In this document: positions 1 through 64,000 of the stretch, piece by piece | How the letters are laid out: the number at the start of each line of letters is the position of its first letter | How positions within the stretch are numbered: the first letter of the stretch is position 1 | From: Tetradesmus obliquus | Taxonomy: Eukaryota > Chlorophyta > Chlorophyceae > Sphaeropleales > Scenedesmaceae | DNA: 64,000 bases | Direction of reading: 5' to 3' | Assembly: GCA_030272155.1 (NCBI GenBank) | Contig: CP126203.1 | Location: forward strand, 3,968,001 to 4,032,000 | The notes under the pieces: generated by a model | The model's input: the letters and a program-made list of their open reading frames with translations, nothing else | Told to the model about the DNA's origin: nothing | Database searches by the model: none | Made by a program: the position numbers and the translations under genes

Positions 1-28
1 CTGCTGCTGCTCCTGCTGCTGCCGCCAG

Positions 29-94
29 GTCACCCCTGAGGGCAAGTACCTGGTGAAGGGTGCCGCGCGCATCCAGGTGGACGCGCTGCCGCTG
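29..94 (+). pseudogene. Duplicate of the 5' edge of the 188-346 exon, with acceptor
   Basis: These 66 bases repeat the first 66 bases of the exon at 188 almost exactly, preceded by their own CTG-rich tract and CCAG acceptor. After base 94 the sequence falls into CTG repeat. It could be a usable alternative acceptor or a dead copy. Confidence 0.6.
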
Positions 95-124
95 TTACTG
101 ACCTGCTACTGCTGCGGCTACTGA

Positions 125-129
<5 letters not shown>

Positions 130-182
<53 letters not shown>
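130..182 (+). repeat. (CTG)n run forming the intron 3' end
   Basis: A near-perfect CTG trinucleotide run lies directly upstream of TTTTCAG. It occupies the polypyrimidine-tract position of the intron before the exon at 188. Confidence 0.8.
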
Positions 183-183
<1 letters not shown>

Positions 184-187
184 TCAG

Positions 188-346
188 GTCACCCCCGAGG
201 GCAAGTACCTGGTGAAGGGCGCTGCGCGCATCCAGGTGGACGCGCTGCCGCTGCCCGACGGCTCTGCTGCCGTGGGTGTGAACTACTTCAGGGAGAACAC
301 CAGCTTCATGACCAGCCCAGTCAGCCCAGTGCCGCCATCGGCATAA
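188..346 (+). CDS. 3'-terminal exon of an unrecognised gene
   Basis: This is the last coding exon of a gene whose body lies left of the window. It follows an intron ending in a long CTG run and TTTTCAG, and reads 52 codons to a TAA at 344-346. The peptide opens VTPEGKYLVKGAARIQVDAL and ends SPVSPVPPSA. I do not recognise the family. The reading frame is supported because the copy at 29-94 keeps the same amino acids with synonymous differences, as expected for formerly coding sequence. A TGTAA, the usual green-algal polyadenylation signal, occurs near 908 and again near 990. Confidence 0.6.
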   Translation, partial: VTPEGKYLVKGAARIQVDALPLPDGSAAVGVNYFRENTSFMTSPVSPVPPSA

Positions 347-396
347 TCCTTGAAAAGGATGACGTGCCTGCATTGGTCTGAATGTGGTAGTGTGTA

Positions 397-453
397 GGGG
401 AGAACACCAGCTTCATGACCAGCCCAGTCAGCCCTGTGCCTCCCTCGGCGTAA
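397..453 (+). pseudogene. Degenerate copy of the terminal exon's 3' edge, including stop
   Basis: This stretch repeats the end of the 188-346 exon: ENTSFMTSPVSPVPPSA followed by TAA. It lies 51 bases downstream of the real stop. Confidence 0.6.
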
Positions 454-519
454 TCTGTCATCACGATGACAGCAGTGCTGCGTGCTGGCGTGCTGGGTGT
501 TGCGCCGAGTGTTGCTTGC

Positions 520-564
520 AGCTTCTTGACCAGCACCGCCAGCCATGTGCCGCCCTTGGCATGA
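520..564 (+). pseudogene. Second, more diverged copy of the same exon end
   Basis: It reads SFLTSTASHVPPLA then TGA and aligns to the last 45 bases of the terminal exon with several substitutions. With 29-94 and 397-453 this makes three edge copies around one exon. Confidence 0.45.
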
Positions 565-1659
565 TAAGGAGTTCTGATGTGTTTTACAGTGCAGTCATGG
601 GATCTAGAGATTGTGGGGTCTAGGTTTGTTACAGCGGCGTGTGTCACGCGCAGCCTGCTGAACGTGCAGGTGGTGTTGCATGTGCCACGTGGATGGGCTC
701 CAGTGGATTGCTCGGCGCTCATGTTGCGGCACGCCAGATGTTTGCAGCATTGTGCGGCTGATTCTGGCGTTGCAGCTGTTTGTCAACTTATGTTTGCTGC
801 ACTCCCTCAGCAATTGTAGCGCTGCAGTAGGTTTGCTTGTGTGGCAGCTTGAGTGGTTGAGTTCAAGGTAGTGGGCATGGTTGCTTGTTATCGCCTGCTG
901 CTAGTGTGTAACAGTATATGCAGACACGAACAGTTGCGACTGAACACATCAACAGTAGTAGTGCTACACACACCCAAATAAGCTGTAACGTTGTAAAAAC
1001 CACGGCAGGCTGTTGCTCAGCTGAGCAGGGAGGCCACAAGCCACATATGCATGGCAGGACCATACAGTGGCCTGTACATTGGTGCACCGTCGACCATTGC
1101 CCGTTGGCCTATAATACAGTGTATGTGGTAGTTACCCAGCACCCAATGCACGTTGAGCCGGAATGCACAACGGGCTAGCAGGCAGAGCACATTGCGGTTC
1201 TAATGATGTATCTTATGTGTGTTTGTGTTCTGACTTCTGATTTATTTGTGTGTGTTTGTGTTCTGATTTGTGGATGCAATGCAGGTGCTGCTTGTCTCTC
1301 TGCTCTGCCATCAGCACCACAAGATGGGAACAACGTCCATGCACGTCTACCACGCATGAAAGAAACTATAGTGGACGGTTACATCATTGCGAACATGCTA
1401 GAGCTTGTCAGCGCAGGCTGCCGCCAGGTGTTGTGGTTGTGTCCGATGTTACGTATGGCGCTGTGATTCACAATCCGCTGTGCACAGCAAGCACATACTG
1501 GCTGTTATGCAATAGGCACAATTGGCAGTTCTGGGCGTATTTGCTTCTGCGCGGGTCGCTGGACCGAAGGGCTCTTTCACGTGGTCCTGCTACCTTTTGG
1601 CAGCTCACCATGCGTCACACTCTCTGCATCTTTGCACACAATTGATTCAAACGTACCAA
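565..1659. other. Intergenic stretch, no supported gene
   Basis: This stretch separates the gene ending at 346 from the next gene model. It contains two TGTAA motifs near 908 and 990 that could end the upstream transcript, and GT-rich runs around 1216-1270. Short open frames are present but lack splice support. Confidence 0.5.
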
Positions 1660-2263
1660 ATGTTTCTAGCAATGCCATCCTCGGATGCTGATGCCGCGCC
1701 AGTAAGGCCGCGAGCTGCACCTCCTGCAAGAGGCCTGCCTTCCTTTCGCGTATGGCAAGCACGGCAGCTGCTCGGGCGCGACTTGCTGTGCTGGTGCTTC
1801 ATATTCTGTACCTACATGGTGAGTCAGCTTTGGGTGCGGGTCCGAGGCAGCGTGTGCGGAGCTTGTCTTGCATCCTTGGATGGGCTGCCAGCCATGCACT
1901 GCTGCTGTAGCTGCATTACAGCCTGCACACAGGGGCGTCTGAGTGCATTGGAGGCTTTTGCTTGGCTCTAAAGCAGTCACAGTGTCAAAGAGTACTTTCA
2001 GCAACCTCAAGGCCTCCTGTTGCCTGCAGGCTTTCTTGTACAAGACAGTGCCTCAGGTATGCAGCACAGGCCCAAACACCACCTCCACTCCTCACCCTGA
2101 TCAGCTTGCAGGACAGGCAGCACACTTTCCCAGCAGTGTAACAGGCAGCAACTCTTACAGCAGCTACACAAACGTCAGGGTCTTAGTTGAAGCAGCTGGG
2201 GCCTGCCCTGCAGTGAACACAGGTGATGCTGCAGCATCTGCTGCAACCGGCGGCAGCAGCAGA

Positions 2264-2322
<59 letters not shown>

Positions 2323-3940
2323 AGCCACCTGGCCTCTTGCTTGGCAGCTGGTGTGCGGCCACCTCACCAGCAGCAGTGCCACAGTCAGCGGCCGAGCTGG
2401 CATCACCTTTCTTCCTTCAGTGTTCAAGCCCTTGGCCAAAGCAGCAGAGTCCTGTGCAATGGCTCCTGCAAGCAGCAGCAGCAGCAGCAGCAGCAGCAGT
2501 GGCCTGCTGGGTGCTCTTGTTGGCATATGGCAGAGGATGCAGTGTGCCATGACCTCAGCTGCACTGCTGGCAGCCACCAGGCTTCTGCGTGGTGCATTGA
2601 TTGTGGCACAGGTGAGCATTGCCGCTGCGCCAGCCTTGGCCTGTCTGGGCATCCAGCAGCTCCTCCAGTGGTCTTGCCAGCATGTAAGGTCAGCATTCTG
2701 CTGGTTTCTCAGATTGGAAGATCTGCCCTTGTGCTTGCTGCAGCAGCAGCTTGCGTCACCATCTGCCTCGCCCTTTGCTTCTGTTACCTGATACACTCTG
2801 TGCCTGCTGCTGCTGCTGCTTGTTGTGCAGGGCCTGGCAATCTTCTTTGCCCTGGGCTTCCTGGAACCGGAGATGTCCCACACAGCAGCAACGCCCCTGC
2901 GGCTCAGCCTGTGCCTGCTGCTGCTGGTACCCTTTCCCTGCCCCAACTTTACTGCTCTGCGGGGCATGCTGCCAGGCAGCAGCAGCAGCAGCAGACAGAC
3001 AGAGCATGAAGATCCCTGCGACTGCTGTAGCACCAGCAGCAAAGCAAGCTCTACTGTCTCACGCACCAGCCACAACAGCGACAGCAGCAGCAGCAGCTTG
3101 GTGCAGCCGTTTAACCCGCACGCTTACTGGCAGCGGCCGCTGCTGCGGCAGGCAGTGGTGGTGCTGCAACGGCTGCTGCCAGTGTATATACAGTGCATGA
3201 TGTTGGGAGGGTTGGGGGAGCGGCACCAGGCGTTGAAGTCGATGTACCTCAGCCGGCTGTGGGGCTACATGTATGTGGGCTGGATTGGGTGGATGCTTGT
3301 TGCGGTGAGTGGTGCATAATGATTGTTCTGTTGTGTTACTTTCTTGTGGGGCTACGTGTATATGGGTTGATTGGGTGGGTGCTTGTGGCAGTGAGTGCGC
3401 ACAGAGGTCGTTGTTCAGGTACAGGTTCCCTGCATTTTTCAATGCCCGCATGTGTGCATGTGTAGGACTGCAAAACTAACACAGCATGGCGGTCTTGCAT
3501 TTTAAATCGAGAGCACTTTGCACCACTGTATTCTCTGGTCAGAGGCAATCTTAAAAGAATACTGAAATTCTCTTTGCTGGCGAGCAAGCCAGCAAGCAAG
3601 GCTGGCTAACTTACCAGCAAAGAATCTTTCAATGTAGCAGTGCAGTAGCTTCTTGGTGTACCTGCGTGCCTGCCTACCTGCCTGCCGCCTGCCTGTCTTT
3701 GTGGCCGGCCTGTCTCGTCAAACAAGTGGTTTTCACGCCCTTTACCTTCTAATTGTAACCAATGTGTTTTTCCTGGTGGGCTAATGTCGTCTTAGATGCT
3801 GCCTGTACCTTTTTAAAAGAAAGTGCAACATGTTATGTTCTCCGGCACCTGGCAGGTGCCCTTCAAGCTTCAAGTTGCTGTCAGCTGCCTGGAGTGGCTC
3901 ATCATGCTGGCCACTGCATCCAAGCTCATCCCAGGCCTGC

Positions 3941-3974
<34 letters not shown>

Positions 3975-4125
3975 CATCCCTGGTCTGCCGAGCAGCAGCA
4001 CTGCCGGCAGCATTGCTTTCTTGCTCTACCATTGCCTCGCCAGCTGCATGTTTGTGCTCTTGCTGCCGAGTTTTGGCGTGTGGTGGCTGGAGCAGAGCCA
4101 AAAGGCGAGGTATGCTGCACTGCTG

Positions 4126-4166
<41 letters not shown>

Positions 4167-5563
4167 GCGGCGGCGGCCAAAGCAGCGGCAGCATATGGGA
4201 GACAGTAGCAGTTCCCTTGCAGCTGCACGAGATGTGCCCCGCACTGCAACAGCAGGATCGCTAGCACCTTCTAGTGTCACTAGCGGCAGCAGCAGCATTA
4301 GTCGCTCTGTCATAATGCACAGCAGCAGGAGCAGCAGCATGCGCCTCAGCACTGACAGCGATAGCTCTGCCAAGAGCGCTGCAGCAGCAGCAGTAGCAGC
4401 AGCATTCAGCACCACCAGCAGCAGCGGAGTCCAACTGCTGCGCGACATTGCTTCAAGCCTGCAGCTGGCAGCGCATGCCACTGCTGCTGCTGCTCCTGCA
4501 TCACACAGCAACGCTGGATACGCACCGCAGCAGGTTCCACAACTGACGTCAACCTCCATCTTTGCAGCTGCTGCTGCTGGTGCTGCTCCAGCTGGTACTG
4601 ACCCTGTTACTGGAATAGCAGCACAGCCAGCAACAGCAGCAGCGGCAGCGCTAGGACCCCTCGAGTCTCTCCTAGCAGCCAGCAGCGGCAGCAGCAGCAC
4701 TGCTGTCCTGCCAGACATGCTGCCAGGGCTGAGAGGTTTACTAGGAGCCCATGAGGCAGCAGCAGTGTTTGCAGCAGCAGCAGAGCAAGCGGCTGCTCAC
4801 CAGGCGGGTGGCGGCAGGCGCCCCCGCAGCTACAAGTCTATGGCAGGGACACTGCCTGTCAGCATCAAGGTGAGGCCGGCTTCGCAAAAGTGGATGCAGT
4901 GCGAAAGCTTTTGATAAAGTGGATGCAGTGCAAAAGTGGATGCAGTGCAAAAGCTTGTGATAAAGTGGATGCAGTGCAAAAGCTTGTGATAAAGTGGATG
5001 CAGTGCAAAAGTGGATGCAGTGCAAAAGCTTGTGATAAAGTGGATGCAGTGCAAATGCTTGTGATAAAGTGGATGCAGTGCAAAAGCTTGTGATAAAGTG
5101 GATGCAGTGCAAAAGTCGATGCCGTGCAAAAGCTTGTGATAAAGTGGATGCAGTGCAAAAGCTTGTGATAATGGGGATGCAGTGCAAATGCTTGTGATAA
5201 AGTGGATGCAGTGCAAAAGCTTGTGATAAAGTGGATGCAGTGCAAAAGCTTGTGATAAAGTGGATGCAGTGCAAAAGCTTGTGATAAAGTGGATGCAGTG
5301 CAAACGCTTGTGATAAAGTGGATGCAGTGCGAAAGCTTTTGATAAAGTGGATGCAGTGCAACAGTGGATGCAGTGCAAAAGCTTGTGATAAAGTGGATGC
5401 AGTGCAAAAGCTTGTGATAAGTTTGTTGTGTCATTGTGTAGCAAGAGCAAGAGGAAGCAAATTGATTGGCTACAGCCGCAAGCCTTGTGCGCCAGGTGAG
5501 AGCAACAGCTGTGCAGCTCTCATAATGCGCGGCTGGCTGAATGTGGAAGCTAAACAAAACATG

Positions 5564-5595
<32 letters not shown>

Positions 5596-6194
5596 CGCAG
5601 GTGCACAGTGCCCACCACAGCATGGTGCCGTCCTTGGGACCCCTGCTGAGTCAGGCCCTGCAGCAGCAGCTGCAGCACACACTCTCAGCAGACAGCAGCA
5701 GCAGCAGCGCTGTCTCACCCTTCTACATGCATTCCGCCTGCTTTGCTGGCTGTGTGCAGCTGATTGCAAACGTGTTTGTGCTTCGTGAGCCTGAAGCACG
5801 CTTCAGTGGGCCCCCCCCTGGTGCAGGCTGCAGCAGCAGTAGCAGCCTTGATGAGGGCAGCAAAAGTGGCAGTAACATCAAGAACAGCAGCAAACGGAGC
5901 AGCTCACACAGCCAGCAGGGAAGCGGCAGCGCAATCCAGAATGCATCACATCCACTGCTAGGTGCAGGCGCGACAACAGCAGCTGCTAGCTTGCTGGCTA
6001 AGGCCAGCAGCATGCTCACTGCTGCTGCTGCTGCTGCCACAGATTCTTCAGCAGCAGGAGGCTTTTGGGATGGGCTTGATGCAGCAGCTGAAGGAGTAGA
6101 GGGGCTGGGGCTTGTGCCGCAGCACCTTGATGTCATGGTAGGCTGTGCTGCTGCTTCTACAGGCAACAACAGCAGTAGCAACGGGTCTACCAGG

Positions 6195-6229
<35 letters not shown>

Positions 6230-6316
6230 TAGCCTGCTGCACTGCCAGCCGTGCTGCTTGGTGGCTGATGAGTCTCAGCAGCTGCAGCTGACTGTGGACC
6301 TGTCTTTTGCAGACAG

Positions 6317-6371
<55 letters not shown>

Positions 6372-6771
6372 GCTACTGAGGTGCCTATCCGGCTGCTTGC
6401 AGTGCAGCAAGGTCAGGTCGTGCTGGATGAACGTTTGACAGTGGCAGTGCAGCAGCAGCAGAGTAGGCGTGGCAGAGCTTGTGTCAGGTGAGCGTTTGTG
6501 TTGCTGTCATGACTTGACGCATCGGAACATAGTCGAGATGTTGACCTAACTTTGTGGTTTGATGAGACCTGTATGTCGACTTTGAACATGTCTGTAGCAC
6601 AATCTTGCTTGAGCTTGCACTGTGTAACATTTGCTGCCTTCATTTGTTGCCATCCTGTTGTTGCTGCTGCAGTGTGTCTCTGCCCAGTCTTGCCCCCGGC
6701 CTGGTGCATGTGGCCCTGCTGCCTGTCAGCACCCAACCAGCAGCAGCAGCAGCAGCAGCACCCTGCAGCAC

Positions 6772-6809
<38 letters not shown>

Positions 6810-9800
6810 TTGAGACAATCGCAGCAGCCCCACAGCAGTCGGCAGCAGCAGCAGCACCAGCAAGTGCCGGCTTGCTGCTGCTGCAGCCGCTGCTCGTGCT
6901 GCCAGCACCAGCAGCAGCAGAGCTGCAAGCGTTTAGCCAGGCAGCTACAAAGGATGCAGCAGCAGCACAGGCAAGGCTCACTGGTCAGCACTCAATAGGC
7001 AGCAGCACTGATACAGCTGCAGCAGCAGCATGGGCTACCGTCTCCGCACTCACAACAGACCTAGGCTACCTACTATCAGCAGCTGAAGGCATGGACAGCG
7101 CTAGCAAGGCAACAACAGCAGCAGCAGCCGCAGGGTTGGGCCAGGAAACTGCTGCTGCTGCAGGGCTGCTGCCGGCTGGTGTTGCTGCTGTGCTGAGTCA
7201 CATGGTCCAGCACCTGGCAGCATGGCAGTGCTGGCAGCTGACGCACTTCCTGGTGGAGACGCTGCAGACAGCAGCAGCAGCAGCAGCAGCAGCAGGAGCA
7301 GCAGGAGAGTTGGGCGCAAGCAGATTGCCTGCACATGGTGTAGGGGCGACAGAAGACATGTCAAAAGAGATTACGGCAGCGGCGGCCATGGCCACCAATG
7401 ACAGCGGCAGCAGCAGCAGCAGCAGCAGTGGAATGGCCGGGGTTGCAGATTGCAAGGCAGGAGGTGATTCACTACCTGCTGCAGCCGGCGTGGAGTTTGA
7501 GCCAGACACAAAGCCATCTACAGGTAGCAGCAGCAAGGGTAAAAGCAGCAGCAGCAGCAGCAGCAGCAGCAACGCAAAGCATGCCTCAGAGCACTCAGCC
7601 ACAACAGCAGCTGCTCCTGATCTAGCAGCAGCAGCAGCAGCTGAAGCAGCAAGGCTCTCAAAGGGCAGCAGGCTGGCAGCGGCGCTGAGTCAGCTGTTAT
7701 ATGGCTTCATGAGTAATCCCCTGGAGCTTGCCTTCCTGGATTACATCACACACCAGACGTATGCAGTAGACGCATTTGAGGCGATCTATGCGCTGGCAGT
7801 CGGCCTGAGTGCTAACCTCCTGACAGACGAGCTTCAGGTGCATTGGTCAGCAGCAGCAGCAGCAGCAGGCGCTGAGGGTTTAAATGGTGGAGGGTTTACT
7901 GGTGTGTTTTGGCTTGCAGCCTGGGAGGTTGCCAGCAGGGCAGCAAACTTCCTACTGCTGGTGGTGCCCAACTTTGTGCTGCTGCTCAACAGGCACAGGC
8001 TTGCAAGGGGCGGCAGGTGAGCGATGGGTTTAGACCCAGCTGTTGCCGGTAGTCTAGTGGTTTGTGCAATATGTGTGTGCAGCTGGACAGCTTGGGTTAG
8101 GCATTGGATCTACTCAGAAAAATGGTATGCTATGTCTCGTCTCGCCAGCGCTGCTTCTATGACAGCTGCTGCTGCTGTTGCTGCTGCCATCCGTCATATG
8201 CGCGAGGTTGTCGTTGAGTGCTAAACCACATGCTTACGTCTGCTGCCGCCACATTCTTCCTGGTTGTTTTGACAACTGCAGGCGCGAGAGTGCCATCATG
8301 GCGTGTGAGTGGGCGCTAGCAACCGTGCCGCTGGCCACTGGGCTGGGCCTGATGCGGCACAACAAGTCGGCGGTGGCTATACTGGCCAACCCTGCCCTGG
8401 CTGTTACACTGGCACTATGGGGCTCAGGCTGCTTCAAGGCAGCCTGCCGGCAGGTGAGTGGTAAGGGGGAAGGATACAATAGAATTGGGTGTTTAGACTG
8501 CGCTACCCAGGGGTGGGGTGGCCTGATTTTTCACTTTTTCTAAGTTGTTATAGCTAAGGAAGTTATTTCGGCCGTTTTGGAGGCCAGTACTGCACCCGCC
8601 TCTGCTATTGTAGTGCCTGGAGTCATCCTTGGACTCAGCAAGGAGGGTTCTGGGCGTAACAACAAGAGCTACTAAAGCGACACGGCCCAAACAGAGTTGA
8701 TTGTTATCGAATCATAAGCAGATTTTCGCCTTCTGGCCCGATTCCAAATTGCAAAAAGTGTGCACTCGTTGAGCACTCGTTTCTTGCTTCTACTTGTGCT
8801 GCCGTGATTTTTGCAATTCACATTTGCGCCGCCTTCAGTCAAACTATATATATCTCTAAAAAAGAATAAACCGGGAGACGTGGCGTGGAAGGCACTCTTT
8901 CAGCTGTGGCATCAGTCGTGACGGATCAGTGATTGCTGTGCCCTGCCTGCACCGAAGGCGGGCGTGTCGATGTCATCACGAGCTTGTAAGATCATCCATA
9001 GTAACAAATAAAAGTTTCAGCGGCTTTAGATGGCTCCAGTTGAGGCCTTGAATGAAGTTCTCACTGGTTGTTCCCTGCAGGGAGCTGGTGACGCCCTGGT
9101 TGCCGTGTTAGGACCATAGCGACGGAGCTTTTCAAAAACGAGTCAAAAATGTTTTATCGATGTACAATGTACATCAAATCCTATTCATGACGCCCTGAAG
9201 CCCCACAAAAGCTAATTGTATCCTTCCCCCTTAAAAACACGTGTAGCGGGGTGGTGACACTGTTTTGTTGGGATAACATAATGGTGTGGAATCCTCCTGG
9301 TCGACGCTGCACTGGCTGTGACGCTGGCGCTGTGGGGCTCCGGCTGTTTTAAGGCGGCTTGCCGGCAGGTGAGGGTTGTTACAAATGTGACATATGGGAC
9401 AGGAATGTGACAATTGGCCGTTGCTGCAAAATGCCATGGCTAGCCAATCTGCCCTGGCTGTTACACTGGCACTGTGAAGATCAGGCTGCTTCAGGGCGGC
9501 GTGCCGGCAGGTGAGGGGTTGTTTAATGTGCATGCAGCAGAAGCGCACGTTGTTGCAAAACACAATGCTTGTTTGACAATGTCTGATCCCACACATGTCG
9601 CATGAGTTGACGTAGGCAGGACCCGCTCTCAGGACTCTGCGCAACGTTGCATGACGTTGACCCCGTCCCGCTGCTGCTGCTGCTGCTGCCGCAGATCCGC
9701 GCCCGCCGCCTGCTGCCCTCCATGCTCGCAGAGCTGCTGGGTGCTGTGCTGCTGTCGGTTGATCTGGGCCTGTCACTGCAATTCAGCATCATTCGCTATT

Positions 9801-9882
9801 CTGGCACGACCATAGCTGGCATGGCAACTGCTGCTGTGCTGGAGCTGCGCAGCAGGCGTGCATTCCTGGCACGGCTCACCGG

Positions 9883-9932
<50 letters not shown>

Positions 9933-9955
9933 GTCAAGCCTGCACTGCAGGGTGA
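1660..9955 (+). CDS. Large low-complexity multi-pass membrane protein, 8 exons
   Basis: Phase-consistent exons: 1660-1818, 2030-2683, 2831-3304, 3856-4869, 5601-6487, 6673-8016, 8282-8453 and 9695-9955 (TGA), about 1654 residues. Every junction is GT-AG and phases close throughout. The protein alternates hydrophobic segments (around residues 36-53, 245-265, 280-300, 430-455 and most of 1370-1640) with CAG-encoded runs of Ser, Ala and Gln. It resembles a polytopic membrane protein, but I do not recognise a family and assign no function. The start at 1660 is the first ATG directly ahead of the charged/Pro-rich N-terminus; 1672 is an alternative. Exon 2 could instead end at the GTGAG near 2612. 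A TGTAA lies at 10296-10300. Exons 7 and 8 have degenerate copies downstream. Confidence 0.65.
2253..2321 (+). repeat. CAG run coding poly-Ser in exon 2
   Basis: A CAG/AAG-interrupted trinucleotide run is read as AGC (Ser) here. Similar runs in the same gene are read as CAG (Gln, 4126-4164) and GCA (Ala, 6197-6228), so all three sense frames of the repeat are used within one protein. Confidence 0.8.
4885..5420. repeat. 29-bp minisatellite filling intron 4
   Basis: About 18 tandem units of 29 bp with the core GATAAAGTGGATGCAGTGCA; some units are truncated. It sits wholly inside the intron 4870-5600 of the membrane-protein gene. The antisense strand is open in all three frames, an effect of the repeat period and not a gene. 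Confidence 0.9.
8462..9233. mobile_element. Non-autonomous TIR element in intron 7 (TA target)
   Basis: The sequence TAAGGGGGAAGGATACAAT at 8462-8480 reappears as its exact reverse complement at 9215-9233. If TA is the duplicated target, the element has 17-bp terminal inverted repeats starting AGGGGGAAGG and is about 768 bp long. It carries no ORF worth reporting. It lies eight bases inside intron 7, just after the donor. TA targets are typical of Tc1/mariner-like elements; that assignment is inference. Confidence 0.65.
9307..9368 (+). pseudogene. Copy 1 of exon 7's 3' edge with donor
   Basis: It reads ALAVTLALWGSGCFKAACRQ followed by GTGAGG, as does the end of exon 7 (8392-8453). Differences from exon 7 are mostly at third positions. 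Confidence 0.75.
9442..9510 (+). pseudogene. Copy 2 of exon 7's 3' edge, with internal stop
   Basis: It aligns to 8385-8453 and keeps the CAG/GTGAGG donor, but TGG has become TGA, so the copy cannot be translated through. It lies 74 bases after copy 1 in intron 7. Confidence 0.75.
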
Positions 9956-9978
9956 GGTGTAGCTACGCAACTGGGTGT

Positions 9979-10059
9979 GCGCATTCCTGATGCGGCTGAC
10001 TAGCCAGCAGCAGCAGCAGCAGCAGCAGGGTCAAGCCTGCAGCGGTGCTGAGTGAGGGG
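9979..10059 (+). pseudogene. Copy of exon 8's 3' end after the stop codon
   Basis: It repeats GCATTCCTG...CGGCT..C, a CAG run, GGTCAAGCCTGC and the GTGAGG that close exon 8 (9858-9960), with a shorter CAG run. Confidence 0.6.
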
Positions 10060-11839
10060 TACCTGATGGGATGAGTGTGGCGTCAACGGGTGTATAGCGG
10101 ACCTGTTTTGTGCGTTCAATGAGCGGGGAAAACCAGATGGATGAAGGCCCGGACTCTGGACCTGAACCAAGTGCCGCAGCACCAAGGTCTTACACTTGGT
10201 CATGCTTGCTTGTCATGGTAATGCATTGTGGCTGTTGAGTTCAAACCGCCTGGCAAGTTGCATGTTTTGAGCGCTTGGTGGGCGTGCTGGTGTGTTGTAA
10301 CCTTCTAAGTTGCTGCAGCTAAACTACCTGCTGTGGTGGATTATGATGTGTGTGCAGCTGAGATGTCAACATGCTTGCATGATGCCACAGTGGGCCTTTT
10401 GCAGAGACCTGGGATGTCAAGCAGCATGATGACAACACTTACCCTTAGTATGTGTGCCTGGGGCGATACCTGCGAGTGCTCTCATAAATGACGTGTGCGA
10501 TGGGTGTGCGAGTATGATCGTGGCATGACCGCGTGGCATGTCTGCTGACTGGTTTTTTTGCGCTAATACAAGGTATGCCACAGTAGGTCTTTCGCAGCAG
10601 TGGTCTGGGCTGCCAACTAATTGTGGCAACCAGCCTGATGATCAACCTGCTGGCGATGTGGGGGATTTGGCATGCTTGTACATGCTGGCATTGGTATATG
10701 CATATATGCCATGTGCTTTAGGTGTGCGTCACATGGGGCGGCAGCCAGAGCTTCAGCCAATGCCTGCAGCACCAATAACATTTGGCAGTCAGTAACACAT
10801 ATCCTGCTGTGGTGGCACATGCAGAACTATTGATCGATTGCATGCAGTGCTCTTGATGGTGGTTGATGGTTTAACCCAGGTTGGGCAGTTCTCTACTGTC
10901 AGCAGACTCGTCACGTATTGTCACGTTGGTTTGCGCTAGCAGCTGCCACGTATGCGCTGCAAAACCCCTGTGTAGAGGATGCAACTGGGAGCATAGCTGT
11001 CCTGCAATGCCATGCCAGCCCTCAGTGGCAGCTAATCTGCTTTATGATACGCTGCGGATGCTTCTCTTGCAGCCTTGCATGTAGCTGCACAGCCTCTGTT
11101 GATGATGTTGTTTGGTAAGGTTCTGATGCATGTGACGGTGAAACACGGAACCTGTGCTTGCTGTGGCTTTGAGGGTATGTTGCTTGCAGCATCAATGGGC
11201 CCATATTTTGCTGGTGTCCTCACCCTGTGCCAGGCACAGTCACTGGCAGTGGCTGCAGGAGTGCACATGCCCCCTGGCATAGAGAAGACTTTGAAGAGAG
11301 GAGGAGGATAACTTTTGGCAATTGCAGTGTGCCCTTGCTCGTTGGATATTTCTTGCAATAAATGACGTCATCGGCTGGTGTAGACCCTTACGATCTGTAC
11401 ATAGTTACAAGGTGGCATACACTCTGCTGCCTGGGATGAAGCCTTTCACTGCCTAGTGGTGCAAGAAGTTTTACAAGTACGTAGCACTGCTGAGCCCGCT
11501 GCAAATTGCGCAACGTCATGTTATGAGTTGCCACCAGGAGGGCCCAACGATGGGGTGATGTCACTTGAGGGTATAGCACTGGGGCTGTTTTCTCTTCTTG
11601 CTTGAATGTTGTGGCTGGGCTGGTTGCAGGAGCGGTTGGTCATTCAAGGCTGCAGGCCCTGCATGTAGTATAGCCAGCACTGCTGCAAGATGTTGTTAGG
11701 TGTTGCCAGCATTAATGCCAGCAATATTGCCAGTATTGCCAGCAGTAGCGCCAGCTCCATGCGCTTAAGGTGTTTCCTGCGCTGTTTCAAACGGTGGCGG
11801 CACAGCAAACCTTTGTTGTGGCCTGGCAGCAGCAGCAGC

Positions 11840-11899
11840 AGCACTGGCAGTGCACTGTCCCACTGGCAGTGCGCTGTCCCACTGGCAGTGCGCTGTCCC
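11840..11899. repeat. 20-bp tandem repeat, three units
   Basis: The unit CACTGGCAGTGCGCTGTCCC is repeated three times, the first unit with one substitution. Confidence 0.8.
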
Positions 11900-12685
11900 A
11901 GAATCATTTTGCACCAGTGGTGCAGGTTAAATCAATGCTTGTTGCTTCCGCCACTGGCGGTTGAAGTTCAACCAGGGCGGTGTTGCCAGGTGCGCATGCA
12001 TGGGTTTTAAATTGCTGTCGTATGCATGTACCTTTTGTAGATTGTTGCTGGCACAGCTGCTGCGGCACTGTGTACACACGTTGGTGTGGTGTATATGAAC
12101 GAATTTACACATTCGCTGAGTCCTCACGGACTGCATTGGACACAAGTGGTGTGTTTGCTGCTGATGTGAAGTTGTGAATTTGTTGTGCTTGTAAGCACTG
12201 GTGACGCATGTCCACAGGAAGTATCCATGCACCTGAGCAAGTCCTTGAATGCTCAGCAGTGATAAAGGGGGGCTGCTGTGCACTCGCGAGGCAGCTGGCA
12301 GTAAAGCAGCAGACTATGATTTGTTGAAGAGCAGCTGTAGCAGGCTTACACGTGCGAGCTGACGGTATGTATATCACGTGCAGTTGTAATATTGCATGCC
12401 TTGCAGCACAGCCAGTCTGCCATGGGCAGGATATGCAGGATATCATTCTGTGCATCACACCGCCAAGTTTGGCATGCCTAGCAGCCTTTCTGCCGCATGC
12501 AGGACAGGCTGTGCTGCGAGGCATACAATGTTCTGCTGCAATGCGCATAGCAGAACTTGAAAACTTTGCTTGAAGCAGCAGGCTGCTGCAGTGATGGCAC
12601 AACATGCATGCCTGCAAGACAAGGGTGCAATGGTGCTGCTTGATAACTTATGAGCCTTATGCTGAGCAGGTGTGCTTCAGCAGCT

Positions 12686-13135
12686 ACACTGCCCCCAGGC
12701 CCCTCCCCTCAGTGACACCACGCCACACCACTGACACTGGCAGCAGACACGTCCTTGCCTGGCAAGCAGCTTGTACTGCGTGCTTTGCGCACATGCATGT
12801 TGCACAGCAGCAGGGGACCACACAACGGTGCAATCGGGCGACCTACTGCACCTGCAGACTGCTGGCGAACCAGCCACTTTGCTGCACAACAGGCCGGCTG
12901 CTGCTGCATGCAGCATTCACCATATTTCAGATAGTAGGATCACTCTACTGCATGATGCAGATGTACACTAACAGCGCATTTGCACTGTATCAAGCTTCAC
13001 ATGCACATGCCCAGCAGCAGCTGCTGTGGCATTGGTGCCGCATAACCTGCACACATCTGCCTGCAGCCAAGCTGCACTGCTGTTTGCAGCGCAGCCTGAA
13101 CGCTGCTTGCAAGCGCTCAGCTGCTGCGCATCAGC
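12686..13135 (+). repeat. Dispersed repeat, copy 1
   Basis: Blocks of this segment match 18697-19152 in the same orientation. Examples are a CA-rich CCACACCAC stretch, CTGGCAAGCAG...GCACATGCA, and CTGCAGCCAAGCTG. Similarity is broken by small indels and I judge it roughly three-quarters identical in the matching blocks. Confidence 0.55.
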
Positions 13136-13900
13136 AGCCTCTAGCACAAATGCGCGGCATATGCAATGCCTGCCAACATGCCTCCTCCAAGCACTCCGTC
13201 ATGATACAATTGGAAGCCTATTTTCTTCTGCATAATGCAAGTGCTCCTTGCAGCACCTATATGTTATCTGTTTATCAAACATATCTGGGCCTTCCACTGT
13301 CTGCAAACCTGCCGGTCAACCGCCAGTGGCAGATCTACTGCACAATCATGTTCATAATCATATGGCCATGCAACTGTTTGGTGCACAAATGCTGCAATCA
13401 AGCTGCTGTGCTGTGGTATTTAAATCTCACTGCATAGATATCACCAATGACAGATTGCGGTCAAACCCTGCTGAACCCTGCTGTTTGCTGCTCAAAAGCA
13501 GTCGCTCCCCACCGCCCCACTGCAGGTGCACAATCAGGCGTCCTGCAGCGGCACCCTTTTCAGGTTGCATAATAGAAAGGCAACGATGTGTGCGAAGTGC
13601 TGTCCAATTTGATAACAGCTGGTTAAGCAAATCTGCATGCTGGAACAGGTATGCTGGTGAAGAGCATGCATGCATGCATGCATATGCCGCAGCTGCCATG
13701 CCCAGGCTCCTCCCAGCATAAACGTGCAACCTGGTGACACTGGGTCACCCAACAGTGCTAGTGAGTCACTTCAGCAGAAAGGCACAGTTCAACAACAAGA
13801 CTGTTGCGGTAATAATTGGTAAACCCTGCACCTTGCAGAAGCTCAGCAGCTGCACCTGTAACACATCATAGGGCGTCAGTGTCCCATGCAGCCGCATTCA

Positions 13901-15754
13901 TTATGCAATGCTGACGTTTGCACAGAAATCTGCTCCCTTCTTCTGTGACTTTATGGACATCAAGGAATCTGAGAGCTGCCGAGTCTTGCCCAGCGCAGAG
14001 GAAGCGCGCTTCAATACATTCGGCATCCTGTCGTCGGTCCAGCGTGCCAGCGCTGCAAGCATGCTGCCTAGCGTCGACATCAAGCCTAGCACAGTGCCGA
14101 TAGTGCCCAGCGCAAACCCTGTCTTGCACTTGGGATCCTTAAAACAATCGTAATTCCTTTGAGGCTTGGTCAAAGACACATACATCACATGCTTCGCATC
14201 TTCTGGAGTGTCAACAGAGGAATTGATGCCAGCTTTCAGCCAGCAGTTGTCATAGTTCTCGTTAGGTGCTCCATAGCCAAATGTAAGCCCCTTGCATGCT
14301 GGCACCGCCACACAGCGGTCAATGCATGCCGTTAGACTGTCCACATAGTACCTAGTGAGGTCCACATCACCATGGAAGTCAACTCGACACAGCGGCTCCT
14401 GCTTCCTCCAGTCTTCGTCGTTGTCTGCAGCAGAAGGCACAGCAGCAGCAGCGGCAGCAGCAGCAGCGGCAGCAGCAGCGGCAGCAGCAGCAGCGACAGC
14501 AGCAGCGGCAGCAGCAATTGCAATCGGCCTGGCGGAGTGCTGTGCTGCGGAGACACTGCTGGCAGGTATCCAAAAGGTGGGTGCTCTTGCTCCATCAATG
14601 CAGTGCATCACTGACCACACGGACTATGAAAACTGTCTGTAAACACGACAATTGCCAAAACGCATCAGCTTAGATAACAACGATCACTCGCGTAAAAGCC
14701 GTGACTTGGCCAGTCTGTGTAGACTCACATGCTGACAATTCCTCCTTCACTTGGGTGCAAGTCCTGTTCTCGCGTCTGAATGCAACTGCGTATGCAGAAG
14801 GCCTGTAAACTGACACCCAGGTTACATTGTTGGCGGAGTCATTTGTCCTTCTCGTAGCACTTGTCATAGCCTTGAGCCAGCAGTTGTCTGTTGTGTTGTC
14901 GGCCGCAGCATAGCTGTAAGTGACTGCTCGACAGTTGTCATCCAGATGGCAAGCCTCCATGCATATGGCAAGGCTTGGGGTGTGCATCCTTTCCAAGTCC
15001 AGTGGCGAGGCTTCGCAGCCAATTTCAATGCGGCAGCGTGGCGGTGTGGTGGTGTTGCGCCAAGGGTTTCCTGCAAGGCACAGTGCAATGCAGTCAAGGG
15101 TTTTCTGCAAGGCATAGTGCGGTGAAGTCAAGGGTTTCCTGCAAGGCATATTTGTGTTGAAGTCAAGGGTTTCCTGCAAGGCATAGTGCGGTGAAGTCAA
15201 GGATTTCCTGCAAGGCATATTTGCGTTGAAGTCAAGGGTTTCCTGCAAGGCAGAGTGCGGTGAAGTCAAGGGTTTCCTGCAAGGCATAGTGCGGTGAAGT
15301 CAAGGGTTTCCTGCAAGGCACAGTGCGGGGAAATCAGTCGCATGGCAGCTTGCACTTGTATGGGCATGAACCACATTGCACCGGGTGGCCAACATGTTCA
15401 GCTACAGTACACGCAACTGCCACCGCAGCAGCAGCTGCAGCAGCCACACTCCCTAGCTGCAGCTGCTGGAGCTCCAGCAGAGTACTCGAGTCGCAGCAAT
15501 TACTTGCAAGCAGCACAGCAACCTTGCAACCCTGCAGCACTGCAAGCTAGGCTGTTGTGTGGCATGAGCGTCCTGTGGTTCCTCATCAGAATGTAGGCGG
15601 AACCGCTTACTGGGGCCTGCTGTTTTATTCCCCACTCACTTTCTGCCACTGTCAGATCTGCCTTGATGTCTTGACAGGTGCGGCCATCTGCTGGCCCCAT
15701 CAGCAGCAGCAGGACAGACAGCACCGAGAGCACCGCAGCCATGTTCATGTTCAT
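13901..15754 (-). CDS. Secreted, membrane-anchored double PAN/Apple-domain protein
   Basis: The complete gene has exons 15640-15754, 14729-15070 and 13901-14424 (TAA), 326 residues, phases 1 and 1, all GT-AG. An N-terminal signal peptide (MNMNM then a Leu/Val-rich core) precedes two PAN/Apple-like modules. Module 1, about residues 49-110, starts CRIEIGCE and ends DNCWLK. Module 2, about 163-220, starts CRVDFHGD and ends DNCWLK. Both keep the CxxxC...C...CWLK spacing of PAN_4. A hydrophobic segment at about 254-278 and a Lys/Arg-rich tail follow, suggesting a type I membrane protein with the PAN modules outside. PAN modules bind proteins or carbohydrates, so a cell-surface or matrix role is inferred. 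A repeat copying the start of exon 2 fills much of intron 1, and intron 2 ends in a GCT/CTG run. Confidence 0.8.
14428..14515 (-). repeat. CTG/CCG run as the 3' end of PAN-gene intron 2
   Basis: On the minus strand this is a GCTGCTGCCGCTG run leading into TCTGCTGCAG, the acceptor of exon 3. It translates as poly-Ala or poly-Leu if misread as coding. Confidence 0.7.
15095..15330 (-). repeat. 34-bp tandem array copying the exon 2 acceptor and edge
   Basis: Seven units of about 34 bp follow the true exon 2 boundary (15061-15080). Each carries, on the minus strand, GCCTTGCAG followed by GAAACCCTTGAC, that is the intron end, the acceptor and the first ten exon bases. One unit reads ATCC in place of ACCC. 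Unit tails alternate between two types (AGTGCGGTGAAG and ATTTGYGTTGAAG). Confidence 0.85.
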
Positions 15755-16594
15755 ATTATTTGAGTCTGTTGGCAGACCAGTTGTAGTCGCAGACAAAACG
15801 CTGATGCCGAGCAGCCAGCCTGAGAAGCCCGGCCGTGCCTATTGCCAACGGGCTGTTTGATTGGCTGCTGTACCCGCTGGAAATATCAACGGCTTTCGAA
15901 CTGCCAAAGTGAAATTCACTTGAAATGTCATCAACGCAGGGCACGGGCCTGTTGGACAAGGTTGTAACTCGTGGTCACGAGCTGGTCTATTGCCCCGGGA
16001 TCCCGGATCCGGATGGCGGTTCAGTGGGGTAGGGTACGAACCTAGCATCCCAGATATGAGACAAAGCCACATAGCACACAAACAGAAAGCCATGCTGGCA
16101 CAGCAACCTGCTGCTTGTGGTAGGTACAGCAAGGCACAGCTGCTGAACCTGCTGCCTTGGTTTGCTTGCATGTCAGCTGTCCTGCAGGCACCTCACCTGC
16201 TTGCAGCGCCCGCCCCAAACTGCTAGTTTTGTTCAGCTCCAGAATTCAGCGTGATCACACAAGATGAATGTCTGCAGGAGAGTGTGTGGACTGGCAGCAC
16301 TCAACCAACTGTGCTCAACCACCCTAGCTGCACACGCGCAGCAGCTGCCTGTAATGCTGAAACGTTGATCGGTGATAAGCAACAAGATTAGCAGCAGCAG
16401 CGCAGCGCACAACGTACAGGGCCAGACAGCAGACCGCAACAACAGCGGCAGGGCACTTGGCACACCACAACTGCAGAGCCTGATCAGCCAGCAAGTGCTG
16501 CCCAGAAGCAGAACCGGTTACATAAATACATATGTGCAGGCAGCAGCGCCCTATAGCAGCAGAAATTAGCAGATAACAGACCCGCGAAAATTCA

Positions 16595-16631
<37 letters not shown>

Positions 16632-17117
16632 GCAGCAGCACCTGCCACAGCAACGCATATGCACCTGCCACAGCAGCGCGTATCAGATCATGAGCTGCAG
16701 CCAGCTGTGTTGCGACATACCAAGCTGTCACAACCATGTGGTGCACTTCAAATGCATCATGCACTGCGCACACTTCATCCAGGTTGCTGCCTGTGTGCAC
16801 TCTGCACTGCCGAAAGTTGACACCAGAGGGATACATGAACGCCCTGCACGGCACATGCTGCATACCGTAGTGTGGTGTCCCCAGGTGGTCTCGGCACACG
16901 TCTGCAACAGGGTACTGCTGTAGCAGCTTACATGATGCTTACATGCTTAGACTGATCTTGCTTGTAGCACCAAAACAATTGTGTCACTGGGCTTATCGGT
17001 GAACCCTCACTGTCTTGCTGCCTTGTTTGGGCTGCAGTACGTCACCAGCTGGCCCAGTGGCAGGCCCTGCAAGCTGCAAGCAGCGACGGCAGCAAGCCCC
17101 AGGTCGACAGCAACAGC

Positions 17118-17143
17118 TCGCAGGACCTGCAGCAGCAGCAGCC

Positions 17144-17191
<48 letters not shown>
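17118..17191. repeat. (CAG)n run
   Basis: A nearly pure CAG run flanked by AGGACCTGCAG repeats. No gene context is supported. Confidence 0.8.
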
Positions 17192-17194
<3 letters not shown>

Positions 17195-17283
17195 CCTGCA
17201 GGGTGACAGCAGCTCGCAGGACCTGCAGCAGCCAGCAGCAACCAGCAGCCAGCAGACTGGTTTGCGGCAGCGACGTATCCAGC

Positions 17284-17408
17284 GTGCTGGGTGACGCGGT
17301 GTGCTGGGTGACGATGTGTGCCGGATGACGCTGTGTGCTGGGTGACGATGTGTGCCGCGTGACGCTGTGTGCTGGGTGAGGCTGTGTGCTGGGTGAGGCT
17401 GTGTGCTG
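17284..17408. repeat. 17-bp minisatellite
   Basis: Seven units of 17 bp, consensus GTGCTGGGTGACGMTGT, with a partial eighth unit. Unit variants (GTGCCGSRTGACGCTGT) partly alternate. Confidence 0.85.
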
Positions 17409-17694
17409 CTTCACACAGGCGCAACTGACAACAAGGAAGCAAGGGCGTGCAGGCGGCTGTCAGGCAGCAGCTTCTTGCCTGCAGGATGCTGCAAGGAAGG
17501 CAGGCAACAAACAGTGTTTGCATGTAAGCATGTAAGTGTGCGAGTTGTTGGTGGTGCATGCATCTTGCCATCAGGCGCTGACACTGCGACAATGTGCTGA
17601 CCAACAAGGCCTGAGGGGATAGCGTGCTGCTGACGGGTTGGCAGAGAGATACCAACGTTGCACGCAGTCGTTTGTGCAAGTGTACTTATACAGC

Positions 17695-17749
17695 AGTGTA
17701 CAGCATCAGTGTACAGCAGAAGTGTACAGCAGAAGTGTACAGCAGAAGT
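17695..17749. repeat. 13-bp tandem repeat
   Basis: Units of GTGTACAGCAGAA, four copies with a variant first unit. Confidence 0.75.
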
Positions 17750-18696
17750 GGTGCGAATGCTTTCGTTGTCATGGCTGGCTCAAGAATGCATGCACGTCAG
17801 GCAGCAGGTGGCACTGCTGTCTGACGAGGCCACCAATGCTGCTTGCCAAGCAGTTTGTACGATTGTCCTGTGTGGTGCTCCTAGAAAATGCGTTTGTACT
17901 TTTGCAATGTCCCGATGGTCTCGGGTATGCCGTGCAACGTCTGGCCGGGAACACACTGTGTGCAGAGCCGACGCCTGCCACGCTGCGCTGGAACACTGCG
18001 CAAGCAGCCATAGGCCATGACTGACCAGTTGCCTGTGCTGGTGATGAGCCATTTGATTGCTCAAACCGAGTCGGGTTACTCTGTAATCCCCGGATTCATG
18101 TTTGGGACATTTGCTTACATACGTTGGCCATACGCACTAAAACCTGGTGTTATACTGTCTCGGCAGCTGCCAAACGTGTTACACCCTCAAGCAGAATCGC
18201 CGCATGGCCCCTCACCACATGACATACGGGTAACCTCGCCCATTCACCAAAATTTACATCCTGCACACTTTCTCAGAAACCCCTGCCGGGCGCCTGTCAA
18301 CTGTCCTGCAAGACACACCATGTTGTGCCTGTATGAACAGCCCACTCGCGCATCAGGAGACCGTCTCCAGCGGGCGGGGGTCTCAGATCAGACCAGGCTG
18401 GTCCAACATTGCTTGAAGGTGCGCAGCTATGCATTTACCACGGTCCTTCGGTATCCGGCAGCTGGAGCCGTATACATTTGTCCTTTTACACCATGCCATG
18501 CAGCAAGGTGCATGGCAGAACTTGCGCAGCCGACAGCTCGCTCCTAGTGTAGTACTGCAGCGATGGCGCACATTCCTGCCTGCCATGCACACGACAGCTA
18601 CAGCAAATGGTAACATGATGATGATGATGCACACGACAGCTACAGCGCTGCCATTGCTTACAAGCAAGAGCACTCACTCAGGCAAGCTCCTAGGTC

Positions 18697-19152
18697 CCCT
18701 GCCCGCCCCCAGTGAAACCACACCACACCACACCATAACACTGCAGGCACGCCTTCGCCTGCCAAGCAGTCTGTGCTGCATTCTGAGTGCACATGCAGGT
18801 CACCTGCACACGCTCTGCACTGCAGCACTGTCAACAGGCGGCCCACGTAGTGCACCGCGCCTGCAGCCATCTGCTACAGCTGTATCAACCATTTGAAGCT
18901 GCTGTGGCAGAGCAATGCGGCCGGTGTTGCGTGCCCGTTGCATCACCGGGTACCCGGCAAAAACATGCCGCGAGCCCCGTGCACATCTAGCACCCATCCA
19001 ACAGCTGCTGCTGTGCATCAGTGCAGTGCGTGACAAGCGTGAACTGCACACGTCCGCCTGCAGCCAAGCTGTTCACGTAACCAATGCCGCAACCTCTTGT
19101 TGTGATCGGATGCCGCTGACGCAGCCGACACGCGCTCAGCTGCTCAGCATGT
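18697..19152 (+). repeat. Dispersed repeat, copy 2
   Basis: This is the counterpart of 12686-13135 in the same orientation. Its last matching block, GCGCTCAGCTGCTCAGCATG, runs straight into the 14-bp minisatellite. Confidence 0.55.
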
Positions 19153-19283
19153 CCAGCTCAGCATGTCCAGCTCAGCATGTCCAGCTCAGCATGTCCAGCT
19201 CAGCATGTCCAGCTCAGCATGTCCAGCTCAGCATATCCAGCTCAGCATGTCAAGCTCAGCATGTCAAGCTCAGCATGTCAAGC
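19143..19283. repeat. 14-bp minisatellite
   Basis: About ten units of CAGCTCAGCATGTC. The last units carry a C-to-A change (CATGTCAAGCT). Confidence 0.9.
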
Positions 19284-20331
19284 CCTCCGCACTGAGCAGC
19301 AAGCGTGTTGATATGCATCCAGCGCGCTCCTGAAAGTGCGCTGCAGAAGTGCGTGTGCCTGGCCTGCCATTCAAACATCAAACGTATCATTGCAGAACAC
19401 CAGCTGCCAAATCATCCTGTGATCATGGAAGGTGCAGTACCATGTAACCAAAGCTTATCCTCGCCAACCAAAACACTTCACTGAAAGTGCACTGCTGCTT
19501 GCAACTATGCTGCGCACTGTGCATCGATGCCGAGCCTAGGACGAGGGTGCACGCCAGTGAAAGCAAGCACTGGCAGTTACATGCAACACATGGCAAAAGC
19601 CTAGCATCGTTGCTTCTGCGTCATACATAATGCATGTGTGCGCAGCGCGCAAGTGCCCCTGCCGCTGCTTACAGCAGCAGCAGAGATGCACGTCAGATTC
19701 GAACCACCGAAGAGTGCTGTGCACGTAAGTCAAAACCAAGTGTAAGACTGTCATACCGCCCACAACACAACACAAGACTTTGCTGACTGCATGTGTGACA
19801 ACCACCGTGCCGTGCTGAGGTGCTGCAGCAAGCAGGTTGTCTGCTGCAGCTGCAAGCGCAATAAAACACCTGGCCCATGCAACCATTTCTGATGTTTAGG
19901 TGCCAGGCCCACCCAGCCAGCAGCTCAATGCAAACATCAGCCATACCAAGCCAAACCTACACACACCCATGCATGGACATGCTACTGCCTGCAGGCCCGC
20001 AAGCAGCTCACTGCTAGTAGCTGCTGCTGCACAGCAGCAGCAGCAGCAGCCACAGCAGCAGCCGCCGCCGCCGCAGCAGCAGCCACTGCGGCGGCCTGTG
20101 TGCCGGCCTGGCTTGCCAATGGCCCTGCAGGATTAGCAACGGCTGTGCCGCTGCGACCCGCATTGCTGCATGCCGCGCAGCAGCAGCAGCAGCCAGTGTG
20201 CCGTTTACGGCCCCCCGGAGCTAGCAGCAACTGCACCGCTGCCAACAGCGCTGGACGCCCCGTAGCGCGACAGCGGCAGCAGCAGCAGCAGCAGCAGCAG
20301 CAGCCAGTGTGCTGGCTGCACAGCGCAGCGC

Positions 20332-20460
20332 CTAAGGGCCCTCAGGAATGGCAGCAACTGCGCCGCTGCCAACAGCGCTGGACGCCCCGTAGCGCGACAA
20401 CGGCACGCGCAGGATGTTTTCTCCGGCGGCCGGCGGGATCGTGGCCTTGTCCAGCAGCAT
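20332..20460 (-). CDS. Kinase candidate last exon d (longest tail)
   Basis: It starts after a GCCGCAG acceptor with MLLDKATIPPAAGEN, then ILRVPLSRYGASS... to a TAG at 20332-20334, 42 residues, in phase 0 like exon 6. The tail segment PLSRYGASSAVGSGAVAA is repeated once more just downstream, at about 20205-20272. Confidence 0.6.
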   Translation of the reverse strand: MLLDKATIPPAAGENILRVPLSRYGASSAVGSGAVAAIPEGP

Positions 20461-23400
20461 CTGCGGCAACGGGGCAAGGCAGCAGCAGCAACAAAACTCA
20501 GTTGTGCGGGGTTCTAGCAACTCCAGCAAGCAGGGTGTTTTCTCCGGCGGCCGGAGGGATCGTGGCCTTGTCCAGCAGCATCTGCGGCATGGCAGCAGCA
20601 GCAGCAGCAGCGACAACAAACCTCAGTTGTGCAGGATGATATTAAGTTCAGCAAGTAGGATGTTCTCTCCGGCGGCCGGCGGGACTGTGGCCTAGTCCAG
20701 CAGCATCTGCGGCAACCGGGCAAGGCAGCAGCAGCAGCAGACAGCAGAAGCAGTGCTCAGCTCTGTGGGATGCTACCAACCTCAGCAAGCAGGTTGTTTT
20801 CTCCGGCGGCCGGCGGGATCGTAGCCTCGTCCAGCAGCATCTGTTTGGCATGGCAGCAGCAGCAGCAGCAGCGGCAGCAGCAGATTCAGCATTGTGACAT
20901 GGCACCGCCACATTAACTCATCTAATGGCAGCTTCATGTCCGGCCGGCGCAGCACTGCTCGACCAAAACAAAGCCATGATACGCGGGCGCGGTCTCATGA
21001 ATGCAAGCACATCCATGTCATGCCGCAGCTTTGCAAGCGCATTCTCATGCCCACCAATCTTTATCACGCACCTGCAGCTGCGCGTCCCGCTCCTTGCTCC
21101 TGTAGTTGCCGCCCGCCACGCGTGAGTCGATGGCGCGCTGCTCCTCCTGCAGCTGCGCCAGAGCAGTTTCGTACTTCTCTGGCAGTGGCCGGCTGAACCA
21201 GGGGTGCCTGCAGATGTAGTAAAGGCAGACAACAAACACATCGGCAATGTGTGCTGCGCGCGTGAGGAGATGAGGATGCGATGATCAGGCACGTGGATGC
21301 GCACCAGATGATGCTGTAAATGGCTATGGGCGAGTTGTGGTTCACGTCGAAGTCGTGCCCCATAAAAAGGAACCAACGATCTAAAACCCACAAAAACAGC
21401 ATAACGCGCACCTGATGATGCCGTCGATGGTGATGCGGCTGTCCTGGTTCACGTCGAACATCTTGTCCAGCAGGTCCCTGCAGTCCTTGGTGAGCTTGCC
21501 CACCGCGCTGTTGTTGTGCGGCGACTCCTGCCAGCTGGTGCGGATCTGCTGGATCCAGATGGAGTACAGCCCTGCACACGCAGCAGCAGATAAGCATTAA
21601 ATCTTCAATATGTAATATTTGCTGGTGGCTGCTGCGGATCTGCTGGATCCAGATGGAGTACAGCCCTGCGGCAGATACGGCAAAAAACAGCAGGTCGTAG
21701 CCTTTTGTAAGTGATCGCCAGTCGAAGTTTTACAACATGTGATGCATGTGCTGGATCCAGATGGAGTACGGCCCTGCGGCAGACACCAACACAGCTCGTG
21801 TTTCAGTGACATGTTGATGGATTATGAAGCAAAAGCAGATACGTCATCGGCAAGTATAGGAAGATGAAATATCTTGTTCTTCTTGTTCTCCTTCTGCATC
21901 TTCTTTAAAAAAGGAAGAAGAAGAAGAAGAAGAAGAAGAAGAAGAAGAAGAAGAAGAAGAAGAAGAAGAAGATGAAGAAGAATGTAAATGCTAAATCACA
22001 CTGATGCTGTGCACACTAACAGTCGCATCGACACTAGCAATGTCAACGGTATTGATCTACTCTTCACAACATGTATGTTGACATATACTGAAATATGTTA
22101 ACAGATACCAAAAACAACAAACAATTCATGATAATCAACCATGGTCATAATACCAACAGCTGACAATCCTACTATTAGTGGATATCATAACAAAGAAACA
22201 GGAATTATCCGCACCTGCGGTGTTGACGTAGTTCTCGTCCTCCATTTCAAAGGGGAACATGCCCAGCAGCATTACAAACAGCAGCACGCCCGCCGCCCAC
22301 ACGTCCACCTTCTTGCCGTCATAGCCCGCCCTGCGCAGAAAGTAAAATGCGCAACAAAGGTGCGTCAGCATCATAAACATGCCCAGCAGCATCACAAACA
22401 TGCCCAGCAGCATGCCAAACAGCAGCACACCCAAACGTCCACCTTCTTTCCGTCATAGCCAGCCCTGCGCAGCACATCATCGAGGCAAGAGCATAACGCA
22501 GTTGAGCATTGATTGCAATCCCGTGCAGAGGTTCACAACCAGACGCACAGCAGCTGCAACGGCCCAGCTCTCTGTACATGTTATGTACAATATTCTGCGG
22601 AAGTTGTAGCCGGTTTCAAACGCACCGCCTGCTGCTACTTATCCAGTCGATGTCATACGCAGCTTGTTTGTTTGCTCTCTTTTGCTGCTGTTCTGTTGCA
22701 AGTGTCATAACACAATACGTAACACACCGCCCGCTGATGAGCTCGGGCCCCATGTACTTCGGTGTGCCGATGCGCATGGTGTCCATGTTGCTGTTGCTGG
22801 CCCCATGCACCCTTGTACTGACAAACCAGGTTTCAACACCTATAAAACCCAAACCCCACCTGCCACTGATGAGCTCGGGCCCCATGTACTCCGGGGTGCC
22901 GATGCGCATGGTGTCCATGTTGCTGTTGCTGGCCCAGGCCTTTGCGAAGCCAAAGTCGCACAGCTTAAGCCGCGGCGGGTCGCGGTGGTCCAGGATGGTG
23001 TTGTCCAGCTTCAGGTCGCTGCAGAAACAGCAAAGCAGACAGAAACAGCATGCACGCAGGGTTTGAATTGTGTTATCTGGCACGTTGGTGTGGGCCGCGG
23101 CGGGTCGCGGTGGTCCAGGATGGTGTTGTCCAGCTTCAGGTCGCTGCAGGTGCAATCGACAAAGTGGCCAGCATGGGCAGAAAGAGCAGACAGAGCTTCA
23201 AGAAGTTGACCAGCAGGCAAAAGGCTCGCAGTGGTCCAGGATGATGTTGTCCAGCTTCAGCTGCACAAATGAGACTACACACACAAGAAGGTGTCATTAA
23301 TTGGTGATGGATGGTCATCTATAGTTGCGTCCAGCTTCAGGTCGCTGCAGTTTATAGTTCTGGTTTCAACAGGGCAGAAGGCGTTCACACAGCAAGTTGA

Positions 23401-25146
23401 ACAAGCAGGAGGGTCGCGGTGGTCCATGATGGTGTTGTCCAGCTTCAGGTCGCTGCAGCAGCGGATTGCAAGCACAACAGCAGGCAGGCAGGGTTTTGAG
23501 TGGTCGAGGTGACATGTTGATGTGGGCCGCGGCGGGTCGCGGTGGTCCAGGATGGTGTTGTCCAGCTTCAGGTCGCTGCAGCAGCAGATCGCAAGCACAA
23601 CAGCAGGCAGAGAGGGTTGTGAGTGGTCATGTTGACATGTTTGATGCGCGGCGGGTCACGGTGGTCCAGGATGGCGTTGTCCAGCTTCAGGTCGCTGCAT
23701 GTGACAATAGCAGATAAACAAACAATGTGTCAAGTACCGCACAGTGATGCTGTTCGAATGCAGCAACAGCATGGCCAGGGTGGTGTTGTCCAGCTTCAGG
23801 TCGCTACAAGGGTGGCACGCAACGCGGCAGAGAAAAAAACAAATTGAATCCTAAGTAACTGGTTGCAGCATGGTCCGGGATGGTGTTGTCGAGCAGAACT
23901 GCAACAAAACCACAAACCCTAAACCCTTTCAACCCTCACCGGTGCGCCACGTGGTTTTTGTGGCAGAACTGCACCGCCCAGATCAGCTGCCGGAAGAAGA
24001 AGCTGGCCTCGTCCTCATCACACATTCACAGGCCAAGGCCAACCCAAAACCCTAAGCCCCCAAACCCTATAACCCTCACCGGTGCGCCACGTGATTTTTG
24101 TGGCAGAACTGCACCGCCCAGATCAGCTGCCGGAAGAAGAAGCTGGCCTCGTCCTCATCGATGCACAGGCCGCCACGCGACTCGCGCGTCTCGCGGCGCT
24201 TTGTGACAAACGCAACCATGTTGCCGCCTGACGGCAGCAGCAGCGGCATGTTAGGTGGGTGAGGTGCAGAGGTAGGACAGTAGGCATGCATTGCACAAGC
24301 ACGTAGGCAGCAATGATGCAAACTGCGAACAAGCGAGGAAACGAACACGATGCGATGTTGCTGCCTAGCACTGCTGCTGCTGCAAAGCCCGTTTAGCTGC
24401 TTGCTGCGGAATCGAATCGAGCAAGGACACTACATAGCACCAAGGCAGAAGGGTGTGGCCACGCTGCTTGCTGTTGTTTCCTGCAAATCTCCGCGCTGCT
24501 CGCAAAACGCTGCAACAGACCGCCACTGCTGCTGCTGCTGCTTGCAAGGCAGCTGATGCTGACATTTTGACTTTGTGTATCCCAGTAGTCTCCACTGCTG
24601 CTGCCTGCTGCTGCTGCTGTGGTGCGCCAGCAATTTGACTGTGCATGCTGACATTGCATGCATTCACACTCTGAGCAATGCACCGAAATGAGCAACTTGC
24701 AGCCACTGGATGTGCCAGCATCAGATCAAACAACACGCTGAACGTGCTGGTGCAGCTTGCAACAATTACACGTCCCAAGCCAGAAGCACACACCGCTGCA
24801 GCGCTTTCTTGCATGCATAGCGCCATTCACAAAAGACTGCTAATCACGTATGCTTGCATCACAAACAGAAGCTGTTGCCTGACCGCTGCAATAGCTGGTG
24901 GATGCATTGATTGATGCATAGGTAGCACCGTGTTGCAAGCCGTGCTTCAACATAATCACGGCATGCCTGCGCAGACAGTATGAGCAATGCATGGTCACAT
25001 TGTGTAGCCGCGTCCCACTCAGAGCCTTGCTCATCACACCTTGATGCAGCAATTGGACACCCACCATATCAATGCTCAGCGCATGCGTACAAAGCATGCA
25101 CTACAACGTCTCCCGGCACGCCGCGCATGCTGCCGCATTGCGGTAC

Positions 25147-25184
<38 letters not shown>

Positions 25185-25858
25185 GCCAGCCCACTCACCG
25201 AGCAGCAGCTGCTCCTGCTGTTGTCACTGCTGCTGCGTGCGCTGTTCCTGCTCCATACGCCACTACTGCTCATTTTAGCCTAGCTCCTAGCTTTTCTGCA
25301 AGCTGCGGGGCACCCACCTGCCACACACTCACCAAGTTGATGGAGCAGCTGCTGCTGCTGCCACTGCTGCTGCCACTGCTGACGTTATGCTTGCTGCAGC
25401 TGCATATGCTAAAAAACACCTAAACTAGGCTTGATAAGTTTTCCTGCAAGCCAGGGCCACCCACCTGCCACATACTCCATGACCAGGCCCACGTGTGTCT
25501 TTGTGAGCAGCACCTCATCTGCATGCACGATGTTAAGGTGCCCATCGCCCAAGTCTGCCAGGATCTTTATCTCCCGCTGGATGATCTGCGTGATGCTGCG
25601 AGGGATGGGCCTCCGCACTAGCTTAATTGCGACCTCCCGCTTTGTGCGCTGGTCTACACAGAGCCAGGTCTCGCCCTCTCCACCAGTGCCCAGCAGCTTA
25701 ATGACTTCAAAGTCATCCCCCAGTCCGAAGTCGGGAGTCTTTTGCGCCTCCTGCTTTTGGTTTTTATGATGGTGGTGGTGGTGCGCGGAGGAGCTGCCGG
25801 CTGCCTGCTTGCTGCCGGGCTCGTAGTTATCAGCAGGGCTAGAGCAGCAGGCCCCCAT
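20332..25858 (-). CDS. SnRK2-like Ser/Thr protein kinase
   Basis: Exons: 25465-25858, 24080-24227, 22860-23018, 22215-22330, 21412-21571, 21072-21207, then one of several last exons (20332-20460 gives 413 residues; 20757-20840 gives 398). Phases close at every junction. The N-terminus MGACCSS fits N-myristoylation with palmitoylated cysteines, so membrane attachment is likely. The Gly loop is GTGGEG (57-62), with K79, E96, HRDLKLDN (180-187), DFG (202-204) and activation loop ending GTPEYMGPE. A six-His tract lies at 26-31. HRDLKLDNTILD, GYDGKKVDVWAAGVLL and HPWF match the SnRK2/SNF1-related subfamily, which acts in stress and nutrient signalling. The APE motif reads GPE here. Nearly every intron carries partial copies of the adjacent exon. 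Confidence 0.85.
20498..20581 (-). CDS. Kinase candidate last exon c
   Basis: After GCCGCAG it reads MLLDKATIPPAAGENTLL and a short tail to TGA at 20498, 27 residues, in phase 0. It would give the kinase a different C-terminus. Confidence 0.45.
   Translation of the reverse strand: MLLDKATIPPAAGENTLLAGVARTPHN
20620..20706 (-). pseudogene. Kinase last-exon copy b, stop at codon 5
   Basis: It starts after GCCGCAG with MLLD then TAG, where the other copies have GAG or AAG. The remaining sequence still aligns (TVPPAAGENILL). Use of this exon would truncate the C-terminal tail. Confidence 0.6.
20757..20840 (-). CDS. Kinase candidate last exon a (nearest to exon 6)
   Basis: After CAAACAG it reads MLLDEATIPPAAGENNLLAE and a short tail to TGA at 20757, 27 residues, in phase 0. 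Being closest to exon 6 it is the default candidate if the first acceptor is used. Confidence 0.5.
   Translation of the reverse strand: MLLDEATIPPAAGENNLLAEVGSIPQS
21627..21674 (-). pseudogene. Copy of kinase exon 5's 5' edge with acceptor
   Basis: On the minus strand GCCGCAG is followed by GGCTGTACTCCATCTGG..., the start of exon 5 (GLYSIWIQQIR). It lies in the intron before that exon. A second copy is at 21738-21784. Confidence 0.75.
21738..21784 (-). pseudogene. Second copy of kinase exon 5's 5' edge
   Basis: The acceptor GCCGCAG and GGCCGTACTCCATCTGGA (GPYSIWIQ) match exon 5's start with one amino-acid change. Confidence 0.7.
21913..21981. repeat. (GAA)n run in a kinase intron
   Basis: A GAA trinucleotide run with one GAT interruption. 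On the transcribed strand this is a TTC pyrimidine run. Confidence 0.85.
22377..22472 (-). pseudogene. Copy of kinase exon 4's 5' part with acceptor
   Basis: The minus strand gives CTGCGCAG followed by GGCTGGCTATGACGG, matching exon 4's start (GYDGKK) through VLLF.MLLGMF. A frameshift and an internal duplicate of the MLLGMF codons are present. Confidence 0.7.
22728..22806 (-). pseudogene. Copy of kinase exon 3's 3' part
   Basis: It reads ASNSNMDTMRIGTPKYMGPE and LISGR, duplicating the activation-loop end of exon 3 with E changed to K. It lies in the following intron. Confidence 0.75.
23093..23897 (-). repeat. Array of eight copies of the kinase catalytic-loop exon edge
   Basis: Copies are at 23093-23149, 23226-23264, 23305-23350, 23411-23458, 23524-23581, 23646-23700, 23771-23809 and 23869-23897. 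Most carry, on the minus strand, the CTGCAG acceptor followed by CGACCTGAAGCTGGACAACA..., the first 40-50 bases of exon 3 (DLKLDNTILDHRDPPR). Copies 1 and 5 are identical to the true edge through HRDPPR; others have substitutions, a lost acceptor (copies 6 and 7) or truncation. Spacers are partly repeated too, giving a unit near 115 bp. No copy has a convincing donor. Confidence 0.9.
23937..24019 (-). pseudogene. Copy of kinase exon 2's 3' part with donor
   Basis: It reads DEDEASFFFRQLIWAVQFCH then KNHVAHR and the CACCG/GTGAGG donor, as in exon 2 (24080-24160). It lies in the following intron. Confidence 0.8.
25279..25335 (-). pseudogene. Copy of kinase exon 1's 3' edge with donor
   Basis: The minus strand reads GTGTGTGGCAG then GTGGGTG, matching the exon 1 end (TATGTGGCAG/GTGGGTGG at 25465). 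The adjacent intron bases, including CTTGCAG, match as well. Confidence 0.6.
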
Positions 25859-27224
25859 GCTGCTGTTCCTGCAGCTGCTGCAGGCGAAAGCCTCCGGGTG
25901 CTACTGCTGTGCAGAAACGGTATAAGAACTTCGTCAAAGGGTCATTACAGAAGACAGCGTGGCGGATCCAGGCCCTGGCAGAGCTGTGCTTGAGCAACGG
26001 GAGCTGTCAGGAAGGCAGCGAGTGCACAAAACGAACGAGAAAGCAAGAGTATCTCAGAGAACGATGTTCCATAAGTTACATGTCGAGCGCCAACTCGTCT
26101 ACATAGCGACGCGTAACAAAGGGGCTTGGTTTAGTTACAGTGGAGTTACATGCTCTCTGCTGCCCAGGAAATTCTAGTATTAGTGAAAATAAAGTTGAAA
26201 TACCAGAGCCAGAGAGTGGCGTAACTTTCAGGCACCTGGTGGCATGCTCGCCGTGATCACTCAGCCGCTCAGTTGTCTGCATGCCGTGTACGCGCATTAC
26301 ATCTGCAAATTTTGGTACAATGTGTAGTTTTGTGCAGTAAGGTCAGCGGCACGTAATGCTAGACAAGGGTTGCTGCAACCGCATTGCCTGAAGTAGAGCA
26401 TCACTTGCAAGCTAGCATCCACATCTTGAACCAAAACTCGACTGAAAGACTTGAAATATGAAACAAACCAGCTTTTGAGCTTCGTATATCTCCACGCTGG
26501 GGTAGCAGTGGCTGTGTCCAAGGTACCTGTCAAGTACTGCGGCATGCTGCCGCACCTGTCAAGTACTGCGGCATGCTGTATAAGGAAAGTTGCCGAATTG
26601 CATTCATTACAAGCATCAGCATCATGCAACATAATGCGCACTCACATGGCAAGAAGTGGTCCCCCGAAAGGCCACCGTGGCTGCTGAACCTCAGATTAGC
26701 ATGTGCAGCTCCTGCTTCTGCTCTTACGTCGTCTAGTATTACCTGCAACCCTGCCCGGCAGCACTCCTTGAGGCTCAAGGCCTGAGGTCATCCTGACTTG
26801 TGCCACCCCACAACCACAAAGAGTGCCCTGCGCCTCTTAGAAACGCACGTGGTATTACAGTAACAGCTGAGAATCCTCAATAACAGGTCAGCCGCAGCCC
26901 CTCCCCGGCTGGTAAGCACTGTACCAGTGCAGGTGACCTGCAGGTCCGACCTGCAGGTGGCACCTGCAGCTGCAGGCCTGCTACTAGCTGGGCTGGTTGT
27001 CATGCAGCCCTCCACCATACCAAATGGATTGGCTATCACCATGGTGAAGTAACGACTTTCCAGAACTCCACAGAGTTGCGCCCAGCAAGCTTGCCAGTAA
27101 AGAGCAGATTCTAATCGGATTAGCGTGAACACCCTGACTAGAAGTAGCTGTCAAGCTGCCATGCCCAAGTAGCTGGCAAGCTGCCATGCCCAAGTTGTGC
27201 AGCATGAAGGAGCTGCAGCGCGCG

Positions 27225-27276
<52 letters not shown>

Positions 27277-27573
27277 TTGCTGACCCCGGTGTAACGCTCC
27301 TGGCCACACTCTGCTGCTGATCCTGCTGCTGCTGCTTGCTTTGCCGCATGGCTGCAAAGTGTACTGTACACTGCAAGTTGCAGGTTCTCAGTGATTGACG
27401 GAGGTGTCATTCGCAGCCTCAGCAGCGATGCATTGCATGCAGAAGCCTGCTACTGGCCACATCATCTCAACACTTTGGCTGCACTGGCAAGCGAGCTGGC
27501 GAGCTACAGGGCTAAGGCAAGTTGGTTTTGAGTAGCTAGCAAGTCCGCACGCCAATTTTGTATGGAGTTAATC
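25859..27573. other. Kinase 5' flank, no supported gene
   Basis: The stretch upstream of the kinase start holds a nearly pure CTG run at 27228-27274 and a small inverted repeat of CCTGCAGG motifs near 26937-26958. No TATA box or second gene was recognised. Confidence 0.4.
27228..27274. repeat. (CTG)n run
   Basis: Almost uninterrupted CTG run of about 15 units, with no supported gene around it. Confidence 0.85.
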
Positions 27574-27918
27574 CAGGGTAGCACGAAACGTTTTGAACGT
27601 GTTGAAACGATTCGTTTTGAAACGCGTTTGAAACGTTTCATAAAATTGATGTGAAACGTGCTCGGGAAACCTTATGTTTGCAGTGTATGCACGAGATGAA
27701 GGGGTCAAATCGGTCGCTGAAGCATGTTTACAGACAATGAGGTGTCCTCGCAACATTCGAGCGCTTGTTGATGATCGCAGCACATGTTGCAGGCGCCTGT
27801 GACTCAGGCTGTGGGCAGTGCCTGCCACAGACGCGTTTCAGCTCGTTTTGAAGCGAAACGTTTTGAAAAGCGTTTGAAACGTTTCGATTGTGCCAATTGC
27901 GCGTTTCGTGCTACCCTG
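27574..27918. mobile_element. hAT-like miniature inverted-repeat element
   Basis: The first 17 bases, CAGGGTAGCACGAAACG, are the exact reverse complement of the last 17 (27902-27918). The 345-bp element is flanked by AGTTAATC (27566-27573) and AGTTGATG (27919-27926), 8-bp repeats matching at six positions. An 8-bp target duplication and termini starting CAGGG are hAT hallmarks. GAAACGTTTTGAA-type motifs recur inward from both ends as subterminal inverted repeats. No transposase is encoded. Confidence 0.75.
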
Positions 27919-27960
27919 AGTTGATGCAAGCTTCATGGCTCCTGCAGCCTGCAGGCAGCA

Positions 27961-30819
27961 CACTGTGACAAAGGCTGATCCACAGACAGTCCACTTACTG
28001 TCCAGTGGGGGGTGTTTGGGCCATCCACAGCACCTGCTGTGGATGACTGTGAGGGCGAGTAGCTTGAACGGCTTGCGCTGTCTCATAAATGGTTTTTGTA
28101 GATTGACAACATGATGTGGTGTGGCAGAACCTGCGCTAGGGCATGCTCATGACCCCAAACCAGCAGGTGGTCACCCATGGACACCCTTGACCCCCGACAG
28201 TGACGTTGGCCTCCTGTTCACTGACCAAACAACAGAAATCAAGTTGCGTTCAATGATAAAGCTACTGCAAGAACGTTGATGATCGCATAGTGGACTTGAT
28301 TGGAACAAGTGATGTAGATCGCCTCAGTGCACTGCCGGCAGCCTATAGCTGCTATTACTTGACTTCAAGAAAATACTATGTAAAATTTAAACTTACCTTA
28401 GTAGCTGATCATTCCGTCATCGTTTAACCTCTGCCCTGACAAGTAACAGAACTCAAACTGCCTGTCAACTTCTGTGGGCCAAGCATGGGCGTCTGACTGT
28501 TGCAATGAGTGTTCCTTAATCACTGAACGGCAAATCTGTACTTTTTAAAAAGATCGCAGCCCCTTGAGACCCACCACAGGTGCAGTCAGTTCGCAACCAG
28601 CGGCCTGTGTACGTCCAGCTGCTAGTCTGATGTCTCGAAAGTAGTATACGACGTTTGTATGGTCCCTGACGCACATTACATGGGAGCAGCTTGCAGCAGG
28701 AGACGCAAGGAGGCGCTGCCAGGTGCTGCCAGTGGCAGCCCCCCAGCAACCCTGCAACAGAACTGCACGAGCAGCTTCGATGAGGGAATCGTTGATATAC
28801 GTGGAAACATGCGATCTGCTTTCATAAACGGAATGGTGTGAGCTGGCCACAGGTGAACACCAGGGGCTCCAGCACAGAGACGCTGCTGCTGCAGCAGCAG
28901 CAGCTGCTGCCAGCGACGCCTGCAGCAAACAGCACCTAGACTGCCAGCAAACCACATTTGGTTGGTATTTGTGGCACTCAATGTGCGTATCTGACCGTCG
29001 CAGCATGCAATGACATGTTGCCAGCAGTCTCGCACGCATCGCCATGCATGCAACTCCTGCCTGTCGACCTATCCAAGTTTGCCGCACTGCAGGTGTATGA
29101 TAACTGCGCAGCGCCGGAGAAGGAAGCCAGCCACAGCAACTCAAGTGGTCAGTGCCAGGCCCAATGTAGTGCCGGAGGCAGCGACAACTTCAGCAGGTGC
29201 GCGGCTGATTGTTGCTGCTGCTGCTCTGCTCGATCTGCCTGATAACGTGCTGCAGCAGAATACCAGCAACGGTGGTGCTAGCATGACTGCAACAGCAGCG
29301 CTGCAGGGGCAGCAGTAGAAGCGGTGGCAGGGGTGCTTCAGCTCATGTAGCAGCCTGAAGGCAGTGCACGCAGAAGGTCAAGTACAATGCTGCCGGCAAG
29401 CTGATTGACGGTTGCAGCTAGTGCAGGATCTCATTTGGGGTGATGCAAGCACACTATACGTTGCCAGAAGAGCTTCACTTAACAATACAGCATGGCAGAC
29501 TCGCACTGCACACCCATCTACGTGTACTCAACTCATACTTCGCTTGCGTGCGTATTGCAGGGTTCAAAGAAGGGGGCATTTTCCAGGACCCAGCCATAGA
29601 ACATGCGTCATCGGCAGGCTGCTGAGGAGGCGCAAGGCTCAACAACAGCGCATGCGCATGACGACAGGGTGAGTTGCAGGCAATGCAACGTGCCAGTCAG
29701 GCAGCAGACGTGTCCAGGGATTAGCTGGTGTCCTACGCTTTTGCAGGCATTGCAGGTCCTGTGCATGACGGCCACAGTGTATCGCATCATTCCTGCAAGC
29801 ACAACAGTGAGTGCCTGGCCTGAGCAGTTGCCTGTTGTCTGCTGGTTTTGCTTATTTCTGCAGGTGTTAAAGGCGTCGTTGGCAGTCAACTGCTGTATCC
29901 CCGCACTTGCCAATTGGCTCCAGCAAGGCGGTCATCACGCTGCTGGGACAGCGCAACCAAAATGGTCCAGCGGCTTATGAAGAAAGCTTCCAGGCAGCTC
30001 AACTCAGGGGCAGGCGCATGGCAGCAGGTGCAGCATTGCAGAAGGATGCTACGTCCAACCACCACAGTGCGGGCAGTAAGTAGAAGGTGCTACCAAGCGA
30101 GGACAGCATGCGCGTCATGCAGGTGTAGATTGCAGCGAGGATTAAGCGCACCCAGCTGGGGCAGCAGCAGTAGCAGGGTATGCTGTCAATGCAACAGGCG
30201 GGCATGGGTGCAGCATCTGCTCAGCGACTGGTGTGCCGAAGCGCTCGGCCGCTTTTGTACCAGTCATGCAGTAGCTGTGGGCTTGCCATTATTGTTTGCT
30301 GTAGTGTCTTTGATTGCAGATGGCTTTGCAGATGCTGTGTGTGGCACTGTGCTGTTTGTGCAATCTCTGTGTGTACAAGGCCAACACACAGCTGGAGGTG
30401 TTGGAGTGCTTATGTGGGCCCAGTGCATCCTCTGTGTTGTGCATGTTGATCTCAATGTATGATATTTCATGGTTGCATTCAGTCTGGTAGACTGTTTGCA
30501 CTTGTGCAGTACCACCGCTGTCTGGGGGGTGCAGCCCCGAGCTCGAAGTTCGCCCTGCAGCTCTGCCACTGTGCTCGATGAGCTGTTGCGCCTCATATGA
30601 TGTTTATAATGTTATTTTTACAATATAGTATACGTAACTGAACGGTTTGGCACTGTTCTGGGTCATCCACGAGTTCATCCACTGATCGCAGCAGCCCATC
30701 CACGGGCTCACTGGATACGTGCCCTCTGTGGATGGCCAGTGGACGCCATCCACAGGCCCACTGGACGGCCGTCCGTGGACGCTCAGTGGACGCTGTGTGG
30801 ATGCGCCTTTGTCACAGTG
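27961..30819. mobile_element. CACTA (EnSpm)-like element, non-autonomous
   Basis: CACTGTGACAAAGGC at 27961-27975 is the exact reverse complement of 30805-30819. Both ends are flanked by GCA (27958-27960 and 30820-30822), a 3-bp target duplication. Subterminal regions (27976-28045 and about 30670-30804) are full of ATCCAC/GTGGAT and GTCCAC/GTGGAC motifs. Termini beginning CACT(A/G), 3-bp duplications and clustered subterminal repeats are the CACTA diagnostics. The 2859-bp element has no recognisable transposase frame, so it is probably non-autonomous. Confidence 0.75.
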
Positions 30820-30822
30820 GCA

Positions 30823-33239
30823 GCTGCTGCTGGCAGCAGAGGCAGCAAAGCGATCCGCATGCATGTCCGTCAGCAGCAGCAGCGGCAGCGGCTGCTCGGC
30901 ACTGCCATCTCCATTGCTGCGGCTGCTGCCTACGGACCCCCTTGGAACCTTTTCAGCCGCACCCTGTTGCTGCTGCTGCTGCTGCTGGTGCACCACGTGG
31001 TGGTGGTTGTGCCGTATACTTGTTCAATTGGCCGCATATCAAACCTAAAAGCGTGTGTTGTCGTTTTGGGTCGTACATGCGGGTCTGGACTATACCCGGA
31101 GTTGAGCGCTACTGCTAGTAGCACTGGTAGGGAGCCAGCAACGGTCAAGTCCTTAAATGGAGTGATGACCCAAAAACAGCCAATGCAAGACTCAAAGCGG
31201 CGCCAACATCAACTCTGCACCCCAGAACAAAGTACTTTAATTGTTGCTTCCACTATACACACATGCGCGCAGCTCCATCATCCACGGCATGCTGGTCTGT
31301 CAGCCACGCCCGCCACGCGCAGTGCACTGCTGCCACGCAACATCCTCAGCATGGTTCAACAGCTGTCACTGCATGATTGATGATGGATGCACAAAATGTG
31401 CAGCTTGCAGGCTGGAACACACGCTGAAGTGCTCTCTTAAGGCTCCGCTTGAGCTTTTGTAGCTCCAACAACAAGCGACAGCAGTCGGCAGATACGCACT
31501 GCCGGGTGGCCCACAACTCAGGGGTGAACATTTGTGACAAGCTGGAACACGAGTACGGCCCTCATGACGCCATGCCACAAGCACAGCAAACAGTGCAGAC
31601 AGCTTCTTCTCTGCAAATGAAACTATCAAGGCTGCAATAATGCGTTCCAAACAAAAGTCGCCTTGATGCTCATGGCAAAGGCGCTGCTATGTAAACATCG
31701 CGACTAAACATCCCAAAGGGTCTTCTGACAAGAAGTGCTGGTTGTATGTAGGGTTGCAGCATGAAGGGTTGTAGCAGGCACACGCCACCCCACATGCATA
31801 GCAAACACGCACACAGCTTCTCTCAGAGAAGCAGTAGTACTGCGAGTAGGTGGCAACTCCCTGCAAGGCTGCAATCAATGGCTCCTGACAAAGGGCCTTT
31901 ATGCGCACACAAAAGGCGCTGCTAGGCGAAAGTTTGACTAACCGTCTCAAAGGTTCTTCTAACAGGAAATGCTGGTGGTGGGCACGCATGCACGGCACGT
32001 GTAACAACGGGGTGCAGTAAGCGCCAAAGCAGCGAACAACAGAAACCCATGCATTCTGCACAATAATGCACACTACACACCATATAGCAGCAAGGTGGTA
32101 TACATGCAAAGGCTTACAACCGGGTGCAAGCGCATGAACCTTAAGGCATTGCAAAACAGCAAACCCCTTGGATCAGCGTGGGAACGGTGGAATATTCGCA
32201 GCAAAGGCTCGTAATTAATGAGAGGCAGCAGCCGGGAGTGCAGACAACTCCTATGCAAACAACTCCTAGAGGCTGTCCTATCCAAACAAGAGGCCTTTAT
32301 GCGCACGCAAAATGCGCTGCTATGGAAACATCGCAACTATACACTCCAGAAATCTTCTGACAACAAGTGCTGGTTTTGGGCAGGCATGCACGACACATGT
32401 GACGGGCTGCTTTGAATCCGAGCGCAGCTCACAACCAACACACATGCATTGTACACAGTGATGCACACCACACGCACCGTACAACAGCAAGGTGGTATAT
32501 ATGCCAAGGTGTACAACTGGGCGTGAGCGCTTGAACCCCAAGCTTAAGGCATTGGATTCAGCAACCCCCTTGAATCAGCCTGGTAATTGTGCCAAGCGTC
32601 ACCGCAGACCGAAGATTCCCAGCAAGGCGTGTGATAATGTGAGGCAGCAGCTACAGCTGCTGCGGCCCCACTCCGGCCTGTCGAAACTTTTACAGTCAAA
32701 ACAAATTTTGACATACTGCAAGAAACTGTGATTTCCCAGCCTGAACTCCTCGTACAGAGCTGTCGCATGGCAGCAACCGGACAAGACTGTACACACCGTG
32801 ATCCAATCGAGCTTTGCCGAGGCAGCAAAAGCAGCAACCCTCACCCAAAAGCAGGAACCACCAGAACCTCAGGTGAAAACTTTCCTCAACATACTTCCAA
32901 ACCCAAGTTCGTAAAATATGTTGAAGGTTATTTGTACGTACAACACACTGTGCATGCGCATAAACTAAATTTTCTATGCCTCCACCCCAACTCCACCCCT
33001 TACTGTATCCCTGCCATGTACCAGCACGTGGGATTGCGCCCCATGCGTTCCCTGTGCACTCAAAAACCAGCAAGGTCCAAGTTGCCGCCATACAAACAGC
33101 AGTAAACCCCCGGTCAGGCCAGCCCTGACAACTACCATGTGAGCCGACTCTTGCAACATGTGTTGACGCCTTGAAGTCGTCGACTTTGACGCTATTCAGC
33201 TGCCTGGATGGCAGCTCTCCAAAAGTTCCACTTTTAGCT
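30823..33239. other. Stretch with no supported gene, three-copy repeat
   Basis: It lies between the CACTA-like element and the 3' end of the LNR/HYR/CCP gene and contains the tandem repeat at 31664-32590. A minus-strand TGTAA (TTACA on plus) near 32689 is a possible polyadenylation signal for the gene ending at 33240. Confidence 0.4.
31664..32590. repeat. Three diverged tandem units of about 230-400 bp
   Basis: Units start near 31664, 31896 and 32292. Each carries GGCGCTGCTA or TGCGCTGCTA, then TCTTCTGACAAGAAGTGCTGG or a close variant. Units 2 and 3 also share AGCAAGGTGGTATA and TTAAGGCATT blocks. Unit 1 is shorter. No coding potential was seen. Confidence 0.75.
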
Positions 33240-36200
33240 TCAAGGAGGCATCACGAAGCACTTCCCTGCTGCATCAGACCAAGCGCAGCCGGACTTCGGC
33301 CCTCCGCTGGTGCAGGCGCTCTTTGTGGGGCAGTTGCAGTTCTTGCCGCAACCTGGCTGCGTGGGAAGCACCGCTGCGGAACAACACAGCACACATGCAG
33401 CATTGCTGATGTCGGGCACATTACCTTCCCGTGCATGTGGTAGTGAAGCACATGGCAGTGGACCTTTTGAAATCACCGTCACACCCTCAACTGTCCTTCG
33501 AAATAGCTGGTGGCAGTTGGACCCATCCCTACCTTGCAGATAGAGCTAGATTCATTGCTGCTAACATTGTGTGTTCAAGCTGCACAATTTCAGTGGCTAA
33601 CATCCATTCCATGCAATGCTGCAATGCTGTAGCAACGTCGCGTGTATATGCCTGGCAGCACTAACAACATGAGTTGCGAACAGCAGCGGTTGCGGCCGAT
33701 GCAACAGTACTTACCACAAACTCCAGACAAGGCGGACAAAAGAATGTATTCAGCAGGAGTGGAGAACAGTAGCCACCACCAATACACAACTACTCACCAC
33801 ACACTCCAGACAAGGTGGACCAGCTCCCCAACGAGCAGGTGACGGTGAGGTTGCCACGTGCAAGGACAAAGCGGGGGTCACAGCTGGTGCTGCAGCTGCC
33901 GCGAGATGGCGTACCCTTGCATGTAGAGCTGAAGCCCAAGGCACCTATGGGTGCGGCAGGCAGTGTCTTGCAGGCTGCAAAGAGGGCAGCAAAGAAGCAC
34001 AGAAGTAGAAGTATGCAGCCGCATCAGCTGTGTGTGTGTGGCTCAGCCTGTTCATAAGTCTGCTAGTCCGAACCTTCCACACATCCATTACTGTGCAATA
34101 CCTGCATCGTGGCACAATGAATTTGTGAGGTGAGACATGTGCACCATGTGTCCATTACAGCTGCTTTGCAATTAATGCGCAGTGTTGTGACCAAACATGT
34201 TGCGCAGTGCGTAGGACTGCTAGCAGCGCTCACCGCTCTCAACGCAGGTGCCGTTCACGGTGCTCCATGCGCCTTGCCTGCAGACGGCCACCAGGCTGTC
34301 TTGCTTGGTGTAGCCATCGGCACAGTCTGTGCTGCATTCGGCACCGGCTGTTGTGCTGGCGCAGTGGAACTCCTGAGCATTGGCCGGAAAACTGGGACTT
34401 TTGCCAGCGCATCCTGCAGGACCATTCATCAAGGGTGTATCACCATGCTATTGCTGATGCAAAATGACCACAATGTGCTAAGGTATCCCAGCAGAAACGG
34501 CAGTGTGATCAAGGCTGTCATGGAATGTATCTACAGCGCCCTGACTCCCGGATGTGAGGGCTGCGCGGATGTTCATGAACATGGAACATGTGCATAATGC
34601 ACACAAATGACCCGTCATCTGCACCTTGTACAAAACACTTTGCACGGCTGCACACGTCACAGCTGAAACAACGTGCCAGCTGTCAGCCGTGCAAAGCTGC
34701 GTGCAAATGTCGCTGATACATACATAAGAATACAATGTGCATGAAACCTGCAAGCAGAGCTGCAAGCAGCAGAATACTTGACCCTGCTCACCCAGTTCAA
34801 AACAAACGCCATCTGGCTTACTCCAGGTGCCCAGACTGCAAGTGACCTGCAGGCTGGTATTCAGAGTTAGGCCATATCCTGGGAGGCAGCTCGTGCTGCA
34901 GTCTTTGCCAGACGGCGTCTCTGGGCAGTTGTAGCTGGCGGCATAGGCAGGCGCTGCAGGGCCGGGCCCTGTACAGTCTGCAGGCAGGCAATAGCAGGAC
35001 AGCGTATGACTACAAGTGTTAAGAGTGCGGATCGATGGGTGACATCTCTTGGCTGCCTGCATAGCGCAAGTATGTACCTGTGTATGCATGCTTTCTTGGT
35101 GTTCTGACATTATGCTGGCATGTTTCAGCAACCAGATGATTGCGGCACCAGATCCACAGCCCGGCACAAAAGGTCTCCGCGCAGAAGGTCATAAGCAATG
35201 TGCACGTTGTCTGAAACAAAAAGGCATCGTGCAAGTTTTGCACTGAATGATTGTATAGTGTTCCTGCTTCTGTGTGACAGCATTATGCTCACTGGCAGGA
35301 CCACAGACTCCATCAAAGGCCGACCACGCTCCCTTGCTGCAGCGGCTGGTCAGGGAGCCAGACTCCAGAGCATAGCCGTCTGCACAGCGGGTGCTGCATG
35401 TGCTGCCAACACGGGTAGTGTTGCACACAAAAGGGTTGGCGTTTTCTGGTGCAACAGGGGCTGAGCCGGCGGTGCAATCTGCATGGCAACAACGTTAACG
35501 GTACATGATTTCAGCACGGGTACTAAATACGTCTGGCATTCACATGCGGGTGTGTGGGCATCACTAGGGAGGGCATTGCCTACAAGCAGTTCGTCCTCTG
35601 GCATGTTGTTTGCTAAAGATGCCGAGCCTGTACATGTTCTAGATGCGGCTTAGCTAAGCCCTGCTATGCCTTGCTAAGGCTCGCTAGGCATCAGCAAAGG
35701 TCTTTGTGTGCGTGGTACCTGTGACTCAACTTCACACTTAACCTGCAACAAATGCACACATTACATGCTGCCAGGATTGCACTGTGAGGCGAGAAGAAGC
35801 AGAACAAAACAGAAGCACCATGTGTCTGATGCAGCTGTCTCTCAACGACAAATGCTGCACGGAGTTTGAGTGTGCTCACTGTTCTCAATACAGGAGCCTG
35901 TCACGTTGCTCCATAAGCCTCGCCTGCAGAAAGTGACCAGGCTGTCTTGCTTGGTGTAGCCTTTGTCACATTCTGTGCTGCATTCCGCACCGACTGAGCT
36001 GTTGGAGCAGGTGAACACTTGTACGTTGGTTGGGAAGTCGGGGTCTGTGCCAGAGCATCCTGCAACGCCATTCATCAGTTGTGGTGTGCTACATGCTGAC
36101 ATATGATGAACAGTCGGTGCTGTGATAGCTGCTGTGGCTAAGGTTATCCTGAAGCAGTATGCACAACCCTTATTTGTGGATGTCAGGGATGCGGATATGG

Positions 36201-39200
36201 ACTTGAACATGGTACATGTGCATCATGCAATGCATGAACAGTCATCTGCGCCATGCACAGCACCATTTGAGTGGCTGTGCATGTCAAAGTCGTAACAACG
36301 TGCCAGCTGCCAGCCGTGCAAAGAGGCGTGCAAGATCTAGCACATTTGCCAATCCAGTCTATGCCTACTATGTATATGAGTGCAATAAGCCTATAAGCAG
36401 CGCTGTCACTAGCAGCAGAGTTGTCCCTGCTTACCCAGTTCGAAACAAATCCCATCGGGTGTACTCCAGTTGCCCAGGCTGCAAGTTGTCTGCAGGGTGG
36501 TCTCCTCAGTTAGGCCAAATCCTGGGAGGCAGCTCGTGCTACACTTGCCGCCAGATGGCGTCTCTGGGCAGGTGTAGTTGGCAGCATTGTCAGGCGCTGC
36601 AGGGCCTAGTTCAGTGCAGTCTGCAGGCAGCCAGCAGCAGGACATACGCGTTACAGCTGTCTCGATTTAGCTGCTTGCTTACGTCACCAATCACTGTATA
36701 CGTGTGCATTGTGATAGCTGTTGTGCTCAAAATCACATAGCTTCTGAGTTTCAAACTTGACTGCAGTGCACATGTACCTGCCTGTTGATGCGAGTCACAT
36801 AACCCGGGTCAGCGGTACCGTACCGGGCGGTCCAATTTTGCTGCATTACGTAGTATTGCGCCTGGGAGCAGCTTTGCATGAGATGATGCGGCACATTCAC
36901 CGCATGCAGGTCTACCTTGCCGCACTTGCAAAGTAGCGCTTGTACTGGTAGCAGGCAACTATTTAATCACCGACGTCACCGATGCAACTATTGCTGATGA
37001 GACACTGTGTGTCGAAACTTTACCACCAGCCATCAGGCGACTTACTTGAAGGGCTGCACACGCCTAGCACCTCACTCCACACAGGAACAGCATCGCTGCT
37101 GCACACTGCAACCAGGGTGCCACTTGTGAGTGTATAACCCGGTTGGCAAGTTGTGGTGCAGACATCACCGGGTCCACTCAACCCAGTGCAGTCAAATGCT
37201 GTTGCATTGGCAGGCGCTGTGGGGCTGCCAGAGCAGCCGAGTACGGGTGGGGGAGGCAACACGTATATGGTCTGTACGGCAGTGGCTGCAGGCAGAGGCA
37301 TGTGGCAGGCACGGCAGGAAGGATTTATGCATAAGCATCCAGAAACAACATCATGCAAATGAACTTTGCACATATAGATTGGCGCTGCTTACGGTAAGCT
37401 GCTCCGGAAGCCGCGTCGAGGAAATTTTGTTGATGTGCGCATGCAACTATGAGTCAAGACACATCAGCAGTCTCATGTGTGTCAAGCCAGGTAAGGGGAC
37501 AGCTGAAACCATTCTACACCTGTGTTATCAGCACTGTCTTTGGCTGTCCATGTAAGTGACACCTGCAGCAGCAGCAACAACAGCAGCAACAGCAGCAGCA
37601 TCAGTAGCGCCACCATCACCAAGCACTTTCAACATTGAGACTGACGGGGTCGCAATAGTTTGCCAATAGGCGTGTTGGTTTCTGCTGCTGCCACGTCGGT
37701 GTCCGTCACATCAAACATGCATTGTGCATAGCGACACAGCAATCAGAGAGCATGCAATCCACAGCTGAATGGCATCTTGCACATCATGTTACCCAAATCA
37801 CACACCGTGTAAACCTCATCGGCACATGGCAGGGGCTCTGTCAGCGACACTGGCAGTGAGTTACTGCTGCTGATATTTGGCGCAACCAAGACGATGATGC
37901 CATCCACTTTGTCGTATGCGGTCAATCCCTGCAGTGCACACGTGTCGAGTTGTGACGGTGTGTGGAAAGAAACAATGTCAGCAGCTCCCTAAGCTGCTAA
38001 GGACTCCAGTGCCTCGCATGAGGGTTGAAAGTACTTGGGACGCAAGGCAGCGTGCGACCTATGCAGCATGCTGCCAGCGGTGCAAATATGCTGTATGCAA
38101 GCCGCGCATGAATTATGTATGACTTGCGAGCAGTTCTATGCAGCGGGTGTCTGCCGTACATGATGTGCTGCTTGCTTACCGTGGTGTTGAGAATGGTAGA
38201 CTCACAGCTTGTTGTGTAGTCTGCTGGAGCGAGCGTAATCACCGGCGGCTGCACATCTGCTGGGGGCTGCTCAGGGTTGCTGTACGTAGGATCCAGGCAG
38301 GCTGCTGCTGGGATGAATTCGCAGCTGTTCGGAATGGCCGAGTTGGGTTTGCAGGAGTCGGCACAGCAGTCGCCACCTATGCCACACAGATTTCGATGCC
38401 CACATCAGTCGAATGTGATGAGGATGATTACAAGCAAGTTGCAAACCCTCCATCAACAACAGGGGTGTGGTACTTTCTGCATGTATGTCATTTTGCGTGA
38501 TAATGTGCGAGTTTTTATGGTATCAAATTGTGCTGCTTCATGACAAGCACAGTAGCATGCACGGCAGCAACCACGGGCACACTGCTTACATGACCTATGC
38601 ACCAGCGCAAGGCAACCTGCGCGCTTGAACACTTACCGTCCCAGTTGTTTGCTTCATTGTTGAGGCTGGGGTCACACACGCCGCTGGTGCCTGCAGCCCC
38701 AACACAGTTCACAAATACCTCAGTCGAGTACAGAATTTGCCGGCCGATTTGATATGGCAGTGATGATTATGAATGCTTGCATGCCAATTGCAATCTCACT
38801 GTCAGCAGCACAGCGCAGCTACGGCCAACCTTGGAAGAACAACAACACAACCAGCAGACAGGCGACCGCCAGGTGTGCCGACTTCAACATAATCAGCAAG
38901 CACAGCAAAACAAAACTGTGACACAGATTTCACTGCTTGCGAATTGTGCTGGCAACAGCGATCCCATGTTTGCCACAGGCACCAAGGTATATACAGCATT
39001 CTGTTAGTGCCTGCACTAGAAGCCGCGGCCAAGCTTTGTCAGGCAGGCCTGCAGCCTCACCTGTGGCTAAGACCAGCTTTGCTCGTCCAACACGTTGCAG
39101 CACTTCCTTTACGTCCACAACGTCACCCGCAACAACGGGCAGCAGCAGGCGCTGCAGCAGGCTGTTAGGGCTGCTCACAGCTGTTCCTGTGCAGTTCACG

Positions 39201-39286
39201 GAGGCCTTGGTGCTGTTGGCTTGAGCAGAAGGGTCGCTGTGTGCCCAACACAGTAGCAGAGCAGCAACATAGGGTTGTGGTGTCAT
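33240..39286 (-). CDS. Secreted LNR-HYR-7xCCP-like matrix protein
   Basis: Exons: 39061-39286, 38637-38690, 38180-38376, 37793-37928, 37520-37543, 37046-37285, 36435-36620, 35880-36059, 35293-35478, 34792-34977, 34234-34413, 33798-33974 and 33240-33373 (TGA). Together they give 701 residues with matching phases. A signal peptide (MTPQPYVAALLLCWA, cleavage near SAQA) is followed by an LNR-like motif (NNWDGGDCC) split by an intron. Next comes an HYR/DUF5011-like domain (PPVITLAPAD, then TAYDKVDG) and seven CCP/sushi-like modules of about 60 residues (C...C...C..GY...C..G.W....G.C), then a Cys-rich tail. Each CCP module is one symmetric phase 1-1 exon. An extracellular or cell-wall role is inferred. 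It could be the 3' part of the larger gene upstream, and an exon near 38.9 kb may be missed. Confidence 0.7.
33712..33733 (-). pseudogene. Copy of the last CCP exon's 3' edge with donor
   Basis: The minus strand reads TTGTCTGGAGTTTGTG then GTAAGT, against TTGTCTGGAGTGTGTG/GTGAGT at the true donor (33798). It sits in the following intron. Confidence 0.6.
34234..36620 (-). repeat. Segmental duplication of a CCP exon pair
   Basis: Exons 36435-36620 and 35880-36059 match 34792-34977 and 34234-34413 respectively, at a constant offset of about 1645 bp. Shared motifs are CPETPSG..CSTSCLPG and AECST.C..GYTKQDSLV. Intron sequence is shared too: ACAACGTGCCAGCTGYCAGC lies in both intervening introns. 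Exon 35293-35478 lies between the two pairs. Confidence 0.85.
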
Positions 39287-39657
39287 TCTGGCCGGCAGTG
39301 CTGTTGCAAAGTTGTTTCATGCCTGCCGCAAAGTTTTTACAATGATTGCTTTACTTACGAGCTAGGCAAAGAGTGGGCAAACGGGCCGTTTGGCTACTTC
39401 AAACCCTGTTTGCACAGCTGTAGCTGTTTGCAAAGCCACGACAACTAGCTTGCTGCAACAACATCAAGCAACTACAAAATTTGACCGCTAAAGGAGCAGG
39501 AAGATGGTACCATGTCCACAGCAGAATATGGTACCAACACGCACATGCCAGGACCGGCAATCGCACTCTGAGTTCACCTGCACTGGAACCTCGAGCACGA
39601 CCAAGACAGGGTGACATAGGTGGCCAACGTCCCGATGGTCTCGTTAGCTGAGCTCAC

Positions 39658-42600
39658 TTGCTCACACAATGGCTGGCAGGTTGAGGGGCTGCAGGACAGC
39701 CGAACATATCGATGTGGGGTGATGCGTTGAAAACAATGCTACAAGCATGTAACACACTAGCATGTATTGCACCAGCTAGTGCTGCATATTGCACAGGCCT
39801 TATCATGCAAACCTACCAGCCATCATGGCACCAGTGGTGTTCTTACACGTGTTGTTGCCATGAGGAGTTGTTTTGGGAGCGGCTTCTGGTGCAACATATC
39901 TTGAGGCACCTATATTGATATCTGCACAATATACAAGCGTTCTAGAGCTGATGGCACGCTCATCTGCTGGTGGCAAGTGCGGTGTACATTCGGCAACGTT
40001 TCATGCTTCTGCCCCCACTCACCAGCAGTCCCCTCCATCGTAGTTGCAGGCTGGGCTGTTCAACCAAGGTGACGGGGAGCAGAAGCTGTTGCCAACCTGC
40101 ATGCCAGCAACATAAGTAACGCATTCACAACAACCTCTACATTCTCGTGCGTACTCGTACGAGTGGTAGCTAGTGGCGTGCAGTGTTTCCGTGATACTGC
40201 TGAGATGGTTTGCTCTTGGGGTATGCACAAACACCCGCCAGGGCCTGGCACACAACCATGGTCTAATGCCGAGGCTCAGGATGCTGGCCATGCCATATCC
40301 GCCTCAACAGCACTGCCGGACGTACCTCAGCAAGGAACGTGCTGGCATTGGCAACGAGCCCGAGTTGCGCAAGCTCTTCACCTAGAAGGCTGCATGGCTC
40401 ATTCGGCTCAAATGATTTGAGGCTCCGACTTGCAAGCAGTCTCCTGCCGAGCCCTTTCAGGGTTGGGTCAGGAGATGGTGTCTGTGCCAGAATTTGCAAC
40501 TGTTTCATCTTGCTTTCTGGCACAACTGTTACTCCGCTGCATTGTGCTGCATTTGTTGCTCCAACAATGGTAGCGTCGGTGCCATCTGCATCAAGTTTCG
40601 ATGCGGGATGACAGGCATGGCATGCGTTGGGTGTCATTATGGGGCATTATGTAATTGTTCGGTATAGTCTGCAGGTGATACACACGTAAGTGCACATGAG
40701 TTTGCTTCACTGCATTCTGAGTTGCAGGTGATACACACGTAAGTGCACATGAGTTTGCTTCACTGCGTTCTGAGTTGCAGGTGATACACACGTAAGTGCA
40801 CATGAGTTTGCTTCACTGCGTTCTGTGTTTTGGTATCATACCGGGCAATGAGTGAGGTGCAGTGCTGGTCAGTGCTGCCCGCGACAAGCAGATGTAGTAT
40901 TATATCAAACCACCTGATTTTGCAGGGTGCCATGGTCACCAGAGCTCGCTGGTGAGAGTAAGCGTTGCGCAAATGATCAGCAGTTCCCTGATGAATAACA
41001 CTTTGATGCACTGCATCTGTAGCACATAACAACTAGACTCCCTTTAGGCCAGGCCGTTTGCAGCCGGCTTACCAGGGCATGGCAGGCATGATGTGCGGCC
41101 AGTAGATGGCTGGTAGGTGCCTTGCTCGCACGGCGTAGGAGTGATTGTGCCCGCCAAAGGGGCGTAGTACCCTGCCGGCGCTGCTGTGCAGGTCGTGTTG
41201 GTAGCACCGTATGCTGCATATGTGCCTGCATGCAGTCAACGACATCCTGCTGTCAGTTGTGGCTCGTGATTGTGCACTAAAAATACCAAGATCTGCTTGC
41301 TTCTGCATCAGCAATGAGGTGGCAATGCTGTCCCCGCAACAAGCAGGATTCAAGAGTACATATGCATCCTGCAGCTGGGTAGCTGCAGATAGCTGTGTAA
41401 ATGCCATGCCGCGGCACCTACCAGGATCACATTCCGTGCACAACGTCTCAGTTGCTGTTCTGTATGTTCCGGGAGAGCAGTCTGCACAGTAGCTGGTGAC
41501 TGTCGTGCCGTTTGTGGAGTTGGTGGTACTGACAACGAGTACAGTGCCAAGTGGGCAAGTACTGCATTCTGTTGCCCCTGGCTGGCTGTATGAGTTGGCA
41601 CCGGTGCAAGCAACACATACGGATGCATTGCTCGCTCCAACAGCGGTAGAATAGGTGACTGCAAGTGCACAAGCAGCGGACACAGTGGTGAGACGTTTTG
41701 TCATGGTGTTGCAGGGCGCATGCCGTTATGCATACATACATCATGAAATCAGGTTGATACAGTTGAAACCTTTGAATGGCATTGGAAATCTGCACTGCAT
41801 GTTTCTGAACAGCCGCGAGCATTTCAAGTAGCTGCTGACTATCACACGTTGTGCCTTGACAGCAGCATCACTGATCCATTATTGCAATGGTGTTCGCGAC
41901 TGACAAATGAGTTGTGGGCTATGGATACCACTTGCGCAATGCCGGTTTTTGCAGGCTTTCAAAGCTTTGTTTTTAAAAGCCAGCTGGGTGGGTAAGGGAG
42001 GCCATGCGGGCATGCGCAGAGCCTCATTCTTCTGACGTGTTTGCTGCTTGTCACTGTTTCAAGCGCAGGCAGTCAGCAGTGCAAGAAAGTTCAGGGCCAG
42101 TATGCACACCGACAGACAAAGCATCAGGCAGTCCACTCACGAGCAGGGCACAGGGTGCACGACGCCTGTCCGTAGTTTTCACTGCAGCATCAGCACAACA
42201 GGTGAAACAAAAAAGGGCCGGGTCAAAAAAAGGCAAAGTGGGGTCACTGCATTTGCTATGCATTTCCTGTGCTGTGCTGCCATATGTGACAAGCTCGACG
42301 CCTTTTGAGTGCTCGGCTGCCCTGCCAAGCAGCCTTGCCAGACACTCCGTGAGCAGCCTGCATTCAAGTGTACACTGTAAGATCCCTGCACGCATGCACA
42401 GTTCTTGCCAACGTGACTGCTTCTAACAGCCCTGAAGTTGCTCACGCATATGTGCCGGGTGGGCAAGGTGTGGGCGCTGCACTGCCCGTGTTGTTGGTGT
42501 AGGTGCCAGGTGGCGTCAGCGTGCACATGGAGGAGCTGTTTGAGCGATAGGTGCCAGCATCACATGCCTGCAGTGCGTAACACGCGTTAGAGGATGAAAA

Positions 42601-45600
42601 AGAGCGATAGGTGCCAGCGTCACATGCCTGCAGTGCGTAACACGTGTTAAGGGATAAAAGAATCCAGCATATTGTCATTCATCCAACAAAATGCAACAAA
42701 ATGCAGGAAGTATTTGATGCTGTTCGACAGCACTGGCAGCGCAGGTGCAGCTGATGTGTTCAACATGCAGCATCTAAGCAAGACACGCGCAGCACTTTGC
42801 AACTGCATTGTGCGCATACAGGAGGTGGAATATCTCCTGCATAGTGTTGGTTGTAATAATCAAAAAGTGTTACAGGAGTTGCAGCGCATGGTGTGGCGTA
42901 GTCAAGTGCATTTAAACATTTATACACATTGCAAACACATTGCAGACTGTCACTCGTGCCACAATGCTGAGGGCAACTACTCACAGTGCAGTTGCCGTTG
43001 CCTGCTGGGTCTTCAGCCCCAGGGCCGCTGCAAGCAGTGGCCAACAGACGCACATGTTGTGATGATAACATTCCTGAGCCTGGAAAAGATCTCAGATTGA
43101 GCAACAATCATTTCTCTGTGTCTATATTATCTAGGCTGTGCCACTGAGCTGCATTGATGCAGCATCGAGTTTTGTGCTGCATCAATGGGACATCCCAGCA
43201 TTCTTCCCATATGCTGGTTTGTTGCAACAAGGTTGGCAGGTTTGGGGGTCACTTCATGAATCAGGGAAGGCAAGCCATGTTGGTGGTTCCTAAGTTGACT
43301 TGGCGCTTGCTGCAGATTTTCAGTGCCCATCAGCAGCACACCACACTCACCAAGCGCATTTCCAGACCACCTTCAGCACATCATTCGGCCCCGTGGTGCC
43401 AAGTGATGGGCTGTTGGGGTCCAGAGTGCAGGAAGTGCCGTTGGCGTTGCACATGTTCTGCATGCCATCACAACAAACCACAGCTTGTGAAAGGTATCCA
43501 AGCCGTGCACAGCAGATACAATGAAACATAACATGGAGAGGTGCAGACAAGCATCCGGGAAAAGTGAGATGAAGGTGCTGCCGATCTTACAATGTGCAAT
43601 GCAGGTTTACTGACTGCAGCTGCAAAGGCGTTGGCAACTGAGCACAAGCTCACACACTATGTGACTGGGTAACAGTCCAGCAACGCTTTGTAACAATATG
43701 GCTGAGAACACAGCTCTCGCCACAACGCCAGATGTCAAGCTTACAACTTTTAGTTTCACCAGTAGGCCTACTGTGTCACACAGTCCGAGTTGGACTCCTG
43801 CATCAACATATGCGAGGCACACATGTGCATGCATGCAGTATTGAACAAACATACACAAGACTGCTACAACACATGCGGAGCTGTTGAAGTTTTGAATGAC
43901 CCCGCTGCCGCAGCCGTAACGCACCTCCACCACAACCTTGATAGCATCCTGCATTCAAAGAGCGTGGTGTTGTGCGACAGCAAAACACATGTTATAAAGC
44001 AAAATATGAGGGGCATATGCAAGAGCACATGTGCAAAGCAAGGGTAGATTTATATGTGACTGGCCTGGTGGCATGCAGCATGCACATTCAGTTCTCCAAG
44101 TGGCAGATAGTAGTTTATGATATTATCATAATACTGAGTATACTGCGTTACGTAACGAAGCCGTAGACATACATGCTGCTTTGTTTCATGCATTGTGAAG
44201 CGCCCATGACATAGCGTTGTGGTTGAGACATGTGTTGTGTTGAAGTTTACCTTGATAGTCCTGCCTGAGCCCACTTCTGCTGAAACAATCTGCAGCACCT
44301 GGTTGGCTCCGCAGCCAATCTGCTTGGCTGCGGTAACAAGCGACACCTTGAACACCAGCGTTGTGGAGCTGCCAGAAGTCATAGAAGGATCGGGCACGCA
44401 AGCGAACTGAATGACGCCCAGGTTCTTGGCGCACCTGCACACATCACATAAAGGTTCGATCGAGATCAAATATCGGATTGGGGTACTCACCATCATCAGC
44501 CTGCGACTTAAACCATGGACTGAACACGCTTCTGGCAGCAGCCATGCTCCACGCCTCCACTCTTGGTTCCTGGTTTCACCATGGATTTGCTGAGTATGAT
44601 CTGACTGCAATCACTGATTGCTGAGCAGTCATAATGACTTGCGACCTACAACTGGCGTGCATACCGCGTAGCTGAGCTATGCTGCTGGTAGCGAACTTGT
44701 TGCATGCACGTGCAGCAACCTGCTGAGCGCATTCCTGCAAATGCTCAACTGGGCGTAGCATAAGCTCACAAAGCACATGACTAGTGAACCTGGCTGTGGT
44801 GCTTTCTGCATGTCGCATCGTTAGTCAACCTGCCACAAAACGCTGCGCAAAGTTCATTTAGGTTGTGCATGTAACCAGTGGCCAGAGCGTGAAATGAGAC
44901 TAGCACCATACATGTATTGCGTGCACGCACCGAAAAAGATCTGCAATAGGGCAGCTGCCCTTGGTGTACTGGCAGGCAGCCAGAGTAGCTGCACAGGTGG
45001 CGGTCAACTGCAGGGCAGCCACGAACACAAGCGTGCATCAGATTATCTGTCCAAGCGGTATGTGATATGAGCAGGCATGCATCAGCTACTGCTTGAAACC
45101 ACATGGAACATTGTTCTTAGACACAAAAAATCTGACCATGCAGGCAGCAGACTGCTGCAGAAAGGTGATCTTGAAATGCACTACGCACTGGCTTGTGGGC
45201 AAGAGGTCACACCAGTGTTTGCCGGCATGCATGTGCCGCTGCCGCATTAGAACACACCGTGCATCACCAATGGGTAATTTGCTACAACTTTCAAGCAGCA
45301 GAAACTCAGCGAGAGGGGCGTGAACAACATCTGCACTGCATGATCAGAAACCTTCGTGGGCAGCGCCCATGACGCCATCATGTGTCACGACATTGAATCA
45401 TCGTATTGAAGTGCCGAACTCGCGCAAGCAATGGTTGCTCCAAGATGTCGCTGAACGAGCAGACACAGCAAAGTCACATGCAACCATCAGGACGCCTGCT
45501 ACCAGCCCTTACCGTGGCTGGCCTTGCAGCGTAGGCATCGAGCAGTGCTCTGCGCGCAGCATACTCCTGCACATGCACACAACAATAGAGACATGCAAGG

Positions 45601-48600
45601 TAGCGGCGTAGCATCGCAGGGGTTTGTGTGGCGGTGTGTTGTAGCTGATGGCATGGGCAATTGCATACAGTTGATCTGGACCCTAGCTAGCTCCAGGGCA
45701 TTAACCTAGGACGCTCTACAAGAGCTTCTGGACCTCCACTGGCAGTGGAGGTGACCTGGAACGTGACAATTTTGTGAGCCACAACAGGACTACGTGGTTG
45801 GGGACTATGAAGCGTTCAATGACAGAACAAGGCACAATGCACACCCTTGCACGCGAAGTATTATGCGCTGCGCACACACGATGCTCTCGTTTTTTTGTGT
45901 CCACAACTGCAGTTGCCTCTACACTGTAGGATGCAGCAATGCAGGTCAAACCGTTTGGCATGGGCGTGCGCACCTGGCCCCGCACATAGTCCAACGCGCA
46001 CTCTGCAGCCCACTGAGCAGCAGGTGTTGCCAGATTCTCCTGTGGCAGCAAGTGCAAGTCAAAAATGCTAGAAATGGACGGGCCGCTGACTCATTCAAAG
46101 TTGTGTGTAGTTCGAAAGCATTGCTTGTTGGTATCAAGCAAGCAGGAGGCAAGTCACTCTGCATCTTGCTTTACGCCATGGTCATGCAACTGCTGCAGCG
46201 GACTTGGTGCTCAGTTGCTTCTGTGTGCTCACGCCTGCGGTGTTTGCCGTGTTTGCCGTCATAAGCAGGCACACTAATTGCACTGGCATATGGTCTGACA
46301 GCCAGGACACAACTTCCCCACCTGTGAATTCTGTGCATCCATGAAGTTGGTCACGGTTGTGGTGCTCAAGTCTGCAAAATAGTAGTACATCTTGCTGAAG
46401 TAGGTCGAAGCCGTCAAGCTGGAGTTGACATCAGGCGTGGCGCCAGGACCAGTGATGGTTCTTGAGCGGGGGCCGCACCAAGCAGGCCTGTCTGAGAAAC
46501 ACGCAGTTGGCCTGCGACACCAGCGGTTTGGTCATAATCTTGCCACAAAGTAGAAGAGCAGTGCTGCGCTTGTCCTGGTTTGGGGTCACAGCACTTTGCA
46601 AAAGTTGTTTCACGGTGTGCGTAGTGAGCAAAGTCTGCCACATATGCCATGAACTGAAGGGGCTGTTTCCACCGAAACCCGGTTTCCTCGGAGGTGCACA
46701 GCATCAGCTCAGCAACTGAGAACTCTGCCTGTCCACGTTTGCTGCACTGCTCACCTTTGTGACGTTGGCACGTTGTCGCCACAGACGGATGCTGGCACTA
46801 CAGCTGTCTTCAGCACAGGGTCAGCAGTGGGGCTCACAAGCGGCCAGTTTGGTGACCGGCTGCTGGTGTCGCACACGACGTTGTTTGATTGAGTAGAGGA
46901 GGCTGAGCTTGGCTTTGCGGGAAATTTCCCAGGGTAGCATGTTGGCCCAATCACCTGCTGCCTGCACTCTGCCTCCGTGGATGCACGGGTCACGTTCCAC
47001 GTTGAGTGCGACAGGTGCGATCTGCAAGCACACACGTCCAGCGGCCGTGGCTAACCAGCCACATTGGAACTTTGTAATGACGTATATCACATCACCATAC
47101 CCACAGCATGTCGACATCCCGCCCACCGCGCAAGTGTGCAGCACAATGCATACACGTGGCGCACCGAGGCAGCGCAAAGTGTGCAGCGCGCTGCATACAT
47201 TTGGCACACTGGTGCGCCTCAGTACTGTGGCCGCTGCAACTTTCAAATCCACAATATATGGGTGCAGGCCCCACACTCAACCACCCTTTCTGGTAGGGGC
47301 CATATTGGCGGCCCTAACTACAATTGCCAGCTGCAGCTGTTCAGCTGAACACTCCATGCATGGCTCGAATAATGGGAAATTTGTATTTACAGTAGAAGGG
47401 CTGATAGCATTTAGCAGCTAGACTAAAGACTGCGCTGTTACCTGCCGCTGCCGCCATCGCTGAAGTACTCGCAGGCTCCCCTGGGCGCCCAGAAGTCCCT
47501 GAACTGCTGCTCAGTAGGCGGGCCAGACCATGGCAGCAACATGGGCGGCACCATGCTCTGCAGCAAGGCAAACAAGACATAACGGCAGCGACGTCGTTGT
47601 TGTGAACAACGCAACAGACCATCTGTACTAGCGCCTAGGCACCGGCATGCACCGTCATGCATATAAACAGAGATACCGTGTCATTGCCTTCAATTCACTG
47701 GCAGCATTCGCAAGGCATTCGCAAGGCATTCGCAAGGCAATGACACAGTATCTCTGTTGTGATGCATGACGGTGCATGCCGGTGCCTAGGCGCTAGTAGC
47801 GGACGGCTCGGCGATTGATACCTTGAACGGCGGCAAGTGCCACGTGCTCAGAGCTAAGAGCATACAGCAGTAGCTTACAACAGTAGCATACAGCAGTAGC
47901 CAGAATTAGCGCTTTAGCCGCTACTGTAATATGTGCAACACGAGCTCATGGCAGGGCGAGCACCGTGCGTGCCGGTTGACAGAGCTGTGCCTACGCTGCG
48001 CATTGCTAAAGACATGTGCATTAGCCGCGCTGGACTGTACATTGAAAGAACTACAGCACACGAGAAAACGTAAAGCGCAAGGTGCAACAACCCTGCAGTG
48101 CTGCTTCGTCCTGCAGCATCGCTCCTGCAACCTTAGTAATGGCAACGTGACCTGCAGCAGCGCACTCCACAACACCAAGACATTGTTTCCTGGTGCAGAC
48201 CATGTAGTGGGATTATGGGGTGCACAACAGCATATACCTACCAGCAGTGTGGTCTTGGTGGCATTTGTGAGCGCCCCGATGTAGCCCCGCTTTGCCACCA
48301 TGCGCCAGCCACACATGTCAGCGAGCAGCGCTTGCACTTGGCTCCGGACAAGGATGCGCCAGAAGCGCACGTCATACGTGGAGTCGTACACGCTGCCGCG
48401 GCTGCTGGTATAATTGGCAAGGATGTTGGTCCAGTATGCAGTGTCGTAGCATGCATCCACATCAGTGCCCTGCATCCACATCAGTGCCATGCGGTCGATG
48501 CAGTGCATCCACATCAGTGTTATGCATCCACGCAACATGAGCGGCCACATCAGCAACTCAGCGGTGGAACTAGGTGACCGATATGCCGCGCCCTGGCAGC

Positions 48601-48630
48601 TCCAGCATCCAGCTAGCCAGCCAGGCAGCT

Positions 48631-48661
<31 letters not shown>

Positions 48662-50269
48662 TAGCCAGCCAGCCAGCTAGCCAGCCAGCCAGCCACACCA
48701 TGTTGTGCATGCAAGCAATGACACTCCCAATGCAGATGAGCACTGCACAGAAACATGCACTGTATGACATGCCTCAAATGCATGCACGCGGGTAAATTAT
48801 GGTGGCAGCCTTGTTCATGAATGCGCCGTTGCAGCAGCACAGTCGCGGGTTAGGCCTGAAAAGGGGCTTACAAGCACACGCCGTGCACAGCAGACCATGC
48901 ATGTGCAGCCTGGCATTGAGTCAGCCGCTTAGACATGAGTGTGCTGCCGCATGGCCTTGAGTATGTTGCTGCCTGGCATTAAGTGTACTGCATGGCATTC
49001 AGTGTACTGCTGGGGATGGGTGTGCTGCTTGGCACTTACCTCAATCAGCAGCGAGGGCAGGCCAAACGGAGCTGCAAGCAGAACACGGTCAAGCATGCAG
49101 CCACAAACGGTTTAGCTGGGATGTCTTGGTGGATAATGAACGACACCCTTTGATATCATGTTGAGCTGCATAGATGTAGCTGCAACCTGCAAGATATGCA
49201 CATACGGTGTCCTGAGCATGGCAACATTATTTTGTAGCTACATGTGGTGGTGCAGTGCAGAGCAGGCAAACCAGGCTTGTCAGGTTAAGTTTGCAGCAGG
49301 CACGTGAGCCCAGAATGACTCACCTGCGCCCGAACACGTGGTGGTCACAGTCGAGCCAAAGATCTCATAGAACGGGTTAAGCAACGAGTAGTTAAAGCTG
49401 CCCTGGCTGTAGGCGTCAAAGGGTGGGGTTGCTCTTGGCACCGATGGGCTGGCAGCAGCGTTGCTCCTCACACCCGGCTTGGGGCTTGGAATAAGCGAAG
49501 AAGAGATGCTGCCGATTTGGCCGATGCTCTGGACACCGTCAGCAGCCATGGCAGTAACTGGCGGTGAGTGGCAGGCAATTGCCGGCATACAAAAAGGCAT
49601 CAGCTGCATATGCAGCTGCATTGCATCCATAACAGTCCATCGAGAATTTTGCAGATATCCAGTTGTTTACACAGCAACGCGACTGAAACTTCAGATGTCG
49701 CCACATTGCACCAGTTTGGTTAGCACAACACGCCGACAAATTACAAACTTTTCTTAGACAAACATCTGGTCGCATCAGAACGCCGCCAACGCAAAATTCC
49801 ATAAACCATCAAGCACACCACACAGGTCAACTCGCACCTGTGCAAACTGTTGGAGCACATCAACAGCCGGTAGGCTTGTGGTGCTGTATGTGAGGGGCGG
49901 CAGGCTGCTTTGCCCAGTCTTGGCGGCCGACAGTAGCTCGGGCAGCAGTTTGAAGCTGGCAAGGCCTGCAATTGAAAAATTTAACGACCGACCAGTGTGA
50001 ATTTTGCCAGCTGGATAGCCATGGAGCAGCAGCAATGCCCCTCGCAGCTGCGCCCACAGCGCCCACATGCAGTATCTGTTTGCTACAACGTGGTCCAGCG
50101 AATCGATATGAGCACCACTGTCGGCCGCCAATCAAATCCTCCGGCTAAGCAGCAGCCTCTTGCCCCCCGGCGCTTTTCTACAGATAATGCACCCTCCCGC
50201 AGACAACACTCGCACCTGCTGTAGTGACGCAGTCATACGTTGCCGTCTATAGCAGCAGCAACAGCAGCG

Positions 50270-50323
<54 letters not shown>

Positions 50324-53300
50324 GTAGCAGCAACACAACTCGCACGTTAAGTAACAAAGAGTTGGAAAAGCAGTTAAGGGGGCTGCTGGAAGTAACAGAC
50401 AACATGCATTCTTGGCCCCACGTAGAGCAGCTGATCAATGAGCACTACTGATTCATCATGCTTGATCATGTAAGCAGGCTAAGTGGCCTCCCAGTGGTGG
50501 TTGCTGTGCCGTTGCATGTGCACGTGCGTACATTTGTGTGCTTGAAAACTTCAACAACTTCAAGGCGTCCTTGTATACTTGTTTTACTTGTTTTATTGTG
50601 TCAACTGTCTTGAACCTGTGTGGTGCAAATGCGTAGGAATTGCACTTGGGCATGCCATTAGTCTGGTTGCATTGGGGCCGCCGCGCTGGCCACTGCTTCA
50701 TGCGTCACACCAGGCACCATCGTGCTTACTCACTAGCTGCAAAACGGCTTGCAATTACTGTGGTTGTTGAGCTCACCACGTATCGCTGGGGTGCGCCGAG
50801 TGCAGCTACAATTGGCAGCCCATTTTGATACTGCAGGCACTTCCAGTCGTACTGGGTCCAGTCGATTGTGCAGTTGGTGGCCCCGTTAGCACACGGGAAC
50901 CTGTAATCCAGTACACAAGTATGCAGAGCTCAGGACAGCTTGATTGTTTGCGTGTGTGGACGGAAGGTACCCGGTACCAAGGGCCTTGTAGTCCGCTGTG
51001 CACATCAAAACCAACTGCATGTATGGCAAATTGCGTGCGGGAGCTGCACATCATGCATGCAGGGACATGCATACACATTACTACGCAAACAACAACAGCC
51101 ACGGCTGACATGATGCTACTCCTTCCTAAAACTCTCGTGTGCTGTGCTTGTACGCCTGTTCTTGTGATGTTGGTCAAAATTGTGCTTTTTAAAGGGTGAC
51201 ACATTCTGTTCAATCACCAGAAACAAATGCGCACCTCAGCCAAGCGGTGTAGTCTGCGTTGCAGTCCGGCGGTGTCTGCAGGGTGAAGCTTTCCTGCAGG
51301 TACCAGAGTTGAATCTTATTTGCACTTTTAAGCAATCATCTGCTGCAAGGCTTCTGAAGTGATTGTGGCAACTGCCAAACATGTGGGTCGTCACCTGACA
51401 ACAGCGCATGCATCCATGATAACTATCAGCGTGTGCTGAGCTGGCTGCAGCCTGCATTTGCGAGCTGCTAGAGTGAGCAAGCAACTACCATGCCTCATTG
51501 GCAGGCGTGAGCACAATTAAGCAGCTTACCATGTAGATGCCAGCCCTGCAGCAACAAGAGAGGGCAGCAGCACGTGTTTTGTTCAATATATACATTTGAG
51601 TTTGAACAGGCTTGGTGTGTGATCACATGGGTGCAAAAGTTGCTCGGTGTGACTGTGTTGCTCTTCTGCCGAAGCCACTTCTTTTTTCACCCATGTACGC
51701 TTTCAGTCCCTCCTTCCCGTCCCCATTCACTCCCTAACTCGATCAGTCGCTCTCACACTCACTCACTCATTCATTCACTCACTCACTCATTTAAGCAGCA
51801 ACTTTAAAACACACTCGCAATTTGTGCTGATATTTACATGATGCACAGTTGAGGGGATGAGCATGCAGGCTGGGCAGCCAAGCCATGTTGAGTGATGGGG
51901 ATGGCGGCGCATGTCGCAATGCATACTCACGTTCTGAAACTTGCGTCATTTGGGCATTGGATGACAATGACTTTGTCACTGGTGATGCTGACCCGGCGCC
52001 TGATGCCTGAGGTAGAGCCGATAGCAACATCAAGGACGCGGGTGCCGCCGAGTTGCGATGGTGTCAGCTTTTTGATCACACGGGAGATGAGGTCAGTTAT
52101 CGCCTGCCCCACAGATGCTTCAAAGTTGTTGACGGCATCCTGCGCAGTGCAAGACAGAAGTGGGATGCGGACATAGAGATCCAACAATACAAGAAGCCTG
52201 CTGATGGCTGATGAATGTCATATTAGGTGTGGCCACTGCATGCAATTCGAATGGTAGTAAGTTGCCTGTTCTGCGCGGTTAAGCTTGGCTTGAGTGAAGG
52301 AGCACTGCATTGCAGACACAAAAGGTTAGTACCTTGCAGTCCTGGCGGAAACACCATTCTAGCTTGAGCGCCGAGCAGCACGCAATCAGCAGTAGCACAT
52401 TGCTTCAAAGCTCTTGCATGGTGCCATCCGGGACTCATACAGTTGCAAAGTTGTGTTTGCTGCACATGCTATGTGGCAGCCACCGCGTTTAGTTGTTGCA
52501 GAGCAGCGCGTCTGCAACAAGCAAGCAAGGACGGTGAATAACGCCACCTGTCATTGAATACTTTGAAACAAGCAGCATGCTAACTTCCCACCTTGGTGTC
52601 ATCCAGAAAGCCAAACAGCCCGACCTCATCGTCAAAGGGCAGGTCGATGCCAATGCCGTTGCTCCACCATTCAGGGATCTGCACATGTGAACACAACGCC
52701 ACTAAACAACAACGCCGGCGCCAGAACTGTTTTGTTTTCTACGCCTAGGCCACAGCATACATGTGATATACACTTGTGGAGGCATATGCAGGCTGACAGT
52801 CTATACCATGCACTAGCGGCTGCCAACGTGTGGTGTGCTGATCCATGCACACGTCCATGGCTATTATGCAGCTAAATTAAGCAGACGCTCTCTTTGTATT
52901 CAACATGTGGTTGGCAACGCATCAGCTCTTCTAAGGGCACGCTGAACGCGTCTTGGTTTCTCAACATGTATCTTTTTCCTACATATTTATTTCTCAACTT
53001 CACTCACCGGCACTCCCAGATTTGTTAAGGCCTCCAAGAACAAGTCTTCAAGGGAGGTGATGTTTGGGTCCCCTATCGCTTGGATCATTCCATTGATTGC
53101 CCAGTCGATGATAATACCCACCCACGAGGTGAGCCCACATATATAATCAGGGCTGAGCGCAGCAGCAACAACAGCAGTGTCGTGGTCACAGCCTGTCTAG
53201 CAAACGCCATACGTTGCACGAATGCGAGCCAAGAAGAGCGCCGGCAAGGCAGCAGTGCCAAGCCATGTCTACCTTCTGACGGATCCATGGGGCGTGTTGT

Positions 53301-55249
53301 AACAACTAATCACATGCCAAGCGGCATGTTGTCTTGTTGCTGCATCAGAGGCTGCTGCAGCAGTGACTGCTATAGCTACACCTAGCCTGGCCCGAGTAGG
53401 ACTGCGCTAACCAGGTGATCAGGCCCCCCCAAAAAGGTTTGTTAAATCGTTACACGAAGCAAATTTTGCTGACTTTGGGCTGTAAATTCACCCACCAGTC
53501 ACCCATGAAGGATAGTGATTCTGCCAGCCTGCAATCGAATGAAGGCCCAAACGCAGTTGGGAGCAGTCAGCTTTACTACTGTTATGATGAGACAGCAATT
53601 GAATTTTGATCAGTTGACTCACAAGCATGATGTGGCTAATGCGTTGCTGTGGTACCATACCAGCTAGCAGTGCTAGCAGTTTGGGCCCAACCTCAGTGAG
53701 GTGAAGGTTGAATCATTCAACGGTTGTGCAGGTGGCGCCAAACAAACAACCAGCAGCTTGACGCAAGATGCACATGTCGGTTCAGTACCGTATGCAGTGT
53801 ATGCCATATGCTGAGGTGTAGCTACTTGTCCAGGTGGCAACTCACCCGAAGATGATTGGTGGAAGCCACTCCGGCATGAAGCTGCAGCAGACATGCACAC
53901 ATTGTCAAGTTGGGTGGGAAGCTAGACTTTTTTGATCTCAATAACACCTGGCTGTTATAACTGAGTCACGAACAGCTGCCTCAGTGCTATAGCTCAGCAT
54001 GGAAACGCTTGGTCTGTAGACAGTACAAGTGCTGGCGGGAGCCACTTACTCAAAGAAGTTGACTGCTTCTTTTACAATGCCTACAGCAGAATCCACCGCA
54101 CTGCAAAGTTCAACAGGCAGCAGTTGACGTGTAGGATACGCCAGTTGCAGATGTTAGTGTTGTCGACATCCCATATTCTTTTGGGCAACAGTACTGCATG
54201 CAATGTGGCATACAGTGCCTTGACAAAAAGGATCACGTCAACCATAGCAGCAACACATCACAGATCTGACTAAAGCGTGTTGCAACACCGCCTGCATGGT
54301 GATTCTGGCAGCAGATGTTCCGTTTGTGACAAACTTGTAGCACAAGCAGAACTAAACTCATACATATATATGCTGCAAGTTAAGGAACGCAAGTTATTTT
54401 CAAGAGCACAATTGCAAGCAATTGCTGGGGAAGAGCAAGTTTTTTCAGAAGTTGACAGTGAGTCTGTGCGTGTGCTGCGTTCCGCATGTAGCACAAGTGG
54501 CAGCAGATAACAGCAGATTTCATGCAACATGGTTGCTGCTGGAAGATTTATCGTATAATATCACCTCTCAACGGCCTCCCATTTGTCAAATGCCGTTGTG
54601 AGTGGTGGTGTCACTGTGTTGTTGAGGTTGTCTGAGATGGACTTGATGGTGTTGTAAAACTCATTGGCCGCCTGCATAGGACCGCACAGCAGCTCTAAAT
54701 CACATGAGAAGCCGGCATGCCAAGAGCTGTCTTGATTGAACACCAATGCTGGTGAGATAGGAGTTGCTAACAGCGCCCTTGATGTTGTTGAAAGGACCGA
54801 GACACATGCTCATGCTCTTGCACCAGACGAAAGCATCGTATGCAGCATGTGTCACAGTGCAATGCTTCAAACATCTATCCTTGAGACTTCCGGTCAGACT
54901 CTGTCATTACAAATCAACACATCATCTGCATGCGAATGCTCAGCATCTCAGACTCGATGCTGGCAGTTATCGTTGGAACATACTGGCAAATGCACAAGCT
55001 GATACTGTTGGCACGGCTTCTGGAACCTGATATCACGCACGCAGTCCTAGTACAACACTGTGCTCTGAAAGATGCAAGATTCTGCCTTACCAGCAGCATC
55101 TGCTGAGAGTCGGCCAGAAACGAGCCTTGCACGGTCTGTTGCAGCTTGCGTCCACCAGGTGACTGCTCACAAGCAGCAGGAACAATAGCAGAAACAGCAA
55201 CAGAAACCACAACAAGATAATGGGATATGATGAACGCCTCATGGCGCAT
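39658..55249 (-). CDS. Very large secreted Cys-rich protein with GCC2/GCC3-like repeats and LNR
   Basis: It starts at 55249 with a signal peptide (MRHEAFIISHYLVVVSVAVS) and GRKLQQ. Phase-matched exons: 55091-55249, 54565-54671, 54050-54100, 53846-53881, 53008-53152, 52592-52678, 51931-52139, 51530-51545, 51235-51293, 50777-50900; 49838-49965, 49324-49528, 49040-49071, 48242-48469, 47442-47557, 46755-47021, 46322-46460, 45974-46039, 45513-45566; 44931-44988, 44251-44434, 43948 onward, to about 43750; 43351-43457, 42985-43027, 42446-42567, 42141-42181, 41422-41658, 41073-41225, 40326-40585, 40023-40096, 39658-39688. Unresolved joins are near 50.3, 45.2 and 43.8 kb. Residues from 43027 on are ephrin-receptor-like repeats (CPPGTYA, CSPGTYR, CEQGTYQP), then an LNR-like motif (CNYDGGDCC). 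The N-terminal two-thirds is unrecognised. A matrix or surface protein is inferred; it may really be two genes. Confidence 0.55.
40671..40829. repeat. 53-bp tandem repeat, three units, intronic
   Basis: Units start at 40671, 40724 and 40777 with GCAGGTGATACACACGTAAG. The array lies in the intron between exons 41073-41225 and 40326-40585. Confidence 0.9.
42605..42634 (-). pseudogene. Copy of exon 42446-42567's 5' edge with acceptor
   Basis: The minus strand reads GCACTGCAG then GCATGTGACGCTGGCACC and TATCGCTC (ACDAGTYR), nearly identical to the true edge at 42567, in the upstream intron. Confidence 0.75.
47626..47798. repeat. Long near-perfect hairpin (fold-back element)
   Basis: Arms 47626-47688 and 47736-47798 are reverse complements at 59 of 63 positions. 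The 47-base loop holds AAGGCATTCGC repeats. It lies in the intron between exons 48242-48469 and 47442-47557. No target duplication was found, so it may be a fold-back transposon relic or a small-RNA hairpin. Confidence 0.85.
48453..48530 (-). repeat. Copies of exon 48242-48469's 5' edge
   Basis: On the minus strand CACTGATGTGGATGCA occurs at the true exon start and again twice within the next 60 bases, in the upstream intron, once with the CAG acceptor context. Confidence 0.6.
48609..48694. repeat. (CCAG/CTAG)n tetranucleotide run
   Basis: An array of AGCC tetranucleotides, mostly CCAGCCAG with periodic CTAG variants, inside an intron of the large minus-strand gene. Confidence 0.85.
50251..50334. 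repeat. CAG-rich run
   Basis: CAG/TAG/AAC trinucleotides in an unresolved intron of the large minus-strand gene. It obscures any exon between 50777 and 49965. Confidence 0.7.
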
Positions 55250-56613
55250 GTTATGCTGTGACAGCTTGTCTCAGCAACAAAGTTTCAAGGTGATATAAAA
55301 AGCAAGCAGTGCCATGAGAAATCAAAAGCTGGATTGTTGCGCCTGAAATGGGAAAGGGAAGCATGTTGGGTACTGTCGTATTAAAACACATAGAAAGCTG
55401 ACAAGGGTGGTGCGCCCATCTCAACACTGGCTTGCAAATGGCATGTTTCAGTCCAGAGACGTATCAAACTGTGGTGTACCAGCATAATGTGTAGCAACAC
55501 TTGCATTACTTGCATGCTAGGGCTGATGACAATTTTGACCGGTGCAGGCCATCCGATGGCCTGTGCACACTGAACAAACACATCGACTCCCAGATCTTGG
55601 CACACACCTGCCCAGCACGATACTCGGCGCGGCCGGATATGATCTGCAGTTTTATCATGAGACCGAGGTGAAGGCAGAGAAATGATTAAATCAGTGCATC
55701 CCATGTGTGCGGCATACAAGCCCAGCAATGCCAGAGCGTTTTGCAGATGTGCTATAGCACTAGCTAGCCTTCCAGTTGGCTGCATGGCCGTGGCCTCTTG
55801 CAAAACACCTACATGCACCCGTATGACCATCAAAGTGTTCACTGATGCAAGTGGTTCTGCCTGCAATACTCAACAGCATCAAGACGTGAAAGCCCCTAAG
55901 CTTGTCTCGGTTGAAAGCTGTTCGCCACTGGTTGAACTCACACAGATCTATGTTGCCAAGCATTTCAGTGGCTACCTGGATGTTTAAGATATCTGAAATG
56001 TGAATTAGATGGAAATAATCGCTGCTTACCAGGTCTGTCACAGTGAAACCACACTTTGTCGCAGTTGCAGCACACGAGTGGCTTGTGCAACAGCCATAGC
56101 AGTTGACGGGTAATTATAAACATCATATAATCTCACAACCACTTACCCACTTCTCCTGCAATGCGCAGCCGCCATATGACCAGGGGATGAAAGCTGCAGC
56201 ATCACAGCATGGCGCAGACGTATCCAGATGTGCTTGTCAAGCAGCACGTCATGACGCTGATCAGCGTGTGGGTTGCACGCACGTGATAATGTTGGTCTAT
56301 AGCACACTAATTAGCTTGGTTCGTCAGAAATGTTGTATCATTCCCCACTAGGGCGGTTCATAGGCAGAACAACAGTCACTGATTGTGCGACACGGTTGCA
56401 CCATTATGTGTATGAAAAATGCTGTTGACTTAGATCCACGTCAAGCTCAATACCTGACAGGTTGCCAACGACAGGTTGCCAACGGTCCCAACGGTTGGGC
56501 TTAGCAGCCTATAGCCGCGTTGATATCACGCAGCGTTCGAGAACAAACCAACAGAGCGCACACGTAAAACATTGTTTGGTGTTGACACAAAAGCATCCCA
56601 ACAAGGGCCTCAC

Positions 56614-56701
56614 CGAAGGTCTCCAGGATGCTCATGATGTCGCCAAGCTCGTCTAGCTTAGCGATGACCGTGCCTTGCATGAACTCCAGGTACGTGTTTG
56701 T
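56614..56701 (-). CDS. Orphan helical exon between two minus-strand genes
   Basis: Between acceptor TTTGCAG and donor TTCG/GTGAGG the minus strand reads TNTYLEFMQGTVIAKLDELG and continues DIMSILETF, 88 nt, phase 0 to 1. Composition is protein-like and helical, similar in style to exons of both neighbours. A further candidate exon starts at 55975 (VATEMLGNIDL). I cannot tell whether they belong to the gene starting at 55249, the gene ending at 56996, or a small gene of their own. Confidence 0.4.
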
Positions 56702-56995
56702 CTGCAAAGTAGAGCATGTGGCAAGCGTGTTTTCACTGACCGACGTCAGATGGCGCACTTCTGCCGCTTTGTTATCACGTTGTTCAAAATCATGTTCTTC
56801 ATGTGATGAGACAAAAAAACACCCGCAGTAGTGTGACACCATAACAACAACAAAAAGGCATGCACCCTCAGGCCATCGACAGTTTATTGTGTTCTGTGCA
56901 TGGTAATTGAAGGGGCCAAGTTTCGCTCAACGCTGAGGGCTAGGCAAGCCACCAGAGCAAGTACATGCAAAGCAGCATCTTGCAGCCTCAGGCTG

Positions 56996-59900
56996 TCATG
57001 CACTCATATATGAGTGCTTCAAGCAATTGCGGACGGCTTGGGCGGCAGTTTTCCCTGATCCATCTGTTATGGCTGCACTGAGCTCAGCCGACAGCCTAGA
57101 TTTGGTTGTTTGTTCCTTGTTGTCACCCCTGCTCAGGCAAGGGGATCAGCCCATTCACTGGTCATCTGTCAACACCGGTATCCATGCAAAGGGAATCCCC
57201 CTAGCTCAGCCGATTCCACAGTCTGCTACTGTCCTCTGGCTGCACTCTCACCCGCTTGCACCACTTTGTGGTTGTGCCGATGGCTGTCTTGAGCTTTTCC
57301 TCAGGCTCGTCCATCAGTGCTTCCAGCACCTTGCCACCTTTTTCAGCAGCACTGACAGCGGCGACTTTACCCACAAGCTTGATGATGACCCCAGACTGCT
57401 TGATCGGGGTGATGAAGCTGTTGATCGCATACCTGGAGGGACAGACAACAAGGGAATTCTGGCAGATTTATACTTCTGCAAGGTTGTACACTTGTTGTAT
57501 CTGATGCTGATGCTGAACAGCCACCCTGCAGCGTTCCATCATCCACTGCACATTTTGTCCATCAAGGGTTGCTTTGACCGCAGCCAAAAAAAGTATGCTA
57601 GAGCTGCGCAGCCTGCTACTGTCCTCACCGTGCGGTTGGCAGAAAAAGCTTGACGGCCTGGTGTTAAGAGTGGCGCAGCGCAGCAGGTGGTGTAGCATGT
57701 GAACAGCAGCACATGTGTACAACAACAACAGTAGCAGTAGCTGTAGCATTATCAACAATGTTAAATGGTGCAACTTGCATTGTAGGGGCTGCATCACAAC
57801 ATCACAATGACGTGGGTCTCGGCTGACGGACTTGCTTCTTGTGTTGCATGCGCCCAGTTTAGCAGGGACATTGCAAAACCTATGACTTGTAACATTTGCA
57901 ACTTGTTAAGTTGCGGAGGCAAAATTCGTCGTGTTGCGGCCATGTTTGTTGATGACAGTTGTGTGAGGAGGGCAGTTCTAACATGCATGATTTGCATGCA
58001 TGCCGTATCACACGAGCAACAGGATTGCCCCACCTCATTACAACTGCATGTTCTGCAGATGTAGATGTCGCGTGAGAAGTCATCGCTATGCGCCAAACAC
58101 ACATTCTCACCGGGTTCTGTTTGGCAGCTTCGTACAAGGCTTTTGTCTTCGTCCACATCTTGTATTGCACCCCACTGCTTGTAGGGGGCGCTGCAGCAGG
58201 TTCCTGAAACAACACAAGGCGCAGTTGCAACATGGCATGATTATGACACCAACGATGGCTTGCAAGCGCTCAACCGATTGTTCAGGGCACCCTGGATCGA
58301 GCACTCTGCCGTGCTGGCGCCAGCGCCGGCGCTGCCACAGTAATTGCTTGGTGCGCTTGTGTGCAGGTGTTGTGTGGACCACCGTATGCTGAACGCTAGG
58401 GTATGCTGTAGGGGGGCTGCTACGAAATTCAAAGCATTTGCACGTTGTTGTGCTGCTACATGGTGTCACTGAATGGCGACTTGCTGTTGCATGACGTCCT
58501 CATGCACATTTTGCCGTTGAACAATGTACAATTGCATTAGGTGCATGATTTTTATTTGCTGCAGGCTCAGCCCAGTGGCGCAGCACACATTCTAGTGGCG
58601 AGAATCACCTGCACATGCTGCATGCCATGCACACATCGTGTTCATTGTAGTGGGGTGCAACAGGCAGTGTTGATGCTGCACCAGCAGTCCTCAACCGAAG
58701 ACAACCATTGGGAAGGCTTAGCCTGTAGCTGTCGCTTACCGGTGGCGATGACAAGTCGTCCTCTTCGTCTCCCAGCTGTCCATATTTTGATGACCCGCAG
58801 CCAAGCCGAGCCACACCGTAGGGCACCCAGTACATTGCCGTGGCCTGCATGCGGCGTGGTTTGCATGCGTATTCTCACCACTCAGATGGCCAGACAATTT
58901 GTCACACAAATGTGTTTTATACGCATGGGCTGGCATTGCCAATCATAATGGACTTCTACGTCATGTTCACCAAAGGCTGGTTTGAGCATCGGCAACAACA
59001 AGGTGTCCGTCACATACAGTCATGATGTTCAAGAAAGCAGCGGTGTCTTCCACCAATGTTGACTGGTTGACAGTGCCATGCAACACACATAGCAAGTTAA
59101 AAAGCAGCATACAGCTTCAACATGCGGCCTATGTTTATTCTGTGCGATTTTCCTTCAAGTCATCCGGTGTTGAACCATGTGTTTTCTTATAGCTCACAGT
59201 TTATACAATGTACTAGCAAGTTGCAGATTGCAAAAGAACGAATTTAAACTTTTTTTGTTGATCTGCCAGTCAGGCAATGTCTATAAAAGCGCAATGCTGT
59301 ATTGTGTTGTCGATATTGTCGATGTTGTGTTGTCCATTCTGCTACCATGTGTGCCAAATAAGCAGAGCGATCACTGGGTGCACTTAATCTTGTGCATGTT
59401 GTGTCTTTGTACATGCTAGCACATCACGTGCCACTGCTTCCAAACGCACCCACAAGAATCGATCAGAATCTCTAGTTGACATCAGTCATGTGTATAATTC
59501 AAAGCACAAGGGAGCTGCACACTTTGAGAGCATGTTGTACTAAGGTTTCCCATGGTGCGGTGCAAGTCGTAGTCAACAGTCAAACCAGACATCAACACAA
59601 CATATGCTCACCGCGTTGCTGACATAGCCCAGGATCTCAGTGAAGAGGTCGATCCCCCCTTGAATCTTCTCCGAAGCTTGGAACACGTTGTAGGCGGTTT
59701 TACCCTGCAGTAAGTGAGATGTGTAGTAACAAGTGTATGTGTTGGCAGCCTGCACGCGGCGTGCATGAGCAGGAGAACCTAAAAGAGCGCACATGGTACA
59801 TCCACCACAACTGGTTGTTGGCAGTTGGTCCATTGCTTGAAACACTAAAGGTCATTGCATGGATGCTTTACCACATTCAATCCGACTGCAACCAAAACTA

Positions 59901-60205
59901 CGTGCTGCCAGCATCCGGGATACACAACCTTGCGAACCTGCTGCTTGTGCAAAACCTAGTAGCATGATTGTTGCAGCATGGCAGGTAACTCGCCATGCAG
60001 CATGCAAACCATACTTCATGCAACACATATGGCTGGTCAGCTAGTGTGTGATGCACGCACAGAGAGTTAACAACATAAGCCACAAACAAACCCCACGTAC
60101 ATCTTGAGAGTTCTGGATGACCCCCTCAGCCTCCGTTTCACTCGCATATATGGGGTTGTCAGGCTCGTAGAGGTCGCTGCAATCCTTGCGTTCCAGGCTC
60201 AAGCC
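56996..60205 (-). CDS. 3' part of an unrecognised helical protein gene
   Basis: Exons: 60101-60205, 59612-59704, 58740-58844, 58111-58203 (all phase 0-0), then 57262-57432 (phase 2-2) and terminal 56996-57128 (TGA). One connecting exon between 58111 and 57432 is unresolved, and the 5' end is not found; it may lie above 60.2 kb (a possible 21-nt exon near 60.53 kb). Peptides include ERKDCSDLYEPDNPIYASET, GKTAYNVFQASEKIQGGIDL, YGVARLGCGSSKYGQLGDEE and KLVGKVAAVSAAEKGGKVLE. Segments are amphipathic and charged with no recognised domain. No signal peptide was seen in the visible part. I assign no function. Confidence 0.5.
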
Positions 60206-61572
60206 CTGCAAGCACATGACCGCCAACAGCGCAACTCTGGAAGTGAGATGCACCAAGGCAGTGATGGGCAAGCAACCATGCATACATGACACATGTGCCT
60301 TGTTCCGGGAGCATTGTGCTGCTATCTGCACATGTTTTGTTTGCCTGCTGCTGCTGACACATGCATGCAGTGCTGGCAGGTGCTACATAGAGGGCAGCAG
60401 AGCACTGTTGAGGTCACCCCAACGCTGTGTCGCAACTTGTATTGCAGACACATCAATTCCTGTCTGCACACAAGCTTACTGGCACAAATGTGCTGTGTTT
60501 CGCAACATCACCATCCCTGCTCACCGAGAACCCAGCAAAACCTCCCTGTAGTCGCATTGCAGGCAGACGAAGCGGACAGCCAGCAAAGTGCAGTACAGTA
60601 CAGGCAGCACCACATGCAGTGAGCACTTCACAATGGCAAGTGTCGTGCCAGTTACAAGCATTCCGTTGCTTGAGCAAGAAGTGTCGCTGGGCATTGCAGG
60701 CAGGGAGGGCACAAAATCAGAGTCCAACTGCGGGAGGTGCGCAGGGCCATCAAGGCAGCAGCTTGCTGCTTGGAGAAGCTGTTGGTGCCTGCTGGCGAAG
60801 CCAAGTCGGTGTACGTTCTTACATGCAGTGTTGGGGCCAGGGCAGAAACACATATACACAAATTGGGTGAGTTGCGGCATCACTAAGTTAGTGCTAGGAT
60901 GGGCAGTCCCATCGGTGGATGTTTCATGTAGCTTCGAGTTGGTGGGAATCTGCAGGGTTGATCCATGCCCAAGTCTAGACACTCAAGGGTGCTGATGCAT
61001 TTCTCTTGCTCTTGATAAACGCCCTGGGTACGCACAGAAACCAGCTTAAATGTGGGTGTTTTGAGCTCTGAAATAGTACTGCTGCCGGTGGTGTGCTGCT
61101 CGCGAGGAGCGGCAATACTGAGACCAGGCTGGCTCTAGGCTCGGTTGTGCTCTAGCACATGCGTGCTGCGCAATATGCTTGCATAAATTTGAAGCGGAGC
61201 CTCCGAGGGATTTGCGTTGCGTGGGCCGTGCCTTGTGGGCTGTCAAACAAGTTGCAGTCACAAGTGTTTGTAGCACTTTCATGGTGGCTGTTCCTAGTAG
61301 TACCTCCAACCTGTGTGACTTAGAGTTGGCACTTACGATGCACGGCATCACTTACATATGTAAGTTCACGTAAACGGATACGTATGCCTTACGTAGCTGC
61401 AGCGCTGCAGCACGGCCACCAAACGGAAGTTACGTTGCACGTAACACTGTTATGTTCTGTTCCGTGCCTGCTGCGAAACAGTACAGCTGTTAGATAATCT
61501 TTGAAGGCTTTGAAGGCTTGATTACTCTTATTCAGACACATGTACGCTTGATACAGGCAACAGTGAGCTGTC
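60206..61572. other. Stretch with no confirmed gene
   Basis: This stretch probably includes the 5' end of the minus-strand gene ending at 56996 and the left flank of the decayed hAT transposase. Candidate codons (for example FSKQQAAALMALRTSRSW on the minus strand near 60.75 kb) lack clear splice pairs. Confidence 0.35.
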
Positions 61573-62971
61573 TTGAGCCAGATGCCCAGGATGGTTCTGG
61601 ATGCGGCCGCTCAGAAAGTGATAGAGCTTCAACTGGTGCCAGAAGATGTGCAATGGCCTCATAACAATCACAAAAGATGTATGAAGGCTTGCGTCACCCT
61701 CCATTGTGTACAAGGATGCACCAACACAGGACCTGCAGCAGCAGCAGCAGGACCAGCAGCCGCAGGACCAGCAGCCCCACTGGGGCTGGTCCGGGACCAG
61801 CAGCAGCAACAGCAGCAGCAGGAGCAGCCACGCAGCAAGCGCAGTCGTGGTAGAGGCTCAGCTGCAACAGCAGCAGCACCAGCAACGCCAACTGGGGTGG
61901 ATCAGGAGGTGCAGCAGATGCTGTCCCATAGCAAGATCCCAACCAAATGCCATCTGCTGCTGCCATGTAAGAAGGACATTGCGACAGGCAGCCACACACA
62001 GGGCTTTGATACGCACATCAGATCCTGTGAGACCTGCTTTGCGTTATTTCAGGCCTTGCACAAGCCAGGACCAGCAGCAGCAGCAGCGGCAGCTCACTGA
62101 GATGGGACTGGCAGGCGGCGATGCAGCGGAGGAGATCTGGGAGGTGCAGCGGCTGGTGACGTCATCGGAAGCGCTGACTTGCGGCTTAAGCCTGGGGGTG
62201 GTGCTGGGACACAACAGCAACAGTAATCAAGGTAGTGGCGCCGGCGGTCCCATGTTATCGTTCACAGTACGCCGGCTTCAGTGCACGGTCACCTATGTAA
62301 TAAATCACAAGGCACAAGCTGTGCCCCATTGTTGATGGGCTCTGCATTCTTTCCGTTTGCAGGGCATGGGCCCCAAGCTGCAGTCAGCCCGCGGTGTGCA
62401 GCGCAGCAGCAGGGCCCAGCAGGCAGCAGCAGCCTTCCAGCAGCAGGTGGGTGCCCTGGTGGAGGCGCGGCGCAACATGTACACCACTGCTGGCGTGAAG
62501 CTGGCAGCTGTTCTGGACCCCAAGAACACGCAGCGCCGGCCAGATGGCAAAATCTCTGGCAAGCTGCTGTAAACGGAGGACAACATCATCCAGCCTGCCA
62601 TTGAGGTGGGTACCATGAGGGGTTTGCAGCAGCAGTGTGCTTTGTTTCACTTGTGCAGCCACAGGATGACTTGCATTCCCAACTCAAATGAGCTTGGCTG
62701 CTCAGATTTGCAGCAAGACAGTTATGTCTACTACTGCTGCTGCTGCTGCTTGTGCATTCTTCAGGAAGGCGAGCGCATCATCAAGGCCCTGCACCCTGGA
62801 GATGAGGGAAAGGTGGAGTTAGAGACGAGGCAGCTGCTGAAGAAGGGCTACCCTAAGGACATACTGCGGCTGATGGTGCACGAGTGTGCCACAGGGGTTG
62901 CAGCACCAGCTGGACAGCCAGCAGCGCGGCAGCAGGGCAGCAGCGGGGCAGCATCAGCTACCTCATTGGGT

Positions 62972-63020
<49 letters not shown>

Positions 63021-63718
63021 CAGGGCAGGAGCAGCAGCATGGCAGCAGCAACAGCAGCAGCAGCAGGGCCAGCAGCAGCAGGGCCAGCCGCGGCTAACTG
63101 CAGTGCGTTGGAAAGATGGCACCATGCGGAGGCTCGTGTGGGAGACCATGCTGGCCAAGCTGTACCTGACGCTGGCAGTGCCTGCCGGCCGTTTGCTGTC
63201 ACAGCATGGCACAGTCTGCTCGACAGAGAGGTCATGGTCACAGGTATGTGTGTGCTGATGGGTGGTTGATCTGCATTGCAAACTTGCGCTGTCAGCCAAG
63301 GTATGATGTGTAATTGCTTGCTCTTCTAACCAAGCAGCATGATGTGGAAAAGCATGAAGCACCAGCAGCATAGGCATATGCTTGTGCGGGTGCAACAGCA
63401 GACTCTGATTGTCGTTGCGTGATTAAAATCAGACACCCCACATCAAAGTTCTGCATTGCTGCTCCTGACATTTCTGCCAATGCTGCATCTGCCGCTCAGT
63501 TGCCACTGCTTCACGTCACCCTAACAGGTGCAGCTGCTGTACACGCCCAAGCGCAACAAGCTGCAGCTGGCAAAGGCAAACAAGATGCTGTACGTGGCCA
63601 GCACGTGCCTACAACACACCCTACACCAATAAGGCAGAGGAGTTCTTTGAGGGGCTGCTGCTGGATGATGATGATGCAGCTGAGGGGGAGGTGCAGCAGG
63701 CCGTTTCCAATGACTGAT
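61573..63718 (+). pseudogene. Decayed hAT-family transposase
   Basis: Segments in order: 61573-62096 (Cys/His-containing N-terminus with CAG runs), 62366-62605 (QVGALVEARRNMYTTAGVKL then AAVLDPKN), 62765-63098 (EGERIIKALHPGDEGKVELE), about 63100-63240 (LAKLYLTLAVPAG...CSTERSWSQ) and 63530-63718 (YTPKRNKLQLAKANKMLYVA, then a frameshift into YTNKAEEFFEGLL). The last two match the hAT C-terminal dimerisation region, which has the form ...P(A)...SERxWS...RNRL...A.K...V. A TAA at 62570-62572 interrupts coding sequence that continues as TEDNIIQPAIE up to a GTGGGT donor. With the frameshifts this argues the gene is dead. No terminal inverted repeats were found within the window. Confidence 0.6.
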
Positions 63719-64000
63719 CAGCTCATGAGCAGCAACTGCGTCAGGGCAGCAGCACCGCTGCGTCAGCAGTGCTGTGAGTCTGGAGGTTCATGTTGCGTGA
63801 AAGCAGGGGCTGTACATCGTGTGGTGCTTCTCGTGTTTTTTCCCTTTTGGGCATGGACTGTATGCTGCTAGGGGATGTTTGAGGGGTCCGTGTGGCAGCA
63901 GCAGTCATTTACGCTCAGATGCGTTTGAGCTGCAGCGCACCTAATCGGCCCACACAGCTTCGGTATACATGTAAAAAGGTTCCACGGGTATTTTTGATTA

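Follow-up and report, generated by a model that had tools for sequence, protein, structure and literature searches.

Local direct copies of exon edges in the introns of Tetradesmus obliquus

Introduction

The closest known process to the pattern reported here is repair-mediated proximal duplication of the SDSA type, as described in the portion of PMC2671141 drawn on here. Vertebrate genomes contain proximal duplications of this SDSA-like kind, and the same portion gives inserted pieces of at least 50 bp with a proximal median of 147 in human, counts four partial exon/intron donors and four full-exon donors among 824, with one exon copy inverted, and reports that the tested exon copies are not constrained. 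These vertebrate duplications, according to that text, need not be direct or located at edges. Introns can also be gained when an exon segment containing AGGT is duplicated in tandem (PMC3443670 and PMC2891723, in the portions used here).

In the alga Tetradesmus obliquus, some introns carry copies of the edges of their own exons. Like the events in the portion of PMC2671141 used here, these are short local copies near their source, some with partial exon/intron donors, and they lie less than 5 kb from it, the proximity that marks repair-mediated duplication. Unlike those events, the alga's copies are nearly all direct, sit at exon edges and follow a step of about 115 bp. With AGGT-based intron gain, as outlined in the same portions of the two papers, they share the local copying of coding sequence that surrounds a splice site, but here the copy falls within an intron that is already present, and the following exon lies further on. 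This is the arrangement in GSH1 and in a kinase, where the reading frames speak against intron gain with the exon resuming in the second copy. As in minisatellites and other tandem repeats, some copies have expanded into arrays, with units of roughly 85-150 bp; at present only 10 of 81 regions are alike over at least 0.9 of the unit, but decay has hidden such likeness in some others. Retrocopies, being spliced, dispersed and poly-A bearing, were rejected because the copies are local and keep their splice sites. A literature search at the level of titles and abstract openings, with subscription papers outside its scope, found no earlier description of the exon-edge copy pattern.

Results

The window is a stretch of 64,000 nt from T. 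obliquus (GCA_030272155.1, CP126203.1, positions 3,968,001-4,032,000 of the forward strand). Local duplications were scanned in the window and another 210 kb of the same genome, including an unselected sample of 20 stretches of 10 kb spread over 12 contigs. The offset spectrum was taken from an offset scan, since the BLAST screen gives no matches below 60 bp. Exon and intron locations follow a second gene finder, as the first over-predicted tiny exons.

Local duplications are overwhelmingly direct, with 228 direct hits and 1 inverted; the looser rule of the offset scan gave 3 inverted regions. Offsets of 80-160 bp, with a median of 118, account for 81/137 regions. This class reappears at four other window settings of the scan and in the unselected stretches alone (56/93), and a 3-mer-block shuffle of the sequence yielded no duplicated regions. 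Offsets are at most 180 bp in 124/137 regions and above 180 in 13, with none beyond 400 in a search confined to each stretch; the distance exceeds 400 bp in 14 of the 124 BLAST clusters. The visible match usually covers only part of the step (median match/step ratio, 0.36). Of the 87 cluster blocks, 64 measure 20-79 bp, a length of the visible block and not of the inserted piece. Identity between copies ranges from 69 to 100%. Density is patchy, as 4 of the 20 unselected stretches (L003, L005, L008 and L013) were without any direct pair when screened by BLAST.

The 80-160 bp class is associated with exon borders. It contains 47 exon/non-exon pairs against 23.6 expected and 14 wholly non-exonic pairs against 36 expected, while the class above 160 bp shows no tie to borders (5 exon/non-exon pairs against 6.1 expected; n=16). 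Compared with random placement in the same loci (87 clusters), boundaries are favored, with 27 boundary/intron pairs observed against 14.3 and 9 intron/intron pairs observed against 19.8. Exon-body copies reach within 12 nt of a splice edge in 71/76 cases, 36 at donors and 35 at acceptors, which shows no difference in behavior between 5' and 3' edges. The polarity proposed in the earlier note is borne out: 3' exon edges (n=236) have a downstream copy in 50 cases and an upstream copy in 11, and 5' exon edges (n=234) an upstream copy in 40 and a downstream copy in 10. Only 1 of the 470 edges has an inverted copy.

The earlier note had also proposed intron-internal segments as the control that could show boundaries not to be special, and here, too, edges are favored. 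At a score of at least 20, 42 of 291 edges of confident introns match their own intron, whereas none of the 291 has an inverted match or a match in the intron of another locus. At the same score, 67 of 859 intron-internal 50-mer tiles have a match, a figure that counts every pair twice and includes copies of edges; at score 22, 22 of 61 tile matches resemble a flanking exon. The note's caution that ascertainment contributes holds in part, but a rough age match, based on few introns and an author-chosen conversion between identity thresholds, still favors edges: 14/165 introns hold an edge copy with an exon-part identity of at least 0.94, and 6/165 an internal pair of at least 0.85, where a hand estimate from the number of possible positions gives about 20. 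Among those six pairs are two minisatellites, of 29 and 34 bp, and at least one copy of an edge (L030 1745). At an equal threshold of 0.90, 18 introns have an edge copy and 6 an internal pair.

Edge copying recurs in unselected parts of the genome and in a kinase paralogue. GSH1, an unrelated single-copy gene with no second locus, carries a copy of an adjoining exon edge in 5 of the 6 introns that could be placed; reading frames and protein alignment put these copies inside introns. The earlier note's view of a genome-wide process thus stands as far as sampled: both the size class and the edge association reappear in the 20 stretches on 12 contigs, and GSH1 has edge copies of its own. In the window, edge copies were confirmed in the gene at 188, at the sites up to 10064, in the kinase and at 33712 (Table 1). 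The note's sites at 42605 and 48453 proved to be tandem repeats, the former in the duplication at 42542-42661, whose best 36-bp window is 97% identical, and the latter inside a 19-bp tandem repeat (48450-48492).

Table 1. Exon edges and their copies in the window
Feature	Positions	Strand	Identity and remarks
Copied exon 5' edge, exon starting at 188	185-253	+	
Upstream copy of the 5' edge at 188	26-94	+	96% to 185-253; both start CAG
Last coding segment, stop codon included; has a copy downstream	291-348	+	93% to 398-455
Downstream copy of 291-348	398-455	+	
Exon 3' edge with donor	3258-3311	+	87% to 3345-3397; match extends to donor +7
Intronic copy of 3258-3311, donor included	3345-3397	+	
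Exon 3' edge with donor	8382-8458	+	two downstream copies, 83% and 86%
First copy of 8382-8458, about 0.9 kb downstream	9297-9373	+	83%
Second copy of 8382-8458	9440-9519	+	86%
Exon 3' edge with donor, CAG repeat inside	9908-9964	+	87% to 10005-10064
Copy of 9908-9964	10005-10064	+	
Kinase exon 3' edge	21406-21458	-	
Intronic copy of 21406-21458	21299-21351	-	77%
Kinase exon 5' edge	21534-21575	-	98% to 21628-21669
Intronic copy of the 21534 edge	21628-21669	-	
Second intronic copy of the 21534 edge	21746-21786	-	93% to 21638-21678
Kinase exon 5' edge	22256-22338	-	84% to 22397-22472
Intronic copy of the 22256 edge	22397-22472	-	
Kinase exon 3' edge	22857-22935	-	
Intronic copy of the 22857 edge	22725-22803	-	94%
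Kinase exon 5' edge, DLKLDN catalytic-loop exon	22969-23024	-	100% over 56 bp to 23094-23149
Kinase intron with seven more copies, whole or partial, of the edge at 22969-23024	23094-23808	-	
Kinase exon 3' edge	24045-24171	-	
Intronic copy of the 24045 edge, adjoining CCCTAAA-like repeats	23905-24034	-	90%
3' edge with donor, gene called CCP	33791-33820	-	structure read by eye, not by gene finder
Copy of the 33791-33820 edge with donor	33708-33737	-	90%; donors gtaagta and gtgagta
Contiguous 60-bp tandem duplication with possible acceptor	42542-42661	-	different class from edge copies

The kinase is identified by a Pfam Pkinase match. Copies of its catalytic-loop edge begin at 23094, 23223, 23329, 23408, 23531, 23650 and 23775, upstream in the sense of the gene, and its paralogue L029, like the window kinase, has copies of its own on both sides of the intron preceding the catalytic-loop exon. 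No second kinase locus above 80% was found, only two paralogues at 73-80%, and neither the kinase intron pieces nor the L015 stretch has a further copy beyond local ones and these paralogues. A homeologous second locus as the source was rejected on these grounds and because GSH1 is single-copy.

Similarity falls off at the splice consensus. The match rate declines after donor +6 and acceptor -3/-4, the limits of that consensus, and with both members of each pair counted, donor +6/+7 is the end point of 24 blocks, where about 1.8 would be expected. An annotation-free test gave no acceptor peak; its score threshold was probably too loose. In 140-nt flanks starting beyond the matched block, with the 95th percentile as threshold, similarity is retained on the intron side at 23/49 single-copy and 33/39 multi-copy edges, and beyond the exon-internal end at 7/45 and 1/25. 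The exon-internal end is a hard end and the intron end a soft one; flank controls starting inside the block did not separate exon from intron side (7/31 vs 7/31 and 18/45 vs 23/49). The drop in similarity at the splice consensus therefore arises mostly because the intron part has decayed, and the 23/49 indicate that some pairs were once alike over the whole unit. The earlier note's tandem duplication across the boundary accordingly fits many pairs, although the match is usually partial.

Thirteen edges share all 35 nt with the nearest of their copies, and in four of these (L014, L016 1198, L018 701 and W 22860) intron similarity does not exceed the 95th percentile. Birth as exactly splice-bounded copies was considered for about nine listed edges that match their copy at all 35 nt but whose adjoining 35 nt of intron are no more alike than background, and was rejected: most such edges are similar in the 140-nt flanks, which makes decay the main cause of the sharp ends.

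The copies are under weak or no coding constraint. Among changed codons, 91/214 are nonsynonymous, and a few stops and frameshifts occur; in 291-348 and its copy, all 4 changed codons are synonymous. Third-position differences number 78 against 46-59 expected under copy-then-decay, an excess reached in 0, 0, 0 and 1 of 200 runs at four settings, and the synonymous share does not differ significantly between young and old copies (p = 0.23). Exon-to-copy gene conversion was rejected, as it does not predict the third-position excess and, in several arrays compared copy against copy, the exon part is kept no better than the intron part. GT is kept in 27/36 copied splice sites and lost in 9/36, AG kept in 30/34 and lost in 4/34, with a per-base match of about 0.8-0.9 in copied splice sites and copied exon body alike.

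Discussion

Our leading reading, held at slightly below even confidence, is that the exon-edge copies are largely neutral relics of imperfect break repair that re-copied about 115 nt across an exon border. A break would fall in or beside an exon, repair synthesis would re-copy the stretch across the border, and the new end would be connected to the far side of the break, giving an exon edge, a short intron stretch and then, still within the intron, a second edge that carries its splice site. Survival would be limited to products in which the real exon and splice site can still be used, which would place copies of 3' edges downstream and those of 5' edges upstream. The copy in the intron would then drift, its intronic half eroding faster because changes accumulate in both copies, while in the exon half one side is under selection; some pairs would expand into arrays. 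Breaks, aborted synthesis, end joining and array growth are all inferred parts of this model, and in these data only the narrow step distinguishes repair from tandem duplication of other origin. The step showed no relation by eye to exon length. We conjecture that a diverged allele sometimes serves as the template, which could explain both the third-position excess and why a few young pairs have intron flanks that are unrelated; the 4 of 13 identical edges without intron similarity are unlike the product expected from a sister-chromatid template.

A less probable but serious reading is that ordinary tandem duplications occur everywhere and exons are not special, edge duplications being easier to recognize because coding selection fixes one copy and the intron part has decayed. 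Consistent with this are the intron-internal 50-mers with direct copies, the decayed intron similarity at single-copy edges, the young full 60-bp unit across a possible acceptor at 42542 and the exon-exon regions of 80-160 bp, whose offset is divisible by 3 in 9/12, as selection on tandem duplications predicts. However, edges stay ahead after the rough age match and at the equal threshold, and exon borders are tied to the 80-160 bp class and not to longer offsets. We consider it rather unlikely that a distinct exon-specific process with a step of about 115 bp keeps copying edges into the flanking introns and supplies much intron sequence, the alga's introns thereby growing from the edges of their own exons; in one such variant, introns would differ between alleles, and exons would be the only place where break repair finds homology.

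It is improbable that a splicing- or RNA-linked process returns splice-site-bounded pieces of pre-mRNA to the locus. The block ends at donor +6/+7 and the drop at the consensus limits would suit it, but the copies are local, 5' and 3' edges are equal, many copies retain intron similarity and the annotation-free test gave no acceptor peak. Retention of the copies as useful decoy splice sites is equally doubtful: their abundance, the kept GT and AG and the third-position excess fit, yet the splice sites are preserved to about the same degree as the exon body copied with them, and stops, frameshifts and lost GT or AG are present. Least probable of all is an assembly or haplotype artefact, which mixed haplotypes could reconcile with the third-position excess but which the wide range of identities, nonsynonymous changes, stops, multi-copy arrays and lack of a second locus for GSH1, or of one above 80% for the kinase, speak against.

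Edge copying offers a simple source of new intron sequence and decoy splice sites with a measurable step, and some introns probably grow in part from their own exons. About one confident intron in five (30/149) holds an edge copy. If the allelic version is true, intron turnover becomes directly testable in crosses and resequenced strains. The copies are also a warning for gene finders, which can call them as exons: a simple predictor did so for 22 of the 62 copies examined.

Exon-edge copies in the window and in the wider genome

We analyzed the window, which spans positions 3968001 to 4032000 of contig C13, together with 20 stretches of 10 kb each, drawn without selection from 12 contigs, and two 5-kb stretches carrying kinase paralogues, in total 274 kb of a genome of 104.66 Mb in 17 contigs. 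Exons and introns were called with a simple gene finder trained on the sampled sequence itself, which returned 414 exons (median, 121 bp) and 342 introns (median, 262 bp). Judged by the exons of GSH1 placed by eye, it recovered 6/7 (one with a wrong start), missed one, and made several spurious exon calls, some of which fell on copies; this error affects every location count below.

The earlier note described copies that span an exon/intron border, splice site included, in at least six neighboring genes. Self-comparison of the window recovered all the named copies except those at 42605, a contiguous 60-bp tandem duplication, and 48453, a 19-bp repeat. The same type of pair is present in the random stretches, as the suggestion of a genome-wide process anticipated, with a very uneven distribution: L009, L016, L018, and L019 are copy rich, and a BLAST screen of L003, L005, L008, and L013 returned zero direct pairs.

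GSH1, in L009, encodes a plant-type glutamate-cysteine ligase (PDB 9ufc, 6gmo, and 2gwc; Pfam GCS2) unrelated to the window genes. It has copies at four 3' edges, one 5' edge, and the stop-codon end, and five of the six introns placed by eye contain copies. A genome search with GSH1 gave 11 matches, all at the same locus (C5 near 1.00 Mb) and none elsewhere. The kinase paralogue in L029, like the window kinase, has its own copies at both edges adjoining the intron before the catalytic-loop exon (the preceding 3' edge and the following 5' edge), and further L029 edges are also copied. Each kinase copy resembles its own gene's exon, which implies either recurrence at the same place or turnover faster than paralogue divergence.

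Step size, location, and polarity

An annotation-free offset scan (36-bp windows, at least 86% identity) found 137 regions: 30 at offsets of 10 to 40 bp, 10 at 40 to 80 bp, 81 at 80 to 160 bp, and 16 at larger offsets. The 80- to 160-bp offsets have a median of 118 bp, with quartiles at 105 and 134 bp. Their peak was also obtained at four other settings, and it remained when only the random stretches were used (56/93); shuffled sequence yielded zero regions. Exon/non-exon pairs are in excess in this class (47 versus 23.6 expected) and number 3, 0, and 5 versus 2.1, 1.8, and 6.1 expected in the other classes, by ascending offset. The ungapped match in the 80- to 160-bp class covers a median 0.36 of the step, reaching at least 0.9 in 10/81 regions.

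Among 124 filtered direct pairs in 87 clusters, boundary/intron (27 observed versus 14.3 expected), boundary/boundary (13 versus 3.8), and exon/intergenic (5 versus 2.1) pairs exceed expectation, intron/intron (9 versus 19.8) and intergenic/intergenic (4 versus 13.7) pairs fall below it, and all remaining classes lie near it. At a score of at least 20, copies in the own intron were found for 26/147 3' edges and 16/144 5' edges, and neither inverted copies nor matches in another locus's intron occurred (each 0/291); intron-internal tiles gave 67/859 direct and 2 inverted. Of 149 confident introns, 30 hold an edge copy and 13 an exon-free internal duplication, 7 of the latter also with an edge copy.

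The polarity previously stated, with 5' edges copied upstream and 3' edges downstream, held when both sides were searched: 3' edges had downstream copies in 50/236 cases and upstream copies in 11/236, and 5' edges had upstream copies in 40/234 and downstream copies in 10/234. Inverted copies occurred at 1/470 edges, and the centers of long exons had copies in 6/114 and 4/114.

Where the copies end

Without annotation, 24 block ends fall at donor +6/+7 versus about 1.8 expected, counting both copies of each pair; the corresponding acceptor test showed no peak. Of 76 copies found by querying with the exon body minus the splice site and the 8 adjoining exon nucleotides, 71 approach the edge to 12 nt or less (donors, 36; acceptors, 35). 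The match rate is near 0.8 to 0.9 up to donor +6 and then mostly 0.4 to 0.6; on the acceptor side it drops past -3/-4.

Decay is the main cause of this drop at the splice consensus. Measured against the 95th percentile of unrelated edges, the 140-nt intron flanks pass in 23/49 single-copy and 33/39 multicopy edges, versus only 7/45 and 1/25, respectively, past the exon-internal block end. The copies therefore genuinely stop inside the exon, and their ends on the intron side are mostly a result of erosion. When only the 13 edges with a perfect 35-nt match to the nearest copy are considered, nine exceed the intron-flank threshold and four (L014, L016 1198, L018 701, and window 22860) fall short of it. 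Positions 1337 to 1508 of L015 show erosion in progress: a 38-bp identical edge is followed by unmatched bases directly past donor +7 of one copy and then by 84% intron similarity.

Coding constraint and origin of the copies

Across 64 indel-free frames, comparison of each exon with its copy gave 123 synonymous codon differences, 91 nonsynonymous ones, and 2 stops; by codon position the differences are 49:54:135. Cleaning removed 35 of 70 copies: 8 from two array loci, 22 that had themselves been called as exons, 2 that were too short, and 3 that lacked a usable block. The 35 retained copies have 66 synonymous and 47 nonsynonymous codons, positions of 34:22:78, and 2 stops. These data indicate that the copies lack strong coding constraint. 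Third-position change nevertheless exceeds simple decay: simulations of an exact copy followed by unconstrained copy decay and synonymous exon change at equal rates (four settings, 200 runs each) averaged 46 to 59 third-position changes and reached at least 78 in 0, 0, 0, and 1 of 200 runs. Young and old copies did not differ significantly (P = 0.23).

We tentatively favor, at not quite an even chance, an origin in break repair, which would re-copy about 115 nt across exon borders. That these are ordinary tandem duplications made visible by coding selection seems somewhat less likely. The two origins overlap mechanistically; what separates them is whether exons are special. Intron similarity in many cases and in-frame exon-exon offsets (9/12 divisible by 3) fit both alike; break repair is favored by the narrowness of the step, by the almost complete lack of inverted copies, and by a rough age-matched edge excess (14 introns with an edge copy versus 6 with an internal pair; 18 versus 6 when both thresholds are set to 0.90). 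As a conjecture, a diverged allele acting as template would account for the excess of third-position change and for those few young pairs whose flanks are unrelated, but such alleles would have to be far more divergent in introns than in exons.

In the sections considered here, Pace et al. 2009 (PMC2671141) report 824 human cases of proximal repair-mediated duplication (mean length, 162 bp; median, 147 bp); four of the donors are partial exon/intron sequences, four are full exons, and one exon copy is inverted. An intron-gain review (PMC3443670) and a Drosophila study (PMC2891723) treat exonic segments duplicated around proto-splice sites. The sections considered describe no direct copies that are both specific to exon edges and set at a fixed step.

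Other repeats

Repeats of other kinds in the window and the unselected stretches
Stretch	Position	Feature
Window	4884-5420	Intronic minisatellite, 29-bp unit, about 15 copies
Window	15061-15336	Minisatellite, 34-bp unit, 8 copies
Window	23905-24070	CCCTAAA-like (telomere-type) short repeats adjoining an edge copy in a kinase intron
Window	34228-35001 / 35874-36644	Direct repeat, about 780 bp, 72%, few predicted exons
Window	47626-47798	173 bp, 82% match to own reverse complement
L007	1-1135	Tandem array at stretch start, 191-bp unit, about 1.1 kb
L020	3389-7433	Two paralogous gene segments in tandem, 84% to 70%

The 780-bp direct repeat possibly represents old tandem copies of a gene or element. 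The tandem paralogous segments in L020 could help to date copies.
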